DNA from: Pseudomonas sp. UMAB-08 | GTDB taxonomy: Bacteria; Pseudomonadota; Gammaproteobacteria; Pseudomonadales; Pseudomonadaceae | Direction: 5' to 3' | DNA: 64,000 nt | Assembly (NCBI RefSeq): GCF_900095225.1 | Contig: NZ_LT607416.1 | Coordinates: 110,976-174,975, forward strand | Shown here: one piece after another, positions 1 through 64,000 of the stretch | How the letters are laid out: each line of letters opens with the position of its first letter | How positions within the stretch are numbered: position 1 is the stretch's first letter | Made by a program: the position numbers and the translations under genes | The notes under the pieces: model-generated | Database searches by the model: none | What the model was told of the DNA's origin: nothing | Seen by the model: the letters and a program-made list of their open reading frames with translations, nothing else

Positions 1-1
1 G

Positions 2-976
2 ATCGATGACGCGGACATCAGCGGCATGAGCCCCAAGGATCGTGACATCGCCATGGTGTTCCAGTCTTACGCGTTGTACCCGACCATGAGCGTGCGCGAG
101 AACATCTCGTTCGGTTTGAAAATCCGCAAGATGGCACCTGCGGCCATCGAAGAGGAAGTCGCTCGGGTCGCCAAGCTGTTGCAGATCGAACACCTGCTCA
201 ATCGTAAGCCCGGCCAGCTTTCCGGTGGGCAGCAACAGCGGGTAGCCATGGGCCGTGCGTTGGCGCGGCGGCCGAAAATCTACCTGTTCGATGAGCCGCT
301 TTCCAACCTCGACGCCAAGCTCCGGGTCGAGATGCGCACTGAAATGAAGCTGATGCACCAGCGCCTGAAAACCACCACGGTTTACGTGACTCACGACCAG
401 ATCGAAGCCATGACCCTGGGCGACAAAGTGGCGGTGATGAAGGACGGGATCATTCAGCAGTTCGGTACGCCGAAGCAGATTTACAACGATCCGGCCAACC
501 TGTTCGTCGCCAGCTTCATCGGTTCGCCGCCGATGAACTTCATCCCCTTGCGCCTGCAACGCAAGGACGGGCGCTTGCTGGCCCTGCTCGACAGTGGTCA
601 GGCGCGTTGCGAGCTGCCGCTGGGCATGCTCGATGCAGGCCTGGAAGACCGCGAAGTGATTCTCGGCATGCGTCCTGAACAGATCGTTCTGGCACCCGTC
701 GAACCCAACGGCTTGCCGACCATTCGCGCCGAAGTTCAGGTCACCGAGCCGACCGGGCCGGACACCCTGGTGTTCGTCACGCTCAACCAGAGCAAGGTCT
801 GCTGCCGCCTGGCGCCGGACGTTGCACCGCAGGTGGGTGAATCTCTGAACCTGCAGTTCGATCCCTCAAAAGTGTTGCTGTTCGACGCCAAGAGCGGCGA
901 GCGGCTCGGGGTTCTAGGCGCGTCCCAGTCCGCTGGGCGTGTGGGCAATGTCACTCAGATGAATCGCAACCAATGA
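2..976 (+). CDS. gtsD: Glucose/sugar ABC transporter ATP-binding subunit (5' truncated)
   Basis: ATPase of a CUT1-type sugar importer, most likely the Pseudomonas glucose transporter GtsABCD, acting on the cytoplasmic face of the inner membrane. The frame is open to the first base, so the start and Walker A lie outside the window. Visible are the Q-loop (VFQSYALYP), the ABC signature [15 protein letters not shown], Walker [13 protein letters not shown], the switch histidine in VYVTHDQ, and a C-terminal TOBE/regulatory domain over roughly the last 100 residues, typical of MalK/UgpC proteins. The downstream oprB porin supports a glucose role; sequence alone would equally allow another sugar. 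The Met at position 26 is internal, not the start. Confidence 0.88.
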
Positions 977-1073
977 CGGGGTGCGCCGAGCATCGCAGGT
1001 TTGATCGACCTGGCCTTAACAATCGGTCAGCCAGCGACACGATGTTAGTCAATGCAAGTCACCTACTAGCGCT

Positions 1074-1084
1074 AATAACAATAA
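1074..1084 (+). promoter_or_regulatory. Candidate Hfq/Crc (CA-motif) site in oprB leader
   Basis: AATAACAATAA contains two overlapping matches to the AANAANAA motif bound by Hfq/Crc in Pseudomonas catabolite repression. It abuts the AGAGGA ribosome-binding site of oprB, so binding would block initiation. The motif match is seen; function is inferred from known Crc control of sugar uptake in the genus. Confidence 0.5.
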
Positions 1085-1097
1085 GAGGATTTAAGGG

Positions 1098-2462
1098 ATG
1101 AATCAGAAAGAAGCCAAATCGCTTACCCAATTCAAGCTGATTAGCACGCTGTCTGTTTTGGGTGCATTAAGCCTGGCTGGAAGCGTGCACGCAGCTGAAG
1201 CTTTTGATCCGAACTCGCAGTGGATGTCGGGCGACTGGGGTGGCACGCGTACCGAGTTGCTGAACAAGGGATATGACTTTTCACTTGAGTACGTAGGGGA
1301 AGTGGGCAGCAACTTGCACGGCGGCTACAACAACGACAAGACCGCACGCTACGCGGACCAGTTCGCTCTGGGCGTGGACCTGGATCTGCAAAAAATCCTC
1401 GGCTGGCATGACGCTGAATTCAAACTGGCGATCACCGAGCGCAGTGGCCGCAACATCTCCAATGACCGCATCGGCGATCCGCGTGCTGGCACCTTCAGTT
1501 CGTCACAGGAAGTCTGGGGCCGTGGTCAGACTTGGCGCCTGACGCAAATGTGGGCCAAGCAGAAATATTTTGACGGCGCACTGGATGTTAAAGCCGGTCG
1601 TTTCGGGCCGGGCGAAGACTTCAACAGCTTCCCGTGCGACTTCCAGAACCTTGCGTTCTGCGGCTCGCAAGTGGGTAACTGGGTCGGCAGCATCTGGTAC
1701 AACTGGCCGGTCAGCCAGTGGGCGTTGCGCGTTAAGTACAACATCACGCCTGAGTTCTACGCACAGGTCGGCGCGTTCGAGCAGAACCCGTCCAACCTGG
1801 AAACCGGTAACGGCTTCAAGCTCAGCGGCAGCGGCACCAAAGGCATGATCATACCGACTGAGTTGGTCTGGTCGCCGAAGGTCAACGACCTGCCGGGCGA
1901 ATACCGTCTTGGCTACTACTACAGCACCGCCAAAGCCGACGACGTATACAAAGGCGCCGACGGTCAGGCGCAGCCACTCACCCCGGGCGGGGAATACCAG
2001 TCGCACAGCAGCAAACATGGCTGGTGGGTCGTGGCTCAGCAGCAACTCACCACCCACAACGGCGATGCTGCCCGTGGCTTGAGTGCGTTCGCCAACGCAA
2101 CCGTGCATGACAAGGCCACCAACTACATCGATAACTACCAGCAGATCGGCCTGACCTACAAAGGTCCGTTCAATGGGCGTCCAAAAGATGACATGGGTGT
2201 GGGTATCGCTCGGATCCACGTCAATGACGATGCGCAAGACCGTGCACGTCTGGTCAATCAAATCAGCGGGATCGACGATTACGACAACCCGAACTATCTG
2301 CCGGTGCAGAGTACTGAATACAACGCCGAAATTTACTATGGCTTCCACGTCACCAATTGGCTGACCGTGCGTCCCAACCTGCAATTCATCAAACACCCTG
2401 GTGGCGTCGATCAGGTTGACGATGCGCTGGTTGCGGGTTTGAAGATTCAGTCGAAGTTCTAA
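1098..2462 (+). CDS. oprB: Carbohydrate-selective porin OprB
   Basis: Outer-membrane porin for glucose and related sugars, delivering substrate to the Gts transporter encoded just upstream. 454 residues, as expected for OprB. It has an N-terminal signal peptide ending near SVHA-AEAF, a mature start followed by the family-typical W.SGDWGGTR segment, alternating beta-strand pattern throughout, and a C-terminal phenylalanine (QSKF) typical of barrel proteins. The ATG is preceded by AGAGGA at 8 nt. It lies 121 bp after gtsD and is followed by a strong terminator, so it is either the last gene of the gts operon or has its own promoter in that gap. Confidence 0.95.
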   Translation: MNQKEAKSLTQFKLISTLSVLGALSLAGSVHAAEAFDPNSQWMSGDWGGTRTELLNKGYDFSLEYVGEVGSNLHGGYNNDKTARYADQFALGVDLDLQKILGWHDAEFKLAITERSGRNISNDRIGDPRAGTFSSSQEVWGRGQTWRLTQMWAKQKYFDGALDVKAGRFGPGEDFNSFPCDFQNLAFCGSQVGNWVGSIWYNWPVSQWALRVKYNITPEFYAQVGAFEQNPSNLETGNGFKLSGSGTKGMIIPTELVWSPKVNDLPGEYRLGYYYSTAKADDVYKGADGQAQPLTPGGEYQSHSSKHGWWVVAQQQLTTHNGDAARGLSAFANATVHDKATNYIDNYQQIGLTYKGPFNGRPKDDMGVGIARIHVNDDAQDRARLVNQISGIDDYDNPNYLPVQSTEYNAEIYYGFHVTNWLTVRPNLQFIKHPGGVDQVDDALVAGLKIQSKF

Positions 2463-2527
2463 GCGGGCTTTAGCGCTAATCAAGGCTTTAAGACGCGCTG
2501 TCAGTGATCAAGGTATGTGTGTGCTTT

Positions 2528-2556
2528 GCGGGCAGCCTGGCTGCCCGCTTTTTTTT
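2528..2556 (+). terminator. Rho-independent terminator after oprB
   Basis: Perfect 9-bp stem GCGGGCAGC / GCTGCCCGC with a 3-nt loop followed by eight T residues. It ends the gts-oprB transcript before convergent hexR. Confidence 0.93.
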
Positions 2557-2613
2557 GAGTCGTTTGGCGCAGAAGGGCTGGCTCGATGCGGTGTGCCCAA
2601 GGGCGCCCAGGTC

Positions 2614-3483
2614 TTAAATCAAATCATCGTCAATCGGATACCGGCTGGCGTTGAGGCTTTCCTTGATTTTGCGCAAATGTGGCTGGAAATCCACGCCCCG
2701 GCGCAGGGTCATGCCGGTGGCCAATACGTCGAGCACGGTGAGCTGGATGATCCGCGAGGTCATCGGCATATAGATGTCGGTGTCTTCGGGGAGCGGAATA
2801 TTCAAGCTCAGGGTGCTGGCCTTGGCCAGTGGCGACCCCTCGGCGGTAAGCCCCAGAACCGAGGCGCCGTTTTCGCGGGCAATGCGGGCCACTTCCACCA
2901 GTTCGCGGGTGCGGCCGGTGTAGGAAATGATCACAAACAACTCGCCGGTATGTGCGACCGAAGCGATCATGCGTTGCATCAGCACGTCAACGTGCGCGGT
3001 CACCGCGAGGTTGAAACGGAAGAATTTGTGTTGCGCATCCATCGCCACCGGGGCCGAAGCGCCGAGGCCGAAAAAATGGATCTGCCGTGCCTGAATCAAT
3101 AGATCCACGGCTTTGCTGATCAGGTTCGGATCGAGTTGCTGAAGGGCGCTGTCCAACGAGGCAATGGCGCTGCCGAAGATTTTTCGGGTGTAGTCTTCGG
3201 GGTTATCGTCGGCCTCCACTGCGCGGCTTACATACGCCGCACCACTGGCCAGGCTTTGCGCCAGCTGTAACTTGAGCTCGGGATAACCGCTGACCCCGAA
3301 CGAGCGGCAGAAGCGGTTGACCGTGGGCTCGCTGACCTTGGCGGCCTGGGCGAGCGCGGCGATACTCAAGCGCGTCGCTTGCTGTGGGTTGAGCAGGATC
3401 ACCTCGGCGACCTTGCGCTCAGCCTTGTTCAATTCGTCGAGACGGCCCTGGATATGCTCCAGGAGGTTGCGCATGCGGTCCAT
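2614..3483 (-). CDS. hexR: HexR, RpiR-family repressor of glucose metabolism
   Basis: Transcriptional regulator that in Pseudomonas represses zwf-pgl-eda, edd and gap and is released by the Entner-Doudoroff intermediate KDPG. An N-terminal RpiR-type HTH (about residues 1-80, with the recognition segment [13 protein letters not shown]) is followed by a SIS sugar-phosphate domain (about 120-270, containing [11 protein letters not shown] and [10 protein letters not shown]). The start at 3483 (MDRMRNLL) has AAGGA 6 nt upstream and matches the usual HexR N-terminus; an upstream in-frame start would add eight non-conserved residues. It is divergent from zwf, with its operator between the two genes. 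Confidence 0.95.
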
Positions 3484-3632
3484 TTTATATCCTTGTCGAG
3501 CAGGCAACAGGCTGATTCGTACACACCCTGGCAGTGCCTGTCATCGAGAGTCTTACAGACGCTGGTAAAGGTGGCCTATCGTACTGATGGCTCTCGTCTA
3601 TCACCATCGGAATCTGGTTTTAGACGAAATGT

Positions 3633-3648
3633 TGTGGTTATTACTACA
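3633..3648. promoter_or_regulatory. HexR operator between hexR and zwf
   Basis: TGTGGTTATTACTACA is an inverted repeat (TGTGGT-N4-ACTACA, five of six positions symmetric) with the TTGT...ACA layout described for HexR sites. It lies 66 bp before the zwf start in the divergent hexR-zwf region. A weak promoter (TTGAAT at 3656, TATTTG at 3679, 17-bp spacer) follows it. The palindrome is seen; the binding protein is inferred from context. Confidence 0.7.
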
Positions 3649-3700
3649 TTTGATCTTGAATACTGCCTTTAAAAAAGGTATTTGTAGCCTAACTTGATAA

Positions 3701-3708
3701 AAGAACAA
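3701..3708 (+). promoter_or_regulatory. Candidate Hfq/Crc (CA-motif) site at zwf start
   Basis: AAGAACAA fits AANAANAA exactly and ends 5 nt before the zwf ATG. No good Shine-Dalgarno sequence is present there, so the purine-rich A tract may serve both as ribosome-docking site and as Hfq/Crc target. Function is inferred. Confidence 0.4.
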
Positions 3709-3713
3709 ACATT

Positions 3714-5183
3714 ATGCCCCTGATAACGGTTGAATCGTGCACCTTTGCCTTGTTTGGCGCGTTAGGCGACCTGGCAGTGCGCAAGCTGTTTCCGGCCTTG
3801 TACCAGCTTGACCGCGCTGGGTTGTTGCATGCCGATACCCGTATTTTTGCCTTGGCGCGTGAGTCCGGCAGTGAACAGCAGCATCTGGCTTACATAGACA
3901 GCAGTCTGCGCCGATTCGTACCCGAGGCCGAGCTTGAAGATGAGCATGTGCAGCGTTTTCAGGCGCGCCTGAGTTACCTGCATGTGGACTTTCTCAAGGC
4001 CGAGGATTATGTCGCACTGGCTGATCGTGTGGGCGACGCCGAGCGCTTGATCGCCTACTTTGCTACCCCGGCGTCAGTGTATGGCGCGATCTGCGAGAAC
4101 CTCGCGTCGGTCAACCTGACCGAGCGCACGCGTGCCGTACTGGAAAAACCCATCGGCCACGACCTGGCCTCTTCGCGCCGGGTCAACGATGCGGTCGCGC
4201 AGTTCTTTCCGGAAAACCGCGTCTATCGAATCGACCACTATCTGGGCAAGGAAACCGTACAGAACCTGATCGCCCTGCGGTTTGCCAACAGTCTGTTCGA
4301 GACCCAGTGGAATCAGAACCACATTTCCCACGTTGAAATCACGGTCGCCGAACAGGTCGGCATCGAAGGCCGTTGGGGTTACTTCGATCAGGCCGGGCAA
4401 TTGCGCGACATGATCCAGAATCACTTGCTGCAACTGCTTTGCCTGATCGCCATGGACCCGCCGAGCGACCTGTCTGCCGACAGTATTCGCGACGAGAAGG
4501 TCAAGGTGCTTAAAGCCCTGGCGCCGTTCACCCCTGAGCGCCTTGCGACGCAGGTGGTACGTGGTCAGTACATTGCCGGTTACAGCGAAGGCAAACCGGT
4601 GCCGGGCTACCTGGAGGAAGAAAACTCCAATACTCAGAGCGATACCGAAACCTTCGTTGCGCTGCGTGCCGACATTCGCAACTGGCGCTGGTCGGGTGTG
4701 CCGTTCTACTTGCGTACCGGCAAGCGCATGCCGCAAAAGCTGTCGCAGATCGTGATCCATTTCAAAGAGCCGCCGCACTACATCTTCGCCCCCGAGCAGC
4801 GCTTGCAGATCAGCAACCGGTTGATCATTCGCCTGCAGCCTGATGAAGGCATTTCCTTGCAGGTGATGACCAAGGATCAAGGCCTGGACAAAGGCATGCA
4901 GTTGCGCAGCGGCCCTTTGCAGTTGAATTTTTCAGACACCTATCAAAGCGCACGGATCCCCGATGCCTACGAGCGGTTGTTGCTGGAAGTCATGCGTGGC
5001 AATCAGAACCTGTTTGTCCGTAAAGATGAAATTGAGTACGCATGGCAATGGTGCGACCAACTGATCGCGGGCTGGAAAAAGGCCGGCGATGCACCCAAGC
5101 CTTACGCGGCTGGGTCGTGGGGGCCGATGAGCTCCATTGCACTGATTACTCGTGACGGGAGGTCCTGGTATGGGGATATCTAA
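3714..5183 (+). CDS. zwf: Glucose-6-phosphate 1-dehydrogenase
   Basis: Cytoplasmic enzyme oxidising glucose 6-phosphate to 6-phosphoglucono-lactone with NAD(P)+, the entry of the Entner-Doudoroff cycle. 489 residues, normal length. The N-terminal Rossmann segment shows [12 protein letters not shown], and the active-site signature RIDHYLGKE is intact at about residue 175. First gene of the zwf-pgl-eda operon; its last 14 bases overlap pgl. The start is assigned by homology to the usual MP.ITVE.CTFALFG opening, because the Shine-Dalgarno sequence is poor. Likely repressed by HexR through the palindrome upstream. Confidence 0.96.
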
Positions 5184-5883
5184 AGTTGAACTGCCTGCGG
5201 GCATAGTCGCTCACACGTTTGCCACTCCGGCGCTGTTGGCCAGTGAGCTGGCGACGGCGGTGGCTGAGCAACTGCGCAGCGCCATCAGCGCGCATGGCGT
5301 GGCAACCCTGGTGGTGTCCGGCGGGCGCAGTCCGGTGGCATTTTTCCAAAGCCTGGCGCAGCAGTCGCTGGACTGGTCCAAGGTGGTGGTGAGCCTGGCG
5401 GACGAACGCTGGGTGCCGGTCGAGCATGCCGACAGCAATGCAGGCCTGTTGAAGCGCTACTTGCTTCAGGGCCCGGCGGCTAAAGCCCGTTTTATTGGGC
5501 TGTACCGCGCAACGCCAACCCTGGATGAGGCGGCACAAGAGGCCGATCAAGCCTTGGCTGAGTTGCCACCGATTGATGTATTGGTGTTGGGCATGGGGGA
5601 TGACGGTCACACCGCGTCGCTGTTTCCCAAGAGCCCGAACCTCAGCGAAGCGTTGCGCCTCGATGGACAGCGTCGTTGCTTGCCCATGCTGGCGCCGACC
5701 GTGCCGCGCCAGCGCTTGACCCTCACGCTTCAGTTGCTGGCATCTGCCCGTCTGCAGATCCTGTCCATTTCCGGGCAGGCCAAACTCGATACGTTACGCA
5801 CTGCAGTGGCGGGCGATGATTTCGCCCAAATGCCCATCCGTGCCTTTCTGAATGCCTCCTTAGAGATTTACTGGTGCCCATGA
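5170..5883 (+). CDS. pgl: 6-phosphogluconolactonase
   Basis: Hydrolyses 6-phosphogluconolactone made by Zwf to 6-phosphogluconate. NagB/RpiA-type fold of 237 residues with [12 protein letters not shown] near the N-terminus, [15 protein letters not shown] in the middle and [15 protein letters not shown] near residue 140, all family hallmarks. The start at 5170 (MGISKVELP) has GGGAGG about 8 nt upstream, inside the end of zwf; a start 18 bases upstream is in frame but lacks conservation. Overlap with zwf implies translational coupling. Confidence 0.95.
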
Positions 5884-5900
5884 GCAAAGGATCAGCCGCC

Positions 5901-6575
5901 ATGAAAACAATCGAAAAAAACCTGCCGCTGAACAGCATGGCGAACAAGATTGTCCAAATCGACGAACTCTGCGCCAAGGCGAAGATTTTGCCGGTGATAA
6001 CCATTGCCCGCGAACAAGACATTCTGCCCCTGGCCGATGCGCTGGCCGCCGGTGGATTGACCACGCTGGAAGTGACCCTGCGCTCGGCATTCGGCCTGAC
6101 CGCGATTCGCATCCTGCGCGAACAACGCCCCGAGTTGTGCGTCGGTGCCGGCACCATCCTTGACCGGCAGATGCTGGCGGACGCTGAAGCGGCGGGCGCG
6201 CAATTCATCGTCACCCCCGGTTGCACGCCCGAGCTGCTCCAGGCTGGCGTCGACAGCCCGCTGCCGATGTTGCCGGGGATCAGTAGCGCCTCGGAGATCA
6301 TGATGGGGTATGCCCTGGGTTACCGTCGTTTCAAATTGTTCCCGGCGGAAATCAGCGGCGGCGTAGCAGCAATCAAAGCCCTCGGCGGCCCGTTCGGCGA
6401 AGTGCGATTCTGTCCTACCGGTGGGGTTAATCCAGACAACCTGAAGAGCTACATGGCGCAGCCGAACGTGATGTGCGTGGGCGGCTCGTGGATGCTCGAC
6501 AACGCCTGGATCAAGAATGGCGAGTGGGCACGGATTGAAGCGGCCAGTATTGAAGCGCTGGCGCTGTTTGACTGA
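5901..6575 (+). CDS. eda: 2-keto-3-deoxy-6-phosphogluconate (KDPG) aldolase
   Basis: Cleaves KDPG to pyruvate and glyceraldehyde 3-phosphate, the last Entner-Doudoroff step, and thereby removes the HexR effector. 224 residues. Schiff-base lysine K145 in RRFKLFPAE and catalytic glutamate E57 in TLEVTLRS are present. Start at 5901 is chosen because AAAGGA lies 9 nt upstream; an ATG at 5880 overlaps the pgl stop (ATGA) and would add seven residues, so it remains possible. Third gene of the operon, closed by a terminator at 6610. Confidence 0.94.
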   Translation: MKTIEKNLPLNSMANKIVQIDELCAKAKILPVITIAREQDILPLADALAAGGLTTLEVTLRSAFGLTAIRILREQRPELCVGAGTILDRQMLADAEAAGAQFIVTPGCTPELLQAGVDSPLPMLPGISSASEIMMGYALGYRRFKLFPAEISGGVAAIKALGGPFGEVRFCPTGGVNPDNLKSYMAQPNVMCVGGSWMLDNAWIKNGEWARIEAASIEALALFD

Positions 6576-6609
6576 CAGATAGGTTGTTGGTTGTTGTTGC
6601 TTGGCTTTT

Positions 6610-6643
6610 CACGGTGCGCCTTGGTCGGGTGCACCGTGTTTTT
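6610..6643 (+). terminator. Terminator of the zwf-pgl-eda operon
   Basis: Stem CACGGTGC / GCACCGTG with a 13-nt interval, followed by TTTTT. It lies directly between eda and the convergent aminotransferase gene. Confidence 0.75.
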
Positions 6644-6646
6644 AGG

Positions 6647-7849
6647 TTACTGGCTCAGTTCACGCAGTGCCCGTACCAGTGTTTTGATCTCAGCCACCGA
6701 TGTGGTAAAGCCCGGTGTGATACGGATACACGGCCCGCACGTAGCGCCGTCGCGCGCCACCGTGAACAGGTTGTACTCCTCCAGTAAACGCTCGACCATC
6801 CGCTGCTGATCCGCTTGGCGGGTAAAGCGAAATGACGTGATCCCGCAATACAGCCGTGGGTCGTCCGGCGTCAAAATCTCGATTCCCGACAATTCCCTTG
6901 CAGGCTTGACCCACAGGTCGCGCAGATAATTCAGGCGTGCGCCCTTCACGGCGGCACCGCCCATCGCCAAATGCTCTTCGAATACTCGCGGCAGGGTCAT
7001 CAGTGCCGGGATATTGGGCGTGCCATAGGGCGCGCGCGACCGGATATCGTCGATTGCAAAACGACTGTCGCCCATGTCCGGGTCGATGTCTGTCAGGCGC
7101 TCTTGGGCGATGTAAATAAAGCCCAGGCTCAGCGGCGCTCCGATCCATTTCTGCAGATTGAATCCGGCAAACGCCACGCCCAATTCGTCCAGTTTGAAGT
7201 CGAGTTGACCAAGGGCGTGTGCGCCGTCAAGGATCACATCAATGCGATGGGTCTTGGCCCACGAGGCAATCGCTTGCACCGGCATCACCAGGCCGGTGCG
7301 GTGGGTGACGTGGGTCAACGCCATCAACTTCAAGCGGGGGTGGCTCTCGAAGGCTGTGCGGTAACTGTCCAGCAGGTTTTCATAGGTGGCGGGATGCGGG
7401 TGCTGGATTTCGATCACCTCCACACCACGGCTCTTCGCCAGCCAGCGCATGGCGCTTTGCACGCTGATGTAATCCAGATCGCTGATCAACACCTGATCGC
7501 CAGGTTGCAGGGCGTTGTAGTTGCGAATCAATGATTGCAGGGATTCGGAGGCACAGCGGGTGATGGCGATCTCGTGGGCGGGCACCTGGACCATGGCCGC
7601 CAGTTGATCGCGAATCAGCACGCTGTCGACCTGATCGAACTGATGGCGCACATACACCGAACTGCTACGGTTGATGGCAGCGATCCGGTGTTGATACTCC
7701 TCGACCACCGTCCGGGTCATGCGGCCAAAATAACCATTTTCCAGATTGATCGGGCCAGGCTCGACCTCATAGCGTGAAGCGACGCGCTGCCAGAAGGCTT
7801 CATCGCGGGCGCAGTCCAGAGCGGTGGCGGCATGTTGATCAGTCGGCAT
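6647..7849 (-). CDS. Class-V aminotransferase (isopenicillin-N epimerase-like), PLP enzyme
   Basis: PLP-dependent fold-type I enzyme of 400 residues related to cysteine desulfurases and isopenicillin-N epimerase-like aminotransferases; the substrate cannot be told from sequence. The PLP-contacting aspartate lies in ILDGAHALGQ (about residue 215) and the Schiff-base lysine in GFNLQKWIGAP (about 240). ITRCASESLQ near residue 105 is the phosphate-cup region. No signal peptide, so cytoplasmic. It reads toward eda and ends 4 bp after that operon's terminator. A 26-bp gap separates it from the DUF3820 gene upstream, so the two may be co-transcribed. Confidence 0.85.
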   Translation of the reverse strand: MPTDQHAATALDCARDEAFWQRVASRYEVEPGPINLENGYFGRMTRTVVEEYQHRIAAINRSSSVYVRHQFDQVDSVLIRDQLAAMVQVPAHEIAITRCASESLQSLIRNYNALQPGDQVLISDLDYISVQSAMRWLAKSRGVEVIEIQHPHPATYENLLDSYRTAFESHPRLKLMALTHVTHRTGLVMPVQAIASWAKTHRIDVILDGAHALGQLDFKLDELGVAFAGFNLQKWIGAPLSLGFIYIAQERLTDIDPDMGDSRFAIDDIRSRAPYGTPNIPALMTLPRVFEEHLAMGGAAVKGARLNYLRDLWVKPARELSGIEILTPDDPRLYCGITSFRFTRQADQQRMVERLLEEYNLFTVARDGATCGPCIRITPGFTTSVAEIKTLVRALRELSQ

Positions 7850-7875
7850 TATGAGCTCGCTTGGCGTTTGAACTG

Positions 7876-8106
7876 TCAGGGGCGGAACGGGCGTTGGCGT
7901 TTGCGCAGTGGGTCAAGCAGTTCGGACAAACCGTTATGGTCGATCTCGTGCATCAACGCCAACAGGCTGCCCAACTCACCCGAGGGGAAACCTTCCCGAG
8001 CGAACCAGTTCAGATACTGCCCCGGTAAATCGGCAATGAGCCGGCCCTTGTATTTGCCATACGGCATTTCGCGAGTGACCAGCAGTTCAAGCTTTTCGGG
8101 ATTCAT
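7876..8106 (-). CDS. DUF3820 family small protein
   Basis: 76-residue cytoplasmic protein of unknown function. The conserved core MPYGKYKGRLIADLP followed by YLNWFAREGFP and LLALMHEIDHNGL is the DUF3820 pattern seen in many gammaproteobacteria. The start at 8106 (MNPEKLELL) is chosen because conservation begins there; the longer frame upstream to 8187 has no family resemblance. Probably co-transcribed with the downstream aminotransferase. Some DUF3820 members resemble domains of exonuclease-like proteins, but I see no catalytic motif here. Confidence 0.82.
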   Translation of the reverse strand: MNPEKLELLVTREMPYGKYKGRLIADLPGQYLNWFAREGFPSGELGSLLALMHEIDHNGLSELLDPLRKRQRPFRP

Positions 8107-8333
8107 GTCCAGGCCATTCAATGGGGGCACGTAGGATGTGCACGAAACGACAGCCTTCAAGATACGTGCATTCTGCATGCAGGCCAAACGACAGTTCTTG
8201 CAGAAAGAACGATTGATCTGTCTCTTGTGTAAATCAACTTGTTGAAATTTAAGGGTATTTAAAGAAAATAGAATGTGGCATGAAGGCTGCTTTTTTCAAC
8301 TGTCATCCACTAACCGATAAGGAGTTGGAAAAA

Positions 8334-8807
8334 ATGACAGATATTAATAAAGAAGCCATTTCACTGCTCAATGATCTGATTGAAACCAGTAAGGATGGCG
8401 AAAAAGGCTTTCATACCAGCGCCGAAGACATCAAAAATCCGACGGTAAAGAGCTTTTTTATCAGCCGGTCACAAGAGTGCGCTACCGCCGTTCGGGAGCT
8501 TCAGGCCGAAGTTCGTGTTCTGGGCGGGGATCCTGAAACGTCTTCAAGCATCGTGGGTTCGCTGCACCGCGCCTGGGTCGATCTGAAGTCGGTGGTGACT
8601 GGTAAAAGCGATGAGGCGATTCTGAGTGAGGTAGAGCGTGGTGAAGACACTGCACTCAAGGCTTACAGAAAAGCGCTTGAAAAAGCCCGTGAAAAGAATC
8701 TGCCAACGAACGTTGTCGCCTTGATTCAGAAGCAGCTTGACGGTGCACAGCGTAACCACGATCAGGTCAAAGCCATGCGTGATACCGCTCACATACAAAA
8801 AAGCTGA
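8334..8807 (+). CDS. PA2169-type four-helix protein (DUF2383)
   Basis: 157-residue soluble protein, all predicted helix. It opens with INKEAISLLNDLIETSKDGEKGF, the usual start of the PA2169/DUF2383 family, a ferritin-like four-helix bundle often induced under stress or stationary phase. The start at 8334 has GGAG 9 nt upstream; the frame extends to 8280 but without conservation. Single-gene unit ended by a strong hairpin. Biochemical function is unknown; no complete di-iron EXXH motif is evident. Confidence 0.85.
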   Translation: MTDINKEAISLLNDLIETSKDGEKGFHTSAEDIKNPTVKSFFISRSQECATAVRELQAEVRVLGGDPETSSSIVGSLHRAWVDLKSVVTGKSDEAILSEVERGEDTALKAYRKALEKAREKNLPTNVVALIQKQLDGAQRNHDQVKAMRDTAHIQKS

Positions 8808-8822
8808 TTGAGCATTTTGGAG

Positions 8823-8849
8823 AAAACGCCAGCTCGTCTGGCGTTTTTT
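8823..8849. terminator. Bidirectional terminator
   Basis: Stem AAAACGCCAG / CTGGCGTTTT with a 5-nt loop, flanked by T residues on the plus side and by A residues that give a T tract on the minus side. It serves both the PA2169-type gene and the convergent diguanylate cyclase gene. Confidence 0.9.
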
Positions 8850-8870
8850 ATGCGTGGCGCAATCTGCAAC

Positions 8871-10400
8871 TCAAGTGACAAGAGGGTCGCGATGGGAGGT
8901 CCATGATCCACACTCCACACGATTGCGACCTTTGCGTTTTGCTTGATACAGCGCCTGATCGGCAATGCGGGTCAAGGTGCTCAGTGTGTCGCCGGGGCGC
9001 ATCACATGAGAGACGACGCCGATGCTGACGGTGATGGCGTGTTCGTCATTGGCAAAGCGCGGCAGGGCCTCGATCGCAGCCCTGATGGCTTCGGCGATGA
9101 CCTGCGCGCCTTCGAGCGGTGTGTCGGCCAGTACCACGGAAAACTCTTCGCCGCCATAACGCGCCGCAAGGTCTCCAGGGCGGCGAATACGGCCAAGAAT
9201 AGTCGCCGCCACCGTACGCAGGGCCTCGTCGCCACCATGATGACCGTGGCGGTCGTTGAACGTCTTGAAGTTGTCGACATCAATCATCAGCAGCGACAGC
9301 GGCTGCCCTGAACGTAACCCTCGCGCCCATTCGGTTTTCAGTACCTGATCGAGCCGGCGACGATTGGCCAGGCCGGTCAAACCGTCGGTCGCAGCCAAGT
9401 GGGCCAAGCCATGTTCGGCACGCTGGCGCAAACGCAGTTCGCGGCGCAGCAGAAACGTCAGCCATAAAATGCCGAAACACAAGATACTGGTAGCGCTGCC
9501 CACCAATAAGGTCGTGCGCTTCCAGGCGGCATACACCTCTTCCACTGATTGACCAACGACCACGATCAGCGGCAAATCGCCGACTCGCGAAAAGGTGTAC
9601 AGACGCTCTTTGTTGTCCAGCGAGGACACACTGGTAAAGTGACCACTGCCTTCTTTGAGAGAGCGCTTGAAGTTGGCTTTCTGACTGAAATCCTCCCCGG
9701 TCAGGTTCTTGCCATCCAGCACCGGTTGTCGCGCCAGCATGATGCCGTGGGTATTGAGCAGGTTCACGTTGCTGTCCTTGCCGATATTCAGGCCTTTGAA
9801 CAGCTCATTGAAATACAGCAGCCGCATCGCCCCCGAGGCGATGCCAAGAAATTCGCCTTCAGGTGAAGACACGCGGCGACTGAAGCTGATGCACCAGTCC
9901 GGGTCGCCCAGGCGCATCTTGAACGGATCGCTGACCAGTAGGCCCAACGATGGGTTATCCCGGTGCGCCCGGAAGTGAGTACGGTCAGCAAAGTTGCCGG
10001 CTCTGGGGACGAGCGAAGTAGAGTCAGCAAGAATGTCGCCATTCTTGTCCAATAACAGTAAATCACCTTTGTAGGGCGCAGCTGTGGAGCGGTCGAACAG
10101 CATCAGATGACGCATCTGTGGCGGGATGGTCATGATCCCCGGAAGCTGCCATGCGGCAATCATGCCCTGAATGGACGTGTCGTACAGCTCGGCGTTGCGC
10201 TGCACGTCGGCATCGATCAACTGCACGATATTGGACGCCGCGCGGGCGGCAATTTCTGTCGCGCTGTCGCGTTCGCGAAACAGCAGTGACGTGACGATCA
10301 CAAGAATAGCGAGCACCGCAAAGGTGCTGCCGAAAATCAGGATGATTTCGGGCCTGGACCACTTTCCTGGCGTTGCATGCAATGTAAAGGTTGGGTTCAT
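8871..10400 (-). CDS. Membrane diguanylate cyclase (dCACHE-like sensor + GGDEF)
   Basis: 509-residue inner-membrane enzyme predicted to make c-di-GMP. TM1 at about 18-41, a periplasmic double-Cache-like sensor to about 290, TM2 at about 297-320, then a GGDEF domain. The active-site motif is GGEEF (416-420), which is catalytically competent, and an RPGD inhibitory I-site lies five residues before it, so product feedback is expected. The ligand is unknown. No partner gene is adjacent. The MSHA pilus ATPase encoded elsewhere in the window is a plausible downstream reader of c-di-GMP, but no direct link can be shown. Confidence 0.93.
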   Translation of the reverse strand: MNPTFTLHATPGKWSRPEIILIFGSTFAVLAILVIVTSLLFRERDSATEIAARAASNIVQLIDADVQRNAELYDTSIQGMIAAWQLPGIMTIPPQMRHLMLFDRSTAAPYKGDLLLLDKNGDILADSTSLVPRAGNFADRTHFRAHRDNPSLGLLVSDPFKMRLGDPDWCISFSRRVSSPEGEFLGIASGAMRLLYFNELFKGLNIGKDSNVNLLNTHGIMLARQPVLDGKNLTGEDFSQKANFKRSLKEGSGHFTSVSSLDNKERLYTFSRVGDLPLIVVVGQSVEEVYAAWKRTTLLVGSATSILCFGILWLTFLLRRELRLRQRAEHGLAHLAATDGLTGLANRRRLDQVLKTEWARGLRSGQPLSLLMIDVDNFKTFNDRHGHHGGDEALRTVAATILGRIRRPGDLAARYGGEEFSVVLADTPLEGAQVIAEAIRAAIEALPRFANDEHAITVSIGVVSHVMRPGDTLSTLTRIADQALYQAKRKGRNRVECGSWTSHRDPLVT

Positions 10401-10514
10401 GACCGGAATTCTATGGAAATAAAACGCTGTAAATAATTTAACGTACTGATTTAAAAGACAATAATTAGTTTAAGTAAGGTTTTTTTGACACCTGAGTAGA
10501 ACGTATTTAACACC

Positions 10515-10534
10515 TTATACCTTAGGGGGGTATC
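10515..10534. promoter_or_regulatory. FrmR/CsoR-type operator-like palindrome
   Basis: TTATACCTTAGGGGGGTATC, read on the minus strand as GATACCCCCCTAAGGTATAA, resembles the TATAC...GGGGGG...GTATA sites bound by the DUF156 (FrmR/RcnR/CsoR) repressors that sense formaldehyde or metals. It lies about 115 bp before the diguanylate cyclase start. No DUF156 gene is in the window, so assignment rests only on the motif. Confidence 0.3.
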
Positions 10535-10691
10535 AACGTGCTCTCTCTAACAATTGTTACAAGTCTGACATGTCTTGATAGCGCATACGATCAGTCTTCA
10601 TGCTGAACTCACATGTTGTGCAGGGGGCGGGGCGGGATTCAGGTGGGCTGGAGAGCCGAGGGACGCAGCCACTGCAGCGCAAAATGGTACG

Positions 10692-10724
10692 CAAAAAAAA
10701 AGCCACTGATAGCAGTGGCTTTTA
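10692..10724 (-). terminator. Terminator of the small exported-protein gene
   Basis: AGCCACTG / CAGTGGCT stem with a 4-nt loop. On the minus strand it is followed by a run of nine T residues, on the plus strand by four, so it mainly ends the 10786-11016 transcript. Confidence 0.9.
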
Positions 10725-10785
10725 AAGAACGGTCGATCAAATGGGGCATTTGATCGACTGTCGAGGGAAACGTTTTTACAGTCGA

Positions 10786-11016
10786 TTAGCCCTTTTGAGC
10801 GTTATCGGAAGTGCCACGATCTACCGATTTTTCCAGAGATTGCTCGTTGTTCGGTGTCTTTGCGGTCATTTCTGCTCGGGTTTGGGCTTGTTCAACAGAC
10901 GCCTGACGTGCGGCTTTCTGTGAAACAAAGGACTGCGACTCTTCTGCAGACGCTTGACCGGACAACAGGAACGAAGACAATACGAAAACGCTGGCAATAC
11001 CCATACTGGTGGACAT
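10786..11016 (-). CDS. Small exported protein of unknown function
   Basis: 76-residue protein with a clear Sec signal peptide (MSTSMGIASVFVLSSFLLSG then QASA-EES), leaving a mature periplasmic peptide of about 50 residues rich in Gln, Glu, Ala and Ser and without cysteines. The ATG at 11016 has AAGG 8 nt upstream; a TTG 24 bases earlier is in frame but less likely. Not recognised as a named family. It follows the sensor kinase gene on the same strand after 193 bp and has its own terminator, so it is probably a separate unit, possibly part of the same regulon. Confidence 0.75.
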   Translation of the reverse strand: MSTSMGIASVFVLSSFLLSGQASAEESQSFVSQKAARQASVEQAQTRAEMTAKTPNNEQSLEKSVDRGTSDNAQKG

Positions 11017-11209
11017 TTTTGAGACCTTCTTGCTAGGCAAGTGCTAATTAAGTGCGACAAAAATATAGGTCAGACGAAGTTCGAAAAAGAGGCATGTACT
11101 CAAAGGACTTTTGTCATTCTGGTAACAAAGTGCGGCACGAATTTTAACGTGTCGGCGGGGATAGCAAGTTTTCGGGAGCAGGGACGTCTGCAATGAAGAG
11201 GGCAATGCT

Positions 11210-12574
11210 TCAGCGCGGAAGGTTGATGCCGAAGGTATTGACGCCTTGCTGGCTGTGCACGAAAACGGTCCCGCCGTGCATCAGGGCGATGGCTTTGACG
11301 ATGGCCAGGCCCAACCCGTGGTTGGCGCCGCTGTTGCTGCGTGAAGCGTCGACGCGATAGAAGCGTTCAAAGAGCATAGGCAAGTGTTCGCTGGCTATTT
11401 CTGCGCCGGGGTTGGCCACGCCGATGCAGACATGGTCGTCCTGGGCCTGAATGTCGACCCGGATCACTTGCCCTGGTTCGGTGTGTTGCACGGCGTTGTG
11501 CAGCAGGTTGATCAGCGCCCGTCGCAGGTGGGCTTTTTCGATACGCACGCTGGCGTCGCCCTGGACCTCGACCCGCACGTGGGCGTCTTCGAGGATGAAG
11601 TCCAGATAATCAAGGGCGGTGGCGACTTCTTTGGCCAGTGAGGTGGACGTCAATTCGGTGGCCTTGCTGCCTTGGTCGGCGCTGGCCAGAAACAGCATGT
11701 CGTTGATGATCGACCTCAATCGCTCAAGCTCTTCCAGGTTCGATTGCAACACTTCGAAGTAATGCTCGGCTGAGCGTCCACGGGTCAGCGCCACTTGAGT
11801 TTGACCGATCAGGTTGGTCAGCGGCGAGCGCAGTTCATGGGCGACATCGGCGTTGAAGGATTCGAGCCTTGAGTAGGCTTGCTCGACTCGCTCCAGCGTC
11901 GAATTGAATGAGCTGACGAACTGGTCCAGTTCAGGCGGTAGGGACGACAATTGCAGGCGGCCAGACAGGCGTGGGGGCGCCAGTTTCCGAGCTTCCAGCG
12001 ATAGGCTGACCAAGGGTTTCAAACCGATGCGTGCGACCCAGTAACCCAGCACTGAAGCGAGCACGATGCCGGCGGCCGCGAGGCCGATCAAGGCGATCAG
12101 CAGCGAGTGCTGGGTCTGCCAGAAAGTTTCGGTATCGATTGCAATCAAAAACCGTAGCGGCGGGCGTTGATCCTGTGCCGGGAACTGGCTGACCAGTACT
12201 TTGAACGGGAACTCATGGCCGGCCAGTGCCATGTCGCGCATGCCCGGCGGGCCCTTGGCGAACTGGCGGATTGCGGCATCCGGGTTTCCGAATTCATAGG
12301 TCGGGTTGTCGCTGACGACCCAGAAGCGGATGCGTTTGTCTTCTTCGCTGAGCAGTTTGAGTTTGGCGCTGATCTTCGCCCAATGCTCGGGAGTGCCAAA
12401 TCGGGTAACGGCGGATTCGAGCACGCTGTAGCGCGCTTCCACCTCGGCGGCGGGCAACTGGCCCAGGCCTTTTTCGACTTGCAGGTAAAGGGCCCAGCCG
12501 ATCAGCAGAAACACCAGCATTGCGACCAGCGCAAACAGGCTGCTCAGGCGCAGGGCAATGGAATTAGTTGCCAC
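11210..12574 (-). CDS. Sensor histidine kinase, heavy-metal (CusS/CopS) type
   Basis: 454-residue membrane kinase. TM1 at 10-30, a periplasmic sensor of about 125 residues, TM2 at 158-182, HAMP, H-box with phosphorylatable H247 (FNADVAHELRSPLTN), N-box NLLHNAVQHT and G-boxes near the C-terminus. It starts with GTG at 12574, preceded by GGAG, overlapping the response-regulator gene by 11 bp; the frame upstream of this is only the shadow of that gene. The overall build is that of the heavy-metal sensor kinase group, but the partner pump looks like a multidrug-type RND, so the stimulus may not be a metal. Confidence 0.9.
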   Translation of the reverse strand: MATNSIALRLSSLFALVAMLVFLLIGWALYLQVEKGLGQLPAAEVEARYSVLESAVTRFGTPEHWAKISAKLKLLSEEDKRIRFWVVSDNPTYEFGNPDAAIRQFAKGPPGMRDMALAGHEFPFKVLVSQFPAQDQRPPLRFLIAIDTETFWQTQHSLLIALIGLAAAGIVLASVLGYWVARIGLKPLVSLSLEARKLAPPRLSGRLQLSSLPPELDQFVSSFNSTLERVEQAYSRLESFNADVAHELRSPLTNLIGQTQVALTRGRSAEHYFEVLQSNLEELERLRSIINDMLFLASADQGSKATELTSTSLAKEVATALDYLDFILEDAHVRVEVQGDASVRIEKAHLRRALINLLHNAVQHTEPGQVIRVDIQAQDDHVCIGVANPGAEIASEHLPMLFERFYRVDASRSNSGANHGLGLAIVKAIALMHGGTVFVHSQQGVNTFGINLPR

Positions 12575-13241
12575 TGCGGTTCTCCAGCACATAGCCCATG
12601 CCGCGAATGGTGTGCAGCAGTTTCTGCTCGAACGGCCCATCCAGTTTGGCGCGCAGGCGTTTGATCGCAACTTCGACGACGTTCGCATCGCTGTCGAAAT
12701 TGATATCCCAGACCATCTCGGCAATTGAGGTTTTCGAGAGGATCTGACCTTGGCGGCGAGCCAGCACGCTGAGCAGGGAAAACTCCTTGGCGGTCAGGTC
12801 CAGGCGCATCCCGGCGCGTGTGGCCTTGCGGCTGATCAGGTCGATCCAGAGGTCGGCGATGCTGATCTGTACCGGCTCATGGCCGCTACTGCGTCGGGTC
12901 AACGCTTGCAGGCGTGCGACCAGTTCGAGAAAAGAGAAGGGTTTGCCCAGGTAATCGTCCGCGCCTTCGCGCAAGCCGCGAATGCGGTCGTCGACGTTTT
13001 CGCGAGCGGTGAGCATGATCACCGGTGTCTGCTTTCGCGCGCGCAACGCACGTAACACCCCGAACCCGTCCAGGCCCGGCAGCATGACGTCGAGAATGAT
13101 CACCGCGTAGTCACTTTCCAGCCCCAGGTGCAGGCCCTCGATGCCATCGCGGGCCAGATCCACGGTGTAGCCCTGTTCGGTCAAGCCCCGGTGCAGGTAG
13201 TCGGCGGTTTTCTCTTCATCTTCGATAATCAGCACACGCAT
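12564..13241 (-). CDS. OmpR-family response regulator (CusR/CopR type)
   Basis: 225 residues: receiver domain with D51 as phosphoacceptor (VIILDVMLPGLDGF) and conserved acidic IEDEE near the N-terminus, then a winged-helix DNA-binding domain (RRQGQILSKTSIAEMVWD and VEVAIKRLRAKLD). Closest by eye to heavy-metal response regulators. It follows the RND gene by 10 bp and overlaps the kinase gene, so pump and regulator share one operon and probably autoregulate. Confidence 0.92.
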   Translation of the reverse strand: MRVLIIEDEEKTADYLHRGLTEQGYTVDLARDGIEGLHLGLESDYAVIILDVMLPGLDGFGVLRALRARKQTPVIMLTARENVDDRIRGLREGADDYLGKPFSFLELVARLQALTRRSSGHEPVQISIADLWIDLISRKATRAGMRLDLTAKEFSLLSVLARRQGQILSKTSIAEMVWDINFDSDANVVEVAIKRLRAKLDGPFEQKLLHTIRGMGYVLENRSGN

Positions 13242-13251
13242 GGGGCGACAC

Positions 13252-16200
13252 TCACTTGTCTATGGCCAGAGCCGTTGCGGGGTCAGGCGCAGGGTGTGGC
13301 GGGCGCCGATGGAACAGCCGCTCTAGCTGCAGGTAGATCACCGGCGTGGTGAACAGAGTCAACGCTTGGCTGACGACTAACCCTCCGACCACCGCAATCC
13401 CCAAAGGTTGGCGTAACTCCGCGCCGACGCCGTAACCGAGCATCAGCGGCAAGGCGCCGAGCAGGGCCGCGAGCGTGGTCATGATGATCGGTCGGAAGCG
13501 CGTCAGGCAGGCTTCATAAATAGCGTCTTGTGGGCTGAGCCCTCGATTGCGCTGGGCATCCAGGGCGAAATCGACCAACAGGATACCGTTTTTCTTGACG
13601 ATACCGATCAGCAGCACGATGCCGATAAGCGCCATGATCGAGAAGTCCTGGCCCAGCAGCCAGAGCAGCAACAGTGCGCCGATCCCTGCGGAGGGCAGGG
13701 TCGAGATGATGGTCAGGGGGTGGACGAAGCTTTCATACAGCACACCAAGGATGATGTACACCGCCACCAGAGCTGCCAGGACCAGCCACGGCTGGTTGGC
13801 CAATGAGCTCTGGAACGCCTGCGCCGCCCCCTGGAACGAGCCGATGATTGCTGCGGGCATGGCGATGTCGCTCTTGGCCTTGTCGAGCATCAGCACCGCA
13901 TCGCCCAGCGCCACGCCGGGGGCGAGGTTGAAGGACAGATTGGCGGCCGGGAACATGCCGTCATGGCTGATGGACAGGGGACCAACGCTCGGTGGGTCGA
14001 CCTTGGCCAGAGCCGACAGCGGGACCATTTCGCCACTGAGCGGTGAGCGCAGATAGAAATAATTCAGGCTCTCGGCCTTGCCGCGTTGCTCGGTATCGAG
14101 TTCAAGGATGACCTTGTACTGGTTGATGTCGGTCTGGTATTCGCTAATCTGCCGTTGGCCGAACGCATCGTACAGCGCCTGGTCGACGTCACTGGTCGTC
14201 AGGCCAAAGCGCGCAGCGGCGCTGCGGTCGATGCTGATGTGGGTGATGCTGCCACCCAGTTGAAGATCGTTGGACAGGTCACGGAAGGCCGGGTTTTCCC
14301 GGAGCTTTTCGGTCAGGCGCTGGGTCCAGGTATTGAGGAGCTGACCGTCATTGCTCTTGAGCACGTACTGGTATTGGCTTCGACTCGGGCCGGAGCTGAG
14401 GTTGATGTCTTGCCCGGCGCGCAGGTACAGGACGATGCCCGGCACTGTTGCCAGTTTCGGCCGTATGCGGTCGATGAACTCGCTGACCGATACATCGCGA
14501 TCGCTGCGATCTTTGAGGGCAATCCAGAAACGTCCGTTGGCGATGGTCTGGTTGCTGCCGGTCACCCCCACCGAATGAGAAAATGCCTGGACCGCCGGGT
14601 CTTCGCCGACGATTTTGGCTATCGCCAAGTGCTTCTCAACCATGTCAGGGTAGGAAATATCGGCGGCGGCTTCGCTGGTGCCGAGCACGAAAGCGGTGTC
14701 CTGGACCGGGAAAAAGCCTTTGGGGATGACGATGTAACCGGCGACTGCCAGCACCAGTGTCATGCCGAAAATCCCCATCATCACGCGCTGGTGAGCCAGT
14801 GCCTTGCGCAGACCTCGTTCGTACAGCGCCAATAAGCGCTCGCCGAAGCCCGGTTTGGCATCTGGATCATGCTTGGGGGCGCGCATGAACAAGGCTGCGA
14901 GGGTGGGTGCCAGGGTCAGCGAGACCACTACCGAAATCAGAATGGTCGCGGTGGCGGTGAGGGCGAACTCCTTGAACAGCCGCCCGACCACGCCGCCCAT
15001 GAACAGCAGCGGGATGAACGCGGCCACCAGCGAGAAACTGATCGACACGACGGTGAAGCCGATTTCCCCGGCGCCCTTGATCGCGGCTTCGCGCATGCCG
15101 TCGCCTGCTTCGAGGTGGCGGTGAATATTCTCGACCACCACAATCGCATCATCGACCACGAACCCTACGGCCACGACAATCGCCACCAGTGTCAGGTTGT
15201 TCAGGCTGAAACCGAACAGGTACATCATCGCGAAACTGGCCACCAACGACACGCCCAGGACGCTGCTGACGATCAGGGTTGCTGATAACTGGCGCAGGAA
15301 CAGGGCCATGACCGCGACCACTAACAGCACGGCGATCAGCAGGGTTATTTCCACTTCATGCAACGACGCTCGAATGGTTTTGGTCCGGTCGTTGAGCACT
15401 GACACTTCCACCGACGCCGGCAGCATTTCCTGCAAGCGCGGTAACTCGCGCTGAATGCGATCCACGGTCTCGACGATGTTCGCCCCCGGCTGACGGAAGA
15501 CCACCAGGTTGACCCCCTGTTGATCGCCGGACCAGGCTTTGACGTAAGCGTTCTCCGCACCGTTGATCACCGTGGCGACATCTTTGAGGTGAACCGGCGC
15601 GCCGTCTTTGTAGGACACAATCAGTTGCGCGTAATCCTCGGGTTGGAACAGCTGATCGTTGGCAGAGAGCGTCGAGACACTGTCCTTGCCATACAGCGCG
15701 CCTTTGGCCAGGTTCAAGCTGGTGTGTTGCAGCGCCACGCGCACGTCGGCCAGGGTCAGGCCCAAGGCCGCGAGTTTCTCCGGCGCGGCCTGAACCCGGA
15801 TTGCGGGGCGTTGTTGCCCGGTAATGTTGACCAGGCCGACACCGTCGATCTGGCTGAGCTGGCGTGCGAGCAAGGACTCGGTGATGTCACTGAGTTCGGT
15901 GCCGGGCATCAGGTTTGAGCTGACGCTGAGGATTAACACCGGGCTGTCGGCCGGGTTGACCTTGCGCCAGGTCGGCAAGTTGGGCATGTCTGCGGGCAGC
16001 CTGCCCGCAGCGGTGTTGATGGCCGCCTGGACTTCCTGGGCGGCGGTGTCGATGCTTTTGCCGAGGGTGAATTGCAGCGTCAGATTGGTCGAACCCAATG
16101 CGCTGCTTGAGGTCATTTGTGTCATGCCGGGAATAGCGCTGAACTGCACCTCCAGCGGGGTCGCGACCGAGGAGGCCATGGTTTCCGGGCTGGCGCCTGG

Positions 16201-16365
16201 CAGGGAGGCGGCGACCTGGATAGTCGGGAACTCAGCCTCTGGCAACGGCGCGACAGGCAGGCGCGGGAAGGCAATCAGGCCCAGCAACACCCCTGCAAAC
16301 GTCAGCAGCAAGGTGGCGACCGGATGATCAATGCACCACGCCGATACCGACCCTCGGCCTTTCAT
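13252..16365 (-). CDS. RND efflux pump, inner-membrane subunit (MdtB/MdtC-like HAE1)
   Basis: 1037-residue proton-driven RND transporter, the usual length, with 12 predicted membrane segments and two large periplasmic loops. The N-terminus (CIDHPVATLLLT...FPRLPVAPLPE.EFP) is MdtB/C-like. The TM4 proton-relay aspartates are D405-D406 in VGFVVDDAIVVVENIHR. Heavy-metal (CusA) signature residues are not obvious, which favours drug or detergent export. It overlaps the adaptor gene by 4 bp. No outer-membrane factor is encoded nearby, so it must borrow a TolC/OprM-type channel from elsewhere. Confidence 0.93.
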   Translation of the reverse strand: MKGRGSVSAWCIDHPVATLLLTFAGVLLGLIAFPRLPVAPLPEAEFPTIQVAASLPGASPETMASSVATPLEVQFSAIPGMTQMTSSSALGSTNLTLQFTLGKSIDTAAQEVQAAINTAAGRLPADMPNLPTWRKVNPADSPVLILSVSSNLMPGTELSDITESLLARQLSQIDGVGLVNITGQQRPAIRVQAAPEKLAALGLTLADVRVALQHTSLNLAKGALYGKDSVSTLSANDQLFQPEDYAQLIVSYKDGAPVHLKDVATVINGAENAYVKAWSGDQQGVNLVVFRQPGANIVETVDRIQRELPRLQEMLPASVEVSVLNDRTKTIRASLHEVEITLLIAVLLVVAVMALFLRQLSATLIVSSVLGVSLVASFAMMYLFGFSLNNLTLVAIVVAVGFVVDDAIVVVENIHRHLEAGDGMREAAIKGAGEIGFTVVSISFSLVAAFIPLLFMGGVVGRLFKEFALTATATILISVVVSLTLAPTLAALFMRAPKHDPDAKPGFGERLLALYERGLRKALAHQRVMMGIFGMTLVLAVAGYIVIPKGFFPVQDTAFVLGTSEAAADISYPDMVEKHLAIAKIVGEDPAVQAFSHSVGVTGSNQTIANGRFWIALKDRSDRDVSVSEFIDRIRPKLATVPGIVLYLRAGQDINLSSGPSRSQYQYVLKSNDGQLLNTWTQRLTEKLRENPAFRDLSNDLQLGGSITHISIDRSAAARFGLTTSDVDQALYDAFGQRQISEYQTDINQYKVILELDTEQRGKAESLNYFYLRSPLSGEMVPLSALAKVDPPSVGPLSISHDGMFPAANLSFNLAPGVALGDAVLMLDKAKSDIAMPAAIIGSFQGAAQAFQSSLANQPWLVLAALVAVYIILGVLYESFVHPLTIISTLPSAGIGALLLLWLLGQDFSIMALIGIVLLIGIVKKNGILLVDFALDAQRNRGLSPQDAIYEACLTRFRPIIMTTLAALLGALPLMLGYGVGAELRQPLGIAVVGGLVVSQALTLFTTPVIYLQLERLFHRRPPHPAPDPATALAIDK

Positions 16366-17522
16366 CGTGCGGTCTCCATCGCGGTGTCTGGTCCGTCAAT
16401 GGGCGGTGCGGTGATTACCTCCACGCGCGCGCCAGGTTTAAGCCGGGATTGGCCGTCGCTGACCAGTACATCACCGGCCTTGGGACCTTTGATCAGGGTC
16501 AATTCACTGTCTTGATACACCACTTGCACCGGCACCACTTCGACCTTGTTGCCGTTCACGCGGTAGGCGAAGTGCTGATCAACGCCACGCTGGACCACTT
16601 GCGGCGGTACTTTCAACGCATCCCGGTCAATGGCCGTCTGGATCTTGATGGTCACCAGCTGGCCGGGCCAGAGTTTCTCCGTGGGATTGTTGAATTCGGC
16701 TTTGGCGCGAATGGTGCCGGTGTTGGCAGTCACCTGATTATCGATCAGGGTCAATTTGCCCTCGCCCAACAACGTGCCGTTATCGGTATTGCCTATGTAG
16801 GCCTGGACAGTCGCTGGCGTGCTGCCGTGGACCAGTGTCTGTAAGGTTGGAAGCATCTGTTGCGGTAAAGAAAACTCGACGGCAATCGGGTCGATCTGGG
16901 TCACGGAGAACAGACCTTGAGCGTCGCTGACGCGCAGGAAGTTACCTTCATCGACGTTGCGGATACCGACGCGCCCGGTCACCGGTGAGCGTATCTGCGT
17001 GTAGGACAACTGCACTTGTGCGGCCTCGATCGACGCCTGATTGCCTAGCGCAGTGGCCTGAAGCTGATGGACCAGCGCTTGTTGCTGGTCGAACGTCTGC
17101 TTGGAAATACCGTTGTCCGTCGTCAGCAAGCGATAGCGTTTCAAATCGATTTGCGCGACGTCCAGTTGTGCCTGGCTTTGTCCCAACTGAGCCTGAGCCT
17201 GAGCCAGCGTCGCACGAATCGAACGGTCATCGATGGTCGCCAGCAGGTCGCCGGCTTTGACTTGCTGACCTTCCTTGACCAGCAGTTTGGTCAGGATGCC
17301 ATCGACTTGGGGGCGAACGATGACACTGTGCAGCGAGAGCACTGAACCGATGCCGGTGACATAGCGCGGTACATCCTCCTTGACCACGCTGATGACCCGG
17401 ACTGGAATCGCCGTCGGCGCTGATACTTTTGCCGGGGCAGGACGGGTCAGGCTCCAACTGGCGAGCGCGATGAGCGCAACGATGGCGCTGGCGGCGATTG
17501 CGGTTCGGGTCTGTTTACGCAT
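16362..17522 (-). CDS. RND efflux periplasmic adaptor (MdtA-like membrane fusion protein)
   Basis: 386 residues: N-terminal membrane anchor (about 8-28), barrel-sandwich/lipoyl half motifs (VRPQVDGILTKLLVKEGQQV and QIRSPVTGRVGIRNVDEGN), alpha-hairpin between them, beta-barrel and membrane-proximal domains after about 210. It bridges the RND pump to an outer-membrane channel. First gene of the adaptor-pump-regulator-sensor operon; the stop overlaps the pump start (ATGA). Confidence 0.92.
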   Translation of the reverse strand: MRKQTRTAIAASAIVALIALASWSLTRPAPAKVSAPTAIPVRVISVVKEDVPRYVTGIGSVLSLHSVIVRPQVDGILTKLLVKEGQQVKAGDLLATIDDRSIRATLAQAQAQLGQSQAQLDVAQIDLKRYRLLTTDNGISKQTFDQQQALVHQLQATALGNQASIEAAQVQLSYTQIRSPVTGRVGIRNVDEGNFLRVSDAQGLFSVTQIDPIAVEFSLPQQMLPTLQTLVHGSTPATVQAYIGNTDNGTLLGEGKLTLIDNQVTANTGTIRAKAEFNNPTEKLWPGQLVTIKIQTAIDRDALKVPPQVVQRGVDQHFAYRVNGNKVEVVPVQVVYQDSELTLIKGPKAGDVLVSDGQSRLKPGARVEVITAPPIDGPDTAMETAR

Positions 17523-17909
17523 GCAGGGAAGGCGCCGGGCAAGTCAAAGGGAAGGACAGGGATGAGAGGAGGCGCCTGGTGCAGGCTTTCGTCATCGTCA
17601 GTGTCAGCCCCTTCTTTATAGCCTGCCAACCCGGTCAGCAAAATGACGGCTAACTGACAGAATGGACAGCTAGCGCCGTAGGCAGGCTTCGCCTCTCTGT
17701 TCTGCGCGTCTGCGCGCGGACGGTCTATTAAAGAAAAGATGAGCGTTGACGATAATAAATAATAGGCATCAGGTGCCTGTTTGATATGATCGGCTGAAAG
17801 GTTGGTGAAAGAAACCCGAGGAAAGTTCTTACTTATAGTTTTGAATACCCGGGTGAGTTCTTTTTTTCAGCGTTGTTTATTGATGTGAAACGCCGCACGG
17901 AGTCCTGCA
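17523..17909. other. Divergent intergenic region between efflux operon and fimbrial cluster
   Basis: 387 bp without a supportable gene. It must hold the efflux-operon promoter (minus) and that of the first fimbrial gene (plus). TGAC/GTCA-type repeats cluster at 17590-17606 and 17643-17660, a layout compatible with tandem OmpR-family regulator sites, but they are too degenerate to call firmly. Confidence 0.5.
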
Positions 17910-18257
17910 ATGAACGGTAGCTCGGTCAGGTGTATGTTGTTTTCGGTCGTGGTGTTTACCTTCAGCGCCGGGGCATCAGCCAACGGTGGCGTTATCCACT
18001 TCAGCGGGCAGGTGGTCAATACTGGATGTGCGGTCCAGCCACTGTCTGAAAGCCCCTATTTTAAGGCGCTGCAGCCGATTCGGGTCACATCGGAAATCAC
18101 CCTTGCCGTGGACACTTATCGGAATGCCTGCAGTGGTGATGTCATTCCATTCAATACTGCATTCACGGCACTTTCCTCTTCAGGTGCGGTGGAGGGTACA
18201 GGGTTGTCTCTGGACAAAGAGTCCAGGGTCGGGGTGGTTACGTTGACCTACCAGTAG
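17910..18257 (+). CDS. Small fimbrial-like secreted protein
   Basis: 115 residues with a signal peptide (cleavage near GASA-NGG). The mature start GGVIHFSGQVVNTGCAV is the typical opening of type-1 pilins (first strand and first cysteine), and the second cysteine appears in RNACSGD. The protein is shorter than a normal pilin subunit (about 150-180), yet it ends with VGVVTLTYQ, like the final pilin strand, so it may be a minimal or internally shortened subunit. GGAG precedes the ATG. It sits 334 bp before the major pilin gene. Confidence 0.75.
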   Translation: MNGSSVRCMLFSVVVFTFSAGASANGGVIHFSGQVVNTGCAVQPLSESPYFKALQPIRVTSEITLAVDTYRNACSGDVIPFNTAFTALSSSGAVEGTGLSLDKESRVGVVTLTYQ

Positions 18258-18591
18258 TGTGTGGGCGGCGAGAGGAACCCCGGAAATAAATGCGGTTTTT
18301 GTTCTTCTGATTGAAGGGCGCGTGACAGGTTTAGATCAATGCAAACACTGTATTGAAATTACGTGAATCGTAACTTCGCTCACACTTTGCATTTGCTCTT
18401 TTCGCGCAAAGCCCCTGTTTCCGGGCGCCTATCGATAATCAGGAATATTCCCACAGAAAGTGCCTGCTTTTCCTGTTGCCAAATCCATACTCGTAATGTG
18501 GTTATCCTGACATCGGATGATGCGCCGTGCCGTTATAGTTCTGTTCGTCCAATGATGGGCATACAGAACGAACGCAAGGAATGTCGTTAGC
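18258..18591. other. Intergenic region before the major fimbrial subunit
   Basis: 334 bp with no convincing gene; a plus-strand open stretch at 18363-18590 has no protein-like character. It is AT-richer than its surroundings and presumably holds the fimbrial promoter, but I see no clear -35/-10 pair. Confidence 0.5.
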
Positions 18592-19173
18592 ATGAAAAAA
18601 TTCTCTCTCACACTGGCTGTACTGGGTGCTTTGGGCTTGGGCGCAGCAGGTTCGGCCAACGCTGCAAATAACGGGAAGCTGGTGTTCAACGGCACGCTGA
18701 CCAACATCTCTTGTAACGTCGGGCCGGGCGCTGGGGTCGGTGCCGGTCCTAATGGCGATATCAATATTGATCTGGGTAACGTTTCGTTCTCGGATATTGG
18801 TTCATCGACCGCAAGCAAGCTGGAAACCGCTACACCTGTCCAGCTGCTGGTCAATTGCAGCGCAGGCGTCGAGCAATACGACACGGTGAAAATGCGCTTC
18901 ATCGCACGCTCTGGCAGCGGTCTGGATAACAACGACGCCAAGCTGTTGCGTACCACGGGTGCCGCAGACGGTGTCGGTATTGGCTTGCTCAACGCGGAAT
19001 CTCAGCTTATGGACTTGAGTGGCACCGAGACGATCGATAAGCCGCTGATCAAGGATGGTACGAGCGGCGCGACGGCAGAGCTGAATTTTGGAGCGGTCTA
19101 CGTGCTTAACGGCACCCCGACCAACCCAGGCAACGCTGATGGGTTCATGCCTTTCGTACTTGATTACGAGTAA
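18592..19173 (+). CDS. Major fimbrial subunit (type-1 pilin family)
   Basis: 193-residue chaperone-usher pilin. Signal peptide (MKKFSLTLAVLGALGLG..., cleavage at NANA-ANN), then GKLVFNGTLTNISCNV with the first cysteine, the second in LLVNCSAG, and the penultimate-tyrosine C-terminus FVLDYE that pairs with the chaperone. AAGGA lies 11 nt before the ATG. It is separated from the chaperone gene by a strong stem-loop, as expected for a highly expressed subunit. Confidence 0.88.
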   Translation: MKKFSLTLAVLGALGLGAAGSANAANNGKLVFNGTLTNISCNVGPGAGVGAGPNGDINIDLGNVSFSDIGSSTASKLETATPVQLLVNCSAGVEQYDTVKMRFIARSGSGLDNNDAKLLRTTGAADGVGIGLLNAESQLMDLSGTETIDKPLIKDGTSGATAELNFGAVYVLNGTPTNPGNADGFMPFVLDYE

Positions 19174-19182
19174 AGCCACTGG

Positions 19183-19205
19183 CGGGGTGAGTCGTACTCA
19201 CCCCG
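19183..19205 (+). other. Stem-loop between pilin and chaperone genes
   Basis: Perfect 10-bp stem CGGGGTGAGT / ACTCACCCCG with a 3-nt loop and no following T tract. Such hairpins stabilise pilin mRNA ends or attenuate read-through; here it sits 10 nt after the major pilin stop and 29 nt before the chaperone start. Confidence 0.7.
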
Positions 19206-19234
19206 TCGCACCTCGACTCAAGGTGAATGCCATC

Positions 19235-19984
19235 ATGTTTTACACCGCAATCCGTTATGCCTGCTTCTCGCTGGCGCTGACGCTGGCCGCCAGTGCCCAG
19301 GCGGGCATCGTACTCAACACCACCCGCGTTATTTACCCGGCCGAGGACAAGGAAGTCAGTTTCGGCGTGCATAACAGCGGAGGCGGAGAAATCCTCCTGC
19401 AGTCCTGGCTTGAATCTGACGCACAGGGCACTGTCGATTTGCCATTTGTGATTATCCCGGCGCTGGCCCGCATGCCGGCTGACAGTAAACAGTTGCTGCG
19501 CATCATGTATGCGGGCGTGGACATGCCGCAGGACCGCGAGTCGGTGTTCTGGCTCAATGTGCAGGAGATTCCTCAGGCCGCCGCAGAGAACGCCTTGCAG
19601 ATCGCTATTCGTCAGCGCATCAAGGTGTTCTTTCGACCTCAAGGGTTAAGGGCCGAACCGGCACAGGCCTCGGAGAAACTCCAATGGCGTGTGTTGGAGG
19701 GCGACAGGTTGCAGGTGAGCAATCCGGGGCCTTATTTCGTGTCCATGGTCAGGATTGACGTTCTGGAGGGTACGACTCACGTGCTGAAGAAGGACAGCCT
19801 GATGTTGGCACCGAAACAGTCTCTGGACTTGCCGCTTGCCAAGCCGGCCAATGGTCATCCCTTAAACGTTGGCTTCACCAGCATCAATGACTTCGGTGGG
19901 CTAGTGCCCTATAGGGCCACGCAGATCGCCAGCGAGGCGGTCAATGCGATCAAGGTCGCCAAGACCGACACCGGCGTCCACTAG
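19235..19984 (+). CDS. Fimbrial periplasmic chaperone (PapD family), first copy
   Basis: 249-residue PapD-like chaperone that folds and delivers pilins to the usher. Signal peptide ending at SAQA-GIVLNTTRVIYP, the G1/F1 strand region with the conserved Arg-Ile-Tyr-type opening, and the motif ESVFWLNVQEIP followed by IAIRQRIKVFFRP, characteristic of the family. The start at 19235 has AAGGTGA about 8 nt upstream; longer frames upstream overlap the pilin gene and are not protein-like. Confidence 0.92.
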   Translation: MFYTAIRYACFSLALTLAASAQAGIVLNTTRVIYPAEDKEVSFGVHNSGGGEILLQSWLESDAQGTVDLPFVIIPALARMPADSKQLLRIMYAGVDMPQDRESVFWLNVQEIPQAAAENALQIAIRQRIKVFFRPQGLRAEPAQASEKLQWRVLEGDRLQVSNPGPYFVSMVRIDVLEGTTHVLKKDSLMLAPKQSLDLPLAKPANGHPLNVGFTSINDFGGLVPYRATQIASEAVNAIKVAKTDTGVH

Positions 19985-20114
19985 CGACCGCTCCAGAACT
20001 TTTTATTCACCGGGTAACCCGAGTGGCGGCACCTGCCCGGGCTCGGCAGTTTTGCGCCTGCGCGAAAGGATTCTCCGGCGCGGCAGTACTCCAAGGATTG
20101 AGTGATAACAGCAC

Positions 20115-22712
20115 ATGGAACGGCTCAACCGAAGTACCCAGGGATTGTTCTCAGGCCATTCCCTGCACGCGAATAAACGCGTCACGAGGTTTTACGCGTG
20201 CGCATCGTTCAGCCTCAGTGCGCTTGCCATGAGTGTGGGCATGGCGTTTTCGACGTCAGCCGTGGCATCGCCCGATCAATCCAGCGACCCTGGAAAGGGC
20301 CCCTCGATGAAATTCAACACGGCGTTTATCCAGGGCACCGACGAGCCCGCCGACCTCAAGGAGTTTCTGCGGGGCAACAGCGTTTTGCCTGGCGTCTACC
20401 GGGTGGATGTGTACGTCAATCGGGTCCTGAGTGGACGCAATGATGTCAAGTTCACCCAAAACCCGGCCTCAGGCTTGATCGAACCCTGCCTGACGCTGGA
20501 GATGCTCCAGGCCTTTGGACTGGATATGGAACGCTTGCACAACGACGCAAGCCTGGCGGTTGATCTGCAACCGGGTGCCTGTTTTGACCTGGCGGCGCAG
20601 GTCGAATTTGCCCGTGTCGACTACCAGCCCAATAGCCTGCGCCTGAGTGTCAGCGTGCCGCAGACCGCCATGGCCCGTAGCGCTCGGGGTTACGTGTCAC
20701 CTGAACTCTGGACTGAAGGCGAGACCGCCGCCTTCATCAATTACAGTTTCAATGGCGCCCGTCGGCACAATCAGCAAGCGCGCACGGATCAGTATTACCT
20801 GGGCCTGCGAAATGGCCTGAACCTCGGCGCCTGGCGCCTGCGCAACGAGTCGTCGCTGACCTACGGCGGCAATCAGCCTTATCGCTTCAGCAGTAACCGC
20901 ACGTTCGCCCAGCGCGACCTGACGCGGCTCAAGGGGCAACTGACACTCGGTGAGATCTACTCAAACTCGCTGATCTTCGACAGTGTGCGGTTCAGCGGTG
21001 CAGAAATCGCCTCCGACGACGGCATGCTCCCTGACAGCGAGCGGGTCTACGCTCCGACGATTCGTGGTATTGCCGAGACCAATGCCACGGTTGAAGTTCG
21101 CCAGAACGGCTTTCTGCTGTACAGCAGCAACGTTTCTCCGGGCCCGTTCGAGATTACCGATATCTACCCCAGCGGTTCCAATGGCGATCTATCGATCACG
21201 GTAGTGGAGGCGGATGGGCGCACGCGCACCTTTACGCAGGCGTTTACCTCGTTGCCGATCATGGTGCCCCACGGTGCGTTGCGCTACAGCCTCGCCGCCG
21301 GTCGATACGACAGCAATGCCGATCAACAGGCCTCGCCGACATTCACCAGTGGCACCCTGGTTTATGGCCTGTCCGAACGGTTGACCGGGTTCGGTGGGCT
21401 GCAATGGGCCGAGGATTATCAAGCGGCGAATGTCGGGGCCGGCGTCAATACCGGCCTGGGGGCTTTTTCGGCCGACCTGACGCAGTCGATCAGCCAGGCG
21501 CGTGCGAGCAAGACTAGCCAGGGCCAAAGCGTGCGGTTGCGCTACGCCAACACCCTCGACGTGACGAACACCACCTTTGCCGTCGCCGGTTATCGCTATT
21601 CCACTGAGCAATACCGCACGCTGCAGGAGCACGTAGAGGAGCTCGATGGGCGCATCGCTCGAACGGTCACCGGCCGGGCAAAGGATCGGGTAGAGCTTAA
21701 TGTCACGCAGTCGCTGCCAGGGCAATCCGGTTCGTTGAGCCTGACCGCCAGTGATCAGCGTTACTGGAACCTGCCGGGCAAAACCCGTCAGCTGTACTTG
21801 TCCTATAACGGCGCGTGGAAGACCGTCAGTTACAACCTGTCGATCGAGCAAAACCAGCAATTGGACGGTGACGGGCAGGCCAACACCGATCATCGGCTCT
21901 CCCTGAGCCTGACAGTGCCGTTGGGTTCAAGCTCAAGCGCGTCCCGGGCATCGTTCAATCTGGTGCGCGACAGCCAAGGTGATTACAACGCCCAGGGCGG
22001 TCTCAACGGTCAGGTGCTGGACAATCGAAATGCCTTCTATTCGCTACAGGCCGGGCGCGACAGCAGTTCCGGCACTTTCGGCTCCGGCAAACTTAACACC
22101 ACCACGCCCTACGGTCGTTTTGAGGCCGGGTACAGTCAGGGTCGCGATTACGATGCCTTTAGCCTGGGTGCGTCAGGGTCGCTGGTTGCCCACCGTGGCG
22201 GGGTGAACTTCGGCCAGCCTTTGGGTGAAACCTTCGCGCTGGTCGAGGTGCCAAACGTCAGCGGTGCAAAACTGACCAACTACAGCAACGTCGAGACTTC
22301 GGCCAACGGTTACGCGGTGTTGCCTTACGCACAGCCTTACCGAACCAATTGGGTCAGTCTCGACACCCGGCAGTTGGGGGCGGACGTCGAGGTGGATAAT
22401 GCCATCGTCCAAGTGGTGCCTCGTCGTGGTGCCGTGAGTGTTGTGCACTTTGCAGCGTCGATCGGGCGCCGCGTGCAATTCGAACTGGTGCGCGCGGATG
22501 GTAGCAAGGTGCCGTTGGGCGCCAGCGTAGAGGATGACCACGGCAAGTCTTTGGCGGTGGTCGATCCCACCAGTCGCGCGTTGGTGTTGACCGGGCAAGA
22601 TCAAGGCGTACTGCGGGTGAAGTGGTCCGATCAACGTTGCCGGGTGCCCTATAGCCTGCCGCCGAAGGACCCGCTACGTGCCTATGAACGACTGAAGGTC
22701 ACCTGCCAATGA
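20115..22712 (+). CDS. Fimbrial outer-membrane usher
   Basis: 865-residue usher of the PapC/FimD family forming the outer-membrane assembly channel. After an N-terminal signal region (to about residue 51) come the PapC_N domain (KFNTAFIQGT... through about 200), the 24-strand barrel with a plug (central 215-780), and a C-terminal domain ending with a conserved Cys pair (RCRVPYSLPP...LKVTCQ). Start assignment is not firm: the Shine-Dalgarno is poor and the N-region before the hydrophobic core is long. It overlaps the second chaperone gene by 4 bp. Confidence 0.94.
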   Translation: MERLNRSTQGLFSGHSLHANKRVTRFYACASFSLSALAMSVGMAFSTSAVASPDQSSDPGKGPSMKFNTAFIQGTDEPADLKEFLRGNSVLPGVYRVDVYVNRVLSGRNDVKFTQNPASGLIEPCLTLEMLQAFGLDMERLHNDASLAVDLQPGACFDLAAQVEFARVDYQPNSLRLSVSVPQTAMARSARGYVSPELWTEGETAAFINYSFNGARRHNQQARTDQYYLGLRNGLNLGAWRLRNESSLTYGGNQPYRFSSNRTFAQRDLTRLKGQLTLGEIYSNSLIFDSVRFSGAEIASDDGMLPDSERVYAPTIRGIAETNATVEVRQNGFLLYSSNVSPGPFEITDIYPSGSNGDLSITVVEADGRTRTFTQAFTSLPIMVPHGALRYSLAAGRYDSNADQQASPTFTSGTLVYGLSERLTGFGGLQWAEDYQAANVGAGVNTGLGAFSADLTQSISQARASKTSQGQSVRLRYANTLDVTNTTFAVAGYRYSTEQYRTLQEHVEELDGRIARTVTGRAKDRVELNVTQSLPGQSGSLSLTASDQRYWNLPGKTRQLYLSYNGAWKTVSYNLSIEQNQQLDGDGQANTDHRLSLSLTVPLGSSSSASRASFNLVRDSQGDYNAQGGLNGQVLDNRNAFYSLQAGRDSSSGTFGSGKLNTTTPYGRFEAGYSQGRDYDAFSLGASGSLVAHRGGVNFGQPLGETFALVEVPNVSGAKLTNYSNVETSANGYAVLPYAQPYRTNWVSLDTRQLGADVEVDNAIVQVVPRRGAVSVVHFAASIGRRVQFELVRADGSKVPLGASVEDDHGKSLAVVDPTSRALVLTGQDQGVLRVKWSDQRCRVPYSLPPKDPLRAYERLKVTCQ

Positions 22713-23515
22713 GTCTGTTGAAACGACTCAGTCACAGGCTGATCGGCCCTATGTTGCTATTGATAGGGGTCGCCAGTACCGGCGCGCAGGCTGCGGTGTC
22801 CCTTGCCGGAACGCGGTTGATCTTCGACGGGGCTTTTCGCGAAGTCAGCATCGACGTGATTAACCGCAGTCCCCGCGAGGTGCTGCTCCAGGCGTGGTTG
22901 AGCAGCGCTGCGGGTGAGAGCGATGGTGTGTCTGATGATCTTCCGTTTGCCCTGACGCCTCACCTGTCACAGCTGCCTGCTAACGGTAAACAGGCGCTGC
23001 GCATCCTGTATGAAGGCGTCGGCATGCCGCAGGGGCGGGAATCGCTGTTGCACCTGTACGTGATGGAAATCCCCCGACGCGCAGAAGGCGAGAACCCGCT
23101 GAGCATTGCCATCCGCCAGCGGATCAACGTGTTCTATCGCCCGCCAGGTTTGCCCGGTGATCCGGCCGATAGCGCCCAGGAGTTGCTCTGGAACCTGACC
23201 CGCGATGCGACCGGCGCGACATCGTTGCGGGTCAGTAACCGGTCTGCTTACCACGCCTCTCTCCAGAACCTGCGACTCGATGGTATCGACGGTAAACGCG
23301 ACGTTAGCGACTACCTGCTGCTGCCACCGGGCACCACCCGAACCCTGCCCCTGGGCACAGACGAGCCAGCCAACAATCGCTGGCAACACCTGTCCTTCAA
23401 CGCCCTGACTGACTACGGCGGTCAGCGTAATTACCGCGCGGAGGTCGACTGGCATTTGCCGTTCAAGGCCCGGTTGCTGCCGGACACTGCCCACCTGGAA
23501 GCCCCTGAATCATGA
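22709..23515 (+). CDS. Fimbrial periplasmic chaperone (PapD family), second copy
   Basis: 268-residue PapD-like chaperone, clearly homologous to the one upstream of the usher: it shares GTRLIFDGAFREVSI, QALRILYEGVGMPQGRESL, YVMEIPRR and IAIRQRINVFYRP. Signal peptide cleavage is likely at AQA-AVSLAG. It starts inside the usher stop (ATGA). A second chaperone suggests dedicated handling of the tip adhesin encoded next, as in Cup-type clusters with two chaperones. Confidence 0.92.
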   Translation: MSLLKRLSHRLIGPMLLLIGVASTGAQAAVSLAGTRLIFDGAFREVSIDVINRSPREVLLQAWLSSAAGESDGVSDDLPFALTPHLSQLPANGKQALRILYEGVGMPQGRESLLHLYVMEIPRRAEGENPLSIAIRQRINVFYRPPGLPGDPADSAQELLWNLTRDATGATSLRVSNRSAYHASLQNLRLDGIDGKRDVSDYLLLPPGTTRTLPLGTDEPANNRWQHLSFNALTDYGGQRNYRAEVDWHLPFKARLLPDTAHLEAPES

Positions 23516-24501
23516 TCGATATTCGCTGGATTCGCCTGTTATTGCTGACGCTGTCGCTAAGCCCTGCCACCTGTCTTGCCCTGGTCTGCACGGCGCAAAA
23601 CACCGGGGCCGTGGTGATTAATGGCGATCTGGGCAGCACCGTTGCCATCCCTGCCGCATCGCCCGAGGGGACCATCGTCTGGCGCTCGGATCGGTTCAAT
23701 GCTCAGGTCGAATGCTTCAAGGACGGTCTGCAAGAGCAGCAGGAGGAAGTGTTCATTTATTTGAACCCGGACAACGTGCCGATTGGCCAAGGTATTCGCG
23801 CGGGTCTGACCGTCGACGGTATCGACTATCTACAGAGCAGCGGCCGGATAGGCACCGGCCAGAGTCTGCCTGTTTGTCATGAAAGTGACGCGAATATGGC
23901 TGCGTGCCCGCGCATCACCTTCAATCTGGCGTTCTCGGTGTTCGTGCAAAAGTTCGGTCCGACCCCACCGTCAGGGGTGGCCAGTCATCTGCTGGACTAT
24001 CGGATGTTCCAACTCGACAGCGCAGCAGGTTTGAACCCATTGCCCGGCTACACCCTGAGCTACGTCATCAATAACCTGACCGGCCTGCGTTTCATTGCCT
24101 GCGATGCCGAGTTACAGGTCACCCCGGAGACGGTGGAGTTTGGCTCGATAGGGATTCAAGAGGTCGCGGTGGGGCGGGTCATTGATCGACGTCCGTTTTC
24201 ACTGGTGACCAGCCGCACCTGTGACACACCCTTCAGCCTCGATGCGCGATTCAAGCCAGTGTCAGGTGTGCTGTCTGGCGATTTTCTGATTCCCACGGCC
24301 AACGACGGCGTCGGCATCCGCATTATCAATGGCCGCGATGGCGCAACGTTGCCTTACAACCAGCCCTTCCATCTGGCGGATCTGCTCGGGACGAGTCAGT
24401 CGGCGAAGGCCGATTTCGAGGCCGAACTGGTCTGGCAAAGCCAAACACCCAAAGCGGGCGCCTTCGAGGCTGAAGTCATCATTGACCTGTTTTACAAATA
24501 G
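23512..24501 (+). CDS. Fimbrial tip adhesin-like subunit
   Basis: 329 residues, twice pilin length, translationally coupled to the chaperone gene (ATGA). Signal peptide ending near CLA-LVCTAQN; an N-terminal receptor-type domain with four cysteines (to about residue 180) and a C-terminal pilin domain beginning about LRFIACDAELQVTPETVEFG and ending in VIIDLFYK with the pilin-type donor-strand end. This two-domain layout is that of chaperone-usher adhesins. Ligand unknown. Confidence 0.83.
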   Translation: MIDIRWIRLLLLTLSLSPATCLALVCTAQNTGAVVINGDLGSTVAIPAASPEGTIVWRSDRFNAQVECFKDGLQEQQEEVFIYLNPDNVPIGQGIRAGLTVDGIDYLQSSGRIGTGQSLPVCHESDANMAACPRITFNLAFSVFVQKFGPTPPSGVASHLLDYRMFQLDSAAGLNPLPGYTLSYVINNLTGLRFIACDAELQVTPETVEFGSIGIQEVAVGRVIDRRPFSLVTSRTCDTPFSLDARFKPVSGVLSGDFLIPTANDGVGIRIINGRDGATLPYNQPFHLADLLGTSQSAKADFEAELVWQSQTPKAGAFEAEVIIDLFYK

Positions 24502-24619
24502 CAGGCGATGGGAGGTGAGAGGTGATGGCGGCAGGTCGTCTGCGATTCAGGTATGCTGCCGGGCCTTGGGCGACTGCCCATTTTCGCCAGACGACTGACT
24601 CGATACTTTTGGAGCTTCC

Positions 24620-24871
24620 ATGACTACCCCCGAACACACGCCAGCTCCTGAAGCCGTCGCCACCGAAGAGGTGACAGTCGTCGAGCCGGGTGCTGAAACC
24701 ACCGATAAAAAAGCCGCTATTCCTGCATTCAGCTTTCCATTCAAGCCGGGCGAGCTGTTGCAAGCCAAGACTCAAGACTCTCTGTATTACAAGAAGTCGG
24801 GCAAAGCCAGCCATAACAAAGTCCCCGGTGTCGCGCCTCACGGCACCCGCAAGACCATGGGCAAGCGCTGA
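24620..24871 (+). CDS. Conserved small hypothetical protein
   Basis: 83 residues: an acidic, Pro/Ala/Thr-rich first half and a basic second half (FSFPFKPGELLQAKTQD, then SLYYKKSGKAS and a Lys/Arg-rich end). No signal peptide or membrane segment. GGAG lies about 8 nt before the ATG. Codon use matches neighbouring genes. The C-terminal half looks conserved in style (basic, Gly-containing), which could suit nucleic-acid contact, but I recognise no family. Confidence 0.65.
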   Translation: MTTPEHTPAPEAVATEEVTVVEPGAETTDKKAAIPAFSFPFKPGELLQAKTQDSLYYKKSGKASHNKVPGVAPHGTRKTMGKR

Positions 24872-24900
24872 TTTTCAGCGCTGTTCAGCTACGCCAGACG

Positions 24901-25058
24901 CTATGCAAAAGAAATGAAGGCATAGTCCAACGGATCGGCGTTCACCACCTGAACGCCGGCCCGCTGCAGCGTATTGGCAATCTCCCCGCCCGATACGTGA
25001 AAAACCCAACCCGACTCGACGGACAGCGCAGGTAACGTGCCGCGCCACTGCCGGGCGA
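24901..25058 (-). pseudogene. Possible gene remnant (C-terminal fragment)
   Basis: A minus-strand stretch downstream of the exported-protein gene encodes about 50 residues with protein-like composition and codon use (ESGWVFHVSGGEIANTL then VNADPLDYAFISFA-stop) but no start codon with a ribosome-binding site. The only in-frame start is a GTG at 25134 inside the neighbouring gene. It may be the tail of a deleted gene. Identity unknown. Confidence 0.25.
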
Positions 25059-25382
25059 TTATTTTTTCGGCAACGTGGTCACTGCATCCCACTCGTTCAC
25101 GGTGGCTTTTCGGGTTTGACGTTGATACAGGCACAGTTCGGTGCCGGGCTTGTTCTTCATGTGCGCCTGCGGGTAGCGGCCTTTGAGCAGGAGTGCGCTG
25201 TACCCGACGCTGTCATCGAACAGGGCTGCGGTGCCGGCCGGTTTTACCTCTTTAAGCTGACTGGCTTTCACGCAACTGTCGATGACGGCCTTGTCCAGTT
25301 CGCTCCAGGCCTGGCTGCTGGATGCATTGGCGTGGGTCGCAGCAACCGCAAGGGCCATGCACAGCGCCGTGGATGCTTTCAT
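25059..25382 (-). CDS. Small periplasmic hypothetical protein
   Basis: 107 residues with a signal peptide (MKASTALCMALAVAATHA, cleavage at ANA-SSS). The mature part has two cysteines (DSCVKAS and ELCLYQRQ) that could form a disulphide, a YSALLLKGRYP segment, and ends with two lysines. GGAGCC precedes the ATG. Not recognised as a named family; the small size and disulphide pattern suggest a periplasmic binding or inhibitor-like domain, but that is a guess. Confidence 0.7.
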   Translation of the reverse strand: MKASTALCMALAVAATHANASSSQAWSELDKAVIDSCVKASQLKEVKPAGTAALFDDSVGYSALLLKGRYPQAHMKNKPGTELCLYQRQTRKATVNEWDAVTTLPKK

Positions 25383-25447
25383 ATCTGGCTCCTTTCGAGT
25401 GGTGTTTCCGAAAGGCGGATTATGGCAGACGAGATCGGGGGGCGGTC

Positions 25448-25903
25448 TCAGTCGACAGTAAAGCGCTGGACGTAACGCATACCGGATGTTTCATACAGGC
25501 GCCGAGCGTCGTGGTTGCTGTCCATTACCTTGAGGTCGACGCACGCTTCACCCCGCACGCGGAAAGCCTCGAAGGCATGGTTCAACAGGGCGCGCGCGAA
25601 GCCTTGGCGGCGGGCGCGTGGATCCACCACCAGATCCTTGATGAAGGCACTGGTCCAGCACTGTACGACGCCGACCAGACCGTGTTCATCGGCAGCGATA
25701 AAGCACAGCGACGGGTCGAACTCAGGGTCGGTGGCAAACGCTTTGTGCCAGTGCTCATAGTCCGGCACGCTGCCTGCGCCTTGCTGGTAACCGAGTACCA
25801 ATAGAGCGTGCACCTGTGGCGCGAGTTCAGGGCTGAACTCTAGGAGGCGGAGGGCGGCAGGCCACGTTGTGGGGGCGAGGGTCTGACGCAGATCGCGGCG
25901 CAT
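25448..25903 (-). CDS. GNAT-family N-acetyltransferase
   Basis: 151-residue acetyl-CoA-dependent acetyltransferase of unknown substrate. Motif A is VVDPRARRQGFARALL (R/Q-X-X-G-X-A type), with preceding strand AFIKDLV, and the C-terminal ARRLYETSGM...Y is motif B. The start at 25903 (MRRDLRQTL) avoids overlap with cheV; the open frame continues upstream to 25993 and would overlap the end of cheV by 46 bp. Ribosome-binding site is weak in either case. Confidence 0.82.
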   Translation of the reverse strand: MRRDLRQTLAPTTWPAALRLLEFSPELAPQVHALLVLGYQQGAGSVPDYEHWHKAFATDPEFDPSLCFIAADEHGLVGVVQCWTSAFIKDLVVDPRARRQGFARALLNHAFEAFRVRGEACVDLKVMDSNHDARRLYETSGMRYVQRFTVD

Positions 25904-25947
25904 CAGCCAGCACCAGGCTGTCGAATCCTCTGGCTGGGGGCTCTGTA

Positions 25948-26850
25948 TTAAATGCCCTGGGCCTCGACCGTACGGGCTGCCTGAATCAAGCATTTGGTCA
26001 ACTCGGGTGAAGAGAATTTAGTCAGCACGGCATTCGCTCCTGCAGACTTGGCTTTTTCGCTGTTCATCTTGCTGTCCAGGGAAGTGTGCAGCAGGACGTA
26101 CAGGTCCTTGAAGTCAGGCGTTTCGCGCAGGGTCCGGGTAAAGGCATAGCCGTCCATTTCCGACATTTCAATGTCAGACACCACGACGTTGATCTGCTCC
26201 TCCGTGCCTTGCAGTTCAAGCAGGCGGTCGATGGCTTCTTTGGCGCTGCGGGCGGTGTGGCAATGGATGCCAAGGTTGCGCAGGGTGATCAGCGATTGCT
26301 GCAAGGCGACCTGGCTGTCGTCGACCACGAGGATTTTGGCCTTGGCCAGTACCTGGGCGTCTTCTTCGCTCAGGTGCGCAGGCTCGTCGGCGATGATCCT
26401 CGCCGGGGCGATGCCGTGGATGACTTTTTCGATATCCAGCACCTGCACCAGCATGCCGTCGACCTGAGTCACCCCCGTGATGAATGACCTGTTGCCAGAG
26501 GCGAAGGGTGGCGGCCGGATGTCCGTGGTCAGGCAATGCACGATCTTGCTCACTGCCTGCACATGCAGGCCCTGCTTGGAGCGGCTGACATCCGTGACGA
26601 TCAGGCAGCCACCCGAGGGGTCGAGCAGCGGTTGTTCACCAATGGCCCGACTCAGGTCGATCACCGACAACGACGCGCCGCGCAGGACGGCGACACCTTT
26701 GACGTGTGGATGGGACTCTGGCAAGCGGGTCAGGGCAGGGCAGGGGATGATCTCGCTGACCTTGAGCAAGTTGATGGCCATCAGCTTGCCGCTGCGCAAC
26801 GTAAACAGCAGGAGTGAGAGTGAGTCTGCGCGGGCATTATTTGAGGACAT
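25948..26850 (-). CDS. cheV: Chemotaxis coupling protein CheV
   Basis: 300 residues: CheW-like coupling domain (about 10-150; LRSGKLMAINLLKVSEIIP, VKGVAVLRG, VIDLSRAIG) followed by a receiver domain with phosphoacceptor aspartate in VVVSDIEMSEMDGYAF. It links chemoreceptors to CheA in the cytoplasm and is modulated by phosphorylation. The start at 26850 (MSSNNARADS) has AAGGT about 6 nt upstream; a 25-residue upstream extension is not conserved. Orphan location, no other che gene nearby; divergent from hmp. Confidence 0.9.
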   Translation of the reverse strand: MSSNNARADSLSLLLFTLRSGKLMAINLLKVSEIIPCPALTRLPESHPHVKGVAVLRGASLSVIDLSRAIGEQPLLDPSGGCLIVTDVSRSKQGLHVQAVSKIVHCLTTDIRPPPFASGNRSFITGVTQVDGMLVQVLDIEKVIHGIAPARIIADEPAHLSEEDAQVLAKAKILVVDDSQVALQQSLITLRNLGIHCHTARSAKEAIDRLLELQGTEEQINVVVSDIEMSEMDGYAFTRTLRETPDFKDLYVLLHTSLDSKMNSEKAKSAGANAVLTKFSSPELTKCLIQAARTVEAQGI

Positions 26851-27121
26851 ATCAACCTTCTGAAGATTAAAGGCGTCGCTACAAGAGTGGCAAACAGCTT
26901 TCGATGCCGGGTTATCGACTTGCAAAGGTTTCGCTTTAGGGCATTTGTGCCTCAGGACAGCAAACAGTCAAGCCGGTCGATGACGCTGTCGGCAAACGCA
27001 GCCCAAGGCCGCGTTGTGTTTCAGTAGTCATAAGGACGCAAAGGAGTCTTATTGACTATGATGCGCGATGGGTCATTTTGACTGATTGTTTTCAACCTAT
27101 TGATTTTTAACATAAAAATAA

Positions 27122-27137
27122 TTGGCACGAATCCTGA
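27122..27137 (+). promoter_or_regulatory. Candidate sigma-54 promoter of hmp
   Basis: TTGGCACGAATCCTGA matches the -24 element (TGGCACG) well, but the -12 element has GA where GC is expected. It ends 48 bp before the hmp GTG. Flavohaemoglobin genes in pseudomonads are commonly driven by sigma-54 with a NorR/FhpR activator; no such activator is in the window. Confidence 0.4.
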
Positions 27138-27185
27138 AGTATAAGCCGTAATTAGCTAGAAGCCTTGCGGCTCAGGAGTCAAATC

Positions 27186-28367
27186 GTGTTGAACGCTCAA
27201 GATCGTGCCATCGTCAAATCCACCGTGCCCCTGCTCGAAAGCGGCGGAGAAGCGCTGACCACTTATTTTTACAAAATGATGCTTGAGGAATACCCAGAGG
27301 TGCGCCCGCTATTTAACCAGGCGCATCAGGCCAGCGGTGATCAGCCCCGGGCGCTGGCCAACGGTGTACTGATGTACGCACGGCACATCGACGAACTTGA
27401 GCAGTTGGGCGATCTGGTGGCGAAAATTATCAACAAGCACGTCGCCTTGCAAATCCTGCCTGAGCATTACCCAATCGTTGGCTCCTGCCTGATCCGCGCC
27501 ATCGCAGAAGTGCTGGGCCGCGACATCGCCACTGATGAAGTGCTGCAAGCCTGGACCCATGCGTATCAGCAACTGGCCGATATTCTGATCGGTGCCGAGG
27601 GCGCGATTTACAACGAAAAAGCCGAAGCCGTTGGCGGCTGGCGCGGTGCGCGTGAATTCAAGCTGGTAAAACGGGTGGATGAAAGTGCCGAGATCACTTC
27701 GTTCTATCTGCAACCTGCGGATGACGGGCCGATCCTCGGGTTTACCGCGGGTCAATACATTGGCTTGCAGTTGTTCATCGGTGGCGAAGAGATGCGCCGC
27801 AACTATTCGCTGTCGGCAGTGGCCGGTGGTAACCAATACCGCATCAGCGTCAAGCGCGAACCCAATGGCGTGGTGTCCAACTACCTGCATGACCAACTGC
27901 AGATTGGCGATAGCCTCCAGTTGTTCACACCGTCGGGCGAGTTCACCCTGACTGAGAGCCAAAAGCCGCTGGTGTTGATCAGCGGCGGTGTTGGCATCAC
28001 GCCGACATTGGCGATGCTTGAGACCGCGCTGGAAACCTCGCGTCCCGTGCACTTTATCCATTGCGCGCGCAATGGCGCGGTGCATGCGTTCCGCGATTGG
28101 GTCGATGGTCTGGCCGGTAGTCACCCGCAGCTCAAGCACTTCTATTGCTACGCCGAAGACGATGGCGTGAGCCCTGCTGCGGATGCGGTTGGCCTGCTTG
28201 ATCAGCAGCAGTTGGAACAGTGGTTGCCCGAAGATCGGGACCTGGATGCCTACTTCCTGGGTCCGAAAGGGTTTATGGCAGTGGTCAAACGCCAGCTGAA
28301 AGCAGCCGGCGTACCAGAGAAACAAAGCCGCTACGAGTTCTTTGGCCCGGCTTCCGTGCTCGAATAA
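27186..28367 (+). CDS. hmp: Flavohaemoprotein, nitric oxide dioxygenase
   Basis: Converts NO and O2 to nitrate using NAD(P)H, protecting against nitrosative stress. Globin domain to about 140 with B10 Tyr29 and proximal His85 (INKHVALQILPEHY), then FAD domain (MRRNYSLS) and NAD domain (LISGGVGITPTLAM). The start is the GTG at 27186, with AGGAG 7 nt upstream; this numbering puts His85 and Tyr29 exactly where they fall in E. coli Hmp. A TTG follows as second codon. Terminator directly downstream. Confidence 0.95.
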   Translation: MLNAQDRAIVKSTVPLLESGGEALTTYFYKMMLEEYPEVRPLFNQAHQASGDQPRALANGVLMYARHIDELEQLGDLVAKIINKHVALQILPEHYPIVGSCLIRAIAEVLGRDIATDEVLQAWTHAYQQLADILIGAEGAIYNEKAEAVGGWRGAREFKLVKRVDESAEITSFYLQPADDGPILGFTAGQYIGLQLFIGGEEMRRNYSLSAVAGGNQYRISVKREPNGVVSNYLHDQLQIGDSLQLFTPSGEFTLTESQKPLVLISGGVGITPTLAMLETALETSRPVHFIHCARNGAVHAFRDWVDGLAGSHPQLKHFYCYAEDDGVSPAADAVGLLDQQQLEQWLPEDRDLDAYFLGPKGFMAVVKRQLKAAGVPEKQSRYEFFGPASVLE

Positions 28368-28380
28368 ACCCGGCGCGATA

Positions 28381-28423
28381 AAAAATGCCGCCAGCCTCTG
28401 TCAGGGGCTGGCGGCATTTTTTT
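28381..28423. terminator. Terminator after hmp
   Basis: Long stem ATGCCGCCAGCC / GGCTGGCGGCAT with a 9-nt loop, flanked by A5 on the left and T7 on the right, so it can work in both directions. Confidence 0.93.
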
Positions 28424-28595
28424 GTCCGCGCTTCGCAGGGTTGAGGCTGCGTGTCAGATCCAGCGCCATCGGCCACCCAATTGTTCCGTACAGCGGTTTT
28501 GCACTTGAGTTGGTAACCTCTGCCCACGATTATCGCGGGCGATCAGACCGTTGTGCATTTACACTTCGGGTTACACCATCTCAAAAGGTAAGGGA

Positions 28596-29105
28596 ATGAG
28601 CGACAGCACGATGTACCTAAGACGCGAAAAGCGCTTTCTGGTTTTGCTCGGGGTGATCTGCCTCACGTTGATCGGTGGCGCGCTGTACATGCAAGTGGTA
28701 TTGGACGAGGCGCCATGCCCGCTGTGCATTCTTCAGCGTTATGCCTTGCTGTTCATCGCCATTTTCGCCTTCATTGGCGCCGCGATGCCGGGCAAACGCA
28801 GCACCACGGTGTTCGAGGGGCTGACTGTGCTTAGCGCGATTGGCGGCATCGTCGCTGCCGGCCGTCATGTCTACATCCTGGCGAATCCGAACGAGAGCTG
28901 CGGTCTGGATGTATTACAGCCTATCGTTGATGGCCTGCCGCTGGCGTCGTGGTTCCCGCTGGGCTTCCAGGTTGATGGCTTCTGCACCACGCCGTATCCA
29001 CCGATTCTCGGTTTATCGCTGGCGCAGTGGGCTTTGGCTGCCTTCGTTCTGACCGTGATATTGGTTCCGTTGGGGATCATGCGTAATCGTCGCACCGTCC
29101 GCTGA
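28596..29105 (+). CDS. dsbB: Disulphide bond formation protein DsbB
   Basis: 169-residue inner-membrane quinone reductase that reoxidises DsbA. Four membrane segments; first periplasmic cysteine pair C41-P-L-C44 followed by ILQRY (the quinone-contact arginine), second pair around residues 105 and 131 (NESCGLD and VDGFC). The start at 28596 has AAGG about 8 nt upstream, and the resulting numbering of the CPLC motif equals that of E. coli DsbB. A terminator follows, so it is separate from cyo, although dsbB next to cyoA is common in pseudomonads. Confidence 0.93.
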   Translation: MSDSTMYLRREKRFLVLLGVICLTLIGGALYMQVVLDEAPCPLCILQRYALLFIAIFAFIGAAMPGKRSTTVFEGLTVLSAIGGIVAAGRHVYILANPNESCGLDVLQPIVDGLPLASWFPLGFQVDGFCTTPYPPILGLSLAQWALAAFVLTVILVPLGIMRNRRTVR

Positions 29106-29122
29106 ACTCAGCGGGAGGCCGC

Positions 29123-29160
29123 AAAAGCCCTGTTTTCCGACGGAAAGTAGGGCTTTTTTT
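29123..29160 (+). terminator. Terminator after dsbB
   Basis: Two-part stem AAAAGCCCT...TTTCC / GGAAA...AGGGCTTTT followed by a T tract (seven or more T), 17 bp after the dsbB stop. Confidence 0.93.
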
Positions 29161-29587
29161 CAGCCCCCGATAATGTCCTCGCCGGCTGATAATTGTTGGA
29201 TGCGAGAAGAACTGTTGCAGAATAAGCCATAGTCAACAAATGGTTACATATCTACAATCGCTAACACTTATCAGTCAGTACCGCTTTGCAATTGACAAGA
29301 AACGAGGTCGAAAGCGTCTCTACGCACTCTATGTAGACCACGCCGATACGGCTTCAGGGACTGACACCCTTTCAAAAAATCCGCACCAAATGGAATTGGT
29401 CTGCTAACCAGGCCGTTGCCACACCAGTTCAATAAGAAACCACAGACAATTCTGGATTTGCCGCCCAGCTCTCGAGCTTTTCTGGCAGGCCCTTATTCAA
29501 TCAAAAAAACATGCCAACACCTGGCAGGGTGAAGTGTTGGCGGTCGAAACCCAACTGCATTGCGTGCGCAGCTTTAGAGGTCGTGAG
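29161..29587. other. Long leader/promoter region of cyoABCDE
   Basis: About 430 bp with no gene. It is AT-rich and should carry the cyo promoter; a TTGACA at 29292 lacks a good -10 partner, and I find no perfect ANR box. An inverted repeat CCAACAC / GTGTTGG (29514-29520 and 29534-29540) lies in the probable 5' untranslated region 47 nt before cyoA. Confidence 0.5.
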
Positions 29588-30526
29588 ATGAGTAGAAAAA
29601 GGTACCCCAGATTGTTTGGCTCGTTGGCCCTTTTGAGCATGCTTGCGCTGGGTGGTTGCAACATGGCCCTGCTCGATCCAAAAGGGCAGATAGGCATTGA
29701 CGAGAAAAACCTGATCATCACCGCGACGCTGCTGATGCTGCTGGTGGTGGTTCCGGTGATCATCATGACGTTCGCCTTCGCCTGGAAATACCGCGCTTCG
29801 AACACCCAGGCGACCTACGCGCCGAACTGGGCTCACTCCGGCAAGATTGAAGCCGTGGTGTGGGGCGTTCCAACCTTGATCGTGATCGCGCTGGGCATCC
29901 TGATCTGGACATCGAGCCACGAACTCGACCCCTACAAACCGTTGGATTCCAACGTCAAACCGGTGGTCATCGAAGTCGTCGCGATGGACTGGAAGTGGTT
30001 GTTCATCTACCCGGAACTGGGTATCGCCACGGTCAACGAGATCAAGTTCCCGGCCAATGTCCCGGTTAACTTCAGGATCACCTCCGACTCCACCATGAAC
30101 TCGTTCTTCATCCCGGGCCTTGGCGGTCAGATCTACGCCATGGCCGGTATGGAAACCAAGCTGCACCTGATCTCCAACGAAGAACATGTGTACGACGGTA
30201 TGGCGGCCAACTTGAGCGGCGAAGGCTTCTCGGACCAGAAATTCAAGGCCTATGCCACGTCGCAAGCGGACTTCGATGCTTGGGTCGTTGCAGCCAAAAA
30301 AACACCACACCCGCTTGAAATCGCTGAATTCAATCAGTTGGCCAAGCCTAGCGTGAAAAACCCTGTTGAGTACTTCGCCAGCGTCCAGCCCAACCTGTTC
30401 CAGACCATCATTGATAAATATGAGGGGATGAACAAGGCCAAGGGGATGCACCACAAGGCGGACGATGCACCAGAAATGACGGGCATGGACATGAAAATGC
30501 ATTCGGCTGCCGGCGCAGAGGAGTAA
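29588..30526 (+). CDS. cyoA: Cytochrome bo3 ubiquinol oxidase subunit II
   Basis: 312-residue lipoprotein subunit of the proton-pumping quinol oxidase. Lipobox ALGGC near residue 24, two membrane helices (about 40-62 and 82-105), then a periplasmic cupredoxin fold without the CuA ligands, as expected for quinol rather than cytochrome c oxidases. C-terminal Met/His-rich tail (MDMKMH). Start at 29588, with GAGG 7 nt upstream; the frame upstream is not conserved. First gene of cyoABCDE. Confidence 0.95.
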   Translation: MSRKRYPRLFGSLALLSMLALGGCNMALLDPKGQIGIDEKNLIITATLLMLLVVVPVIIMTFAFAWKYRASNTQATYAPNWAHSGKIEAVVWGVPTLIVIALGILIWTSSHELDPYKPLDSNVKPVVIEVVAMDWKWLFIYPELGIATVNEIKFPANVPVNFRITSDSTMNSFFIPGLGGQIYAMAGMETKLHLISNEEHVYDGMAANLSGEGFSDQKFKAYATSQADFDAWVVAAKKTPHPLEIAEFNQLAKPSVKNPVEYFASVQPNLFQTIIDKYEGMNKAKGMHHKADDAPEMTGMDMKMHSAAGAEE

Positions 30527-30529
30527 GAG

Positions 30530-32506
30530 ATGTTCGGTAAATTAACGCTGGAAGCCATTCCCTTCCATGTACCGATCGTAATGGTGACGCTGGTTATCAT
30601 CATGCTGGTGGGTGCGGGACTGGTTGCTGCAATCTCCTATCATCGCAAGTGGTCCTACCTGTGGACTGAATGGCTGACCTCGGTCGACCACAAAAAAATC
30701 GGTGTGATGTACATCATCGTTGCGCTGGTCATGCTCCTGCGCGGCTTTGCCGATGCGATCATGATGCGCTCGCAACTGGCCCTCGCCAGCGCCGGTTCCG
30801 AAGGCTACTTGCCACCGGAACATTACGACCAGATCTTCACCGCTCACGGCGTGATCATGATCTTCTTCATGGCGATGCCTTTTGTGGTCGGCCTGATGAA
30901 CATCGTCGTACCGCTGCAGATCGGTGCTCGCGACGTTGCCTTCCCGTTCCTCAACTCGTTGAGCTTCTGGTTGTTCGTGGTCGGCGCGGTGCTGGTCAAC
31001 CTGTCCCTGGGGCTCGGCGAGTTCGCCCGCACCGGCTGGGTTGCTTATCCGCCGCTCTCTGGCCTGGCGTATAGCCCGGGTGTCGGGGTCGATTACTACA
31101 TCTGGGCATTGCAGTTGTCAGGCTTGGGTACGTTGCTGACGGGGGTGAACTTCGTTGTCACCATCCTGAAAATGCGCACCCCTGGCATGACGTTGATGAA
31201 AATGCCGGTGTTTACCTGGAACTGCCTGTGCACCGCGATCTTGATCGTGGCGTCGTTCCCGATCCTCACCGCGACCTTGATTCTGCTGACGCTGGACCGT
31301 TACCTGGGCATGCACTTCTTCACCAACGAGCTTGGTGGCAACCCGATGATGTACGTCAACCTCATCTGGGCCTGGGGCCATCCCGAGGTGTACATCCTGA
31401 TCCTGCCGGCCTTCGGCATCTTCTCGGAAGTGACCTCGACGTTCGCCAAAAAGCGCCTGTTCGGCTACACCTCGCTGGTCTACGCGACCATCGCCATTAC
31501 CGTGTTGTCCTTCGTTGTCTGGCTGCACCACTTCTTCACCATGGGCTCGGGGGCCAACGTCAACGCCTTCTTTGGCATCATGACGATCATTATCTCCGTG
31601 CCCACGGGGGTGAAGATTTTCACCTGGCTGTTCACGATGTTCCGCGGGCGAATTCAATTCACCACGCCGATCCTCTGGACCCTGGGCTTTATCGTGACCT
31701 TCAGCATCGGCGGCATGACCGGCGTACTGCTGGCGGTTCCGGGTGCTGACTTCGTGCTGCACAACAGCCTGTTCCTGATCGCGCACTTCCATAACGTGAT
31801 CATCGGCGGTGCGGTGTTTGGTTACCTGGCGGGCTTCGCCTACTGGTTCCCGAAAGCGTTCGGCTTCACGTTGAACGAGCGTCTGGGCAAGTATGCGTTC
31901 TGGTGCTGGATCGTCGGTTTCTACCTGGCGTTCATGCCGCTTTACGTGCTCGGCTTCATGGGCATGACCCGTCGTCTGAACCACTACGACAACCCGGCAT
32001 GGACACCGTGGCTGATCGCTGCGTTCTGTGGTGCGCTGGTCATCATGGTCGGCATCATCTTCCAGATCGCGCAACTGGTGGTCAGCATCCGTGATCGCGA
32101 GAAAAACCGTGACCTCACAGGTGACCCGTGGGATGCCCGCACGCTGGAATGGTCGACCTCTTCGCCGCCGCCGTTCTACAACTTCGCCGAGCAACCGCAC
32201 GTCAATGACCTGGACGCCCACTGGGAGACCAAGGAGCGTGGGGTACAGAGCAAAAAAGCAGTCGATTACAAGAAGATCCACATGCCGCGCAACACCGGTG
32301 TTGGCGTGTATATCAGCTTTGGCAGTCTGGTCTTTGGCTTCGCGTTGATCTGGCACATCTGGTGGCTGGCCGCCGTCGGTCTGGTCGGCATGGTAGCCAC
32401 CTTCATCGTGCGCAGTAACGACGATGACATCGACTACTACGTTCCCGCCGAAGAAGTGGCGCGAATCGAAAATGCACGCCTTCAAACTTTGGCTAAGCAG
32501 GCTTAA
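30530..32506 (+). CDS. cyoB: Cytochrome bo3 ubiquinol oxidase subunit I
   Basis: 658-residue catalytic subunit holding haem b, haem o3 and CuB in the inner membrane, with about 15 helices. The haem/CuB ligand segments [26 protein letters not shown] (CuB His with cross-linked Tyr) and WLHHFFTMG (His pair) are intact, as are the later HFHNVI histidines. It follows cyoA by 3 bp with GGAG overlapping the cyoA end. Confidence 0.97.
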
Positions 32507-32509
32507 ACC

Positions 32510-33124
32510 ATGTCGAACTTAGTATTAGAAACTCAGATTGCCCATGCTGAGGAGCATGGGCACGAGGATGCCGGGTCCATGACCGTGTTCGGTTTCTGGA
32601 TCTACCTGATGACTGACTGCATCCTGTTCGCGACGATCTTCGCCGCGTACTCGGTGCTCAGTAACAACGTCGCAGGTGGCCCATCGGGCAAAGACATCTT
32701 CGAACTGCCTTACGTGCTGGTAGAAACCTTCTGCCTGCTGTTCAGCAGTATCACCTACGGCTTCGCCATGCTGGCGATGCACAAGGGCAACAAGAACGGG
32801 GTTATCGCCTGGTTGGCGGTGACGTTCTTGCTGGGCCTCGCGTTCATCGGCATGGAAATCAATGAATTCCATCACCTGATCGCCGAGGGCTTCGGCCCTG
32901 ATCGCAGCGCCTTCCTGTCGGGCTTCTTCACGCTGGTCGGTACTCACGGCCTGCACGTGACATCCGGTCTGATCTGGATGGCGGTGCTGATGTTCCAGAT
33001 CAAGAAGAAAGGTCTGACCGCTACCAACAACACGCGTCTGAGCTGCTTGAGTCTGTTCTGGCACTTCCTGGACGTGGTCTGGATCTGCGTGTTCACCGTT
33101 GTCTACCTGATGGGAGCCCTGTAA
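32510..33124 (+). CDS. cyoC: Cytochrome bo3 ubiquinol oxidase subunit III
   Basis: 204-residue integral subunit with five helices and the conserved segments [28 protein letters not shown] and [13 protein letters not shown]. Stabilises the oxidase core. Starts 3 bp after cyoB; cyoD begins immediately after its stop. Confidence 0.96.
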
Positions 33125-33457
33125 ATGGCTAACGCACATATCAGCCACGGCGGTGCCGACCATGGCAGCCTGAAGTCCTACGCCGTCGGGTTTTTCCTCT
33201 CCGTGATTCTGACGGTGATCCCTTTCGGTCTTTTGATGCACCCGGTGTTCCCGAAGACGATGACCCTGGCCATTGTCGTGGCCTTCGCCGTGGTACAGAT
33301 ATTCGTGCACCTGGTGTTCTTCCTGCACATGAATAGGTCGTCCGAACAGCGCTGGAACATCATTGCCTTCGCCTTTACCGCCCTGATCATTGCGATCGTG
33401 GTCGGCCTGTCGTTGTGGATTATGTACAACGTCCACACGAACATGATGGCGCACTGA
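33125..33457 (+). CDS. cyoD: Cytochrome bo3 ubiquinol oxidase subunit IV
   Basis: 110-residue three-helix subunit (about 18-40, 45-67, 78-100) of the bo3 oxidase. [11 protein letters not shown] after the second helix is typical of CyoD. Stop-start contact with cyoC; GGGAG inside the cyoC end serves as ribosome-binding site. Confidence 0.95.
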
Positions 33458-33467
33458 GGATCTCCCC

Positions 33468-34355
33468 ATGTCGCTGAAGCACTTTATCCAAATCACCAAG
33501 CCGGGGATCATTTTCGGTAATGTGCTTTCGGTGGCAGGTGGCTTTTTCCTGGCGTCCAAAGGGCATGTCGACTTTGGCCTGTTCCTGGCTGCTGTCATCG
33601 GCACTTCGTTGGTGGTGGCCTCCGGGTGTGTGTTCAACAACTGCATCGACCGCGACATCGACGTGAAGATGGAGCGCACCAAGAATCGGGTGCTGGTGCA
33701 GGGCCTGGTTTCATTGAGACTGGCCCTGATTTTCGCCAGCGTGCTTGGCATCGCCGGGGTGGGTTTGCTGTACACCAAGGCTAACCCGCTGGCGGCGCTG
33801 TTCGCGGTGATCGGTTTTGTGATTTACGTCGGCTTCTACAGCTTGTACCTGAAACGCAAATCGGTGCACGGCACACTGGTCGGCAGCTTGTCAGGGGCGA
33901 TGCCGCCCGTGATCGGTTACGTCGCGGTGAGCAACAGCTTCGACCTGGCGGCACTGACCTTGCTGGTGATGTTCAGTTTGTGGCAGATGCCGCACTCCTA
34001 CGCCATCGCGATTTTTCGCTTCAACGATTACCTCGCTGCGTCGATTCCGGTCTTGCCGGTGAAGCGTGGCATCGTCGTCGCCAAGCGTCATATCCTGATC
34101 TACACCCTGGCGTTCCTGCTGGCTACCCTGATGTTGACCGTGGGTGGTTACGCCGGTCTTAGTTATCTGGCCGTTGCGGCCGTCATGGGTATGTACTGGC
34201 TGTACATGGCCTGGAGCGGTTACAAGGCAGTGGATGACCGGGTCTGGGCGCGTAAACTGTTCGTCTTCTCGATCTTCACCATCACCGCGCTGAGCGTGAT
34301 GATGTCGCTGGACTTTCAGGCGCCCAGTGAGTTGTTGCTGACTTACGCACCTTGA
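33468..34355 (+). CDS. cyoE: Protohaem IX farnesyltransferase (haem O synthase)
   Basis: 295-residue UbiA-type membrane prenyltransferase that converts haem B to haem O for CyoB. The first aspartate-rich motif is [18 protein letters not shown], and the conserved [18 protein letters not shown] lies in the second loop. About nine helices. Last gene of cyoABCDE, followed by a strong terminator. Confidence 0.96.
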
Positions 34356-34682
34356 ACTAAGCCAGCTGCTGCAACAAAAACGCCCCGTTCTTCGGATGAA
34401 GAACGGGGCGTTTTTTTGTGGGCTGAATAATGGAGGGTATTTCACGGAGCGGTTTGAAAGGTTGTGATAGATAAGGCCATCATTGAATTCATGACAACAG
34501 GTGCGTGTTGCAGCATGATATGTCGGCTTCAGCCCAGTAGACGCGCTGCACGCGGCTCCGACAACCGCTGAGCCTGATGAGTGGCTGTCGTCTGCCCCGG
34601 AAACGACTGCAAAGCCGGCTTTTTTCGGGTGGGTTTAGTTGAAATGCTTAGTAGAAACATCACACTTATGACTGAAGAACTT
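34356..34682. other. Intergenic region after cyoE
   Basis: 327 bp. The first part is the cyo terminator. The rest has no gene and should carry the promoter of the glycosyltransferase cassette; no clear promoter elements seen. Confidence 0.5.
34376..34417. terminator. Terminator of cyoABCDE
   Basis: Perfect 13-bp stem CGCCCCGTTCTTC / GAAGAACGGGGCG with a GGAT loop, A5 before and T7 after, hence bidirectional. Confidence 0.96.
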
Positions 34683-35561
34683 ATGGCTACACACAATCAG
34701 GCAGCGGTCACAGGGCCTTTGGTCTCGATTGTTGCGCCCTGCTACAACGCAGAAAAGTACCTGGAGGAGGCGCTTGAAAGCATCTTCGCTCAGGATTATG
34801 AAAATAGAGAAGTCATTATCGTCGACGACGGGTCGACGGATAATAGCTATGCGATGTTGCAGGCGCTGCAAAGCACTTATAAGTTCCAGCTCTATACGCA
34901 GCCCAACCAAGGCGTCAGCGCGGCCCTCAATCATGGGTTGAGGTACGCGAAAGGGGAGTATGTTTCCACGCCTGACCTCGATGACATCATGCTTCCGGAT
35001 TCGGTGCGTATAAGAGCCGAATACCTGGATAAACACCCGGAAGTCGGCTGTGTCGGCGCGCTGGTCACGTACATGGACAGCGAAGGGAACAACGGCAAGA
35101 CGCAAAAACTCGACGGGATCCAGTGCCTGGGTTTTGACGAAATACTGAGCAACGCCATCGTGGTGGGCGCGCCGGTCTCTCTGTATCGGATGGAGGCACT
35201 TAAAGCGGTAGGCTTCTACGAGCCGAACATCAAAGTGCAAGACTTTCAGATGACGCTGAGAATCGCCAACCAGGGTTATCAGATCCATGTGCTCCCGGTG
35301 TGCGTCACCCGCTATCGGCGCCATCCAAACAACCTGTCCCGCCGATACAAGGTATTGCTCGACGCTGACATGAGAGCGATCAGCCCCTATCAAACGCACC
35401 CCGGTTACGAAAAAGGCAAGACCGTCATCCTCAACAAAGCGTTGAAGTATGCGGTGGTGACAGATAAAAAAGACGCGTGGCGTTTGCTGCGTGCCATCCC
35501 CTTCAGGCAGTTCAACAAGATCACCTTTCGCCGACTCAAACGGCTGCTGCTCCATCGTTGA
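34683..35561 (+). CDS. Family 2 glycosyltransferase
   Basis: 292-residue GT-A fold transferase, probably adding a sugar to a surface polysaccharide or lipid-linked acceptor at the cytoplasmic face. Nucleotide-binding opening VSIVAPCYNAEKYLEEALESI, VIIVDDGSTD, and the metal-binding DXD-type motif in STPDLDDIML. The acceptor region contains FYEPNIKVQDFQMTLRIA. No membrane segment. Start is uncertain: 34683 (MATHNQ) has GAAG nearby, while ATGs at 34668 and 34644 are in frame. First gene of a three-gene cassette. Confidence 0.88.
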   Translation: MATHNQAAVTGPLVSIVAPCYNAEKYLEEALESIFAQDYENREVIIVDDGSTDNSYAMLQALQSTYKFQLYTQPNQGVSAALNHGLRYAKGEYVSTPDLDDIMLPDSVRIRAEYLDKHPEVGCVGALVTYMDSEGNNGKTQKLDGIQCLGFDEILSNAIVVGAPVSLYRMEALKAVGFYEPNIKVQDFQMTLRIANQGYQIHVLPVCVTRYRRHPNNLSRRYKVLLDADMRAISPYQTHPGYEKGKTVILNKALKYAVVTDKKDAWRLLRAIPFRQFNKITFRRLKRLLLHR

Positions 35562-35633
35562 GATGGCCGCTGGGTGACGGAGTCTGGTTGAAATGCCTTC
35601 AGTCACAACCGGGCGACCGATGAGAGCCATTGC

Positions 35634-36281
35634 ATGAAGCTTTTGGAATTTCTAAAAAAGCGAAAAACAAGAAAGCAGCTCCGCCGAATGGACAAGCTCG
35701 ACCGGTGCGCAGAGCGGATTAGATTGCGTTATCCGAACTATTCCATCGGCGTTGGAACGTACGGGATTCCGGAGGTTATCGAGTTCGGTGACGATACGAT
35801 TCTGAAAGTGGGTGCTTACACCTCGATTGCTGATGGGGTGAGGATTTTGCTCGGAGGAGAGCATCGCACCGACTGGATCACCACCTATCCGTTCCCGGCG
35901 ATGATCGACGAAGTTAAGGGTATTGTGGACTTTGCCCCGAGCAAGGGCGATGTCGTGATCGGCAGCGACTGCTGGATCTGCACAAATGCAGTCATTCTTT
36001 CCGGCGTCACTGTCGGTCATGGTGCAGTCGTTGCAGCAGGCGCCGTCGTGACCAAGGATGTGGCCCCTTTTTCGGTGGTCGGCGGCAATCCCTGCAAATT
36101 CATCAAATGGCGGTTCGAAGAAGACACGCGTGAGATCCTGCTAGGGTCTGCCTGGTGGGACTGGCCGGTTGCAGAGGTCAAAGCCGTTGCCAGAACGTTG
36201 TGCAGTTCTGACATGGACGCGTTCATCGCCTATATAAAGGCCCGTAAAGCGCCCTTGGCCGAACAAATTCTGCTCTCATAG
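35634..36281 (+). CDS. CatB-type (left-handed beta-helix) acetyltransferase
   Basis: 215-residue acyltransferase of the xenobiotic/polysaccharide acetyltransferase group. Hexapeptide-like repeats run over about residues 35-160 (IEFGDDTILKVGAYTSIADGVRIL, then IGSDCWICTNAVILSGVTVGHGAVVAAGAVV), and the family end VVGGNPCKFIKWRF is intact. The catalytic-type histidine is in GGEHRTDW. A basic N-terminus (KKRKTRKQLRR) could touch membranes. Context with a GT2 enzyme suggests O-acetylation of a glycan. Confidence 0.87.
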   Translation: MKLLEFLKKRKTRKQLRRMDKLDRCAERIRLRYPNYSIGVGTYGIPEVIEFGDDTILKVGAYTSIADGVRILLGGEHRTDWITTYPFPAMIDEVKGIVDFAPSKGDVVIGSDCWICTNAVILSGVTVGHGAVVAAGAVVTKDVAPFSVVGGNPCKFIKWRFEEDTREILLGSAWWDWPVAEVKAVARTLCSSDMDAFIAYIKARKAPLAEQILLS

Positions 36282-36289
36282 GCTCCTGA

Positions 36290-36946
36290 GTGAAGGACTT
36301 GATAGAGGTTGCGTGGGATATGAGGTTGGCAGACATCACTCAGTACGGCGGCATTACGGTCATGCTTCCGGCGGCCGTGGTCATCGCGGGCTGGCTTTGG
36401 TTTTCCAGGTCCAGGCAGTCGGCGTTGTTATGGGGCGCCGTGCTGCTGTTCGTGTACGCGATTGTCGGGGCGAGCAAAATCCTCTTCAAAGGATGGGGTG
36501 TCGGCCTTGAAAGCCTGAACATTGCGGTCATCAGCGGTCATGCCATGAATACCAGCCTGGTGCTGCCCGTGGCGATGAGCCTGCTCGCGCGACAAATCGA
36601 TCCTCGCCTTCGCTGGCCGGGAGCCGGTGTGGGGTTATTGGTCGCGTGGTGGTTCAGCGTCAACTGCGTGGCACCCTATATCCATCCGCTGCAGGAGGCG
36701 ATTGCCGGGGCTCTCCTGGGATCTGCCGCTGCCTGCGGGTTTTTGTGTTGCCTGGAAAATACAGAGATCAAAAAAATCCCTCATGCGGCGCTGGTGATTG
36801 GCCTTGTGTTCATCGCCCTTAACACGACCACCAAAAAATACACCGCCGAGCAGGTGCTGAATCGTATAGCCGTCTCGATTTCCGGCGCGGAGACAGCGTT
36901 CAAACGGCCTGAGTGGCGAGCGCCAGTCGATACAACAAAGCTTTAA
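36290..36946 (+). CDS. PAP2-like membrane protein (divergent lipid phosphatase)
   Basis: 218-residue membrane protein with about six helices. Lys in ASKILFKGWG, then ISGHAMNTS and IHPLQEAIAGALLG resemble the three PAP2 phosphatase motifs (K...RP, PSGH, SR...H...D), but the RP of motif 1 is missing and motif 3 has Glu/Ala where Asp is usual, so activity is uncertain. Starts with GTG at 36290, 8 bp after the acetyltransferase stop; an ATG at 36320 is an alternative. Possibly dephosphorylates or carries an isoprenoid-lipid intermediate for the cassette. Confidence 0.65.
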   Translation: MKDLIEVAWDMRLADITQYGGITVMLPAAVVIAGWLWFSRSRQSALLWGAVLLFVYAIVGASKILFKGWGVGLESLNIAVISGHAMNTSLVLPVAMSLLARQIDPRLRWPGAGVGLLVAWWFSVNCVAPYIHPLQEAIAGALLGSAAACGFLCCLENTEIKKIPHAALVIGLVFIALNTTTKKYTAEQVLNRIAVSISGAETAFKRPEWRAPVDTTKL

Positions 36947-36991
36947 GCGCTTTGTCGATGTGAGCCGCCAGCGCCTGTGAAGAGCAGGTCG

Positions 36992-39900
36992 CTAGCGATA
37001 CACTTCGCGGCGAAAGATCATTGGTGATGAGCCTCGATAGATGCCGAATCTGGCCAGCCCCGTTGCAGCCTCACGCCCCTTGCCATTCCAGTCGTAGAAA
37101 AGCCAGGACGGTGTTGCCGGCAGTCCTCCGAGTACCGATCCGTTGATCCCGGGAGGCTGCAAGCGCAACAGCCCCAAACCCGCGATGGGTGCGATCAACG
37201 TGACCTTGTCATTGCCATAGTTCTGTTGGCTGAGTTGCCCGGTGTAACTGCTCAGTGCAGGCGTTTGTAAAACGGCTGCCGTGGTGCAGGTGTCCAGGCC
37301 TTCGACCCGAAAACTGCCGCCCGCAAGTTTCTGCCACGTCTCGATGCGCAAGGGCAGATCCAGTGCCTGTAGCTCAGAGCCATGGGCATTGTCCAGACGC
37401 AAGCGCCCCAGACGAACCTCGCTGCCAGGGCTGTCGCTAAAGTCATAGCTGTACGCTGAACAACTGTTGCCATCGCCAAAACAGGCACCATCGGTATCGG
37501 TCAATGTTGCAGCGCTGAAACCTTGACGAATCGCCGCGATAAACGGGTAATCATCAGCCAGTGGCAAGAGTGCCGGGGTGTACTGCAGCGTTTCACCGCT
37601 CCAGCGGTAGCGCTCGGTACCGTCACCATTGTCGGCACCGCTTTGTGCCAGGTTTGCTATGCCACTGCGGGTCAACCGCCCGCTGATATCCAGGCTGGTC
37701 TTGCCGGTGATCGAGGTGTAGGCATTCGGCACTGGCGTTGCCAACCGCCAGAACGCGCCACGGTCATAGTTATGGGTGATACTTGCGCTGCGATTAAAAC
37801 CAGTGACAGTCAGCGTAGGCTCCTGGCCGATGGCAAAGGCCATTGGCTGGCCTTGGTAACTGAAGGACGAACCGCAGCTCGACATCAGGCTGGCATTTGC
37901 TTGCACCCCTAAGTAAGCAGGAATGAAGCGGCCGACCAAACCACTCCCACCGCCGCTGACGGTTTCGCCGAAATAGCCATTGGCCGTTGGCGTGGCGGTC
38001 AGGCGGAATACACCGACCTCGGAAATCGAGGTGCTGGTGGTGGTCTGGTTACCCACTACATGGCTGTATCGGGGCGGGGAGAGCGTGCCGCTGTCTCCAG
38101 GGACGGGCGCCACCAGTGCGCTGTTCAGGGTGATATCGCTCATCTGAAAGTTGGGCGTGATGATATGGCTGCTGCACAAATTGCCTGCCGTAAGCGGTTC
38201 TCCGTCTGCCTGCCAGCCCACTGCCTGAATGCGCAGGGGAAAACTGTCGCCTGCTTTTTCGAAGACCTGACAGTTGTCGTTCACGCCTGCGACGGTGCAG
38301 GTCGACGCGGTCTGCAGGCACAGGCCATAGGGTTTGGACACGAACAAATCACTGCCGCTCATACTCAATCCCACATCGCCATTGGCGGTGGTGCCGTCGT
38401 AGCTGGCGGTGAGCATCATCTGTCCGGCATCGTCATAGCGTACCGTGAGCAGCGCGCTGCCCGTGCTGTCGAACGTCAGGTTGAGGCTGCTCGGGCTGCT
38501 GGTCACCGGGCTGTTATTGACCATCACTGGCTGGATGCCGGTGTCGGGATTGATGTAGGCCGAGGTAAAGCTCAGGCTGCGAGTGACGTTGGCAAACCCG
38601 GGGACACAGGCTTGCGAGGTGTCACTTTTTTTCACGGCGCGCAGGGCGATGTTGCTCTGCGGTCTGGCTGCAATCAGGGTCGGTACATCGAAGATGAAAC
38701 CGCTCTCGGCGTAGGCAATCGTACAGTCGCTGGTCGAGCAAACCGTCGATGAAGTGCTCCCCGGGACTGACGAGGCAACGGCAAGGCTCACGCTCCCCAC
38801 GCTACTGCTGCGCAACTGCGCTTGAGCACTGCCGCCACTGAAGGTAATGGTGTTGCCGTTGATCCCTGCGGGCGGGGTCGCTGTCCAGCCACTGGAAGGG
38901 CTCAGTACGACACTGACCGGATCGGCATAGAGACTGCAGCTGGCATTGCTGCAGGCGGTGATTGTGATCGGCTGCGGATTGCAGGTGAGTGCCGCGCCCG
39001 CATAGCTGAACGCGAAGTGGTCAATTTGAGCCGTCGGCGCTACCGCCTTGCAAGCATTATGCGGCGGGCTGGATGAACAGTCGCCGGTGATGGTTTTGGC
39101 TCCGCCCGTCACGATAACGCCACCGATGCAGCTGTCAGTGGCAGTGATGGCGCCGCCGGCCGTGGCATTGCCACCGACACTGGTCCCGGTGAGCGTCATC
39201 GCCCCAAAGGCCTGGGCATTGCCGCCGACGGTAGCGCGAGTGAGCGTGGTCGCGGCACCGGACACTGCATCGCCGCCGATGCACGTGTCGGTGGCGGTGA
39301 TGGCGGCGAATGCATTGACATCACCCGAGACACTGCCGCGTACGAGGGTGATAGCCGCACCGCTGCTGGTCAGGTTGCCCGTTACCGGGGTGTCAGTCGC
39401 CGTAATGACACCCCCGGCCAGGACATTACCGCCGACACTGCCGGTGGTGAGGGTAATCGCCCCTGAGTTGCTGGTCAGATTGCCGGTAATCGGCGCCCCC
39501 GTTGAGGTGATGGCGCCTTCGGCGTGAACCGCAGCACCGACGCTACCGCCGACGACAGTGATCGCGCCAGTGCTGGTGCTCAGGTTGGCTTTCACGGTTG
39601 TGTTGGTGGAGGTGATGGCCCCGTAAGCCTGGACATCGCCCCCCACGCTGGAGTCGGTCAGCGTCAGTGCGCCTGCCCGGCTGGTCAGGGTTCCGGTTAC
39701 GGCGGTGCCCAGCTTGAGGGTGACCGCCCCTTGAACCAGCAGGTTACCGCCGACCTTGCCCCCCGCGAGCGTGACGGCCCCGGCGCTGCTGGTGAGATTG
39801 CCGTTTACCAAGGTTCCGGTGGCGGTAATTGCTCCGCCGCCAAGGACGTCACCCGCGACGCTGCCACCGACCAGTGTCACGGCGCCGCTTGTTGTCTGGA

Positions 39901-40327
39901 CGGAGCCGGCTACCACGGCATTGGATAGGCTGATCGCGCCATCGGTGGAGCTTATCGAGGCACTGAACGTACTGTGGGTGCCCGTGACGGTGATAGCGCC
40001 TGGACCAGAGACCAGCGCCACGGTGTTGCTGCTGGTGCCGATCGAGTTGGTGTCGAGTGAGAAGCCTTGATTCGCGACAACGGTAATGTTGCCGATGGTC
40101 AGGAAACCCACCGCCAGTTTGTCCCCCGCCCCCAGTATCATCTGTCCACTGCAGGTGAAGGTATTACCGCTGCGGCTCCACGTGCCCGAACATGGGGCAT
40201 CTATACCCAGCAAAGTACCCAGCAAACTGAACGTATAGGTCGTTGCAGCCTGCGCCACGTTCGTTAGCAACAGCCCCGCCAGAAGCGCAATCCCAAGACC
40301 GCCCCGTGCCCATGTTTGTCTGCTCAT
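36992..40327 (-). CDS. mshQ: MSHA biogenesis protein MshQ with beta-solenoid repeat region
   Basis: 1111-residue exported protein, last gene of the MSHA locus and probably an accessory surface or tip component. Signal peptide to about residue 27 (NVAQA-ATT). Residues 108-417 form 18 repeats of 16-20 residues, alternating GAITxTxxxVxGNLTSxS and GAITLxxGSVGGNVxAG units. From about 430 to the end it is a cysteine-containing beta-rich region resembling DUF6701 (common in MshQ), with AYLGVQANA, GFNRSASITHNYDRGAFWRL and a C-terminal WLFYDWNGKGREAATGLARFGIYRG. Start at 40327 overlaps the mshP stop (ATGA). Confidence 0.85.
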   Translation of the reverse strand: MSRQTWARGGLGIALLAGLLLTNVAQAATTYTFSLLGTLLGIDAPCSGTWSRSGNTFTCSGQMILGAGDKLAVGFLTIGNITVVANQGFSLDTNSIGTSSNTVALVSGPGAITVTGTHSTFSASISSTDGAISLSNAVVAGSVQTTSGAVTLVGGSVAGDVLGGGAITATGTLVNGNLTSSAGAVTLAGGKVGGNLLVQGAVTLKLGTAVTGTLTSRAGALTLTDSSVGGDVQAYGAITSTNTTVKANLSTSTGAITVVGGSVGAAVHAEGAITSTGAPITGNLTSNSGAITLTTGSVGGNVLAGGVITATDTPVTGNLTSSGAAITLVRGSVSGDVNAFAAITATDTCIGGDAVSGAATTLTRATVGGNAQAFGAMTLTGTSVGGNATAGGAITATDSCIGGVIVTGGAKTITGDCSSSPPHNACKAVAPTAQIDHFAFSYAGAALTCNPQPITITACSNASCSLYADPVSVVLSPSSGWTATPPAGINGNTITFSGGSAQAQLRSSSVGSVSLAVASSVPGSTSSTVCSTSDCTIAYAESGFIFDVPTLIAARPQSNIALRAVKKSDTSQACVPGFANVTRSLSFTSAYINPDTGIQPVMVNNSPVTSSPSSLNLTFDSTGSALLTVRYDDAGQMMLTASYDGTTANGDVGLSMSGSDLFVSKPYGLCLQTASTCTVAGVNDNCQVFEKAGDSFPLRIQAVGWQADGEPLTAGNLCSSHIITPNFQMSDITLNSALVAPVPGDSGTLSPPRYSHVVGNQTTTSTSISEVGVFRLTATPTANGYFGETVSGGGSGLVGRFIPAYLGVQANASLMSSCGSSFSYQGQPMAFAIGQEPTLTVTGFNRSASITHNYDRGAFWRLATPVPNAYTSITGKTSLDISGRLTRSGIANLAQSGADNGDGTERYRWSGETLQYTPALLPLADDYPFIAAIRQGFSAATLTDTDGACFGDGNSCSAYSYDFSDSPGSEVRLGRLRLDNAHGSELQALDLPLRIETWQKLAGGSFRVEGLDTCTTAAVLQTPALSSYTGQLSQQNYGNDKVTLIAPIAGLGLLRLQPPGINGSVLGGLPATPSWLFYDWNGKGREAATGLARFGIYRGSSPMIFRREVYR
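39077..40006 (-). repeat. Coding tandem repeat inside mshQ (18 units of 16-20 residues)
   Basis: Each unit begins GA[IVL]T, continues with a hydrophilic turn and a VxGN/D step. Odd and even units differ, giving a roughly 35-residue (105-bp) higher-order repeat. The spacing of about 17-18 residues per turn and the repeated V-x-G-N-x-x-A-x-G pattern resemble bactofilin-like beta-helices. At DNA level the copies are diverged, so the repeat is old rather than freshly duplicated. Confidence 0.8.
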
Positions 40328-40752
40328 GGAGCCCCTTTCTCTATCGTTGAGGTGAGCTGTCGGTAGGCGTAGTCGGAGCGACTGCCTGGGGTGCCATTCT
40401 GTGCGGTGGAGGTGAACCGGAAGATGCTTACGGCAGCGCCGTCGTTGTCCACATAGTTGTTGCGGATGCACGCCACATTGAGGCTGAACTCGCCCAGATT
40501 GTTACCGGCCAGGCTCGGCGTTCCCTGAGCACAGTTGCCGCTGCTGATCGCTTGGGTTATGCCCCACTCGACCCCGGCCCGCGCCGCCTGATAGGCACGT
40601 GCCTGTTGTATGGACAGGCTGATGGTGCCGTGTTGCGCGACGGACAGGCGTGCCATGGCGATCACCACCAGGGCGACCACGATGAGCAGGAACATCGCTG
40701 CAACCAGGCCAAAACCCTGGGCGCGATGGGGCCAGCGGGGATCAGGGCGCAT
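40324..40752 (-). CDS. mshP: MSHA biogenesis protein MshP (pilin-like)
   Basis: 142-residue single-pass protein with a pilin/PilX-like N-terminus: basic segment, GFGLVAAMFLLIVVALVVIAMARL membrane helix (20-residue core), then a small periplasmic domain with two cysteines (SGNCAQG and NVACIRNN). As in other MshP/PilX proteins the consensus glutamate at position 5 is replaced. The ATG at 40752 overlaps mshO by 11 bp. Probable minor pilin of the pilus tip complex. Confidence 0.85.
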   Translation of the reverse strand: MRPDPRWPHRAQGFGLVAAMFLLIVVALVVIAMARLSVAQHGTISLSIQQARAYQAARAGVEWGITQAISSGNCAQGTPSLAGNNLGEFSLNVACIRNNYVDNDGAAVSIFRFTSTAQNGTPGSRSDYAYRQLTSTIEKGAP

Positions 40753-41659
40753 TGTCGATGTGGACCTGTTGCAAGAGTTGGAAGCTTTCGCCGTCGAGGG
40801 TGGTATGCAGTGCCAGGGACAGCAAACCGGCGCGCGCAGTGCTGCCGGCCTGGTAGGTAAAGCGTGTTTGCCCACAATCGACATTCAGTGCCAGCGGCTC
40901 AGGGTTGGAACCGGACGGCGGGGCGGCGGGCAGTGTAGAAAGCAGTTGGCTATAGGTGTAGCGAAGCAGTTGGCCATTCTGGCAGCGAAAGCCCACGACC
41001 GTCTGGGCCAGATACACACGCTGCTGTGGCGACGCATAGGCAAAGCGAAAACCGGTGGCGGGCAGGTTGCCCACCGCGATAATGCTTTCTCCAGCCGGTG
41101 CGCCTGGAAGCAGACTGAACGTGCTGCCTGTCGGGGTCATTACTCCTGGATTGGTCGGTGCCCAAAGGTTACTCCCGACCACCGGGTTGCCACCGGATTC
41201 GGCCCCGATGTTGTACACCACCATCCAGCGGGCCCCGGTCGGATCGAATGCCCCGTCCAGCACCTGCACGGTATCGCAACGACCGTCGATGGCAGTACTT
41301 GCGCACGTGCCAGCAGCCTCCGGGGAAAAACGCAGGCCTTGACTGTCATTGCGATTCGCACGGTAGCGCGCAGCGCCCTGGATCAGCAGTAGCTCCACGG
41401 CTTGGCCATCGGCTGACACCCTCAGCGAGTTGGGCACGGCCAGGCGTACATCGCGGGTCAAGCGGTTCATCGCGCCAGCCGCTTGATCCACCAGCTCGCC
41501 GCGTCGACTCTGGGCCAGGAAACCGTCCAGAGGACGCGACAGCACTGTGCTGATCATCACCACAATAATGCCGGCCAGGGCGATGACGAGCACCAGCTCG
41601 ACCAGGGTGAAGCCGCGCGCTTGCTGCGGGATGCCAACCGCCAATGCCGGGGTTTTCAT
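40742..41659 (-). CDS. mshO: MSHA biogenesis protein MshO (prepilin-like)
   Basis: 305 residues with a type IV prepilin leader: cleavage after the Gly of ARG-FTLVELVLVIALAG, Glu at +5, then a large beta-rich domain with several cysteines. By size and position a PilW-like minor pilin that primes pilus assembly. Its ATG overlaps the mshD stop by one base (TGATG). Confidence 0.88.
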   Translation of the reverse strand: MKTPALAVGIPQQARGFTLVELVLVIALAGIIVVMISTVLSRPLDGFLAQSRRGELVDQAAGAMNRLTRDVRLAVPNSLRVSADGQAVELLLIQGAARYRANRNDSQGLRFSPEAAGTCASTAIDGRCDTVQVLDGAFDPTGARWMVVYNIGAESGGNPVVGSNLWAPTNPGVMTPTGSTFSLLPGAPAGESIIAVGNLPATGFRFAYASPQQRVYLAQTVVGFRCQNGQLLRYTYSQLLSTLPAAPPSGSNPEPLALNVDCGQTRFTYQAGSTARAGLLSLALHTTLDGESFQLLQQVHIDNAP

Positions 41660-42114
41660 CAGTAGCGAGTCCGGTAGCCGGCCAGCACCAGCGGCTGGTT
41701 TGCGGGGTCGGTGACGGTGACTTCAACATAAAGCGCATCAGCTGCCGCCAGGCCCGCCCACGCGTGCGGGGTGACCGTGACGTTCACGCGATAAGCGGCG
41801 AGGGCGGCGATAGAGGTTCCGTCTGCTTCGCGGGCGCCGTTGTCGTTTAGCCCTGCGTAATCACAGACCGTCTGATATTGACTGCGGTTACCGGGCACCG
41901 CCGGGCAGACGACACCGTTCGCATCGACGTAGTCCTTCAGAAGGATTTCCTCAAGATAGGCTTCGGCGATGCCCAGGCTCTGTTGGCGCAGCAGTGGGTC
42001 GGCCGACCGTGTGGTGATGGCGGCCATGGCGCTGAACAGGGCTGCCGCCGCGATGCCGATAATCACGATGGTCATGACCAGTTCGATCAGGGTCATGCCC
42101 GTTTGGCGCTTCAT
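41659..42114 (-). CDS. mshD: MSHA pilin protein MshD (prepilin-like minor pilin)
   Basis: 151 residues with prepilin signal QTG-MTLIELVMTIVIIG (Glu+5), and a soluble domain containing a cysteine pair (GVVCPAVPG and TVCDYAG). PilV-like by position. Overlaps mshC by 4 bp. Confidence 0.88.
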   Translation of the reverse strand: MKRQTGMTLIELVMTIVIIGIAAAALFSAMAAITTRSADPLLRQQSLGIAEAYLEEILLKDYVDANGVVCPAVPGNRSQYQTVCDYAGLNDNGAREADGTSIAALAAYRVNVTVTPHAWAGLAAADALYVEVTVTDPANQPLVLAGYRTRY

Positions 42115-42563
42115 TGCAGCAGGCCTGTTTCGGGCGTCACGCTGAGCGTGAAGCCGCCGTTGAGCGTACCGACAGTGGCACTCGCCGCGCTGGACGGACG
42201 GCCCAGCGAATCGAATACCACGGGAAAATTGACCGCTGTCAGCGTCACATGAGTGGGCGCTGGCGCGGCAAAGGGTGTTTCGCCATCCGGGCCCCTGACC
42301 TCGGCGCTATAAGCGCCGCTGGTGCAGTTGGCCGCCTGGCGCAGGTGGTAGCCGTTATTGTCGAGGCTGACTTGAGTCAGGCAGCCGCTGGCCAGGGCAA
42401 GCTTCTGCCCATAGCGCACGGCCGCCTGGCTTTCTTCGAAAAACAGGCGCTCATCGAACACCTGTCGATCAAAGAACCGCGGCCCCACAACGGCCGAGAT
42501 AATCCCGATGATAACGATCACCAGAATCAGCTCGATCAGCGTGAAGCCGCGGTTGTCAGGCAT
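42111..42563 (-). CDS. mshC: MSHA pilin protein MshC (prepilin-like minor pilin)
   Basis: 150 residues, prepilin signal NRG-FTLIELILVIVIIG, GspH/FimT-like by position, with cysteines in ASGCLTQ and QAANCTSG. One-base contact with mshA and 4-bp overlap with mshD. Confidence 0.88.
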   Translation of the reverse strand: MPDNRGFTLIELILVIVIIGIISAVVGPRFFDRQVFDERLFFEESQAAVRYGQKLALASGCLTQVSLDNNGYHLRQAANCTSGAYSAEVRGPDGETPFAAPAPTHVTLTAVNFPVVFDSLGRPSSAASATVGTLNGGFTLSVTPETGLLQ

Positions 42564-43000
42564 TAGCAGCCGCCAACTTTTACTTCAAAGGTCGGAGCTG
42601 TTAAAACCGCTGGAGTCCCTGTTGACGTTGCTTCTGTGTAGACCACGCTGCAAGTAGCAGGCGTCGGTGCGCCGCTCGATCCCACTGTTCCGGCCGTTGT
42701 CGTGACGAAATCCTTGGAGGAGATTTGCGCCGCATCCAGCATGCCCGCCAAGTCTGGGTAGCCTTCCGCCATGGTGATAGTCGTACCTTCAAGGACTACG
42801 GGCGCACCCGAGACAAGAAATTGCGAATGGGCAATCGCAGAGGCTGAACGCATGGCTCCGGCCGCACCATTGATGGCTGCGACCCTGGCATCGACACTGA
42901 AGTTGGCAAAGCGAGGGAGCGCGAACGCCGCCAGAATGCCAAGAATAACGATCACCATGATCAACTCGATCAGGGTGAAACCACTTTGTTGTTTTTTCAT
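42563..43000 (-). CDS. mshA: MSHA major pilin MshA
   Basis: 145 residues, prepilin signal QSG-FTLIELIMVIVILG, then AAFALPRFANFSVDARVAA and GAMRSASAIAHSQFL, the arrangement of MshA pilins. Two cysteines near the C-terminus (PATCSVV and the final VGGC) should form the D-region disulphide. Called the major subunit from position between mshB and mshC and from its resemblance to Vibrio/Shewanella MshA. Confidence 0.85.
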   Translation of the reverse strand: MKKQQSGFTLIELIMVIVILGILAAFALPRFANFSVDARVAAINGAAGAMRSASAIAHSQFLVSGAPVVLEGTTITMAEGYPDLAGMLDAAQISSKDFVTTTAGTVGSSGAPTPATCSVVYTEATSTGTPAVLTAPTFEVKVGGC

Positions 43001-43028
43001 TATTTAATTCCTTTAGGTAAAGCGTGAG

Positions 43029-43559
43029 TCAGTTGATGGTGCTGGATACGTCGCCGGTATTGGCGTCGTATGAAATGGTGTCGTTTGCGCTATTCGGCTG
43101 ATAGGTAAAGGTGCAGACGTTGCCGGCGGCGGTGGTCACATAGTCGACAGTGCCTGCGCTCGTTCCCACCGTGGGTGCCGACCCTTGCAGGACGTTGCGA
43201 AAGACCTCATTGCACGCCGTTGCGGTCATTGCGGTGGCAGCGGTGCCCGTCGCATTGATACCCACCGGCCAGCCATTGGTGTTCACGTCGACGTTGTTAG
43301 TGCCAAAGCCCTGCACGTCGATCTGACAGTTGACCGGCGTGCCGCAGCCATTAGTGCCACCGTTACGGTTCACTTCGTACTGGGAGCGCACGAGCAACAC
43401 GGCAGAAGCCAGCGCGCCGCCGGCGCCCTTGACCGCAGCGTGCTGGGCATCCTGGGTGACGTTGATAAAACGTGGCAGCGCGACGGCGGCGAGGATGCCG
43501 AGTATCGCGATCACCACCACCAGTTCGATCAGGGTGAAGCCTTTGCTTTTTTTCATCAT
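43029..43559 (-). CDS. mshB: MSHA pilin protein MshB
   Basis: 176 residues with prepilin signal SKG-FTLIELVVVIAILG and AAVALPRFINVTQDAQ; three or more cysteines in an Asn/Thr/Gly-rich soluble domain. Start at the first of two adjacent ATGs (43559), with AAGGG about 5 nt upstream. Positioned as mshB between mshF and mshA. Because MshA and MshB are paralogues, which of the two is the bulk subunit should not be taken as proven. Confidence 0.83.
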   Translation of the reverse strand: MMKKSKGFTLIELVVVIAILGILAAVALPRFINVTQDAQHAAVKGAGGALASAVLLVRSQYEVNRNGGTNGCGTPVNCQIDVQGFGTNNVDVNTNGWPVGINATGTAATAMTATACNEVFRNVLQGSAPTVGTSAGTVDYVTTAAGNVCTFTYQPNSANDTISYDANTGDVSSTIN

Positions 43560-43566
43560 GAGCCCT

Positions 43567-44064
43567 TCACCGATTTAACCAATCCGCTGCGGAAAGCTCC
43601 GCAGCGGGTACCGCTTCCAGCTCCAGAGCAAAAGTGGCGCCTGACCCCGCTAACAGTCGGTAGGCATGGAGTTCACCCGGCGACGTTTTCCATCCCTCAA
43701 CAAACCGTACCCGGTACACAATCCAGGCCCGGGCTGGCAACCAGTACCAATAACCCGGTTTTGGCTCTGCGCCAGCCAGCAGTGCGCCGCCGTAGTTGTC
43801 CTGCTGCCAGCGCAGCAGGGCAAATGGGTTGGCGTTCCGCCATTCAGGTTCCAGCACCTTGCCGTTGGCCAACCGCTGCGCCGCCAGACCGCTCAGGCTG
43901 GAGGCCAGGTATTCACGGGTGGCCTCCATCGCCCGACGTTCACTGACCTGAGCGATTTTCCAGCCCATTGCCAGGAGCACCGGGAGCAACATCAGTCCAG
44001 TGATGCCCCAGCCCAGCCGACGCATCCGGCGAACGCTACGGCCCATTCCATCGTTCCGATTCAC
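43567..44064 (-). CDS. mshF: MSHA biogenesis protein MshF
   Basis: 165-residue single-pass protein: basic N-terminus, membrane helix at about 18-36 (GITGLMLLPVLLAMGW), then a periplasmic domain with WYWLPARAWIVYRVRF. No prepilin motif. Proposed start is the GTG at 44064, sharing GTGA with the mshG stop and preceded by AAGGG; an ATG at 44046 is an alternative. Assigned from its slot between mshG and mshB; sequence alone gives little. Confidence 0.7.
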   Translation of the reverse strand: MNRNDGMGRSVRRMRRLGWGITGLMLLPVLLAMGWKIAQVSERRAMEATREYLASSLSGLAAQRLANGKVLEPEWRNANPFALLRWQQDNYGGALLAGAEPKPGYWYWLPARAWIVYRVRFVEGWKTSPGELHAYRLLAGSGATFALELEAVPAAELSAADWLNR

Positions 44065-45293
44065 GCGTGGCCCTTGGCGGCCGCAGACAGATCCCACATC
44101 GGCAGAAACACGCCAAGGGCAAGCACCAGCACCATGGCGCCCATGCCCACGATCAGGATCGGCTCGATGGCATCGGCCAATTGCTTGAGGTCGTAATCCA
44201 CTTCCTGCTCATAGAAGTCCGCGACCTCGACAAACAGCTCGTCCAGCGCGCCCGCTTCTTCACCCACCGCCATCATTTGCAGGACCAGCGGGGTGAACAG
44301 GCCGCTGGCGGTCGCGGTACGGGTCAGTGCTTCGCCGCGTTCCACGCCCTCACGCATACTGAGGATGGCCCGGCCGATATAACGATTACCGACGCTGACG
44401 CTATTGATCGTCAGGGTCTGCAGGAGCGGCACGCCCGCGCGGTACATCATCGCGAAGGTGCGAGTGAAACGGCCCAGGGCGATACGCTCGAAGAGGCCGC
44501 CGACAATCGGCAGACGCAGTTTGGTCCGGTCCCATCGCAGGGCTCCCGCCTCGGTATTTGTCCACGCGATGAACCCATAAATAGCGCCTGCCACCATCAG
44601 CCCCATCAGCCACCAGTAATCCTGAAAGAGCTGAGAGGTCGCGATCAACACCCGGGTGGGCAATGGCAGTTGAGCGTGAAACTGCGCGAACACCTTGGCG
44701 AAGGCTGGAATCACCAACAGGTTAATTACGGTCAGCCCTATCCCCATCGCGATCAGTACAAACATCGGATAACGGGTGGCCTGCTTGATGCGCTTGCGCG
44801 TCTCGCGTTCCAGCTCCAGATAAACCGAGAGTTGGCGAAAGGCCAGATCGAGCTGGCCGGTGTTCTCGCCGACGCTGATCATGCTGATGAACAGGGTGCC
44901 GAACACTTTGGGGTGCGCGTTGAGCGACACCGCCATGCTCATGCCACCTTCGAGGTCACTGCGCACCTCCAGCAGGACCTCGCGAAAGTATGGGTTACGG
45001 TGTGATTCGGCCAGGCCACCAATCGCGCGGATGATCGGTACGCCGGCCTTACTCAGGCTGTGCATCTGCCGACAGAAGATGATCAGCTCCAGCAGGTCGA
45101 CTTTTTTTCTGCGCATGCGTTCGGCGAGCAACGCCAGCAGGCCATCGCCCTGTTCAGCCTGCGCTTCGATGGTCAGTGGAATGATGTTCTGTGCCAGGAG
45201 CTCATTGGCCAACGTGTCTGCAGAGCCGCTATTGCGGCTGCCACTGACCTTGCCGCCCTGAGCATCGCGGCCGGTAAACCGGAACAGGCTCAT
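44061..45293 (-). CDS. mshG: MSHA biogenesis protein MshG (PilC/GspF platform protein)
   Basis: 410-residue inner-membrane platform that works with the MshE ATPase. Two GspF domains: the first with IIFCRQMHSLSKAGVPIIRAI, the second with LGRFTRTFAMMYRAGVPLLQ and MREGVERGEALT, and three membrane helices, the last near LIVGMGAMVLVLALGVFLP. GGAG lies 9 nt before the ATG. The 64-bp gap to mshE is filled by a mini open frame. Confidence 0.93.
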   Translation of the reverse strand: MSLFRFTGRDAQGGKVSGSRNSGSADTLANELLAQNIIPLTIEAQAEQGDGLLALLAERMRRKKVDLLELIIFCRQMHSLSKAGVPIIRAIGGLAESHRNPYFREVLLEVRSDLEGGMSMAVSLNAHPKVFGTLFISMISVGENTGQLDLAFRQLSVYLELERETRKRIKQATRYPMFVLIAMGIGLTVINLLVIPAFAKVFAQFHAQLPLPTRVLIATSQLFQDYWWLMGLMVAGAIYGFIAWTNTEAGALRWDRTKLRLPIVGGLFERIALGRFTRTFAMMYRAGVPLLQTLTINSVSVGNRYIGRAILSMREGVERGEALTRTATASGLFTPLVLQMMAVGEEAGALDELFVEVADFYEQEVDYDLKQLADAIEPILIVGMGAMVLVLALGVFLPMWDLSAAAKGHA

Positions 45294-45358
45294 GGCGCCA
45301 CACTCCGTTCGACGGGCGTGGGCATCAAGGACGCCGGGCTGTACAAGCGTGTACGCAT
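45290..45358 (-). CDS. Possible 22-codon mini-gene bridging mshE and mshG
   Basis: An ATG overlaps the mshE stop (TGATG) and opens a frame of 22 codons whose TGA overlaps the mshG ATG (ATGA). It covers the only gap in the central mshL-mshF part of the operon. The peptide is basic at first (MRTRLYSP) and has no membrane helix. It could be a translational coupler rather than a functional peptide, or chance. Confidence 0.3.
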   Translation of the reverse strand: MRTRLYSPASLMPTPVERSVAP

Positions 45359-47085
45359 CAGATCAGCACCTCGTCGGTCCGGGAAACGCACACTTTGAGC
45401 ACTTCCTCGACGCTGGTCAGTCCGGCCAGCGCATAGTCCAGCGCGCAGGCGGCGAGGGGCCGATAGTGGGGGCTGCTCAGGGCTGCGTCGGCGAAGCCCT
45501 GGGGGTCGTTGCGACGCAGCATGGCGATCATGGTCTCGTTCATTTCCAGCAGTTCGAAGACCCCCATCCGCCCGGAGTAACCCGTGTTGTGGCAGTGGTT
45601 GCAGCCGGACCCACGCTGGAAGTTGCGCCCGCTCAGTGAGGCGCCATACAGGGCCTCCAGCCACACCATCTGGCGCACCTCGGGCACGTGGGTCTCCCGA
45701 CAGTTTTCGCACACGCGACGGATCAGCCGCTGGGCCAGTACGGCGCTCAACGCGGTGGCGACCAGAAATGGCTCGACGCCCATGTCAACCAAACGCATGG
45801 CTGACGTCGGGGCATCGTTGGTGTGCAACGTCGAGAGCACCAAGTGGCCGGTCATCGCGGCACGCAGCCCGATCTCGGCGGTTTCCTGGTCGCGCATCTC
45901 GCCAATCAGGAGGATATCCGGGTCCTGACGCAGGGCGGCGCGCAGCACGCGGGTGAAGCTGAGGTCGATCTTTGCGTTGACTTGGACCTGGTTGATCCGT
46001 GGCAGCCGGTACTCCACCGGGTCTTCCACGGTGATGATTTTCTTCTGCGGGCTGTTCAATTCGCTGAGCCCGGCATACAGCGTGGTGGTTTTGCCCGAGC
46101 CGGTAGGACCGGTGACCAGAATCAGGCCGAAGGGGCGCTGCAGCAGTTGGCGAAACCGCACCAGCATCTGCGCCGGCATGCCGCCAGCGTCGAGGCTGGT
46201 AATGCCGTGAGTCTGGTCAAGCAGACGCATCACCACCGACTCGCCGAACTGCACGGGCATGGTCGACACGCGTACATCGAGGGTGTGGTTCTTGACCCGG
46301 ATATTGAAGCGCCCGTCCTGGGGCAGGCGCTTTTCGGAGATATCCAGACCGGACATGATTTTCAAGCGCATGACCAGGGCCGAGGCCACCCGCGCCTCTT
46401 TCATGACATGCTCGTTGAGCACCCCGTCGATACGCTGACGAATGCGCAAGATGCCATCGCCGGGCTCGATATGAATATCCGACGCCTGCATCTGCACCGC
46501 GTCTTCAAACAGCGTTTGTAGGAGGCGCACCACCGGCGCTTCGCTGTTGTTGTCGGCACCCAGGACAGACAGGTCGAAGTCACTGTCCTTGAGTTCACCT
46601 TCCAGCTCGCCGGCAATCGAGTTGATCTCGCTGGTGCGCCGATACAGCATGTCGAGGGCGGTCAGCAGCTCAGACTCGCGGACCACGGCAGGCTGTACGG
46701 TGGTCTTCAGCAGGCGGTCCAGTTCGTCGAGGGCGAACAGGTCGAGCGGGTCGCTCATGCCCACCAGCAGGCCATCGCCCTCACGCGAAAGAACGATGAC
46801 GCGGAAGCGTCGTGCCACGGCTTCCGGCAGGGCCTGGACCAGGTTTTTGTCGAACTTGAAATGCTTGAGTTCGATGAAGGAGATGTTCAACTGCTCGGAC
46901 AGTGCCGTCAGCAGGCGCACTTCATCGATGAAACCGAGGTCGACTACGGTACGACCCAGCTTGAAACCGGTGCGTTTTTGTTCCAGCAAGGCGCGCTGCA
47001 ATTGAGCATCGCTGATCAGGCCGGCCTCGATCAACAGGTCACCCAGGCGCACCTTGCGCTGACGTATATCTTCTTTATTCATCAT
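45358..47085 (-). CDS. mshE: MSHA assembly ATPase MshE (PilB/GspE family), c-di-GMP-binding type
   Basis: 575-residue hexameric cytoplasmic ATPase that powers pilus extension. N-terminal MshEN domain with two tandem motifs: RLGDLLIEAG (13-22) ... Q36, and LGRTVVDLG (43-51), the pattern shown in Vibrio MshE to bind c-di-GMP. Walker A GPTGSGKTTT, Asp box and Walker B DPDILLIGEMRDQETA are intact, followed by HLVLSTLHTNDA and a zinc-type tetracysteine (CENC...CNHC). No PilT-type retraction gene accompanies it. Confidence 0.93.
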   Translation of the reverse strand: MMNKEDIRQRKVRLGDLLIEAGLISDAQLQRALLEQKRTGFKLGRTVVDLGFIDEVRLLTALSEQLNISFIELKHFKFDKNLVQALPEAVARRFRVIVLSREGDGLLVGMSDPLDLFALDELDRLLKTTVQPAVVRESELLTALDMLYRRTSEINSIAGELEGELKDSDFDLSVLGADNNSEAPVVRLLQTLFEDAVQMQASDIHIEPGDGILRIRQRIDGVLNEHVMKEARVASALVMRLKIMSGLDISEKRLPQDGRFNIRVKNHTLDVRVSTMPVQFGESVVMRLLDQTHGITSLDAGGMPAQMLVRFRQLLQRPFGLILVTGPTGSGKTTTLYAGLSELNSPQKKIITVEDPVEYRLPRINQVQVNAKIDLSFTRVLRAALRQDPDILLIGEMRDQETAEIGLRAAMTGHLVLSTLHTNDAPTSAMRLVDMGVEPFLVATALSAVLAQRLIRRVCENCRETHVPEVRQMVWLEALYGASLSGRNFQRGSGCNHCHNTGYSGRMGVFELLEMNETMIAMLRRNDPQGFADAALSSPHYRPLAACALDYALAGLTSVEEVLKVCVSRTDEVLI

Positions 47086-47088
47086 GGT

Positions 47089-48525
47089 TCACCGAGCTCC
47101 CAGTGCTGTCGCGCGTTCACTGGCGAAGCGTCGTGCGCTGTCATCCAGCGCTTGCCCTTGCTGGGCCAGACGATAATGGCGAGCCGCCGCAGCCGATTGG
47201 TCCAGGCGCTCCAGAGCGATTGCCAGGCCTAACTGCCAAGTCGCCTGGTCAGGCCGTAGTGTGATCATCTGCTGATACAACGAAGCGCTCTTTTGCCACT
47301 GCGCGGTCTGCTGGTAGCTGGCCGCGAGCAACGCGTGATACGTGAGTTCCTGCGCCAATGGCGGAGGGTTCTGCTCCAGCGTTGCGACCGCGCCGCGTGC
47401 ATTGCCGGATTGCAGTTGCGACCGTGCCAATAGCAGGCGCAACTCGCTGTCGTTCGGCCACTGTTTCAGCTGCAGCGGTAACCACGTCAGCAGCAATGAT
47501 GATTGGCCGTTGGCCAGGTAAGCGCGGGCCAGACCGTGCACGACATCCAGATCGTTCCCACGTGACAGTTGCAGGGACTGAAGCTCACGGACAGCCCGTG
47601 GATAGTCACCGCTCCGCAGGGTTTGCAACGCTTGAGCCAGAGCGTCCGGCTGGTAAGGCACGATCTTCATCTGTGGCGGACCGCTGGCAGAGAGCGGCTT
47701 TACCACCGGGATGACGGCAGGTCGGGGTCTCGCCTCCGCAGACGGTACCCGCGCATTGGCCCATGCCGGCAGCGGTGACTCTGCGGTCTCTGAATCGACC
47801 GTTGTCGCGTCAGTGGCCGGACTGTTTTCCATATCGCCCACCCTGTCCGAGGCGTCGGTCTGCGATGCCTTTGCCGACATAGGCACTTCGACCCACAACA
47901 GCCAATGATCGCCGGCGGGCTCAAGTCGATCGCGCACGTGCAGGTTGTCACCCAGACCGACCAGCAACACCTGCACGCCCTGACCCTGACCCTGTACTCG
48001 CCAAGACAGGCTGCGTCCGTCGCGCTGCACCCGGCCTTGGGGCATGTCGGCTGCAAGCTGTGTGCTCAATTGCGCCCCAGGGAGGCTGAGGGTTACGGAA
48101 CCGCTTTGATCAATGCGTTGATACGCCACTGACTTGTCCAGCAGCAGTTGCAGGACCAGGCTGCGGCCATCGTTCTGAGGGAGCACTTCCAGAATGTGGG
48201 TCGAAGCGACGGGTGCAGGACCTGGAGTCACAACGGGCGCTACCGGTGCCGGCACTGGGACAGGGGCCGCAGGCGCGATGGGCATTGCCGTTACGCTGTG
48301 CGGCAGTGCGGGTGATTCAAGCAGGCGGTCTATCAGCACACCCAATGGCAGTCCGATCAGGATGATCAGCGCCAGTCCAGTCAAGGCCGTGCGGACGCGT
48401 TGAAAGCGCTTGCGACGGGCAGCCCCGGCCTCATCCACCGCCCACAGGCCGTCCAGCCTGAGTCGTTCGGTTGGCGCAGCGCGGCGCCTCTCAAGGTTGC
48501 GCAGCATGTCGTTGACCAGGCTCAT
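47089..48525 (-). CDS. mshN: MSHA biogenesis protein MshN (TPR protein)
   Basis: 478-residue single-pass protein: short cytoplasmic part, membrane helix at about 48-68 (ALTGLALIILIGLPLGVLI), a Pro/Ala/Val-rich linker, an AMIN-like beta region (about 105-205) and C-terminal TPR repeats (about 290-470). Likely a periplasmic scaffold linking inner-membrane and secretin parts. Overlaps mshM by 4 bp; mshE follows 3 bp later. Confidence 0.87.
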   Translation of the reverse strand: MSLVNDMLRNLERRRAAPTERLRLDGLWAVDEAGAARRKRFQRVRTALTGLALIILIGLPLGVLIDRLLESPALPHSVTAMPIAPAAPVPVPAPVAPVVTPGPAPVASTHILEVLPQNDGRSLVLQLLLDKSVAYQRIDQSGSVTLSLPGAQLSTQLAADMPQGRVQRDGRSLSWRVQGQGQGVQVLLVGLGDNLHVRDRLEPAGDHWLLWVEVPMSAKASQTDASDRVGDMENSPATDATTVDSETAESPLPAWANARVPSAEARPRPAVIPVVKPLSASGPPQMKIVPYQPDALAQALQTLRSGDYPRAVRELQSLQLSRGNDLDVVHGLARAYLANGQSSLLLTWLPLQLKQWPNDSELRLLLARSQLQSGNARGAVATLEQNPPPLAQELTYHALLAASYQQTAQWQKSASLYQQMITLRPDQATWQLGLAIALERLDQSAAAARHYRLAQQGQALDDSARRFASERATALGAR

Positions 48526-49436
48526 ACCAGCATCTCCCCGTACTGAATCAGCCCGAAGCCGACAGCAGCGGCCAACAACAGCGAGAGCATTACAATCCTC
48601 CGGCGCGACGAGTACGGGGCCGGCAGGACGCTGTCGGTATCTTGCATGGCACGGTGCACATGCCTTTGCGTGACCTGTTTGCGCCCCTCGCCATAGGCCG
48701 CCATCAGCGCCTTGTTCGCCAGGATATTGAGCAGTCGCGGGATGCCACCGCTGTCGTGCACCAAGCGGCGCACTGCGGCCCTGGAAAATAGAGGCTCGCC
48801 CCGGTAGCCAGCCACGGCCAGGCGCTCAGTCAAATACCGGGTCGTGTCTTTCAGGTCTAGAAGGCGCAGACGATAAGAAAACGTGATGCGTTGGCGCAGT
48901 TGGCGCAGATCGTTGCGCGCCAGGGTGACATCCAGTTCCGGTTGGCCGAACAGGACCACTTGCAGGAGTTTGGCTTGCTCGGTTTCCAGATTGGTCAGCA
49001 GTCGGAGCGCTTCCAGGGTCCCGATTGGCAGCCCTTGAGCTTCGTCGATCAATAGCACCGTGCTTTTACCGGCCGCCGCCAGCTCGATCAAACGCCGCTG
49101 CAAAAGCTCCAGCACACCTTGGGTATCAAGCTCTTCAATGCCGCTGATGTGCAGCTCGCGGGCCACCGCTTGGCGCAGGCCGCTCGGGCTCATGCCTGGG
49201 TTGGGCAGGTAGGCCAACTGATAGCGTTCGCTGTCCAGTTGCTTGAGGAGGGCGCGGCAGATCAGCGTCTTGCCGGTGCCTACCTCGCCAGTGACTTTGA
49301 TAAAGCCTTCACCCTCGCCAAGCGCCACGTGCAGCATATTAAGGCAGGCCTGATAAGGCGCCAGCTGGACCAGAAACTCGGTATTGGGGGTCAGGGCGAA
49401 CGGTTTCTCGCGCAGACCAAAGTAGGCTTCGTACAT
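48522..49436 (-). CDS. mshM: MSHA biogenesis ATPase MshM (ExeA-like)
   Basis: 304-residue AAA-type ATPase. Walker A VTGEVGTGKTLICRALL, Walker B TVLLIDEAQGLP, sensor region VVLFGQPELD, then IPRLLNILANKALMAAY typical of the ExeA/GspA group, and a C-terminal membrane helix (VMLSLLLAAAVGFGLIQ). Probably helps place the secretin through the peptidoglycan. 4-bp overlap with mshN. Confidence 0.9.
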   Translation of the reverse strand: MYEAYFGLREKPFALTPNTEFLVQLAPYQACLNMLHVALGEGEGFIKVTGEVGTGKTLICRALLKQLDSERYQLAYLPNPGMSPSGLRQAVARELHISGIEELDTQGVLELLQRRLIELAAAGKSTVLLIDEAQGLPIGTLEALRLLTNLETEQAKLLQVVLFGQPELDVTLARNDLRQLRQRITFSYRLRLLDLKDTTRYLTERLAVAGYRGEPLFSRAAVRRLVHDSGGIPRLLNILANKALMAAYGEGRKQVTQRHVHRAMQDTDSVLPAPYSSRRRIVMLSLLLAAAVGFGLIQYGEMLV

Positions 49437-49440
49437 GGCC

Positions 49441-51099
49441 TTACTTGAGTTCCTTGAAGGTCTCTGCGGTTTTACGCAGTTCGCCCAGCCAGACTTCGTC
49501 GTTCACCACCTGCGGCCGCATGAGAATCACCAGCTCGCTTTTGTTCAGTGATTTGCGCTGCTGCTTGAACAGGTTGCCGATGATCGGCAGTTTGCTGGCC
49601 CATGGAATATTGGCATCGGTGTCGTTGCTGTTGTTTTGAAGCAAGCCACCGATCACCACCACCCGGCCACTGCGGGCGCGCACGATGGAGTCGGACTGAC
49701 GGGTTTCAGACAGGGCCAGCGGCAGGTTCAACACCGTGTTCGTGCCCAGAGTGATGATCTTGTTCTGATCGGTAACGCGGCTAACCGTGGGACGTACATG
49801 CAGGGTCACGGTGTCGTTCTGATCGATCTGCGGTGTGACGTCCAGCGAGATACCGGAAAAGAACGGGGTCAGGGTCACGTTCTGGGTCGGCTGGGTGACC
49901 CCGGCGACCGTCGTGGTGCCTGATTGTGATGACACGTCGGTGACAAAAAACTCGTCGGTGCCGACCTTGATCACGGCCTTCTGGTTATTCAGTGTGGAAA
50001 TTCGCGGGCTTGAAAGTACGCGCACCTCGCCTTGGGTTTCCAGCAACTGGATCAACCCGTTGAAATTACCCGCACTGATCGTACTGCTGAATACGCCGCC
50101 AATACCGGTGGGGCCGGTCAGCGCTGCGCCCGCCAGACTCGTGCCTATATCGCCACCCAGCTGGTCCCAGCTAATCCCGGCCTGAAAGCCTTTGGACAGG
50201 GTCACTTCGAGAATCTTGGTTTCCAGAATCACTTGGCGCTGGAGGTTACGTTGTGCCTTTTCCAGAAAACGCGCGACGTTTTCCTGGTCGGCACTTTTGG
50301 CGCGGACCACCAGCAGGCTGGCCTGTGGGTTAACCACAACACTGTTACCTGGCTCGTCACCCACCATCACTTTCACGACATCGCCGACTTCCTTCCAGAA
50401 GTCGGCGTCACTGACGGTGGTCACCTGGCTGGCATTGAGGGTGGACGCCTGCCCATTGCTGCCATTGCTGCCGCCATTACTCCCGTTGCCATTGCCGCCG
50501 TAGCTACCGTTTCCACCACTGTTGTTGCCGTTACTGCCGTTATTCCCCTGGTTATTATTGTTACTGGTCATCTGGCCTGCGCTGACGCGGGTGTCGGACT
50601 TACCGAAGCGCTGCAAATTCAGATAATTGAGGTCATAACTGCGAGTGATCACACTGTTCGGCAGGATTTGATAGCCGTAGCTGGTGCGGCGAAAATCATA
50701 GCCATAGGTGTCTCGTACTGCGCTAAGCACTTCTTCGAGCGTGACCCGGTGCAGGCTGAAGGTGATATTGCCGGTGACGTCCGGATGCACCACCAGGTTC
50801 TGCCCGGCACCTTGCATCAGGCTCAGGAAGAAGTCGCGAGCGGGCATGTCCTTGGCCGATACGTCGAAACGCGGATCGTTCGAAGAGGGGCCTTGCGGGG
50901 AGTAAGCGGGTATCAGTGCGGCTTGCACCGATGGGGGAGGCGCGACCTGCTTTTGTGCTTGTTGCAGGCTTTCGTTGAGCAGCCGGTTGCTCTGGTCATA
51001 GAGCACCTGGTCGCCACTGTTGAACGTCTGGCAGGCGTTTAACAGGCACACCAGACCAAGGAGGCCTGGGCCCGACAAGAACTTCATCATGGGCATCAT
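49441..51099 (-). CDS. mshL: MSHA secretin MshL
   Basis: 552-residue outer-membrane secretin forming the pilus exit pore. Lipoprotein signal with LLNAC (Cys23), STN-like domain (about 84-150), an Asn/Gly/Ser low-complexity insert at 179-217, N-domain with VKVMVGDEPGNSVVVNPQ, and the secretin core (about 290-535) with VLSSPRISTLNNQKAVIKVG and VVVIGGLLQN. Overlaps mshK by 4 bp; mshM follows 4 bp after its stop. Confidence 0.93.
   Translation of the reverse strand: MMPMMKFLSGPGLLGLVCLLNACQTFNSGDQVLYDQSNRLLNESLQQAQKQVAPPPSVQAALIPAYSPQGPSSNDPRFDVSAKDMPARDFFLSLMQGAGQNLVVHPDVTGNITFSLHRVTLEEVLSAVRDTYGYDFRRTSYGYQILPNSVITRSYDLNYLNLQRFGKSDTRVSAGQMTSNNNNQGNNGSNGNNSGGNGSYGGNGNGSNGGSNGSNGQASTLNASQVTTVSDADFWKEVGDVVKVMVGDEPGNSVVVNPQASLLVVRAKSADQENVARFLEKAQRNLQRQVILETKILEVTLSKGFQAGISWDQLGGDIGTSLAGAALTGPTGIGGVFSSTISAGNFNGLIQLLETQGEVRVLSSPRISTLNNQKAVIKVGTDEFFVTDVSSQSGTTTVAGVTQPTQNVTLTPFFSGISLDVTPQIDQNDTVTLHVRPTVSRVTDQNKIITLGTNTVLNLPLALSETRQSDSIVRARSGRVVVIGGLLQNNSNDTDANIPWASKLPIIGNLFKQQRKSLNKSELVILMRPQVVNDEVWLGELRKTAETFKELK
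50449..50565 (-). repeat. Asn/Gly/Ser low-complexity tract in mshL
   Basis: About 39 residues composed almost wholly of Asn, Gly and Ser (for example NNNNQGNNGSNGNNSGGNG), encoded by short irregular AAT/AAC/GGC/AGC repeats. It forms a flexible linker between the STN-like and N domains and is a likely site of length variation. Confidence 0.85.
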
Positions 51100-51434
51100 C
51101 GGCTCGGTTGTATAACGGATTTAGCCAGGCGAAGAAGTTCGCGCTTGCCCTTGCGTTCAATCAAAACAGTCTGGGGATAGATAGCCAGTACGCGGCCATC
51201 GGCATATTCGTCACCGACGCGTAGTGTTTGGCCATTGATGACCGCGCGGCTGCCTTGGGCGCCCAGCAGGATGGCCTGCAGCACTGGAGTTTGAGTCTTT
51301 TCATCCGTACGGGCTGGCGCGAGGCTGGCCGGTGGCTGAGTCGGATCGAGGGGGATTTCGATGCTGGCCTGGGCCATCGCGCCATACAGCAGCACACTCG
51401 CTAGAAGAAATCTAAACACCGATCCACCCCGCAT
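51096..51434 (-). CDS. mshK: MSHA biogenesis protein MshK
   Basis: 112-residue exported protein: signal peptide (cleavage near AQA-SIEIPLDPTQPP), then VLQAILLGAQGSRAVINGQTL and GKRELLRL, resembling the PilP/GspC periplasmic fold that contacts the secretin. Overlaps mshJ by 23 bp and mshL by 4 bp. Confidence 0.83.
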   Translation of the reverse strand: MRGGSVFRFLLASVLLYGAMAQASIEIPLDPTQPPASLAPARTDEKTQTPVLQAILLGAQGSRAVINGQTLRVGDEYADGRVLAIYPQTVLIERKGKRELLRLAKSVIQPSR

Positions 51435-52089
51435 AACGGCTCAAGGTATACAGCTGCAGGCTGATCTGTGCGTGCGCTGCCCCGGCCTCGCCGACCCGAT
51501 AGTCGAGGCTGTCCCAGTTCAGTTTCCACTGGGTGCCCTGGATCGCTTGCAGGTAGCGCAACAGGTCGAAGTACCCTCCCTGTAACTTCAGGTTCACCCC
51601 ATGCCGATACAGGACAACGGCGCTGGCCTGACCCTTGGCCTTCGTTGTCGGGGCTGGGTCGGTCGAGGGGACTTCGACGGGTGTACTGAAACTCTCCAGG
51701 CTCAGCAGTTGCAGACCCGGCTGGGCTTTCAACAGGTCTTCAAGTACCGCGCGCATTTTGCCCGGGGTGATCAGCTCGCCCGTGTTGTGGTCGATCTGCT
51801 CCAGCAACTGCGCGCTGTCCGTCGAAGCCAGGAGCAGGGCGCGGTTGTAGGGGATATTGGGGTCGGCTTCAAGGGCCGCACGCAGCTTGGCCAGAGCGGT
51901 CGCGGCTTCAACCCGATGCGCTTCGGCAGTCTGATAGTCAGCCGTCTGCTTGACCAGGCGGGCGCCCAGCGGGTTACCGAGCAGCACCAGATACAGGGTG
52001 CCGCACAGCGCCAGACCGACCCCGCAGGCCAGCCATTGCTCTCGCGGGGCCAGGGTCTGCCAGCGCTGCAACCATTTGCTCGTGTTCAT
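51412..52089 (-). CDS. mshJ: MSHA biogenesis protein MshJ (PilO-like)
   Basis: 225 residues: one membrane helix (about 19-37), a coiled-coil stretch (about 45-75) and a ferredoxin-like periplasmic domain with VNLKLQGGYFDLLRYLQAIQ, as in PilO/GspM. Part of the inner-membrane alignment complex with MshI and MshI2. 4-bp overlap with mshI2. Confidence 0.86.
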   Translation of the reverse strand: MNTSKWLQRWQTLAPREQWLACGVGLALCGTLYLVLLGNPLGARLVKQTADYQTAEAHRVEAATALAKLRAALEADPNIPYNRALLLASTDSAQLLEQIDHNTGELITPGKMRAVLEDLLKAQPGLQLLSLESFSTPVEVPSTDPAPTTKAKGQASAVVLYRHGVNLKLQGGYFDLLRYLQAIQGTQWKLNWDSLDYRVGEAGAAHAQISLQLYTLSRYAGWIGV

Positions 52090-52691
52090 GGGCTGTCCTT
52101 TGGATCGGTAGCCCGTGAGGACAGGTCGAAATGCAGCAGTTGATCGTCGCCACGTTGCACATCGAAGCGTGCAAATTCACGCCCCTTGAATACCGCGCTC
52201 TGGCCCAGGCGCTCCAGGTACTGCGGCAGCATTTGTTGGTGCTGGCTGAAACCCTGCAGGCGCATTTGGGTGCCGCCTTCGCGCAAGGAAATAGCGTTTA
52301 GCCACAGGCCACTGGGTGGGTGCTGTGCCGCCAGAGCCGCTAACGGCGCAACAAAGCCGATGCGCTGCTGGCGCGCCACGACGTCCAGATAGCTGACCAG
52401 GCGCTGCAGTGCGCGGTTTTGCGCATCTATATCGGCCAGACGCAATGGCAGTTGGGGATCGAGTGTCGGTTGGACGAAAGAGGCTTTGGCGTCTTCCAGC
52501 TGGCGTAGCTGCTGTTGTTCCAGGGTTTGGGCCTGAGTCAGACGTTCAGCGCCTGCATACAGGTGCCATCCCTGCCAAACGCCATGACACAGACAGAGCA
52601 GCACCAGCACGGCAAGGCCAGCCAGTAGCTGGGGTTTTTGCGGTCCGTGGCGTGCGTTTTTTTCTACCTGATAAAGGTTGAGGTTCTGCAT
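52086..52691 (-). CDS. mshI2: MSHA biogenesis protein (PilN-like)
   Basis: 201 residues with the PilN-type start MQNLNLYQVE, a membrane helix at about 22-42 and a periplasmic domain containing NAISLREGGTQMRLQG. The conserved N-terminal NLY segment should bind the PilM-like MshI. One-base contact with mshI (stop and start share a base). Confidence 0.85.
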   Translation of the reverse strand: MQNLNLYQVEKNARHGPQKPQLLAGLAVLVLLCLCHGVWQGWHLYAGAERLTQAQTLEQQQLRQLEDAKASFVQPTLDPQLPLRLADIDAQNRALQRLVSYLDVVARQQRIGFVAPLAALAAQHPPSGLWLNAISLREGGTQMRLQGFSQHQQMLPQYLERLGQSAVFKGREFARFDVQRGDDQLLHFDLSSRATDPKDSP

Positions 52692-53605
52692 CAGGAAACC
52701 GTCTGGCGCAGAGCTGCACCGACGGCTGCCATGCAGTGAGCCTGCATCTGTTCGTCCAGTTCAGCCGCGGGTTGCCCGCTGAACAATTCGCGCAGGTCGA
52801 GGGCCTGCAGTTTGACGGTCAGTCCATTACCCAGCGCTTGCAGTGCGGCTTCGCCATCGCGCTTCATGGGCAGTAACAGCAGGCGATTAATGTGCCCCTT
52901 GCCTAACTGGCTTTCGAAATAGTCAAGGGAACGCTGGATCTCCAGGGTGGCGGAAGAAAAATCCTGGCCAGCCTGTTCCAGTCCATGCTCAATGACGCGC
53001 GCCATATACAGATCCGCGCCATGCTGCACGCAGATCAAGCCCTCGCTGGAACGCAAGCGCAGCAGTGCGATGTTCAGATTGTCGGCACCGGCCAACAGGC
53101 CAAGATTGCGAAATGCCATTTCGGTAACGTCGATGCTGACCAGATTGAGACCGGCCTGCTTGATCAGCTTGGCCCACTCCTGCATGCGCGCTTTATTGAG
53201 TACGGCGCAGTAGGCCATGCGCGAGCGGCCACGGTAGGCATCTTCGGGCAGGGCAAACGCGTCAACGACGACGTCTTCAAGGGGTTCACTGATAAGGTCT
53301 TTGATGCGCCAGCGCATGGCGGCGCCCAAGTCTTCAGCGGGGACATCGGGGCTGTCGAGAAGCAGCATCTGGTAGGCAGCAGGGTGCAGCACAAGGTTGA
53401 CCGGCAAGCCGCCAAGCCCTGATTCGTCGACCATATTTTTCAATACGGCGGGTTGCTGTTCTGGCGCGGCTACGCGGAAGCTACAGTTGAGCAGGCGTGG
53501 AGCTTCGCCTTGGCTTCTCTGTATATGGGCTAGAGCTATTCCATTTGGACCTGTCTCTACACCCACCAAACCGCGCGCTGTGGTTTTACTTCTTGGAAAC
53601 CACAT
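52691..53605 (-). CDS. mshI: MSHA biogenesis protein MshI (PilM-like)
   Basis: 304-residue cytoplasmic actin-like protein of the PilM/GspL-N family. It opens GLVGVETGPNGIALAHI (phosphate-1-like), with AMRWRIKDLISEPLEDVVVDAF and VSIDVTEMAFRNLGLL in the middle. First gene of the locus; mshH (csrD-like), which precedes mshI in Vibrio, is absent. Weak GAAG ribosome-binding site. Promoter candidate at 53676-53703. Confidence 0.86.
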   Translation of the reverse strand: MWFPRSKTTARGLVGVETGPNGIALAHIQRSQGEAPRLLNCSFRVAAPEQQPAVLKNMVDESGLGGLPVNLVLHPAAYQMLLLDSPDVPAEDLGAAMRWRIKDLISEPLEDVVVDAFALPEDAYRGRSRMAYCAVLNKARMQEWAKLIKQAGLNLVSIDVTEMAFRNLGLLAGADNLNIALLRLRSSEGLICVQHGADLYMARVIEHGLEQAGQDFSSATLEIQRSLDYFESQLGKGHINRLLLLPMKRDGEAALQALGNGLTVKLQALDLRELFSGQPAAELDEQMQAHCMAAVGAALRQTVS

Positions 53606-53675
53606 TAACTTCTGATCTCTTTACCTGGCGAGGTGCGCCAGTACCACTCGATACACAAAAAAACTAGCCGGAAAG

Positions 53676-53703
53676 ATGTTATGTACAGGGAGCATGATGT
53701 CAA
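53676..53703 (-). promoter_or_regulatory. Sigma-70-type promoter of the msh operon
   Basis: On the minus strand, a perfect TTGACA (53698-53703) is followed after 16 bp by TAACAT (53676-53681). It would start transcription about 65 bp before mshI. The -35 box lies inside the palindrome at 53693-53715. Confidence 0.55.
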
Positions 53704-53715
53704 AAAGATATCATG
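53693..53715. promoter_or_regulatory. Palindrome over the msh -35 box (candidate operator)
   Basis: CATGATGTC-N5-GATATCATG, eight of nine positions symmetric, centred on an A5 spacer and covering the -35 hexamer. Binding here would block or control the MSHA operon. Regulator not identified. Confidence 0.5.
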
Positions 53716-53837
53716 TATTGTAGGACGATCATAATACTTAGATGGGCGGTCCTAAAACTGCGGTTTCGGGCAGCATTACCGGCGATCAGTTCCTTGCTGG
53801 TTGGCATAAAAAATGGCATTTACGTGGCAGAAAGCGA

Positions 53838-56186
53838 TCATCTAAGCGCAGGGTCTTCAGGGTTGATGTGCGTCCATGCCTCTATCAACCTTCGCGCCTT
53901 TGGCTCATGACCGTTTTTCAGGTCGTACTGGATCAGCAACAGCCGGGCATTGCGGTTGGCTGGCTGGTGTTCGAGCATCTGCTCCAGTTGTGAGCACGCC
54001 TCATCGACCTGGCCGTTTTCATACAAGGCCACTGCCAGTACGTAGCCATACTGAGCGTTTTGCGGTTCGAGCCTGGCAGCCCTGCGTAACGCGGGGATGG
54101 CCTGTACCCGTTGTCCCGCGCGAATCATTGCCAGGCCTTGGGCCTGGTGCAGCAAGGCGACGTCGGGATGTTCGCGCAGGCTGTCGTCCAGCAACTGTCG
54201 AGCCTCTTTGCCGCGAGCATTTGATTCCAGCCACTCCACCAGTGTGACCAGTGCCGGAAAGAAATCCGGGTCACGTTGCAAGGCGGCACGCAGGCGGGGT
54301 TCGACATCTGCATTGCGGCCACTGGCCTGGTAGAGCATCGCCAGGTTGAGGTTGGCTTCGGCGCGCTCCATAAGGCTCGACTGCACAGCCTCGTACTCGC
54401 CGATGGCGGTGTTCCAGCTGGGCTGAGAGGCCCCCAATCCGCCATTCGCAGCGCCTGGCAGCGCACGGGCGGCGGCGATTCGTACGGCGCGGACCGGGTC
54501 ATCGAGCCGCGGTGACAGCAACGCCAGACGTTGCGCCTCGGGCATCAGGGCGCTGACCGCGCGAATGGCACTTTCGCGCACATGCGGTGCCGGATTGTTC
54601 AGATCCTTGGTGACCAGCCTCAGCGCTTGTGCGCTGGGGTAGGCGGGCAGTTCGGCGAGTAGTGTTGCGCGCTGGATGGCGGGCAGGTTGCTACGTTGCA
54701 GCTGTTCGTACAACGCCTGTGCTGCACCGGTTTGGCCGCCGCGAATCAGCGAGAGGCTTTCGTCGTAGCGCGGTGCTTGTTCAGGTGGGTCGCCGATCCA
54801 TAGCTTGAATTGCTCAATAATTTTGTTGCCCGCCACACTCTGGTGGCAGCTCAAACAGGCATCCGGCGTGCCGAGTGTCTGCGCGCGCAGGGGGTTGGGG
54901 ATACTGAAACTGTGGTCATGGCGAAAGTCATTGCCCATGTACAGCTTGCCGGGCATGTGGCAATCGACACATTGCGAGCCAGGCTTTCCGACCTGATGCC
55001 GATGGTGTTCGGGAGAGTCGTAGTTCTTCGCTTGCAGGCCCTTGCCATTGACACGCTCGACGGAGGTTGTGCCTGCGGTGTTGTGGCATTGCACGCACAC
55101 ACCGTTGCCCGGGTCCTTGAGTGCGGTGCTATGAGGGTTGTGGCAGTTGCTGCAGCGCACACCCTTGTCGAACATTTTGCTTTGCAGGAAGGAGCCGTAT
55201 TCGAACACCTCATCCTTGATCTTGCCGTCCACCGCATAGAGTTCGGGCGTCAGCACGCTGGGCAGGTAATCATCCATCAACCGCTTGCCGACCTGATAAC
55301 CGTCGTCCAGCGGTGCGCGACGAGCATGGCACCGGGCGCAGGTCTCGATCTCGGTGGTGGCGTCTTTATCTTTGAGATCGACGGCAAAGCCGGCATGCGT
55401 CAGGCCATTGGGCTTTGCCGCCCACGCCAAGTGATTAGAGGCCGGGCCATGGCACGCCTGGCAGCCGACTCCCAGACTGTTCCACTGGCTGGCAAAGCTA
55501 TTGCTCACGGTGTCGAAATTGCGCTTGAAACCCGTGGTATGGCATTCGACACACATGAAGTTGGCGTTCTGGCTCGGCTTGCTCCAGTGCAAGGGATTCT
55601 TGAAGTTCACACCTTGGCCTGGATAGAGATGAAACCAGCGATGTTTCTCGGTATCCCAGGCCACCCCCAGCGCTTGCAACCGCCCGCCGGGTGTCTCTAT
55701 CAGATACTGCTGCAAGGGGGCGACGCCGAAGGTGTAAGCGACTTTGAAATCAGCGGGTTTACCGTCTGCGCCAGGAGTGTTGACCCAGAAACCGTCATTT
55801 TTATGAGAGAAACGGGTGGTCTCTCCCTCGTTTTTGAACGTGATGTCACTGAAATTGGCGAGGACCGTTTCAGCGTTAGCCGATTGCATGGCCAACTGGT
55901 GATGAGAGCCTTGCCAATCGCTTACCTGCGCGCCGTGGCAACCCTGGCATTGCTGCTCGTCGACCATTTTTGCTGCTGGCGTGGGAGTTGTTTTCAGCGG
56001 TTGTGGTGCTGATGTGACGGCGGGTGAATAGATCAAAGGCGCGGGCTTACTGTTTTGGAAGAACAGCCAACTACTGAAGACTGCCAAGGGTAACAGGATC
56101 GCTAAAACGATACGCAGAGAGGGCGTCATGAAAGGGTGTCGGGGACTCGATGTGGAGTGCGCTGATTTATTTTTATGTTTCGGCAT
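53838..56186 (-). CDS. Octaheme cytochrome c fused to HEAT and TPR repeats
   Basis: 782-residue membrane-anchored, periplasm-facing protein. One N-terminal helix (about 22-43); eight CXXCH haem sites at about residues 80, 212, 242, 283, 345, 364, 406 and 444; HEAT-like helices (about 520-590) and TPR repeats (about 610-780). Haem part resembles cytochrome c554/NrfA-like multihaem proteins; substrate unknown. No dedicated electron-transfer partner is adjacent. The start at 56186 (MPKHKNK) is chosen for a nearby GGA; starts at 56207 and 56129 are in frame. Divergent from the sulfatase gene. Confidence 0.88.
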   Translation of the reverse strand: MPKHKNKSAHSTSSPRHPFMTPSLRIVLAILLPLAVFSSWLFFQNSKPAPLIYSPAVTSAPQPLKTTPTPAAKMVDEQQCQGCHGAQVSDWQGSHHQLAMQSANAETVLANFSDITFKNEGETTRFSHKNDGFWVNTPGADGKPADFKVAYTFGVAPLQQYLIETPGGRLQALGVAWDTEKHRWFHLYPGQGVNFKNPLHWSKPSQNANFMCVECHTTGFKRNFDTVSNSFASQWNSLGVGCQACHGPASNHLAWAAKPNGLTHAGFAVDLKDKDATTEIETCARCHARRAPLDDGYQVGKRLMDDYLPSVLTPELYAVDGKIKDEVFEYGSFLQSKMFDKGVRCSNCHNPHSTALKDPGNGVCVQCHNTAGTTSVERVNGKGLQAKNYDSPEHHRHQVGKPGSQCVDCHMPGKLYMGNDFRHDHSFSIPNPLRAQTLGTPDACLSCHQSVAGNKIIEQFKLWIGDPPEQAPRYDESLSLIRGGQTGAAQALYEQLQRSNLPAIQRATLLAELPAYPSAQALRLVTKDLNNPAPHVRESAIRAVSALMPEAQRLALLSPRLDDPVRAVRIAAARALPGAANGGLGASQPSWNTAIGEYEAVQSSLMERAEANLNLAMLYQASGRNADVEPRLRAALQRDPDFFPALVTLVEWLESNARGKEARQLLDDSLREHPDVALLHQAQGLAMIRAGQRVQAIPALRRAARLEPQNAQYGYVLAVALYENGQVDEACSQLEQMLEHQPANRNARLLLIQYDLKNGHEPKARRLIEAWTHINPEDPALR

Positions 56187-56623
56187 TCCGTCGTCCTGAT
56201 AGAACATTATCCAATACGGTTGCAGCTTTGACGCAGGGCCGAGGCCTGTCAACTATTCATTCTGTGTGTTCTCATAATAGTTACACTAGTGTGTTTGGCG
56301 GTTTTCGATATTCATTCCTGTTTATATACGGGCGCGGGTGTGGGGGTTCGTGTTCATAGTGAAACTGAATAATTATTATGTCTAAACGTTATGAGTCGCT
56401 GTGGGGATCGACGAAAGAGTGTCGGTAACGAACCTGCGCAATAGAGGGTTTGCGGGCATATTGCAGGCCTGGAAGTTGGCAGCCGTTCCAGGGCGAGCGA
56501 TAAAAAAGAAAGTGGCTATCTGAGTATTCTCGCCTAGGATTAAATTCAGCTACTGTGTGTATCCCGAATTTTCACGTTGTAGGCTAGTCCTGAGACTTTC
56601 ATAAGAGTACTGAGGAACTGACC
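56187..56623. other. Divergent intergenic region, cytochrome / sulfatase
   Basis: 437 bp, AT-rich, no supportable gene. It should carry both divergent promoters. I see no clear known operator. Confidence 0.5.
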
Positions 56624-58231
56624 GTGACAAAAACTATCGATTTTTTGGCGCTGACAGTAACAACTCTTTTGCTTACTGCCATGCCCCTGCACGTGAAGGC
56701 AGCGTCCGATAAACCCAACATTGTTGTCATCATGGCCGATGACGTCGGCTGGTTTAATATTGGCGCCTATCATCAAGGCATGATGGCGGGTAAAACACCG
56801 AACCTCGACAGTCTGGCAGCCCAAGGCATGCGGTTTACCGATTATTACGCCGAGGCGAGTTGCACCGCTGGCCGGGCCAACTTCATCACCGGTGAGTTGC
56901 CCATCCGCACGGGCATGACCACCGTAGGCCAGGCCGGTTCACCGATTGGTATTCCCGCTCAGGCATTGACCCTTGCGACAACGCTTAAGTCGATGGGCTA
57001 TTCCACGGGGCAGTTTGGCAAAAACCATTTGGGTGACTTGAACGAGTTCCTGCCAACGGTTCACGGCTTTGACGAGTTCTTTGGCTACCTCTATCACCTT
57101 GACGCGATGGAAGATCCGGCCCACCCAAACTATCCACAGGCGCTTAAAGATACGGTCGGCCCGCGCAACATGGTGCACAGCTGGGCAACCGACACTGATG
57201 ACCCTACGGTGATGCCGCGTTGGGGCAAAGTGGGCAAGCAGAAAGTCGAAGATGCCGGCACGCTCTATCCGGAGAGAATGAGAACGGTCGACGAGGAGAT
57301 TCGCGACGTTGCCTTGAGCTTCATTGATAAGGCCAAGAAGGATGACAAGCCGTTCTTCCTCTGGCTCAACCCTACACGTATGCACGTCACCACTCACCTG
57401 TCGCCCAAATATGAAGGGATGCGTAACGCGGACAACGACTGGACTATCCAGGAAGCCGGGATGGCCCAGCTGGATGACATCGTTGGCGATGTCCTGAAGA
57501 AGCTCAAGGACATGGGCCTCGACGATAACACCATCGTTGTATTCACCACCGATAACGGTGCCGAGAACTTTACGTGGCCGGACGGTGGCCAGACGCCATT
57601 TGCTGGCGGGAAGGGGACGGCCCTGGAAGGTGGCTTCCGTGTCCCGGCCATTCTGCGCTGGCCAGGGAAAGTTCCGGCCGGCAAGGTCGAGAACGGCATC
57701 ATGTCAGGGATGGACTGGTTCCCGACGTTTGTCGCTGCGGCGGGTAATCCGAACATCGTCGAAGAGTTACTGAAGGGTAAACAAGTCGGCAGTCAAAGCT
57801 ACAAGGTGCACCTTGATGGCTACAATCAGACCGACATGATCATGGGCAAGGGGCCGTCGACGCGCCACGAAGTCTTCTATTTCACCGAAGGCACGCTCTC
57901 CGCCGTGCGTATCGACGATTTCAAATACCGCTTCACTGATCAACCCGATGGCTGGATCGGCAGTACCGTGAAGTTGGACATGCCGGTTCTCACCAACCTG
58001 CGCCTTGATCCCTTCGAGCGCACGGGCTTTACCAAAGGCGCTCAAGGCTCATACCAGTACATGAACTGGTTCCTCTACGAATTTTGGCGCTTTCAGTTCG
58101 TGCAAAAAGAAGTTGCCAAGGTGGCGGCGACTGCGATTGAGTTTCCTCCAATGCAAAAGGGTGCCAGCTTTAACCTGGATGCAGTGAAGGAACAAATCCA
58201 GCACGCGATGTTGAGCCAGTCAGGTAAGTAA
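56624..58231 (+). CDS. Exported type I sulfatase (arylsulfatase family)
   Basis: 535-residue alkaline-phosphatase-fold hydrolase of sulfate esters, probably periplasmic: N-terminal signal (cleavage near VKA-ASDKPN). Metal-site residues in VIMADDVGWFNIG and DNGAENFTWPDGG; formylglycine-type motif C80-T-A-G-R with Ala in place of the usual Pro, followed by ANFITGELPIRTGM; FGKNHLGD carries the Lys/His pair. Starts with GTG (GAGGAA 7 nt upstream). Needs a formylglycine-generating enzyme, not encoded in the window. Followed by a FadL-type porin and a lipoprotein gene. Confidence 0.9.
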   Translation: MTKTIDFLALTVTTLLLTAMPLHVKAASDKPNIVVIMADDVGWFNIGAYHQGMMAGKTPNLDSLAAQGMRFTDYYAEASCTAGRANFITGELPIRTGMTTVGQAGSPIGIPAQALTLATTLKSMGYSTGQFGKNHLGDLNEFLPTVHGFDEFFGYLYHLDAMEDPAHPNYPQALKDTVGPRNMVHSWATDTDDPTVMPRWGKVGKQKVEDAGTLYPERMRTVDEEIRDVALSFIDKAKKDDKPFFLWLNPTRMHVTTHLSPKYEGMRNADNDWTIQEAGMAQLDDIVGDVLKKLKDMGLDDNTIVVFTTDNGAENFTWPDGGQTPFAGGKGTALEGGFRVPAILRWPGKVPAGKVENGIMSGMDWFPTFVAAAGNPNIVEELLKGKQVGSQSYKVHLDGYNQTDMIMGKGPSTRHEVFYFTEGTLSAVRIDDFKYRFTDQPDGWIGSTVKLDMPVLTNLRLDPFERTGFTKGAQGSYQYMNWFLYEFWRFQFVQKEVAKVAATAIEFPPMQKGASFNLDAVKEQIQHAMLSQSGK

Positions 58232-58289
58232 CTAACTCAGGTATCGATCGGGTAGGCGGTGTGTGCGCCTACGTGATCCTGGAGTTCTT

Positions 58290-59567
58290 ATGCCGTCAAA
58301 AACAGGTACGCTGCCGGTCTCCGCGTTTACCCTGCTGACGCTCTGTTACAGCCAACAGGCGCTGGCAGGAGGCATCATGCTTTATGAGATCGGTAGCGAT
58401 AATACCGGTCTGGTCAATGCGGGTGCCGCGGCGCGTGCGCAAGGGCCGTCGACCATTGCGAGTAACCCGGCAGGCCTCAGTTATCTGGAGGGCACCCAGA
58501 TCGCGGCCGGTGCGCAACTTATTTACGGCAATGTGAAGTTTGATGCTGACGGGGACACTAACGTGGCTGGCAGTGGCAGCGGCGATGTTATTGAACCGAC
58601 ACCGGGTGCCAGCTTCTTTATAAGCCATAAACTGGATGAGCACTGGAGTGTCGGCTTTGGCACGTATGGCGACTTCGGTCTGGCGCTCAGTTATAAGAAT
58701 GACTGGTACGGTCGTTACTTCAGTCAATATGGAAGTATTGGTGGTGTGTCATTTGTACCCAGTGTGGCCTATCGTTTCAATGACGAGTGGTCAGTGGGCG
58801 TTGGCATAAAGGCCATGTACGGCATGTTGCAAGCTCAGGCGGCGATCAATCGGTCTCCGTTTGGATTAACGGATCGTGCTGACGGGCAGTACAAATATGA
58901 GGACAGTACATGGGGGTACGGCGCTAACCTGGGGGTTATTTATGCACCCAAGCCGGGCACCCGGATTGGTTTGGCTTATACCAGTAAGATTGATCTTGAT
59001 TTCAAGGACCGTATAGACGTTCAAGGGAATGGCCTGTTACTGGACCGCGTGAATGGTACGGACACCACGCTCGGTGTGCAGGTCCCACAAACGGTCACGC
59101 TCAGCCTCTATCAACAACTCGACGCGCAATGGGCCGTGCTGGCGACCGTCAACTGGCAGGACTGGTCACAGTTCGGCGAGATCTATATCGATGTCGATAC
59201 GTCCAGTGCGGGTGGGCAGTCAACCACCGTTAATGCGCCTTATAAGGACACCTATCAATTAGCGCTGGGCACACAGTACCGAGCCACCCCGAAACTGCTT
59301 TGGAGCGGCGGTGTCGCCTACGATACCTCGGCGGTATCGAACAGTGATCGAACCTTGAATGTCCCTATGAGTGCTCAATGGCATGTGGGGGCCGGGGTCA
59401 CTTATGCAGTGGACCATGATACCGACCTTAACCTCGGCTGGGATTTTGTGTGGATGGGCGATATGCCTGTCGACCAGAGCAAACGTTTGTCAGGTGATCG
59501 CGTTTCCGGCCAGTTCAGTAGCGCCTGGATTCAGTCTGTTACCGGCAATATGACGTGGCGTTTCTAA
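58290..59567 (+). CDS. FadL/OmpP1/TodX-type outer-membrane transport protein
   Basis: 425-residue barrel for hydrophobic substrates. Signal peptide ending at ALA-GGIMLYE, then IGSDNTGLVNAGAAARAQ and the family-defining SNPAGLSYLEG. Amphipathic strands throughout and a terminal WRF. GGAG lies 5 nt before the ATG at 58290. It follows the sulfatase gene by 58 bp, so it probably imports the hydrophobic sulfate ester or its desulfated product. Confidence 0.9.
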   Translation: MPSKTGTLPVSAFTLLTLCYSQQALAGGIMLYEIGSDNTGLVNAGAAARAQGPSTIASNPAGLSYLEGTQIAAGAQLIYGNVKFDADGDTNVAGSGSGDVIEPTPGASFFISHKLDEHWSVGFGTYGDFGLALSYKNDWYGRYFSQYGSIGGVSFVPSVAYRFNDEWSVGVGIKAMYGMLQAQAAINRSPFGLTDRADGQYKYEDSTWGYGANLGVIYAPKPGTRIGLAYTSKIDLDFKDRIDVQGNGLLLDRVNGTDTTLGVQVPQTVTLSLYQQLDAQWAVLATVNWQDWSQFGEIYIDVDTSSAGGQSTTVNAPYKDTYQLALGTQYRATPKLLWSGGVAYDTSAVSNSDRTLNVPMSAQWHVGAGVTYAVDHDTDLNLGWDFVWMGDMPVDQSKRLSGDRVSGQFSSAWIQSVTGNMTWRF

Positions 59568-59599
59568 CGCCTGACAACAATAAATACCCTATTAATCCC

Positions 59600-60289
59600 A
59601 TGAGTACAAAGCACATGAAAGCATCACGTAAATGGCTTGTCGGCATTGCGCTGAGCAGCTTGTTGCTGGGTGGTTGTGTCTCGAAAGTGACTGAAAAGGA
59701 ACAGTTCTCAGGCTTTTTGCCGAATTACGATGGACTCCAGGAAACGACGTCGTCGAGCGGGAAGGAAGTGCTGCGCTGGGTGGCTCCCGACTTTAAACCC
59801 GGGGCGTACTCTACGGTGGTGTTCAACGAACTTGAGTTGTACCCCGCACCCAAGCCGACGGATCGGGTTGACATGAAAACGCTGAGGCAAATACAGGCGT
59901 ATGCCAGCAGCAGTGCCAAGGGCGTTCTTTCACAAAGGTACCGGGTGGTGAACAGCCTGCAGGCTGTACCACCCGGTTCGCGCACCTTGATCATGCACGC
60001 GGCAATTACCGGTGTAACGGCTTCTAACGAAGGTATGCAATGGTACGAAGTGGTTCCGGTCGCGGCGGTTGTGGGGGCTGCCAGCGCTGCTTCCGGCCAT
60101 CGCGATCAGAACAGTGAACTTTACATTGAGGCGAGTTTTGTCGACGCCGCCACGGGTTCGCCAGTGGTGAAAGTCGTGCGTAAAGTTTTCGGTAAAACCC
60201 TGAAAAATGAAAGCCAGGCGATTACCGTGGATGACTTCAAGGCCGCGATCGACGGGCTGGCCGGTGATATGAGAGCGTTCATCAAGTAG
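59600..60289 (+). CDS. DUF3313 lipoprotein
   Basis: 229-residue lipoprotein, lipobox LLLGGC, with VSKVTEKEQFSGFLPNYDGL after the cysteine, the typical DUF3313 opening. The body contains VPPGSRTLIMHAAITGV and a C-terminal helical part. Unknown function, outer-membrane or periplasmic. Start at 59600 (MSTKHMK) or 59615 (MKASRK); ribosome-binding site weak in both. It follows the FadL-type gene by 32 bp and is likely co-transcribed. Confidence 0.83.
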   Translation: MSTKHMKASRKWLVGIALSSLLLGGCVSKVTEKEQFSGFLPNYDGLQETTSSSGKEVLRWVAPDFKPGAYSTVVFNELELYPAPKPTDRVDMKTLRQIQAYASSSAKGVLSQRYRVVNSLQAVPPGSRTLIMHAAITGVTASNEGMQWYEVVPVAAVVGAASAASGHRDQNSELYIEASFVDAATGSPVVKVVRKVFGKTLKNESQAITVDDFKAAIDGLAGDMRAFIK

Positions 60290-60320
60290 CGATAGAGTCA
60301 CTTCGCAGTCACTCCGGAGC

Positions 60321-60347
60321 AACAAGGCCGCTTAAAACGGCCTTGTT
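60321..60347. terminator. Hairpin between convergent genes
   Basis: Stem AACAAGGCCG / CGGCCTTGTT with a 7-nt loop; only a short T stretch follows, so termination is probable but weak. It separates the DUF3313 and TerC-family genes. Confidence 0.55.
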
Positions 60348-60356
60348 CAACGGTGT

Positions 60357-61904
60357 CTACATTCTGCTGAGCAACACTTTCTTTACCCTGCGCTCCTCAA
60401 CATCGACCACCGTCATGTTCCATCCTTCCCAACTGAGCTGGTCTCCGGTGTGTGGCAGTCGATCCAGCAGGCTGACAACCAGCCCGGCCATGGTCTGATA
60501 ATCTTCGGTCGCCCTGGCCTGAAAGCCGATACGCTCACGAATCTGGCTGAGGTTGAGCGCCCCATTGACCATGAACCCGTCTCCTTCAGCGACGATATTC
60601 GGGCCTTCGACCTCACTGGCATCGGGTAACTCACCGGCGATGGATTCGAGAATATCCGTCATGGTGATGATGCCGATGAAGTCACCGAACTCGTTCACGA
60701 CGAAGGCGATATGCGTCGATTCCTTACGCATCTGCTCCAGCGCGTTAAGGATGGTGAAGCTTTCCAGCAGGTTGACCGCTTTACGCACCATGCTCTCAAG
60801 GTTTGGCTGATTGCCGGTCAGTAACTCTTTATAGAGTTCTTTTTTATGCACGAAACCCAACGGCTCATCAATGCGTCCATCGCGGATCAACGGCAGTCTG
60901 GAGTATGAGGAATGCATCAGTCTGGTGTGGATTTCTGCCTGCGTAGCTGCCAGGTCAACGTGGTCGACTTCGGCGCGCGGTGTCATCACCGAACGAATCG
61001 GGCGCTCCGCGAGTTGTAGAACCTCACTGATCATAATCCGTTCGCGTCGGCCGAACACCGCATCGGTCTGGCCTTCGTCCGACAGGTCAGCGATCTCTTC
61101 ACCGACTTCATCGGCTTCCAGTTTGCGTCCGCCCAGCAGGCGCATAACGGCATGGGCCGTACGTTCGCGCATGGGGCGGCTCCCGTGCAGGGGTTTTTTA
61201 CGCCGTGAGCGGGCAATCTGGTTGAACAGCTCGATCAGGATCGAGAAGCCAATCGCGGCATAGAGATAACCTTTGGGGATATGGAAGCCCAAGCCTTCAG
61301 CCGTAAGACTGAAGCCGATCATCATCAGGAAGCCCAGGCACAACATGATCACAGTCGGGTGCGCATTGACAAAGTTCGTCAGCGGCTTACTGGCAATGAT
61401 CATCAGGCCAATGGAGATGACCACAGCAATCATCATGACGGCCAGGTGTTCAACCATGCCGACGGCCGTGATGACCGCATCCAGCGAGAACACGGCATCC
61501 AGCACCACAATTTGCGCGACGATGGGCCAGAACTGTGCGTAGGTCGCTTTACCCACCCGCTCTGCGACATGGCCTTCTAATCGCTCATGCAACTCCATGG
61601 TTGCCTTGAACAACAGGAACACACCACCGAAAAGCATGATGAGGTCTCGCCCGGAGAACGTCTTGGCGAATACCTCAAACAAGGGCTCCGTCAGGGTGAC
61701 CATCCAGGAGATGCTGGCCAACAAGCCCAATCGCATCACCAGCGCGAGCGACAGGCCAATGATTCGCGCGCGATCTCTCTGCTCGGGGGGTAGCTTGTCA
61801 GCCAGGATGGCGATAAAGACCAGGTTGTCGATGCCAAGCACCAGCTCAAGCACGATCAGGGTGAGCAGGCCAAGCCATGCCGTAGGATCAGCTATCCATT
61901 CCAT
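60357..61904 (-). CDS. TerC-family membrane protein with CBS pair and CorC domain
   Basis: 515-residue protein of the YoaE/YegH type. The TerC region (about 1-225, seven helices) has [16 protein letters not shown] and [15 protein letters not shown], whose aspartates are typical of this family of metal exporters. Two CBS domains (about 300-420) and a C-terminal CorC/HlyC domain (about 430-512) follow. Probably metal (Mn-like) or tellurite-related efflux or metalation of exported proteins; substrate not established. No yybP-ykoY riboswitch seen upstream. The ATG has a weak ribosome-binding site. Confidence 0.9.
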
Positions 61905-62166
61905 AGGGAATTATTCAATCTCTCGAGAAAGTGCGAAGGGGGTGTCGCGGGGAAACAAGGTGGCATGGGGTAACGCAGGGGGGAGGGGCGAATACACACT
62001 TAGGTAAGGACGAGCTTGATCACAGAGACTGGGAGGCTCCAGGAGGGTGTTCATAGTGGCCTGATAGTAGTACGGCCGGTGATCCTATACGGTCCACGGA
62101 AACTTCATACAGTCAGAACTATTACAAAAGTTGACAGCAATGGGCCTGGTTTCCGGGATATCCCAA

Positions 62167-62607
62167 CTAGGCTACCCACTTCAAGGTCACCCCAATCAAC
62201 ACCAGATACCGAGTCCCTTTGGCCAGCGTCACAATTATCAGAAACCTCCAGAGCGGTTCACGCATGACACCGGCAACCAGCGTCAGCGGATCACCGATCA
62301 CCGGAACCCAGCTGAGCAACAGCGTCCAGTGCCCATAGCGCAGATAGGATCGCTGAGCGTTTTCCAGCGTGTTCTGGCTCACTGGGAACCAGCGTTTGTT
62401 GCGAAACCGCTCCACGGAACGCCCCAGGTACCAGTTCACTGCCGAGCCCAGCACGTTGCCCAGCGTTGCGACGGCGAACAACAGCTCCGTGCTGTATCGC
62501 TCCAGGATCAACATGCCGACCAGCACGGCCTCAGATTGCAACGGCAGAAGCGTGGCCGCTCCAAACGCCGCCATGAACAGCCCAAAATAGCTGGTTAGTT
62601 CAAACAC
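62167..62607 (-). CDS. YqaA-family (DedA-like) inner-membrane protein
   Basis: 146-residue membrane protein with four helices: MFELTSYFGLFMAAFGAATL, FAVATLGNVLGSAVNWYLG (the family's G-x-x-x-G-x-x-x-N-Y-x-x-G segment), LLLSWVPVIGDPLTLVAG (the other DedA-like re-entrant segment) and a C-terminal helix. Related to DedA/SNARE-associated lipid transporters. Single gene. Confidence 0.9.
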   Translation of the reverse strand: MFELTSYFGLFMAAFGAATLLPLQSEAVLVGMLILERYSTELLFAVATLGNVLGSAVNWYLGRSVERFRNKRWFPVSQNTLENAQRSYLRYGHWTLLLSWVPVIGDPLTLVAGVMREPLWRFLIIVTLAKGTRYLVLIGVTLKWVA

Positions 62608-62750
62608 TGAAGGCTCTCGAGCGCCGTGCCGAAATCGACCCGGAGCTGCCAGTGGTTAGTCGTCGAGAGCGAGCGTTGGGTGGTGCTTTTCAGGGCCATT
62701 TGGCGTCTTACCGTCACTTTTCTGGTTTTACCTGTTCGGTGAATAAGCGA

Positions 62751-63518
62751 TCAGGCCTTGACCCAGCGCTGGCGGCTCCAGCCGCTCAGGGCGTCTACGG
62801 CGAATACCAGCAACAGCATGGCCAGGATCACCGTGCTGGCTTGGGCTTCCTGGAACAGGCTGAGGCTGACATAGAGCATCTGCCCCAAACCGCCAGCGCC
62901 GACGAAGCCGAGCACGCTGGCCATGCGGATATTGTTTTCCCAACGGTATAGGCAGTAGGCCAGCAGTTGTGGCAACAGGTTGGGCAGGGTGCCGTAACAG
63001 AAGGCCCACACCGGATTACCGCCCTGCAGGCGGATAGCTTCGGCGGGTTCTGGCGGGGTGTTTTCCAGAGCTTCGGCGAACAGCCTGCCGAGCACACCGG
63101 TGGTGTGCAGGGCCAGGGCCAGGGTGCCGGCATTCGGGCCGAGGCCAGCGGCCAGCACCATCAGCGTGGCCCACACCATTTCCGGGATCGCGCGCAGGGC
63201 ATTGAGCACAAGGCGCGACGCGCTCTGCAGCGGCCAACCAAAGCGGCCGGCGGCGGGCAGTGCCAACAACAGACCGAACACGGCGGCGAGCAGGGTGCCG
63301 AGAGCGGACATGGCCAGGGTTTCCAGGGCGCCATAACCGATGGCCTGCAGATGGCCATTGCTCAGGTCCGGGTTGAGAAAACGCTGCACATAGGCGCCCA
63401 TCTGGCTCAGGCTGCGGGCGCTGCCCAGCTCGCCGAAGTCGATGCCCAGATAGGCGAACGAGGCGATGACTGCTGCGCCGATGCCGAGGACCAGCAGCAG
63501 GTTGAACAGGCGATTCAT
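62751..63518 (-). CDS. phnE: Phosphonate-type ABC transporter permease (PhnE family), second gene
   Basis: 255-residue inner-membrane permease with about six helices and the EAA-type loop PAEAIRLQGGNPVWAF followed by WENNIRMASVLGFVGAGGLG, a PhnE hallmark. Overlaps the upstream permease gene by 4 bp. Together they should form a heterodimeric channel for phosphonate, phosphate ester or phosphite; binding protein and ATPase must lie beyond the right edge. The GC content here is visibly higher than in the neighbouring TerC region. Confidence 0.9.
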   Translation of the reverse strand: MNRLFNLLLVLGIGAAVIASFAYLGIDFGELGSARSLSQMGAYVQRFLNPDLSNGHLQAIGYGALETLAMSALGTLLAAVFGLLLALPAAGRFGWPLQSASRLVLNALRAIPEMVWATLMVLAAGLGPNAGTLALALHTTGVLGRLFAEALENTPPEPAEAIRLQGGNPVWAFCYGTLPNLLPQLLAYCLYRWENNIRMASVLGFVGAGGLGQMLYVSLSLFQEAQASTVILAMLLLVFAVDALSGWSRQRWVKA

Positions 63519-64000
63519 GCCAGCCTCCAGCGCAGCAGGCGGCTGAGTTGATCGGCGAGCATGACCAGGATGAAGAACGTCAGCAGCATGCTTGCCACTT
63601 CACCCCCGGCGAACATGCGCATCGACAGGTCGATCTGCTGGCCCAGGCCGCCGGCGCCGACGAAGCCCATCACCACCGAGGCGCGGATCGCGCATTCCCA
63701 ACGGTACACCGTGTACGACAGCAGCTCCGCAGCGACATTGGGCAGGATGCCGTAGCAGAAGGCTGCCAGCCGACCACTGCCGGCCTGCATCAGGGCATGG
63801 GCCGGGCGCTGGTCGACCGACTCGAAGATCTCCGCGTAGACCTTGCCGAGCATGCCGCTGTAGGTGATGGCAATGGCCAGCACCCCGGCAGCCGGGCCGA
63901 GGCCGACGGCGCGGACGAACAGCAGGGCCCAGACGATTTCCGGCACGCTACGCAGGAAGATCAGCAGCCCGCGTACTGGCCAGCGCAGCAGTTGTGCCCA
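63515..64000 (-). CDS. phnE: Phosphonate-type ABC transporter permease (PhnE family), first gene, truncated by window edge
   Basis: 161 residues visible to the right edge; the frame is open to base 64000 and the start lies outside. Helices around WALLFVRAVGLGPAAGVLAIAI, EAA-like loop DQRPAHALMQAGSG and RASVVMGFVGAGGLGQQI are PhnE features. Paralogue of the downstream permease. An internal Met at 63946 is not the start. Confidence 0.88.
   Translation of the reverse strand, partial: WAQLLRWPVRGLLIFLRSVPEIVWALLFVRAVGLGPAAGVLAIAITYSGMLGKVYAEIFESVDQRPAHALMQAGSGRLAAFCYGILPNVAAELLSYTVYRWECAIRASVVMGFVGAGGLGQQIDLSMRMFAGGEVASMLLTFFILVMLADQLSRLLRWRLA

Follow-up and report, generated by a model that had tools for sequence, protein, structure and literature searches.

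MSHA pili of Vibrio, Shewanella, and Aeromonas are encoded in a single locus with a set gene content and order. The locus includes an extension ATPase of the MshEN type and a terminal mshQ, and it holds no gene for a prepilin peptidase or a retraction ATPase. MSH loci generally lack a prepilin peptidase, and the genomes that carry them have another system with one (PMC6668835). For V. cholerae, it is reported that PilT retracts MSHA and that PilD is shared (PMC7096442) and that PilT also aids the start of MSHA assembly (PMC9815625). The latter study, from 2022, counts MshM, MshQ, and MshF among the components whose function is unknown. Among the matches listed in a search of the open-access literature, judged from titles and the starts of abstracts, we found no study of an MSHA pilus in Pseudomonas; a P. 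fragi paper, in its available part, mentions MSHA for Aeromonas and in general only (PMC13188923).

Here we describe an msh locus in a 64,000-nucleotide stretch of DNA from Pseudomonas sp. UMAB-08 (the window). In all the features just listed it resembles the Vibrio, Shewanella, and Aeromonas loci. Unlike them, it has no adjoining mshH, lies by cyoABCDE in Pseudomonas, and encodes an MshQ whose N terminus is a predicted beta-helix, and in its relatives mshF and mshB are optional.

RESULTS

Gene content and family assignment

Seventeen open reading frames (ORFs) on the minus strand of the window, at 36992 to 53605, read mshI-I2-J-K-L-M-N-E-G-F-B-A-C-D-O-P-Q in the ORF list (Table 1). This is the order given in a preliminary description of the window, and the family searches fit it. 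That description also had nearly all junctions overlapping, which was a little strong: with the starts of the longest ORFs, 11 of 16 overlap and the remaining 5 are gaps of 3 to 64 nt. The long mshO/mshP and mshP/mshQ overlaps are a product of start choice; by our own reading of the sequence, likelier starts at about 40752 for mshP and at 40330 for mshQ leave overlaps of only about 11 and 7 nt, respectively. The mshG/mshF overlap may vanish with an internal ATG as the mshF start. Among promoter-like sites of the region, the best, TTGACA-16-TAACAT, lies about 70 nt before mshI; three such sites were found against 4.3 expected by chance, and this promoter is a weak candidate.

Table 1. Features of the msh locus and their positions in the window
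Feature	Position	Strand	Basis
mshI, PilM-like by position	52691..53605	-	56-81% aa to 15 relatives; no Pfam match
mshI2, PilN-like	52086..52691	-	PF05137, 6.5e-08
mshJ, GspM/PilO-like (T2SSM)	51412..52089	-	PF04612, 1.1e-06
mshK, GspC/PilP-like	51096..51434	-	Weak NF041515, 1.3e-04, far under cut-off; place kept in relatives
mshL, outer-membrane secretin	49441..51099	-	TIGR02519, 6.7e-72; PF00263
mshM, AAA ATPase	48522..49436	-	PF13401, 1.2e-28
mshN, TPR protein	47089..48525	-	PF14559, 3.7e-11
mshE, extension ATPase with MshEN	45358..47085	-	PF00437 (T2SSE), PF05157; NF053729 over cut-off; 5htl MshE, 5.2e-29
mshG, inner-membrane platform, PilC/GspF-like (T2SSF)	44061..45293	-	PF00482, 3.7e-54
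mshF, start uncertain, perhaps 44046	43567..44097	-	tblastn match in 14/30 other Pseudomonadaceae loci
mshB, type IV pilin	43029..43559	-	PF07963, 1.4e-10
mshA, presumed major pilin, Cys117 and Cys145	42563..43000	-	PF07963, 2.1e-09
mshC, minor pilin; first cassette gene	42111..42563	-	PF07963, 2.7e-08
mshD, minor pilin	41659..42114	-	PF07963, 8.5e-07
mshO, minor pilin	40742..41659	-	PF07963, 2.5e-05
mshP, PilX/GspK-like minor pilin by place	40324..40884	-	43-72% aa to 15 relatives; no family match
mshQ, putative tip adhesin	36992..40471	-	PF20419 DUF6701, 3.6e-133; likely start 40330
MshQ predicted parallel beta-helix domain	39035..40249	-	AlphaFold2 model; residues 28-432 of 1112
MshQ DUF6701 base	37001..38746	-	Pfam; residues 576-1157 of long ORF
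Possible sigma-70-type promoter of mshI	53676..53703	-	TTGACA-16-TAACAT; weak

MshI, MshK, MshF, and MshP have no Pfam match; their names follow from gene place and from resemblance to the proteins of related loci. Pfam places the N-methylation motif (N_methyl) on MshB, MshA, MshC, MshD, and MshO. In 15 comparison loci, picked by hand from our genus and family samples, the msh order is identical, save that mshF and mshB are missing in some; other Pseudomonadaceae loci (Pseudomonas, Stutzerimonas) share this order. Between the window and the 15 loci, MshE is 73 to 89% and MshL 62 to 85% identical.

For MshL, TIGR02519 ranked top of the nine NCBIfam models listed at 241.9 bits, just under its cut-off of 250.2, with GspD next at 153.6. 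MshE is 63.5% identical to a Marinobacter MshE versus 36.5% to PilB of its own genome; the extension ATPase is nearer to MshE than to PilB and does not fit a type IVa (PilA-Q) pilus. As in an MSH pilus, MshQ bears DUF6701. The MSH model set of PMC6668835 (mshA, mshE, mshG, mshL, and mshM) is represented in full, mshA being recognized from its pilin motif and place and mshM from its AAA domain and place. Because the MshL model fits best, MshE is nearer to Marinobacter MshE than to PilB, and the order matches, the sequences firmly identify an MSHA-type pilus locus, as had been proposed. On the secretin model ranking and the MshE and PilB identities, we reject a type II secretion system or type IVa pilus in disguise.

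Another possibility is a relic, or a specialized secretion route exporting MshQ or another product via MshL. In its favor, the GspE and GspF models also give good scores for MshE and MshG, and close relatives have lost mshF and mshB by deletion. Since all 17 ORFs are open, a pilin gene is retained in 15/15 comparison loci, and MshL is nearer to its own model than to GspD, we consider this very improbable.

Shared motors, peptidase, and c-di-GMP motifs

The preliminary description reasoned that the pilus must share a PilT-type protein and the peptidase with other systems or be static. The msh genes form a single locus without a prepilin peptidase or retraction ATPase gene. In the organism's own assembly (5.57 Mb, 68 contigs), two loci, one on contig C9 and one on C1, score above the cut-off for PilT/PilU; by sequence, they encode PilT and a second PilT/PilU-family ATPase, both outside the msh locus. 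The single A24_N match in the genome, the prepilin peptidase PilD, is on contig C6 and adjoins pilA, pilB, and pilC, which we named by eye from sequence. The genome thus has another system with a prepilin peptidase, pilA-pilBCD. In published MSH loci the peptidase is likewise missing, and in V. cholerae PilT retracts MSHA; sharing with other systems is therefore the known MSHA arrangement, and the missing genes are not odd. The earlier reasoning thus needs amending: with PilT, the second ATPase, and PilD in the genome, we reject a static pilus or one with missing parts, and a static pilus was not the natural alternative.

MshE carries a c-di-GMP motif pair, RLGDLLIEAGLISDAQLQRALLEQ and KLGRTVVDLGFIDEVRLLTALSEQ, at residues 13 to 36 and 42 to 65. 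Compared with the residues named in PMC5013675, all are conserved except that the opening arginine of motif II is lysine. The pair is present in 16/16 loci (the window and the 15 comparison loci), with the same R-to-K change at the start of motif II in every one. An mshE match was present in 86 loci; a strict motif pattern fits 40 of them, all 40 with R then K, and does not fit the other 46. Judged by these motifs, MshE likely binds c-di-GMP.

Distribution, chromosomal site, and loss of mshF and mshB

The preliminary description called for presence to be mapped across Pseudomonas genomes and held that a patchy distribution with matching order would support an acquired pilus. With the window's own genome included in each sample, we found MshL relatives (E ≤ 1e-80) in 24 of 398 genomes sampled from the genus and 66 of 398 sampled from the family. 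The locus is patchy in the genus, and MSHA is common in the family, so its source likely lies within Pseudomonadaceae. Acquisition is thus favored by the patchy presence in the genus and by a site that looks derived but not by the commonness in the family. A megablast of 12,864 locus bases against a plasmid collection returned one record, a Comamonas ATPase gene covering 2% of the query, and no plasmid carriage was found.

The site itself varies. In 8 of the 15 comparison loci, unlike the window, secB and/or trmL adjoin msh (G014, G028, G114, G130, G168, G186, G496, and G693), and in 5 of these 8 ntrC lies on the opposite side. Because G496 belongs to another genus, the secB/trmL site may be the old one. 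The trmL-ntrC spacing is about 0.7 to 1.1 kb in msh-less G005, G010, and G015 and also in G200 and G228, which have msh elsewhere. The msh loci of the window, G270, and G591 share a site downstream of cyoABCDE and three more genes, with different genes on the other flank; G228 and G351 use two further sites. The window's cyoABCDE-side site looks derived.

In the rpoB tree, the window groups with G270 and G591 (93.1% nucleotide identity each); G020, which lacks msh, comes next, and three other msh-less genomes (G005, G010, and G017) fall among G228 and G351. The machine-gene trees instead join G270 and G591 with G228 and G351, the window falling outside this group (support, 98 and 96), and the tip-gene tree places the window with G270 and G591, weakly (support, 64). 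Because the rpoB and tip trees conflict with the machine-gene trees, the sequences suggest msh transfer among fluorescens-type species (our own label) or repeated loss.

The window has both mshF and mshB, and in that sense the locus is complete, as previously described. This is not the rule: it is the only one of five fluorescens-type loci with the two together. In G351, mshB is retained and mshF is gone; G228, G270, and G591 have lost both and keep a short 3' mshB remnant before mshA. Across Pseudomonadaceae, mshF was matched in 15/31 loci, where the gap from mshG to the first pilin gene is 505 to 560 nt, and was unmatched in 16/31, where it is 15 to 350 nt. With roughly half of these loci lacking it, mshF is probably dispensable.

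The msh locus evolves as three blocks

We compared pairwise protein identities across 29 loci: the window, the 15 comparison loci, and 13 of 23 named Pseudomonadaceae loci, five duplicates and five incomplete loci being left out. Identities of MshI, MshI2, MshJ, and MshL predict those of MshM, MshN, MshE, and MshG with r 0.938 (residual standard deviation, 2.0). They predict MshC, MshD, MshO, and MshP with r 0.669 (6.8; extreme residuals, +31.2 and -23.2) and MshA with r 0.293. Gene by gene, correlations are 0.57 to 0.91 among machine genes, 0.70 to 0.88 among mshC, mshD, mshO, and mshP, and 0.30 to 0.68 between tip and machine genes. MshB and MshA correlate at 0.10 to 0.51 with anything else. 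In the 16 loci with a full MshQ, its last 580 amino acids correlate at 0.69 to 0.72 with MshC, MshO, and MshP, at 0.48 with MshD, and at 0.12 to 0.45 with machine genes. These data show that the locus evolves as three blocks, a machine from mshI to mshG, the pilins mshB and mshA, and a tip block mshC-D-O-P-Q, and that the two pilins follow no other msh gene closely.

Individual pairs of loci point the same way. Between G592 and G693, which belong to two genera, the tip block is 85% identical, versus 63 and 74% for the two machine blocks and 52% for MshA; by gene, mshC to mshQ are at 81 to 88% and machine genes at 38 to 86%, with the generally slowest-changing MshE and MshG at 86 and 81%. Their DNA gives one 6,479-bp match (80.7%) from the start of mshC to 128 nt beyond mshQ; mshE is at 78.8% and mshG at 79.7%. 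In contrast, G592 and its relative G601 are 94% identical in MshE and 90% in MshG but 51 to 55% in MshC to MshP and 41% in MshQ. Between Stutzerimonas kunmingensis and S. chloritidismutans, DNA identity is 90.9 to 98.5% until about 175 bp into mshA; from this break as far as mshP, where the comparison ends with mshQ cut off, only two short pieces match, one of 273 bp (78%) and one of 188 bp (71%). The machine blocks of this pair are 90 and 98% identical in protein and the tip 55%. G601 and S. chloritidismutans are 85.5% identical in DNA over the cassette sequence available versus 76.8% over mshI to mshE, and in protein 84% at the tip versus 73 and 82% in the machine.

Could the tip genes of an ordinary MSHA locus merely be fast, so that the apparent cassette is rate variation and MshQ a fast-changing surface protein? 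MshA, MshB, and the MshQ N terminus are among the most variable parts, tip genes still correlate with machine genes, and the cassette DNA identity of G592 and G693 is close to that of their mshE and mshG. Fast change, however, cannot make the tip more alike than the machine, as it is both in that pair and between G601 and S. chloritidismutans, nor can it yield a break inside mshA. The close prediction of one machine block by the other, set against the looser fit and large residuals of the tip, also argues against rate variation, and we regard this explanation as unlikely. Rather, the mshC-D-O-P-Q cassette, sometimes with the variable part of the pilin, appears to move as a unit in the window's relatives. 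For the window itself we claim no recent exchange, because cassette and machine genes give concordant comparisons with near relatives. Among the open-access papers listed in searches on MshQ and DUF6701, on the minor pilins of MSHA, and on the filament superfamily, we found nothing on tip exchange.

MshQ is a mosaic with a predicted beta-helical N terminus

From its likely start at 40330, MshQ has 1,112 amino acids and a signal-peptide-like N terminus. AlphaFold2 models its N-terminal part as a parallel beta-helix (pLDDT, 90; pTM, 0.86) with a repeat period of 35 residues, which we read as two coils. The predicted fold matches the autotransporter beta-helix proteins pertactin (1dab) and UpaB (6bea) and the phage Sf6 tailspike (4urr); no sequence relation of MshQ to these was found. 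A sequence search against solved structures gave one match at E 0.38, and a viral structure library gave low TM-scores only; neither was used. Bactofilin, our first idea for the repeat, was not among the fold matches listed. The beta-helix fold of the model alone shows no ligand for MshQ.

MshQ is a mosaic whose N terminus varies by module. In the window's group, the predicted beta-helix sits on the DUF6701 base without LamG or GGWLG modules, whereas 10 of 11 full MshQ proteins outside the group have a LamG_3 and/or GGWLG module. The GGWLG module at first looked lectin-like, but it has no Pfam or NCBIfam family in the carriers scanned, and one example had no PDB sequence match; we therefore leave it unnamed. 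In MshQ itself, Pfam (E ≤ 0.01) found DUF6701 only and no PilC/PilY1-type domain, the copy searched being without two of the newer families PF28243, PF28247, and PF28238. These three families are annotated beside DUF6701 on nearly all MshQ relatives, including one at 97%.

In V. cholerae, one report states that MshQ loss lowers surface MSHA and terms MshQ a putative adhesin (PMC7096442). The lowered surface MSHA would also fit an assembly factor that sits at the base or in the outer membrane rather than at the tip; we think this improbable, since MshQ co-varies with MshC, MshO, and MshP and its differing LamG, GGWLG, and beta-helix N-terminal parts are expected of a binding end. Loss of PilY1-type tip proteins likewise lowers piliation. 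Like the proposed MSHA tip, the type IVa tip consists of minor pilins and one large non-pilin protein that are inherited together; MshQ differs from PilY1 in its domain. Because the tip cassette co-varies, MshQ is a mosaic, and MshQ loss reportedly affects surface MSHA, the most likely role of MshQ, on comparative grounds, is that of an adhesin borne at the tip by the minor pilins.

DISCUSSION

All of these data taken together point, with a probability of roughly 0.7, to a locus that builds a thin, retractable, surface-gripping filament with the predicted beta-helical MshQ probably at its tip and an exchangeable tip cassette. According to this model, MshI to MshG, the inner- and outer-membrane parts, would polymerize the pilin MshA, and binding of c-di-GMP to the MshEN domain would lead MshE to power extension. 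PilT, with the second PilT/PilU-family ATPase, would retract the filament, and PilD would cleave the prepilins, all three being encoded elsewhere. MshC, MshD, MshO, and MshP would prime the filament and carry MshQ, as minor pilins do with PilY1. We infer that the three-block pattern means cassette exchange, and likewise infer tip position, adhesion, c-di-GMP control, and retraction in this organism.

We lean somewhat toward a broader reading, that MSHA is a platform with swappable tips. A conserved motor, gated by c-di-GMP and retracted by PilT, would be paired with an exchangeable mshC-D-O-P-Q cassette, and the MshQ N terminus, in combinations of beta-helix, LamG, GGWLG, and DUF7305, would set which surface is gripped. 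The window's group would then have specialized in a tip that has a beta-helix but neither LamG nor GGWLG and whose length changes by whole coils.

The three-block evolution of the msh locus is new here. The comparison gives a testable place to MshQ, as tip adhesin-like, and to mshF, as dispensable-looking. The MshQ ends that occur in nature also form a set in which ligands can be sought. If it is true that a conserved motor carries exchangeable tips, this could explain surface shifts of environmental Pseudomonas.

MshQ relatives

We found that the motif GGWLG(I/V)ALDEFGN, or a near form of it, marks a module of about 250 residues in seven MshQ proteins, namely that of stretch L152 and six others, all outside the group of the window. 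This GGWLG module carried no Pfam or NCBIfam family in those MshQ proteins scanned, and a PDB sequence search with one example gave no match. Precomputed database annotation places three newer Pfam families (PF28243, PF28247, and PF28238) on MshQ proteins among the relatives P0001 to P0009.

Surroundings of the msh locus

Next to mshI is a multihaem cytochrome gene, for which no match turned up in the stretches compared around the 15 comparison msh loci. Beyond the sulfatase-like gene that follows it is a FadL-like gene, also named by eye. The window holds genes for a second adhesion system besides the msh locus, a chaperone-usher fimbria.

Features in the window and in an MshQ relative
Feature	Position	Remark
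Chaperone-usher fimbria genes (usher, chaperone, adhesin-like)	20115-24501	Named by eye
CyoA, CyoB, CyoC	29534-33124	Protein identity to relatives
Large c-type cytochrome, multihaem, containing HEAT and TPR repeats	53838-56252	Immediately adjoins mshI
Sulfatase-like gene	56624-58231	Beyond the cytochrome; named by eye
GGWLG module, MshQ of L152	Residues 383-632	Gene L152:2319-6563

In 14-kb stretches (L217, L219, L220, and L224), we found that ntrC is not near trmL in the genome of the window or in the related genomes G270, G591, and G020; ntrC does stand near trmL in five other genomes of the same comparison. In a further relative, G130 (L161-L162), the msh locus is flanked by secB and trmL instead of trmL and ntrC. 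This suggests either two insertions at almost the same spot or a local rearrangement.

We also compared the cyo operon. CyoA, CyoB, and CyoC are 81 to 98% identical to those of G270 and G591 but only 65 to 82% identical to those of nine other relatives. In contrast, CyoE is 86 to 94% identical in 22 of 24 relatives. These protein identities raise the possibility that, in the group formed by the window, G270, and G591, a replacement affected the front part of the operon.
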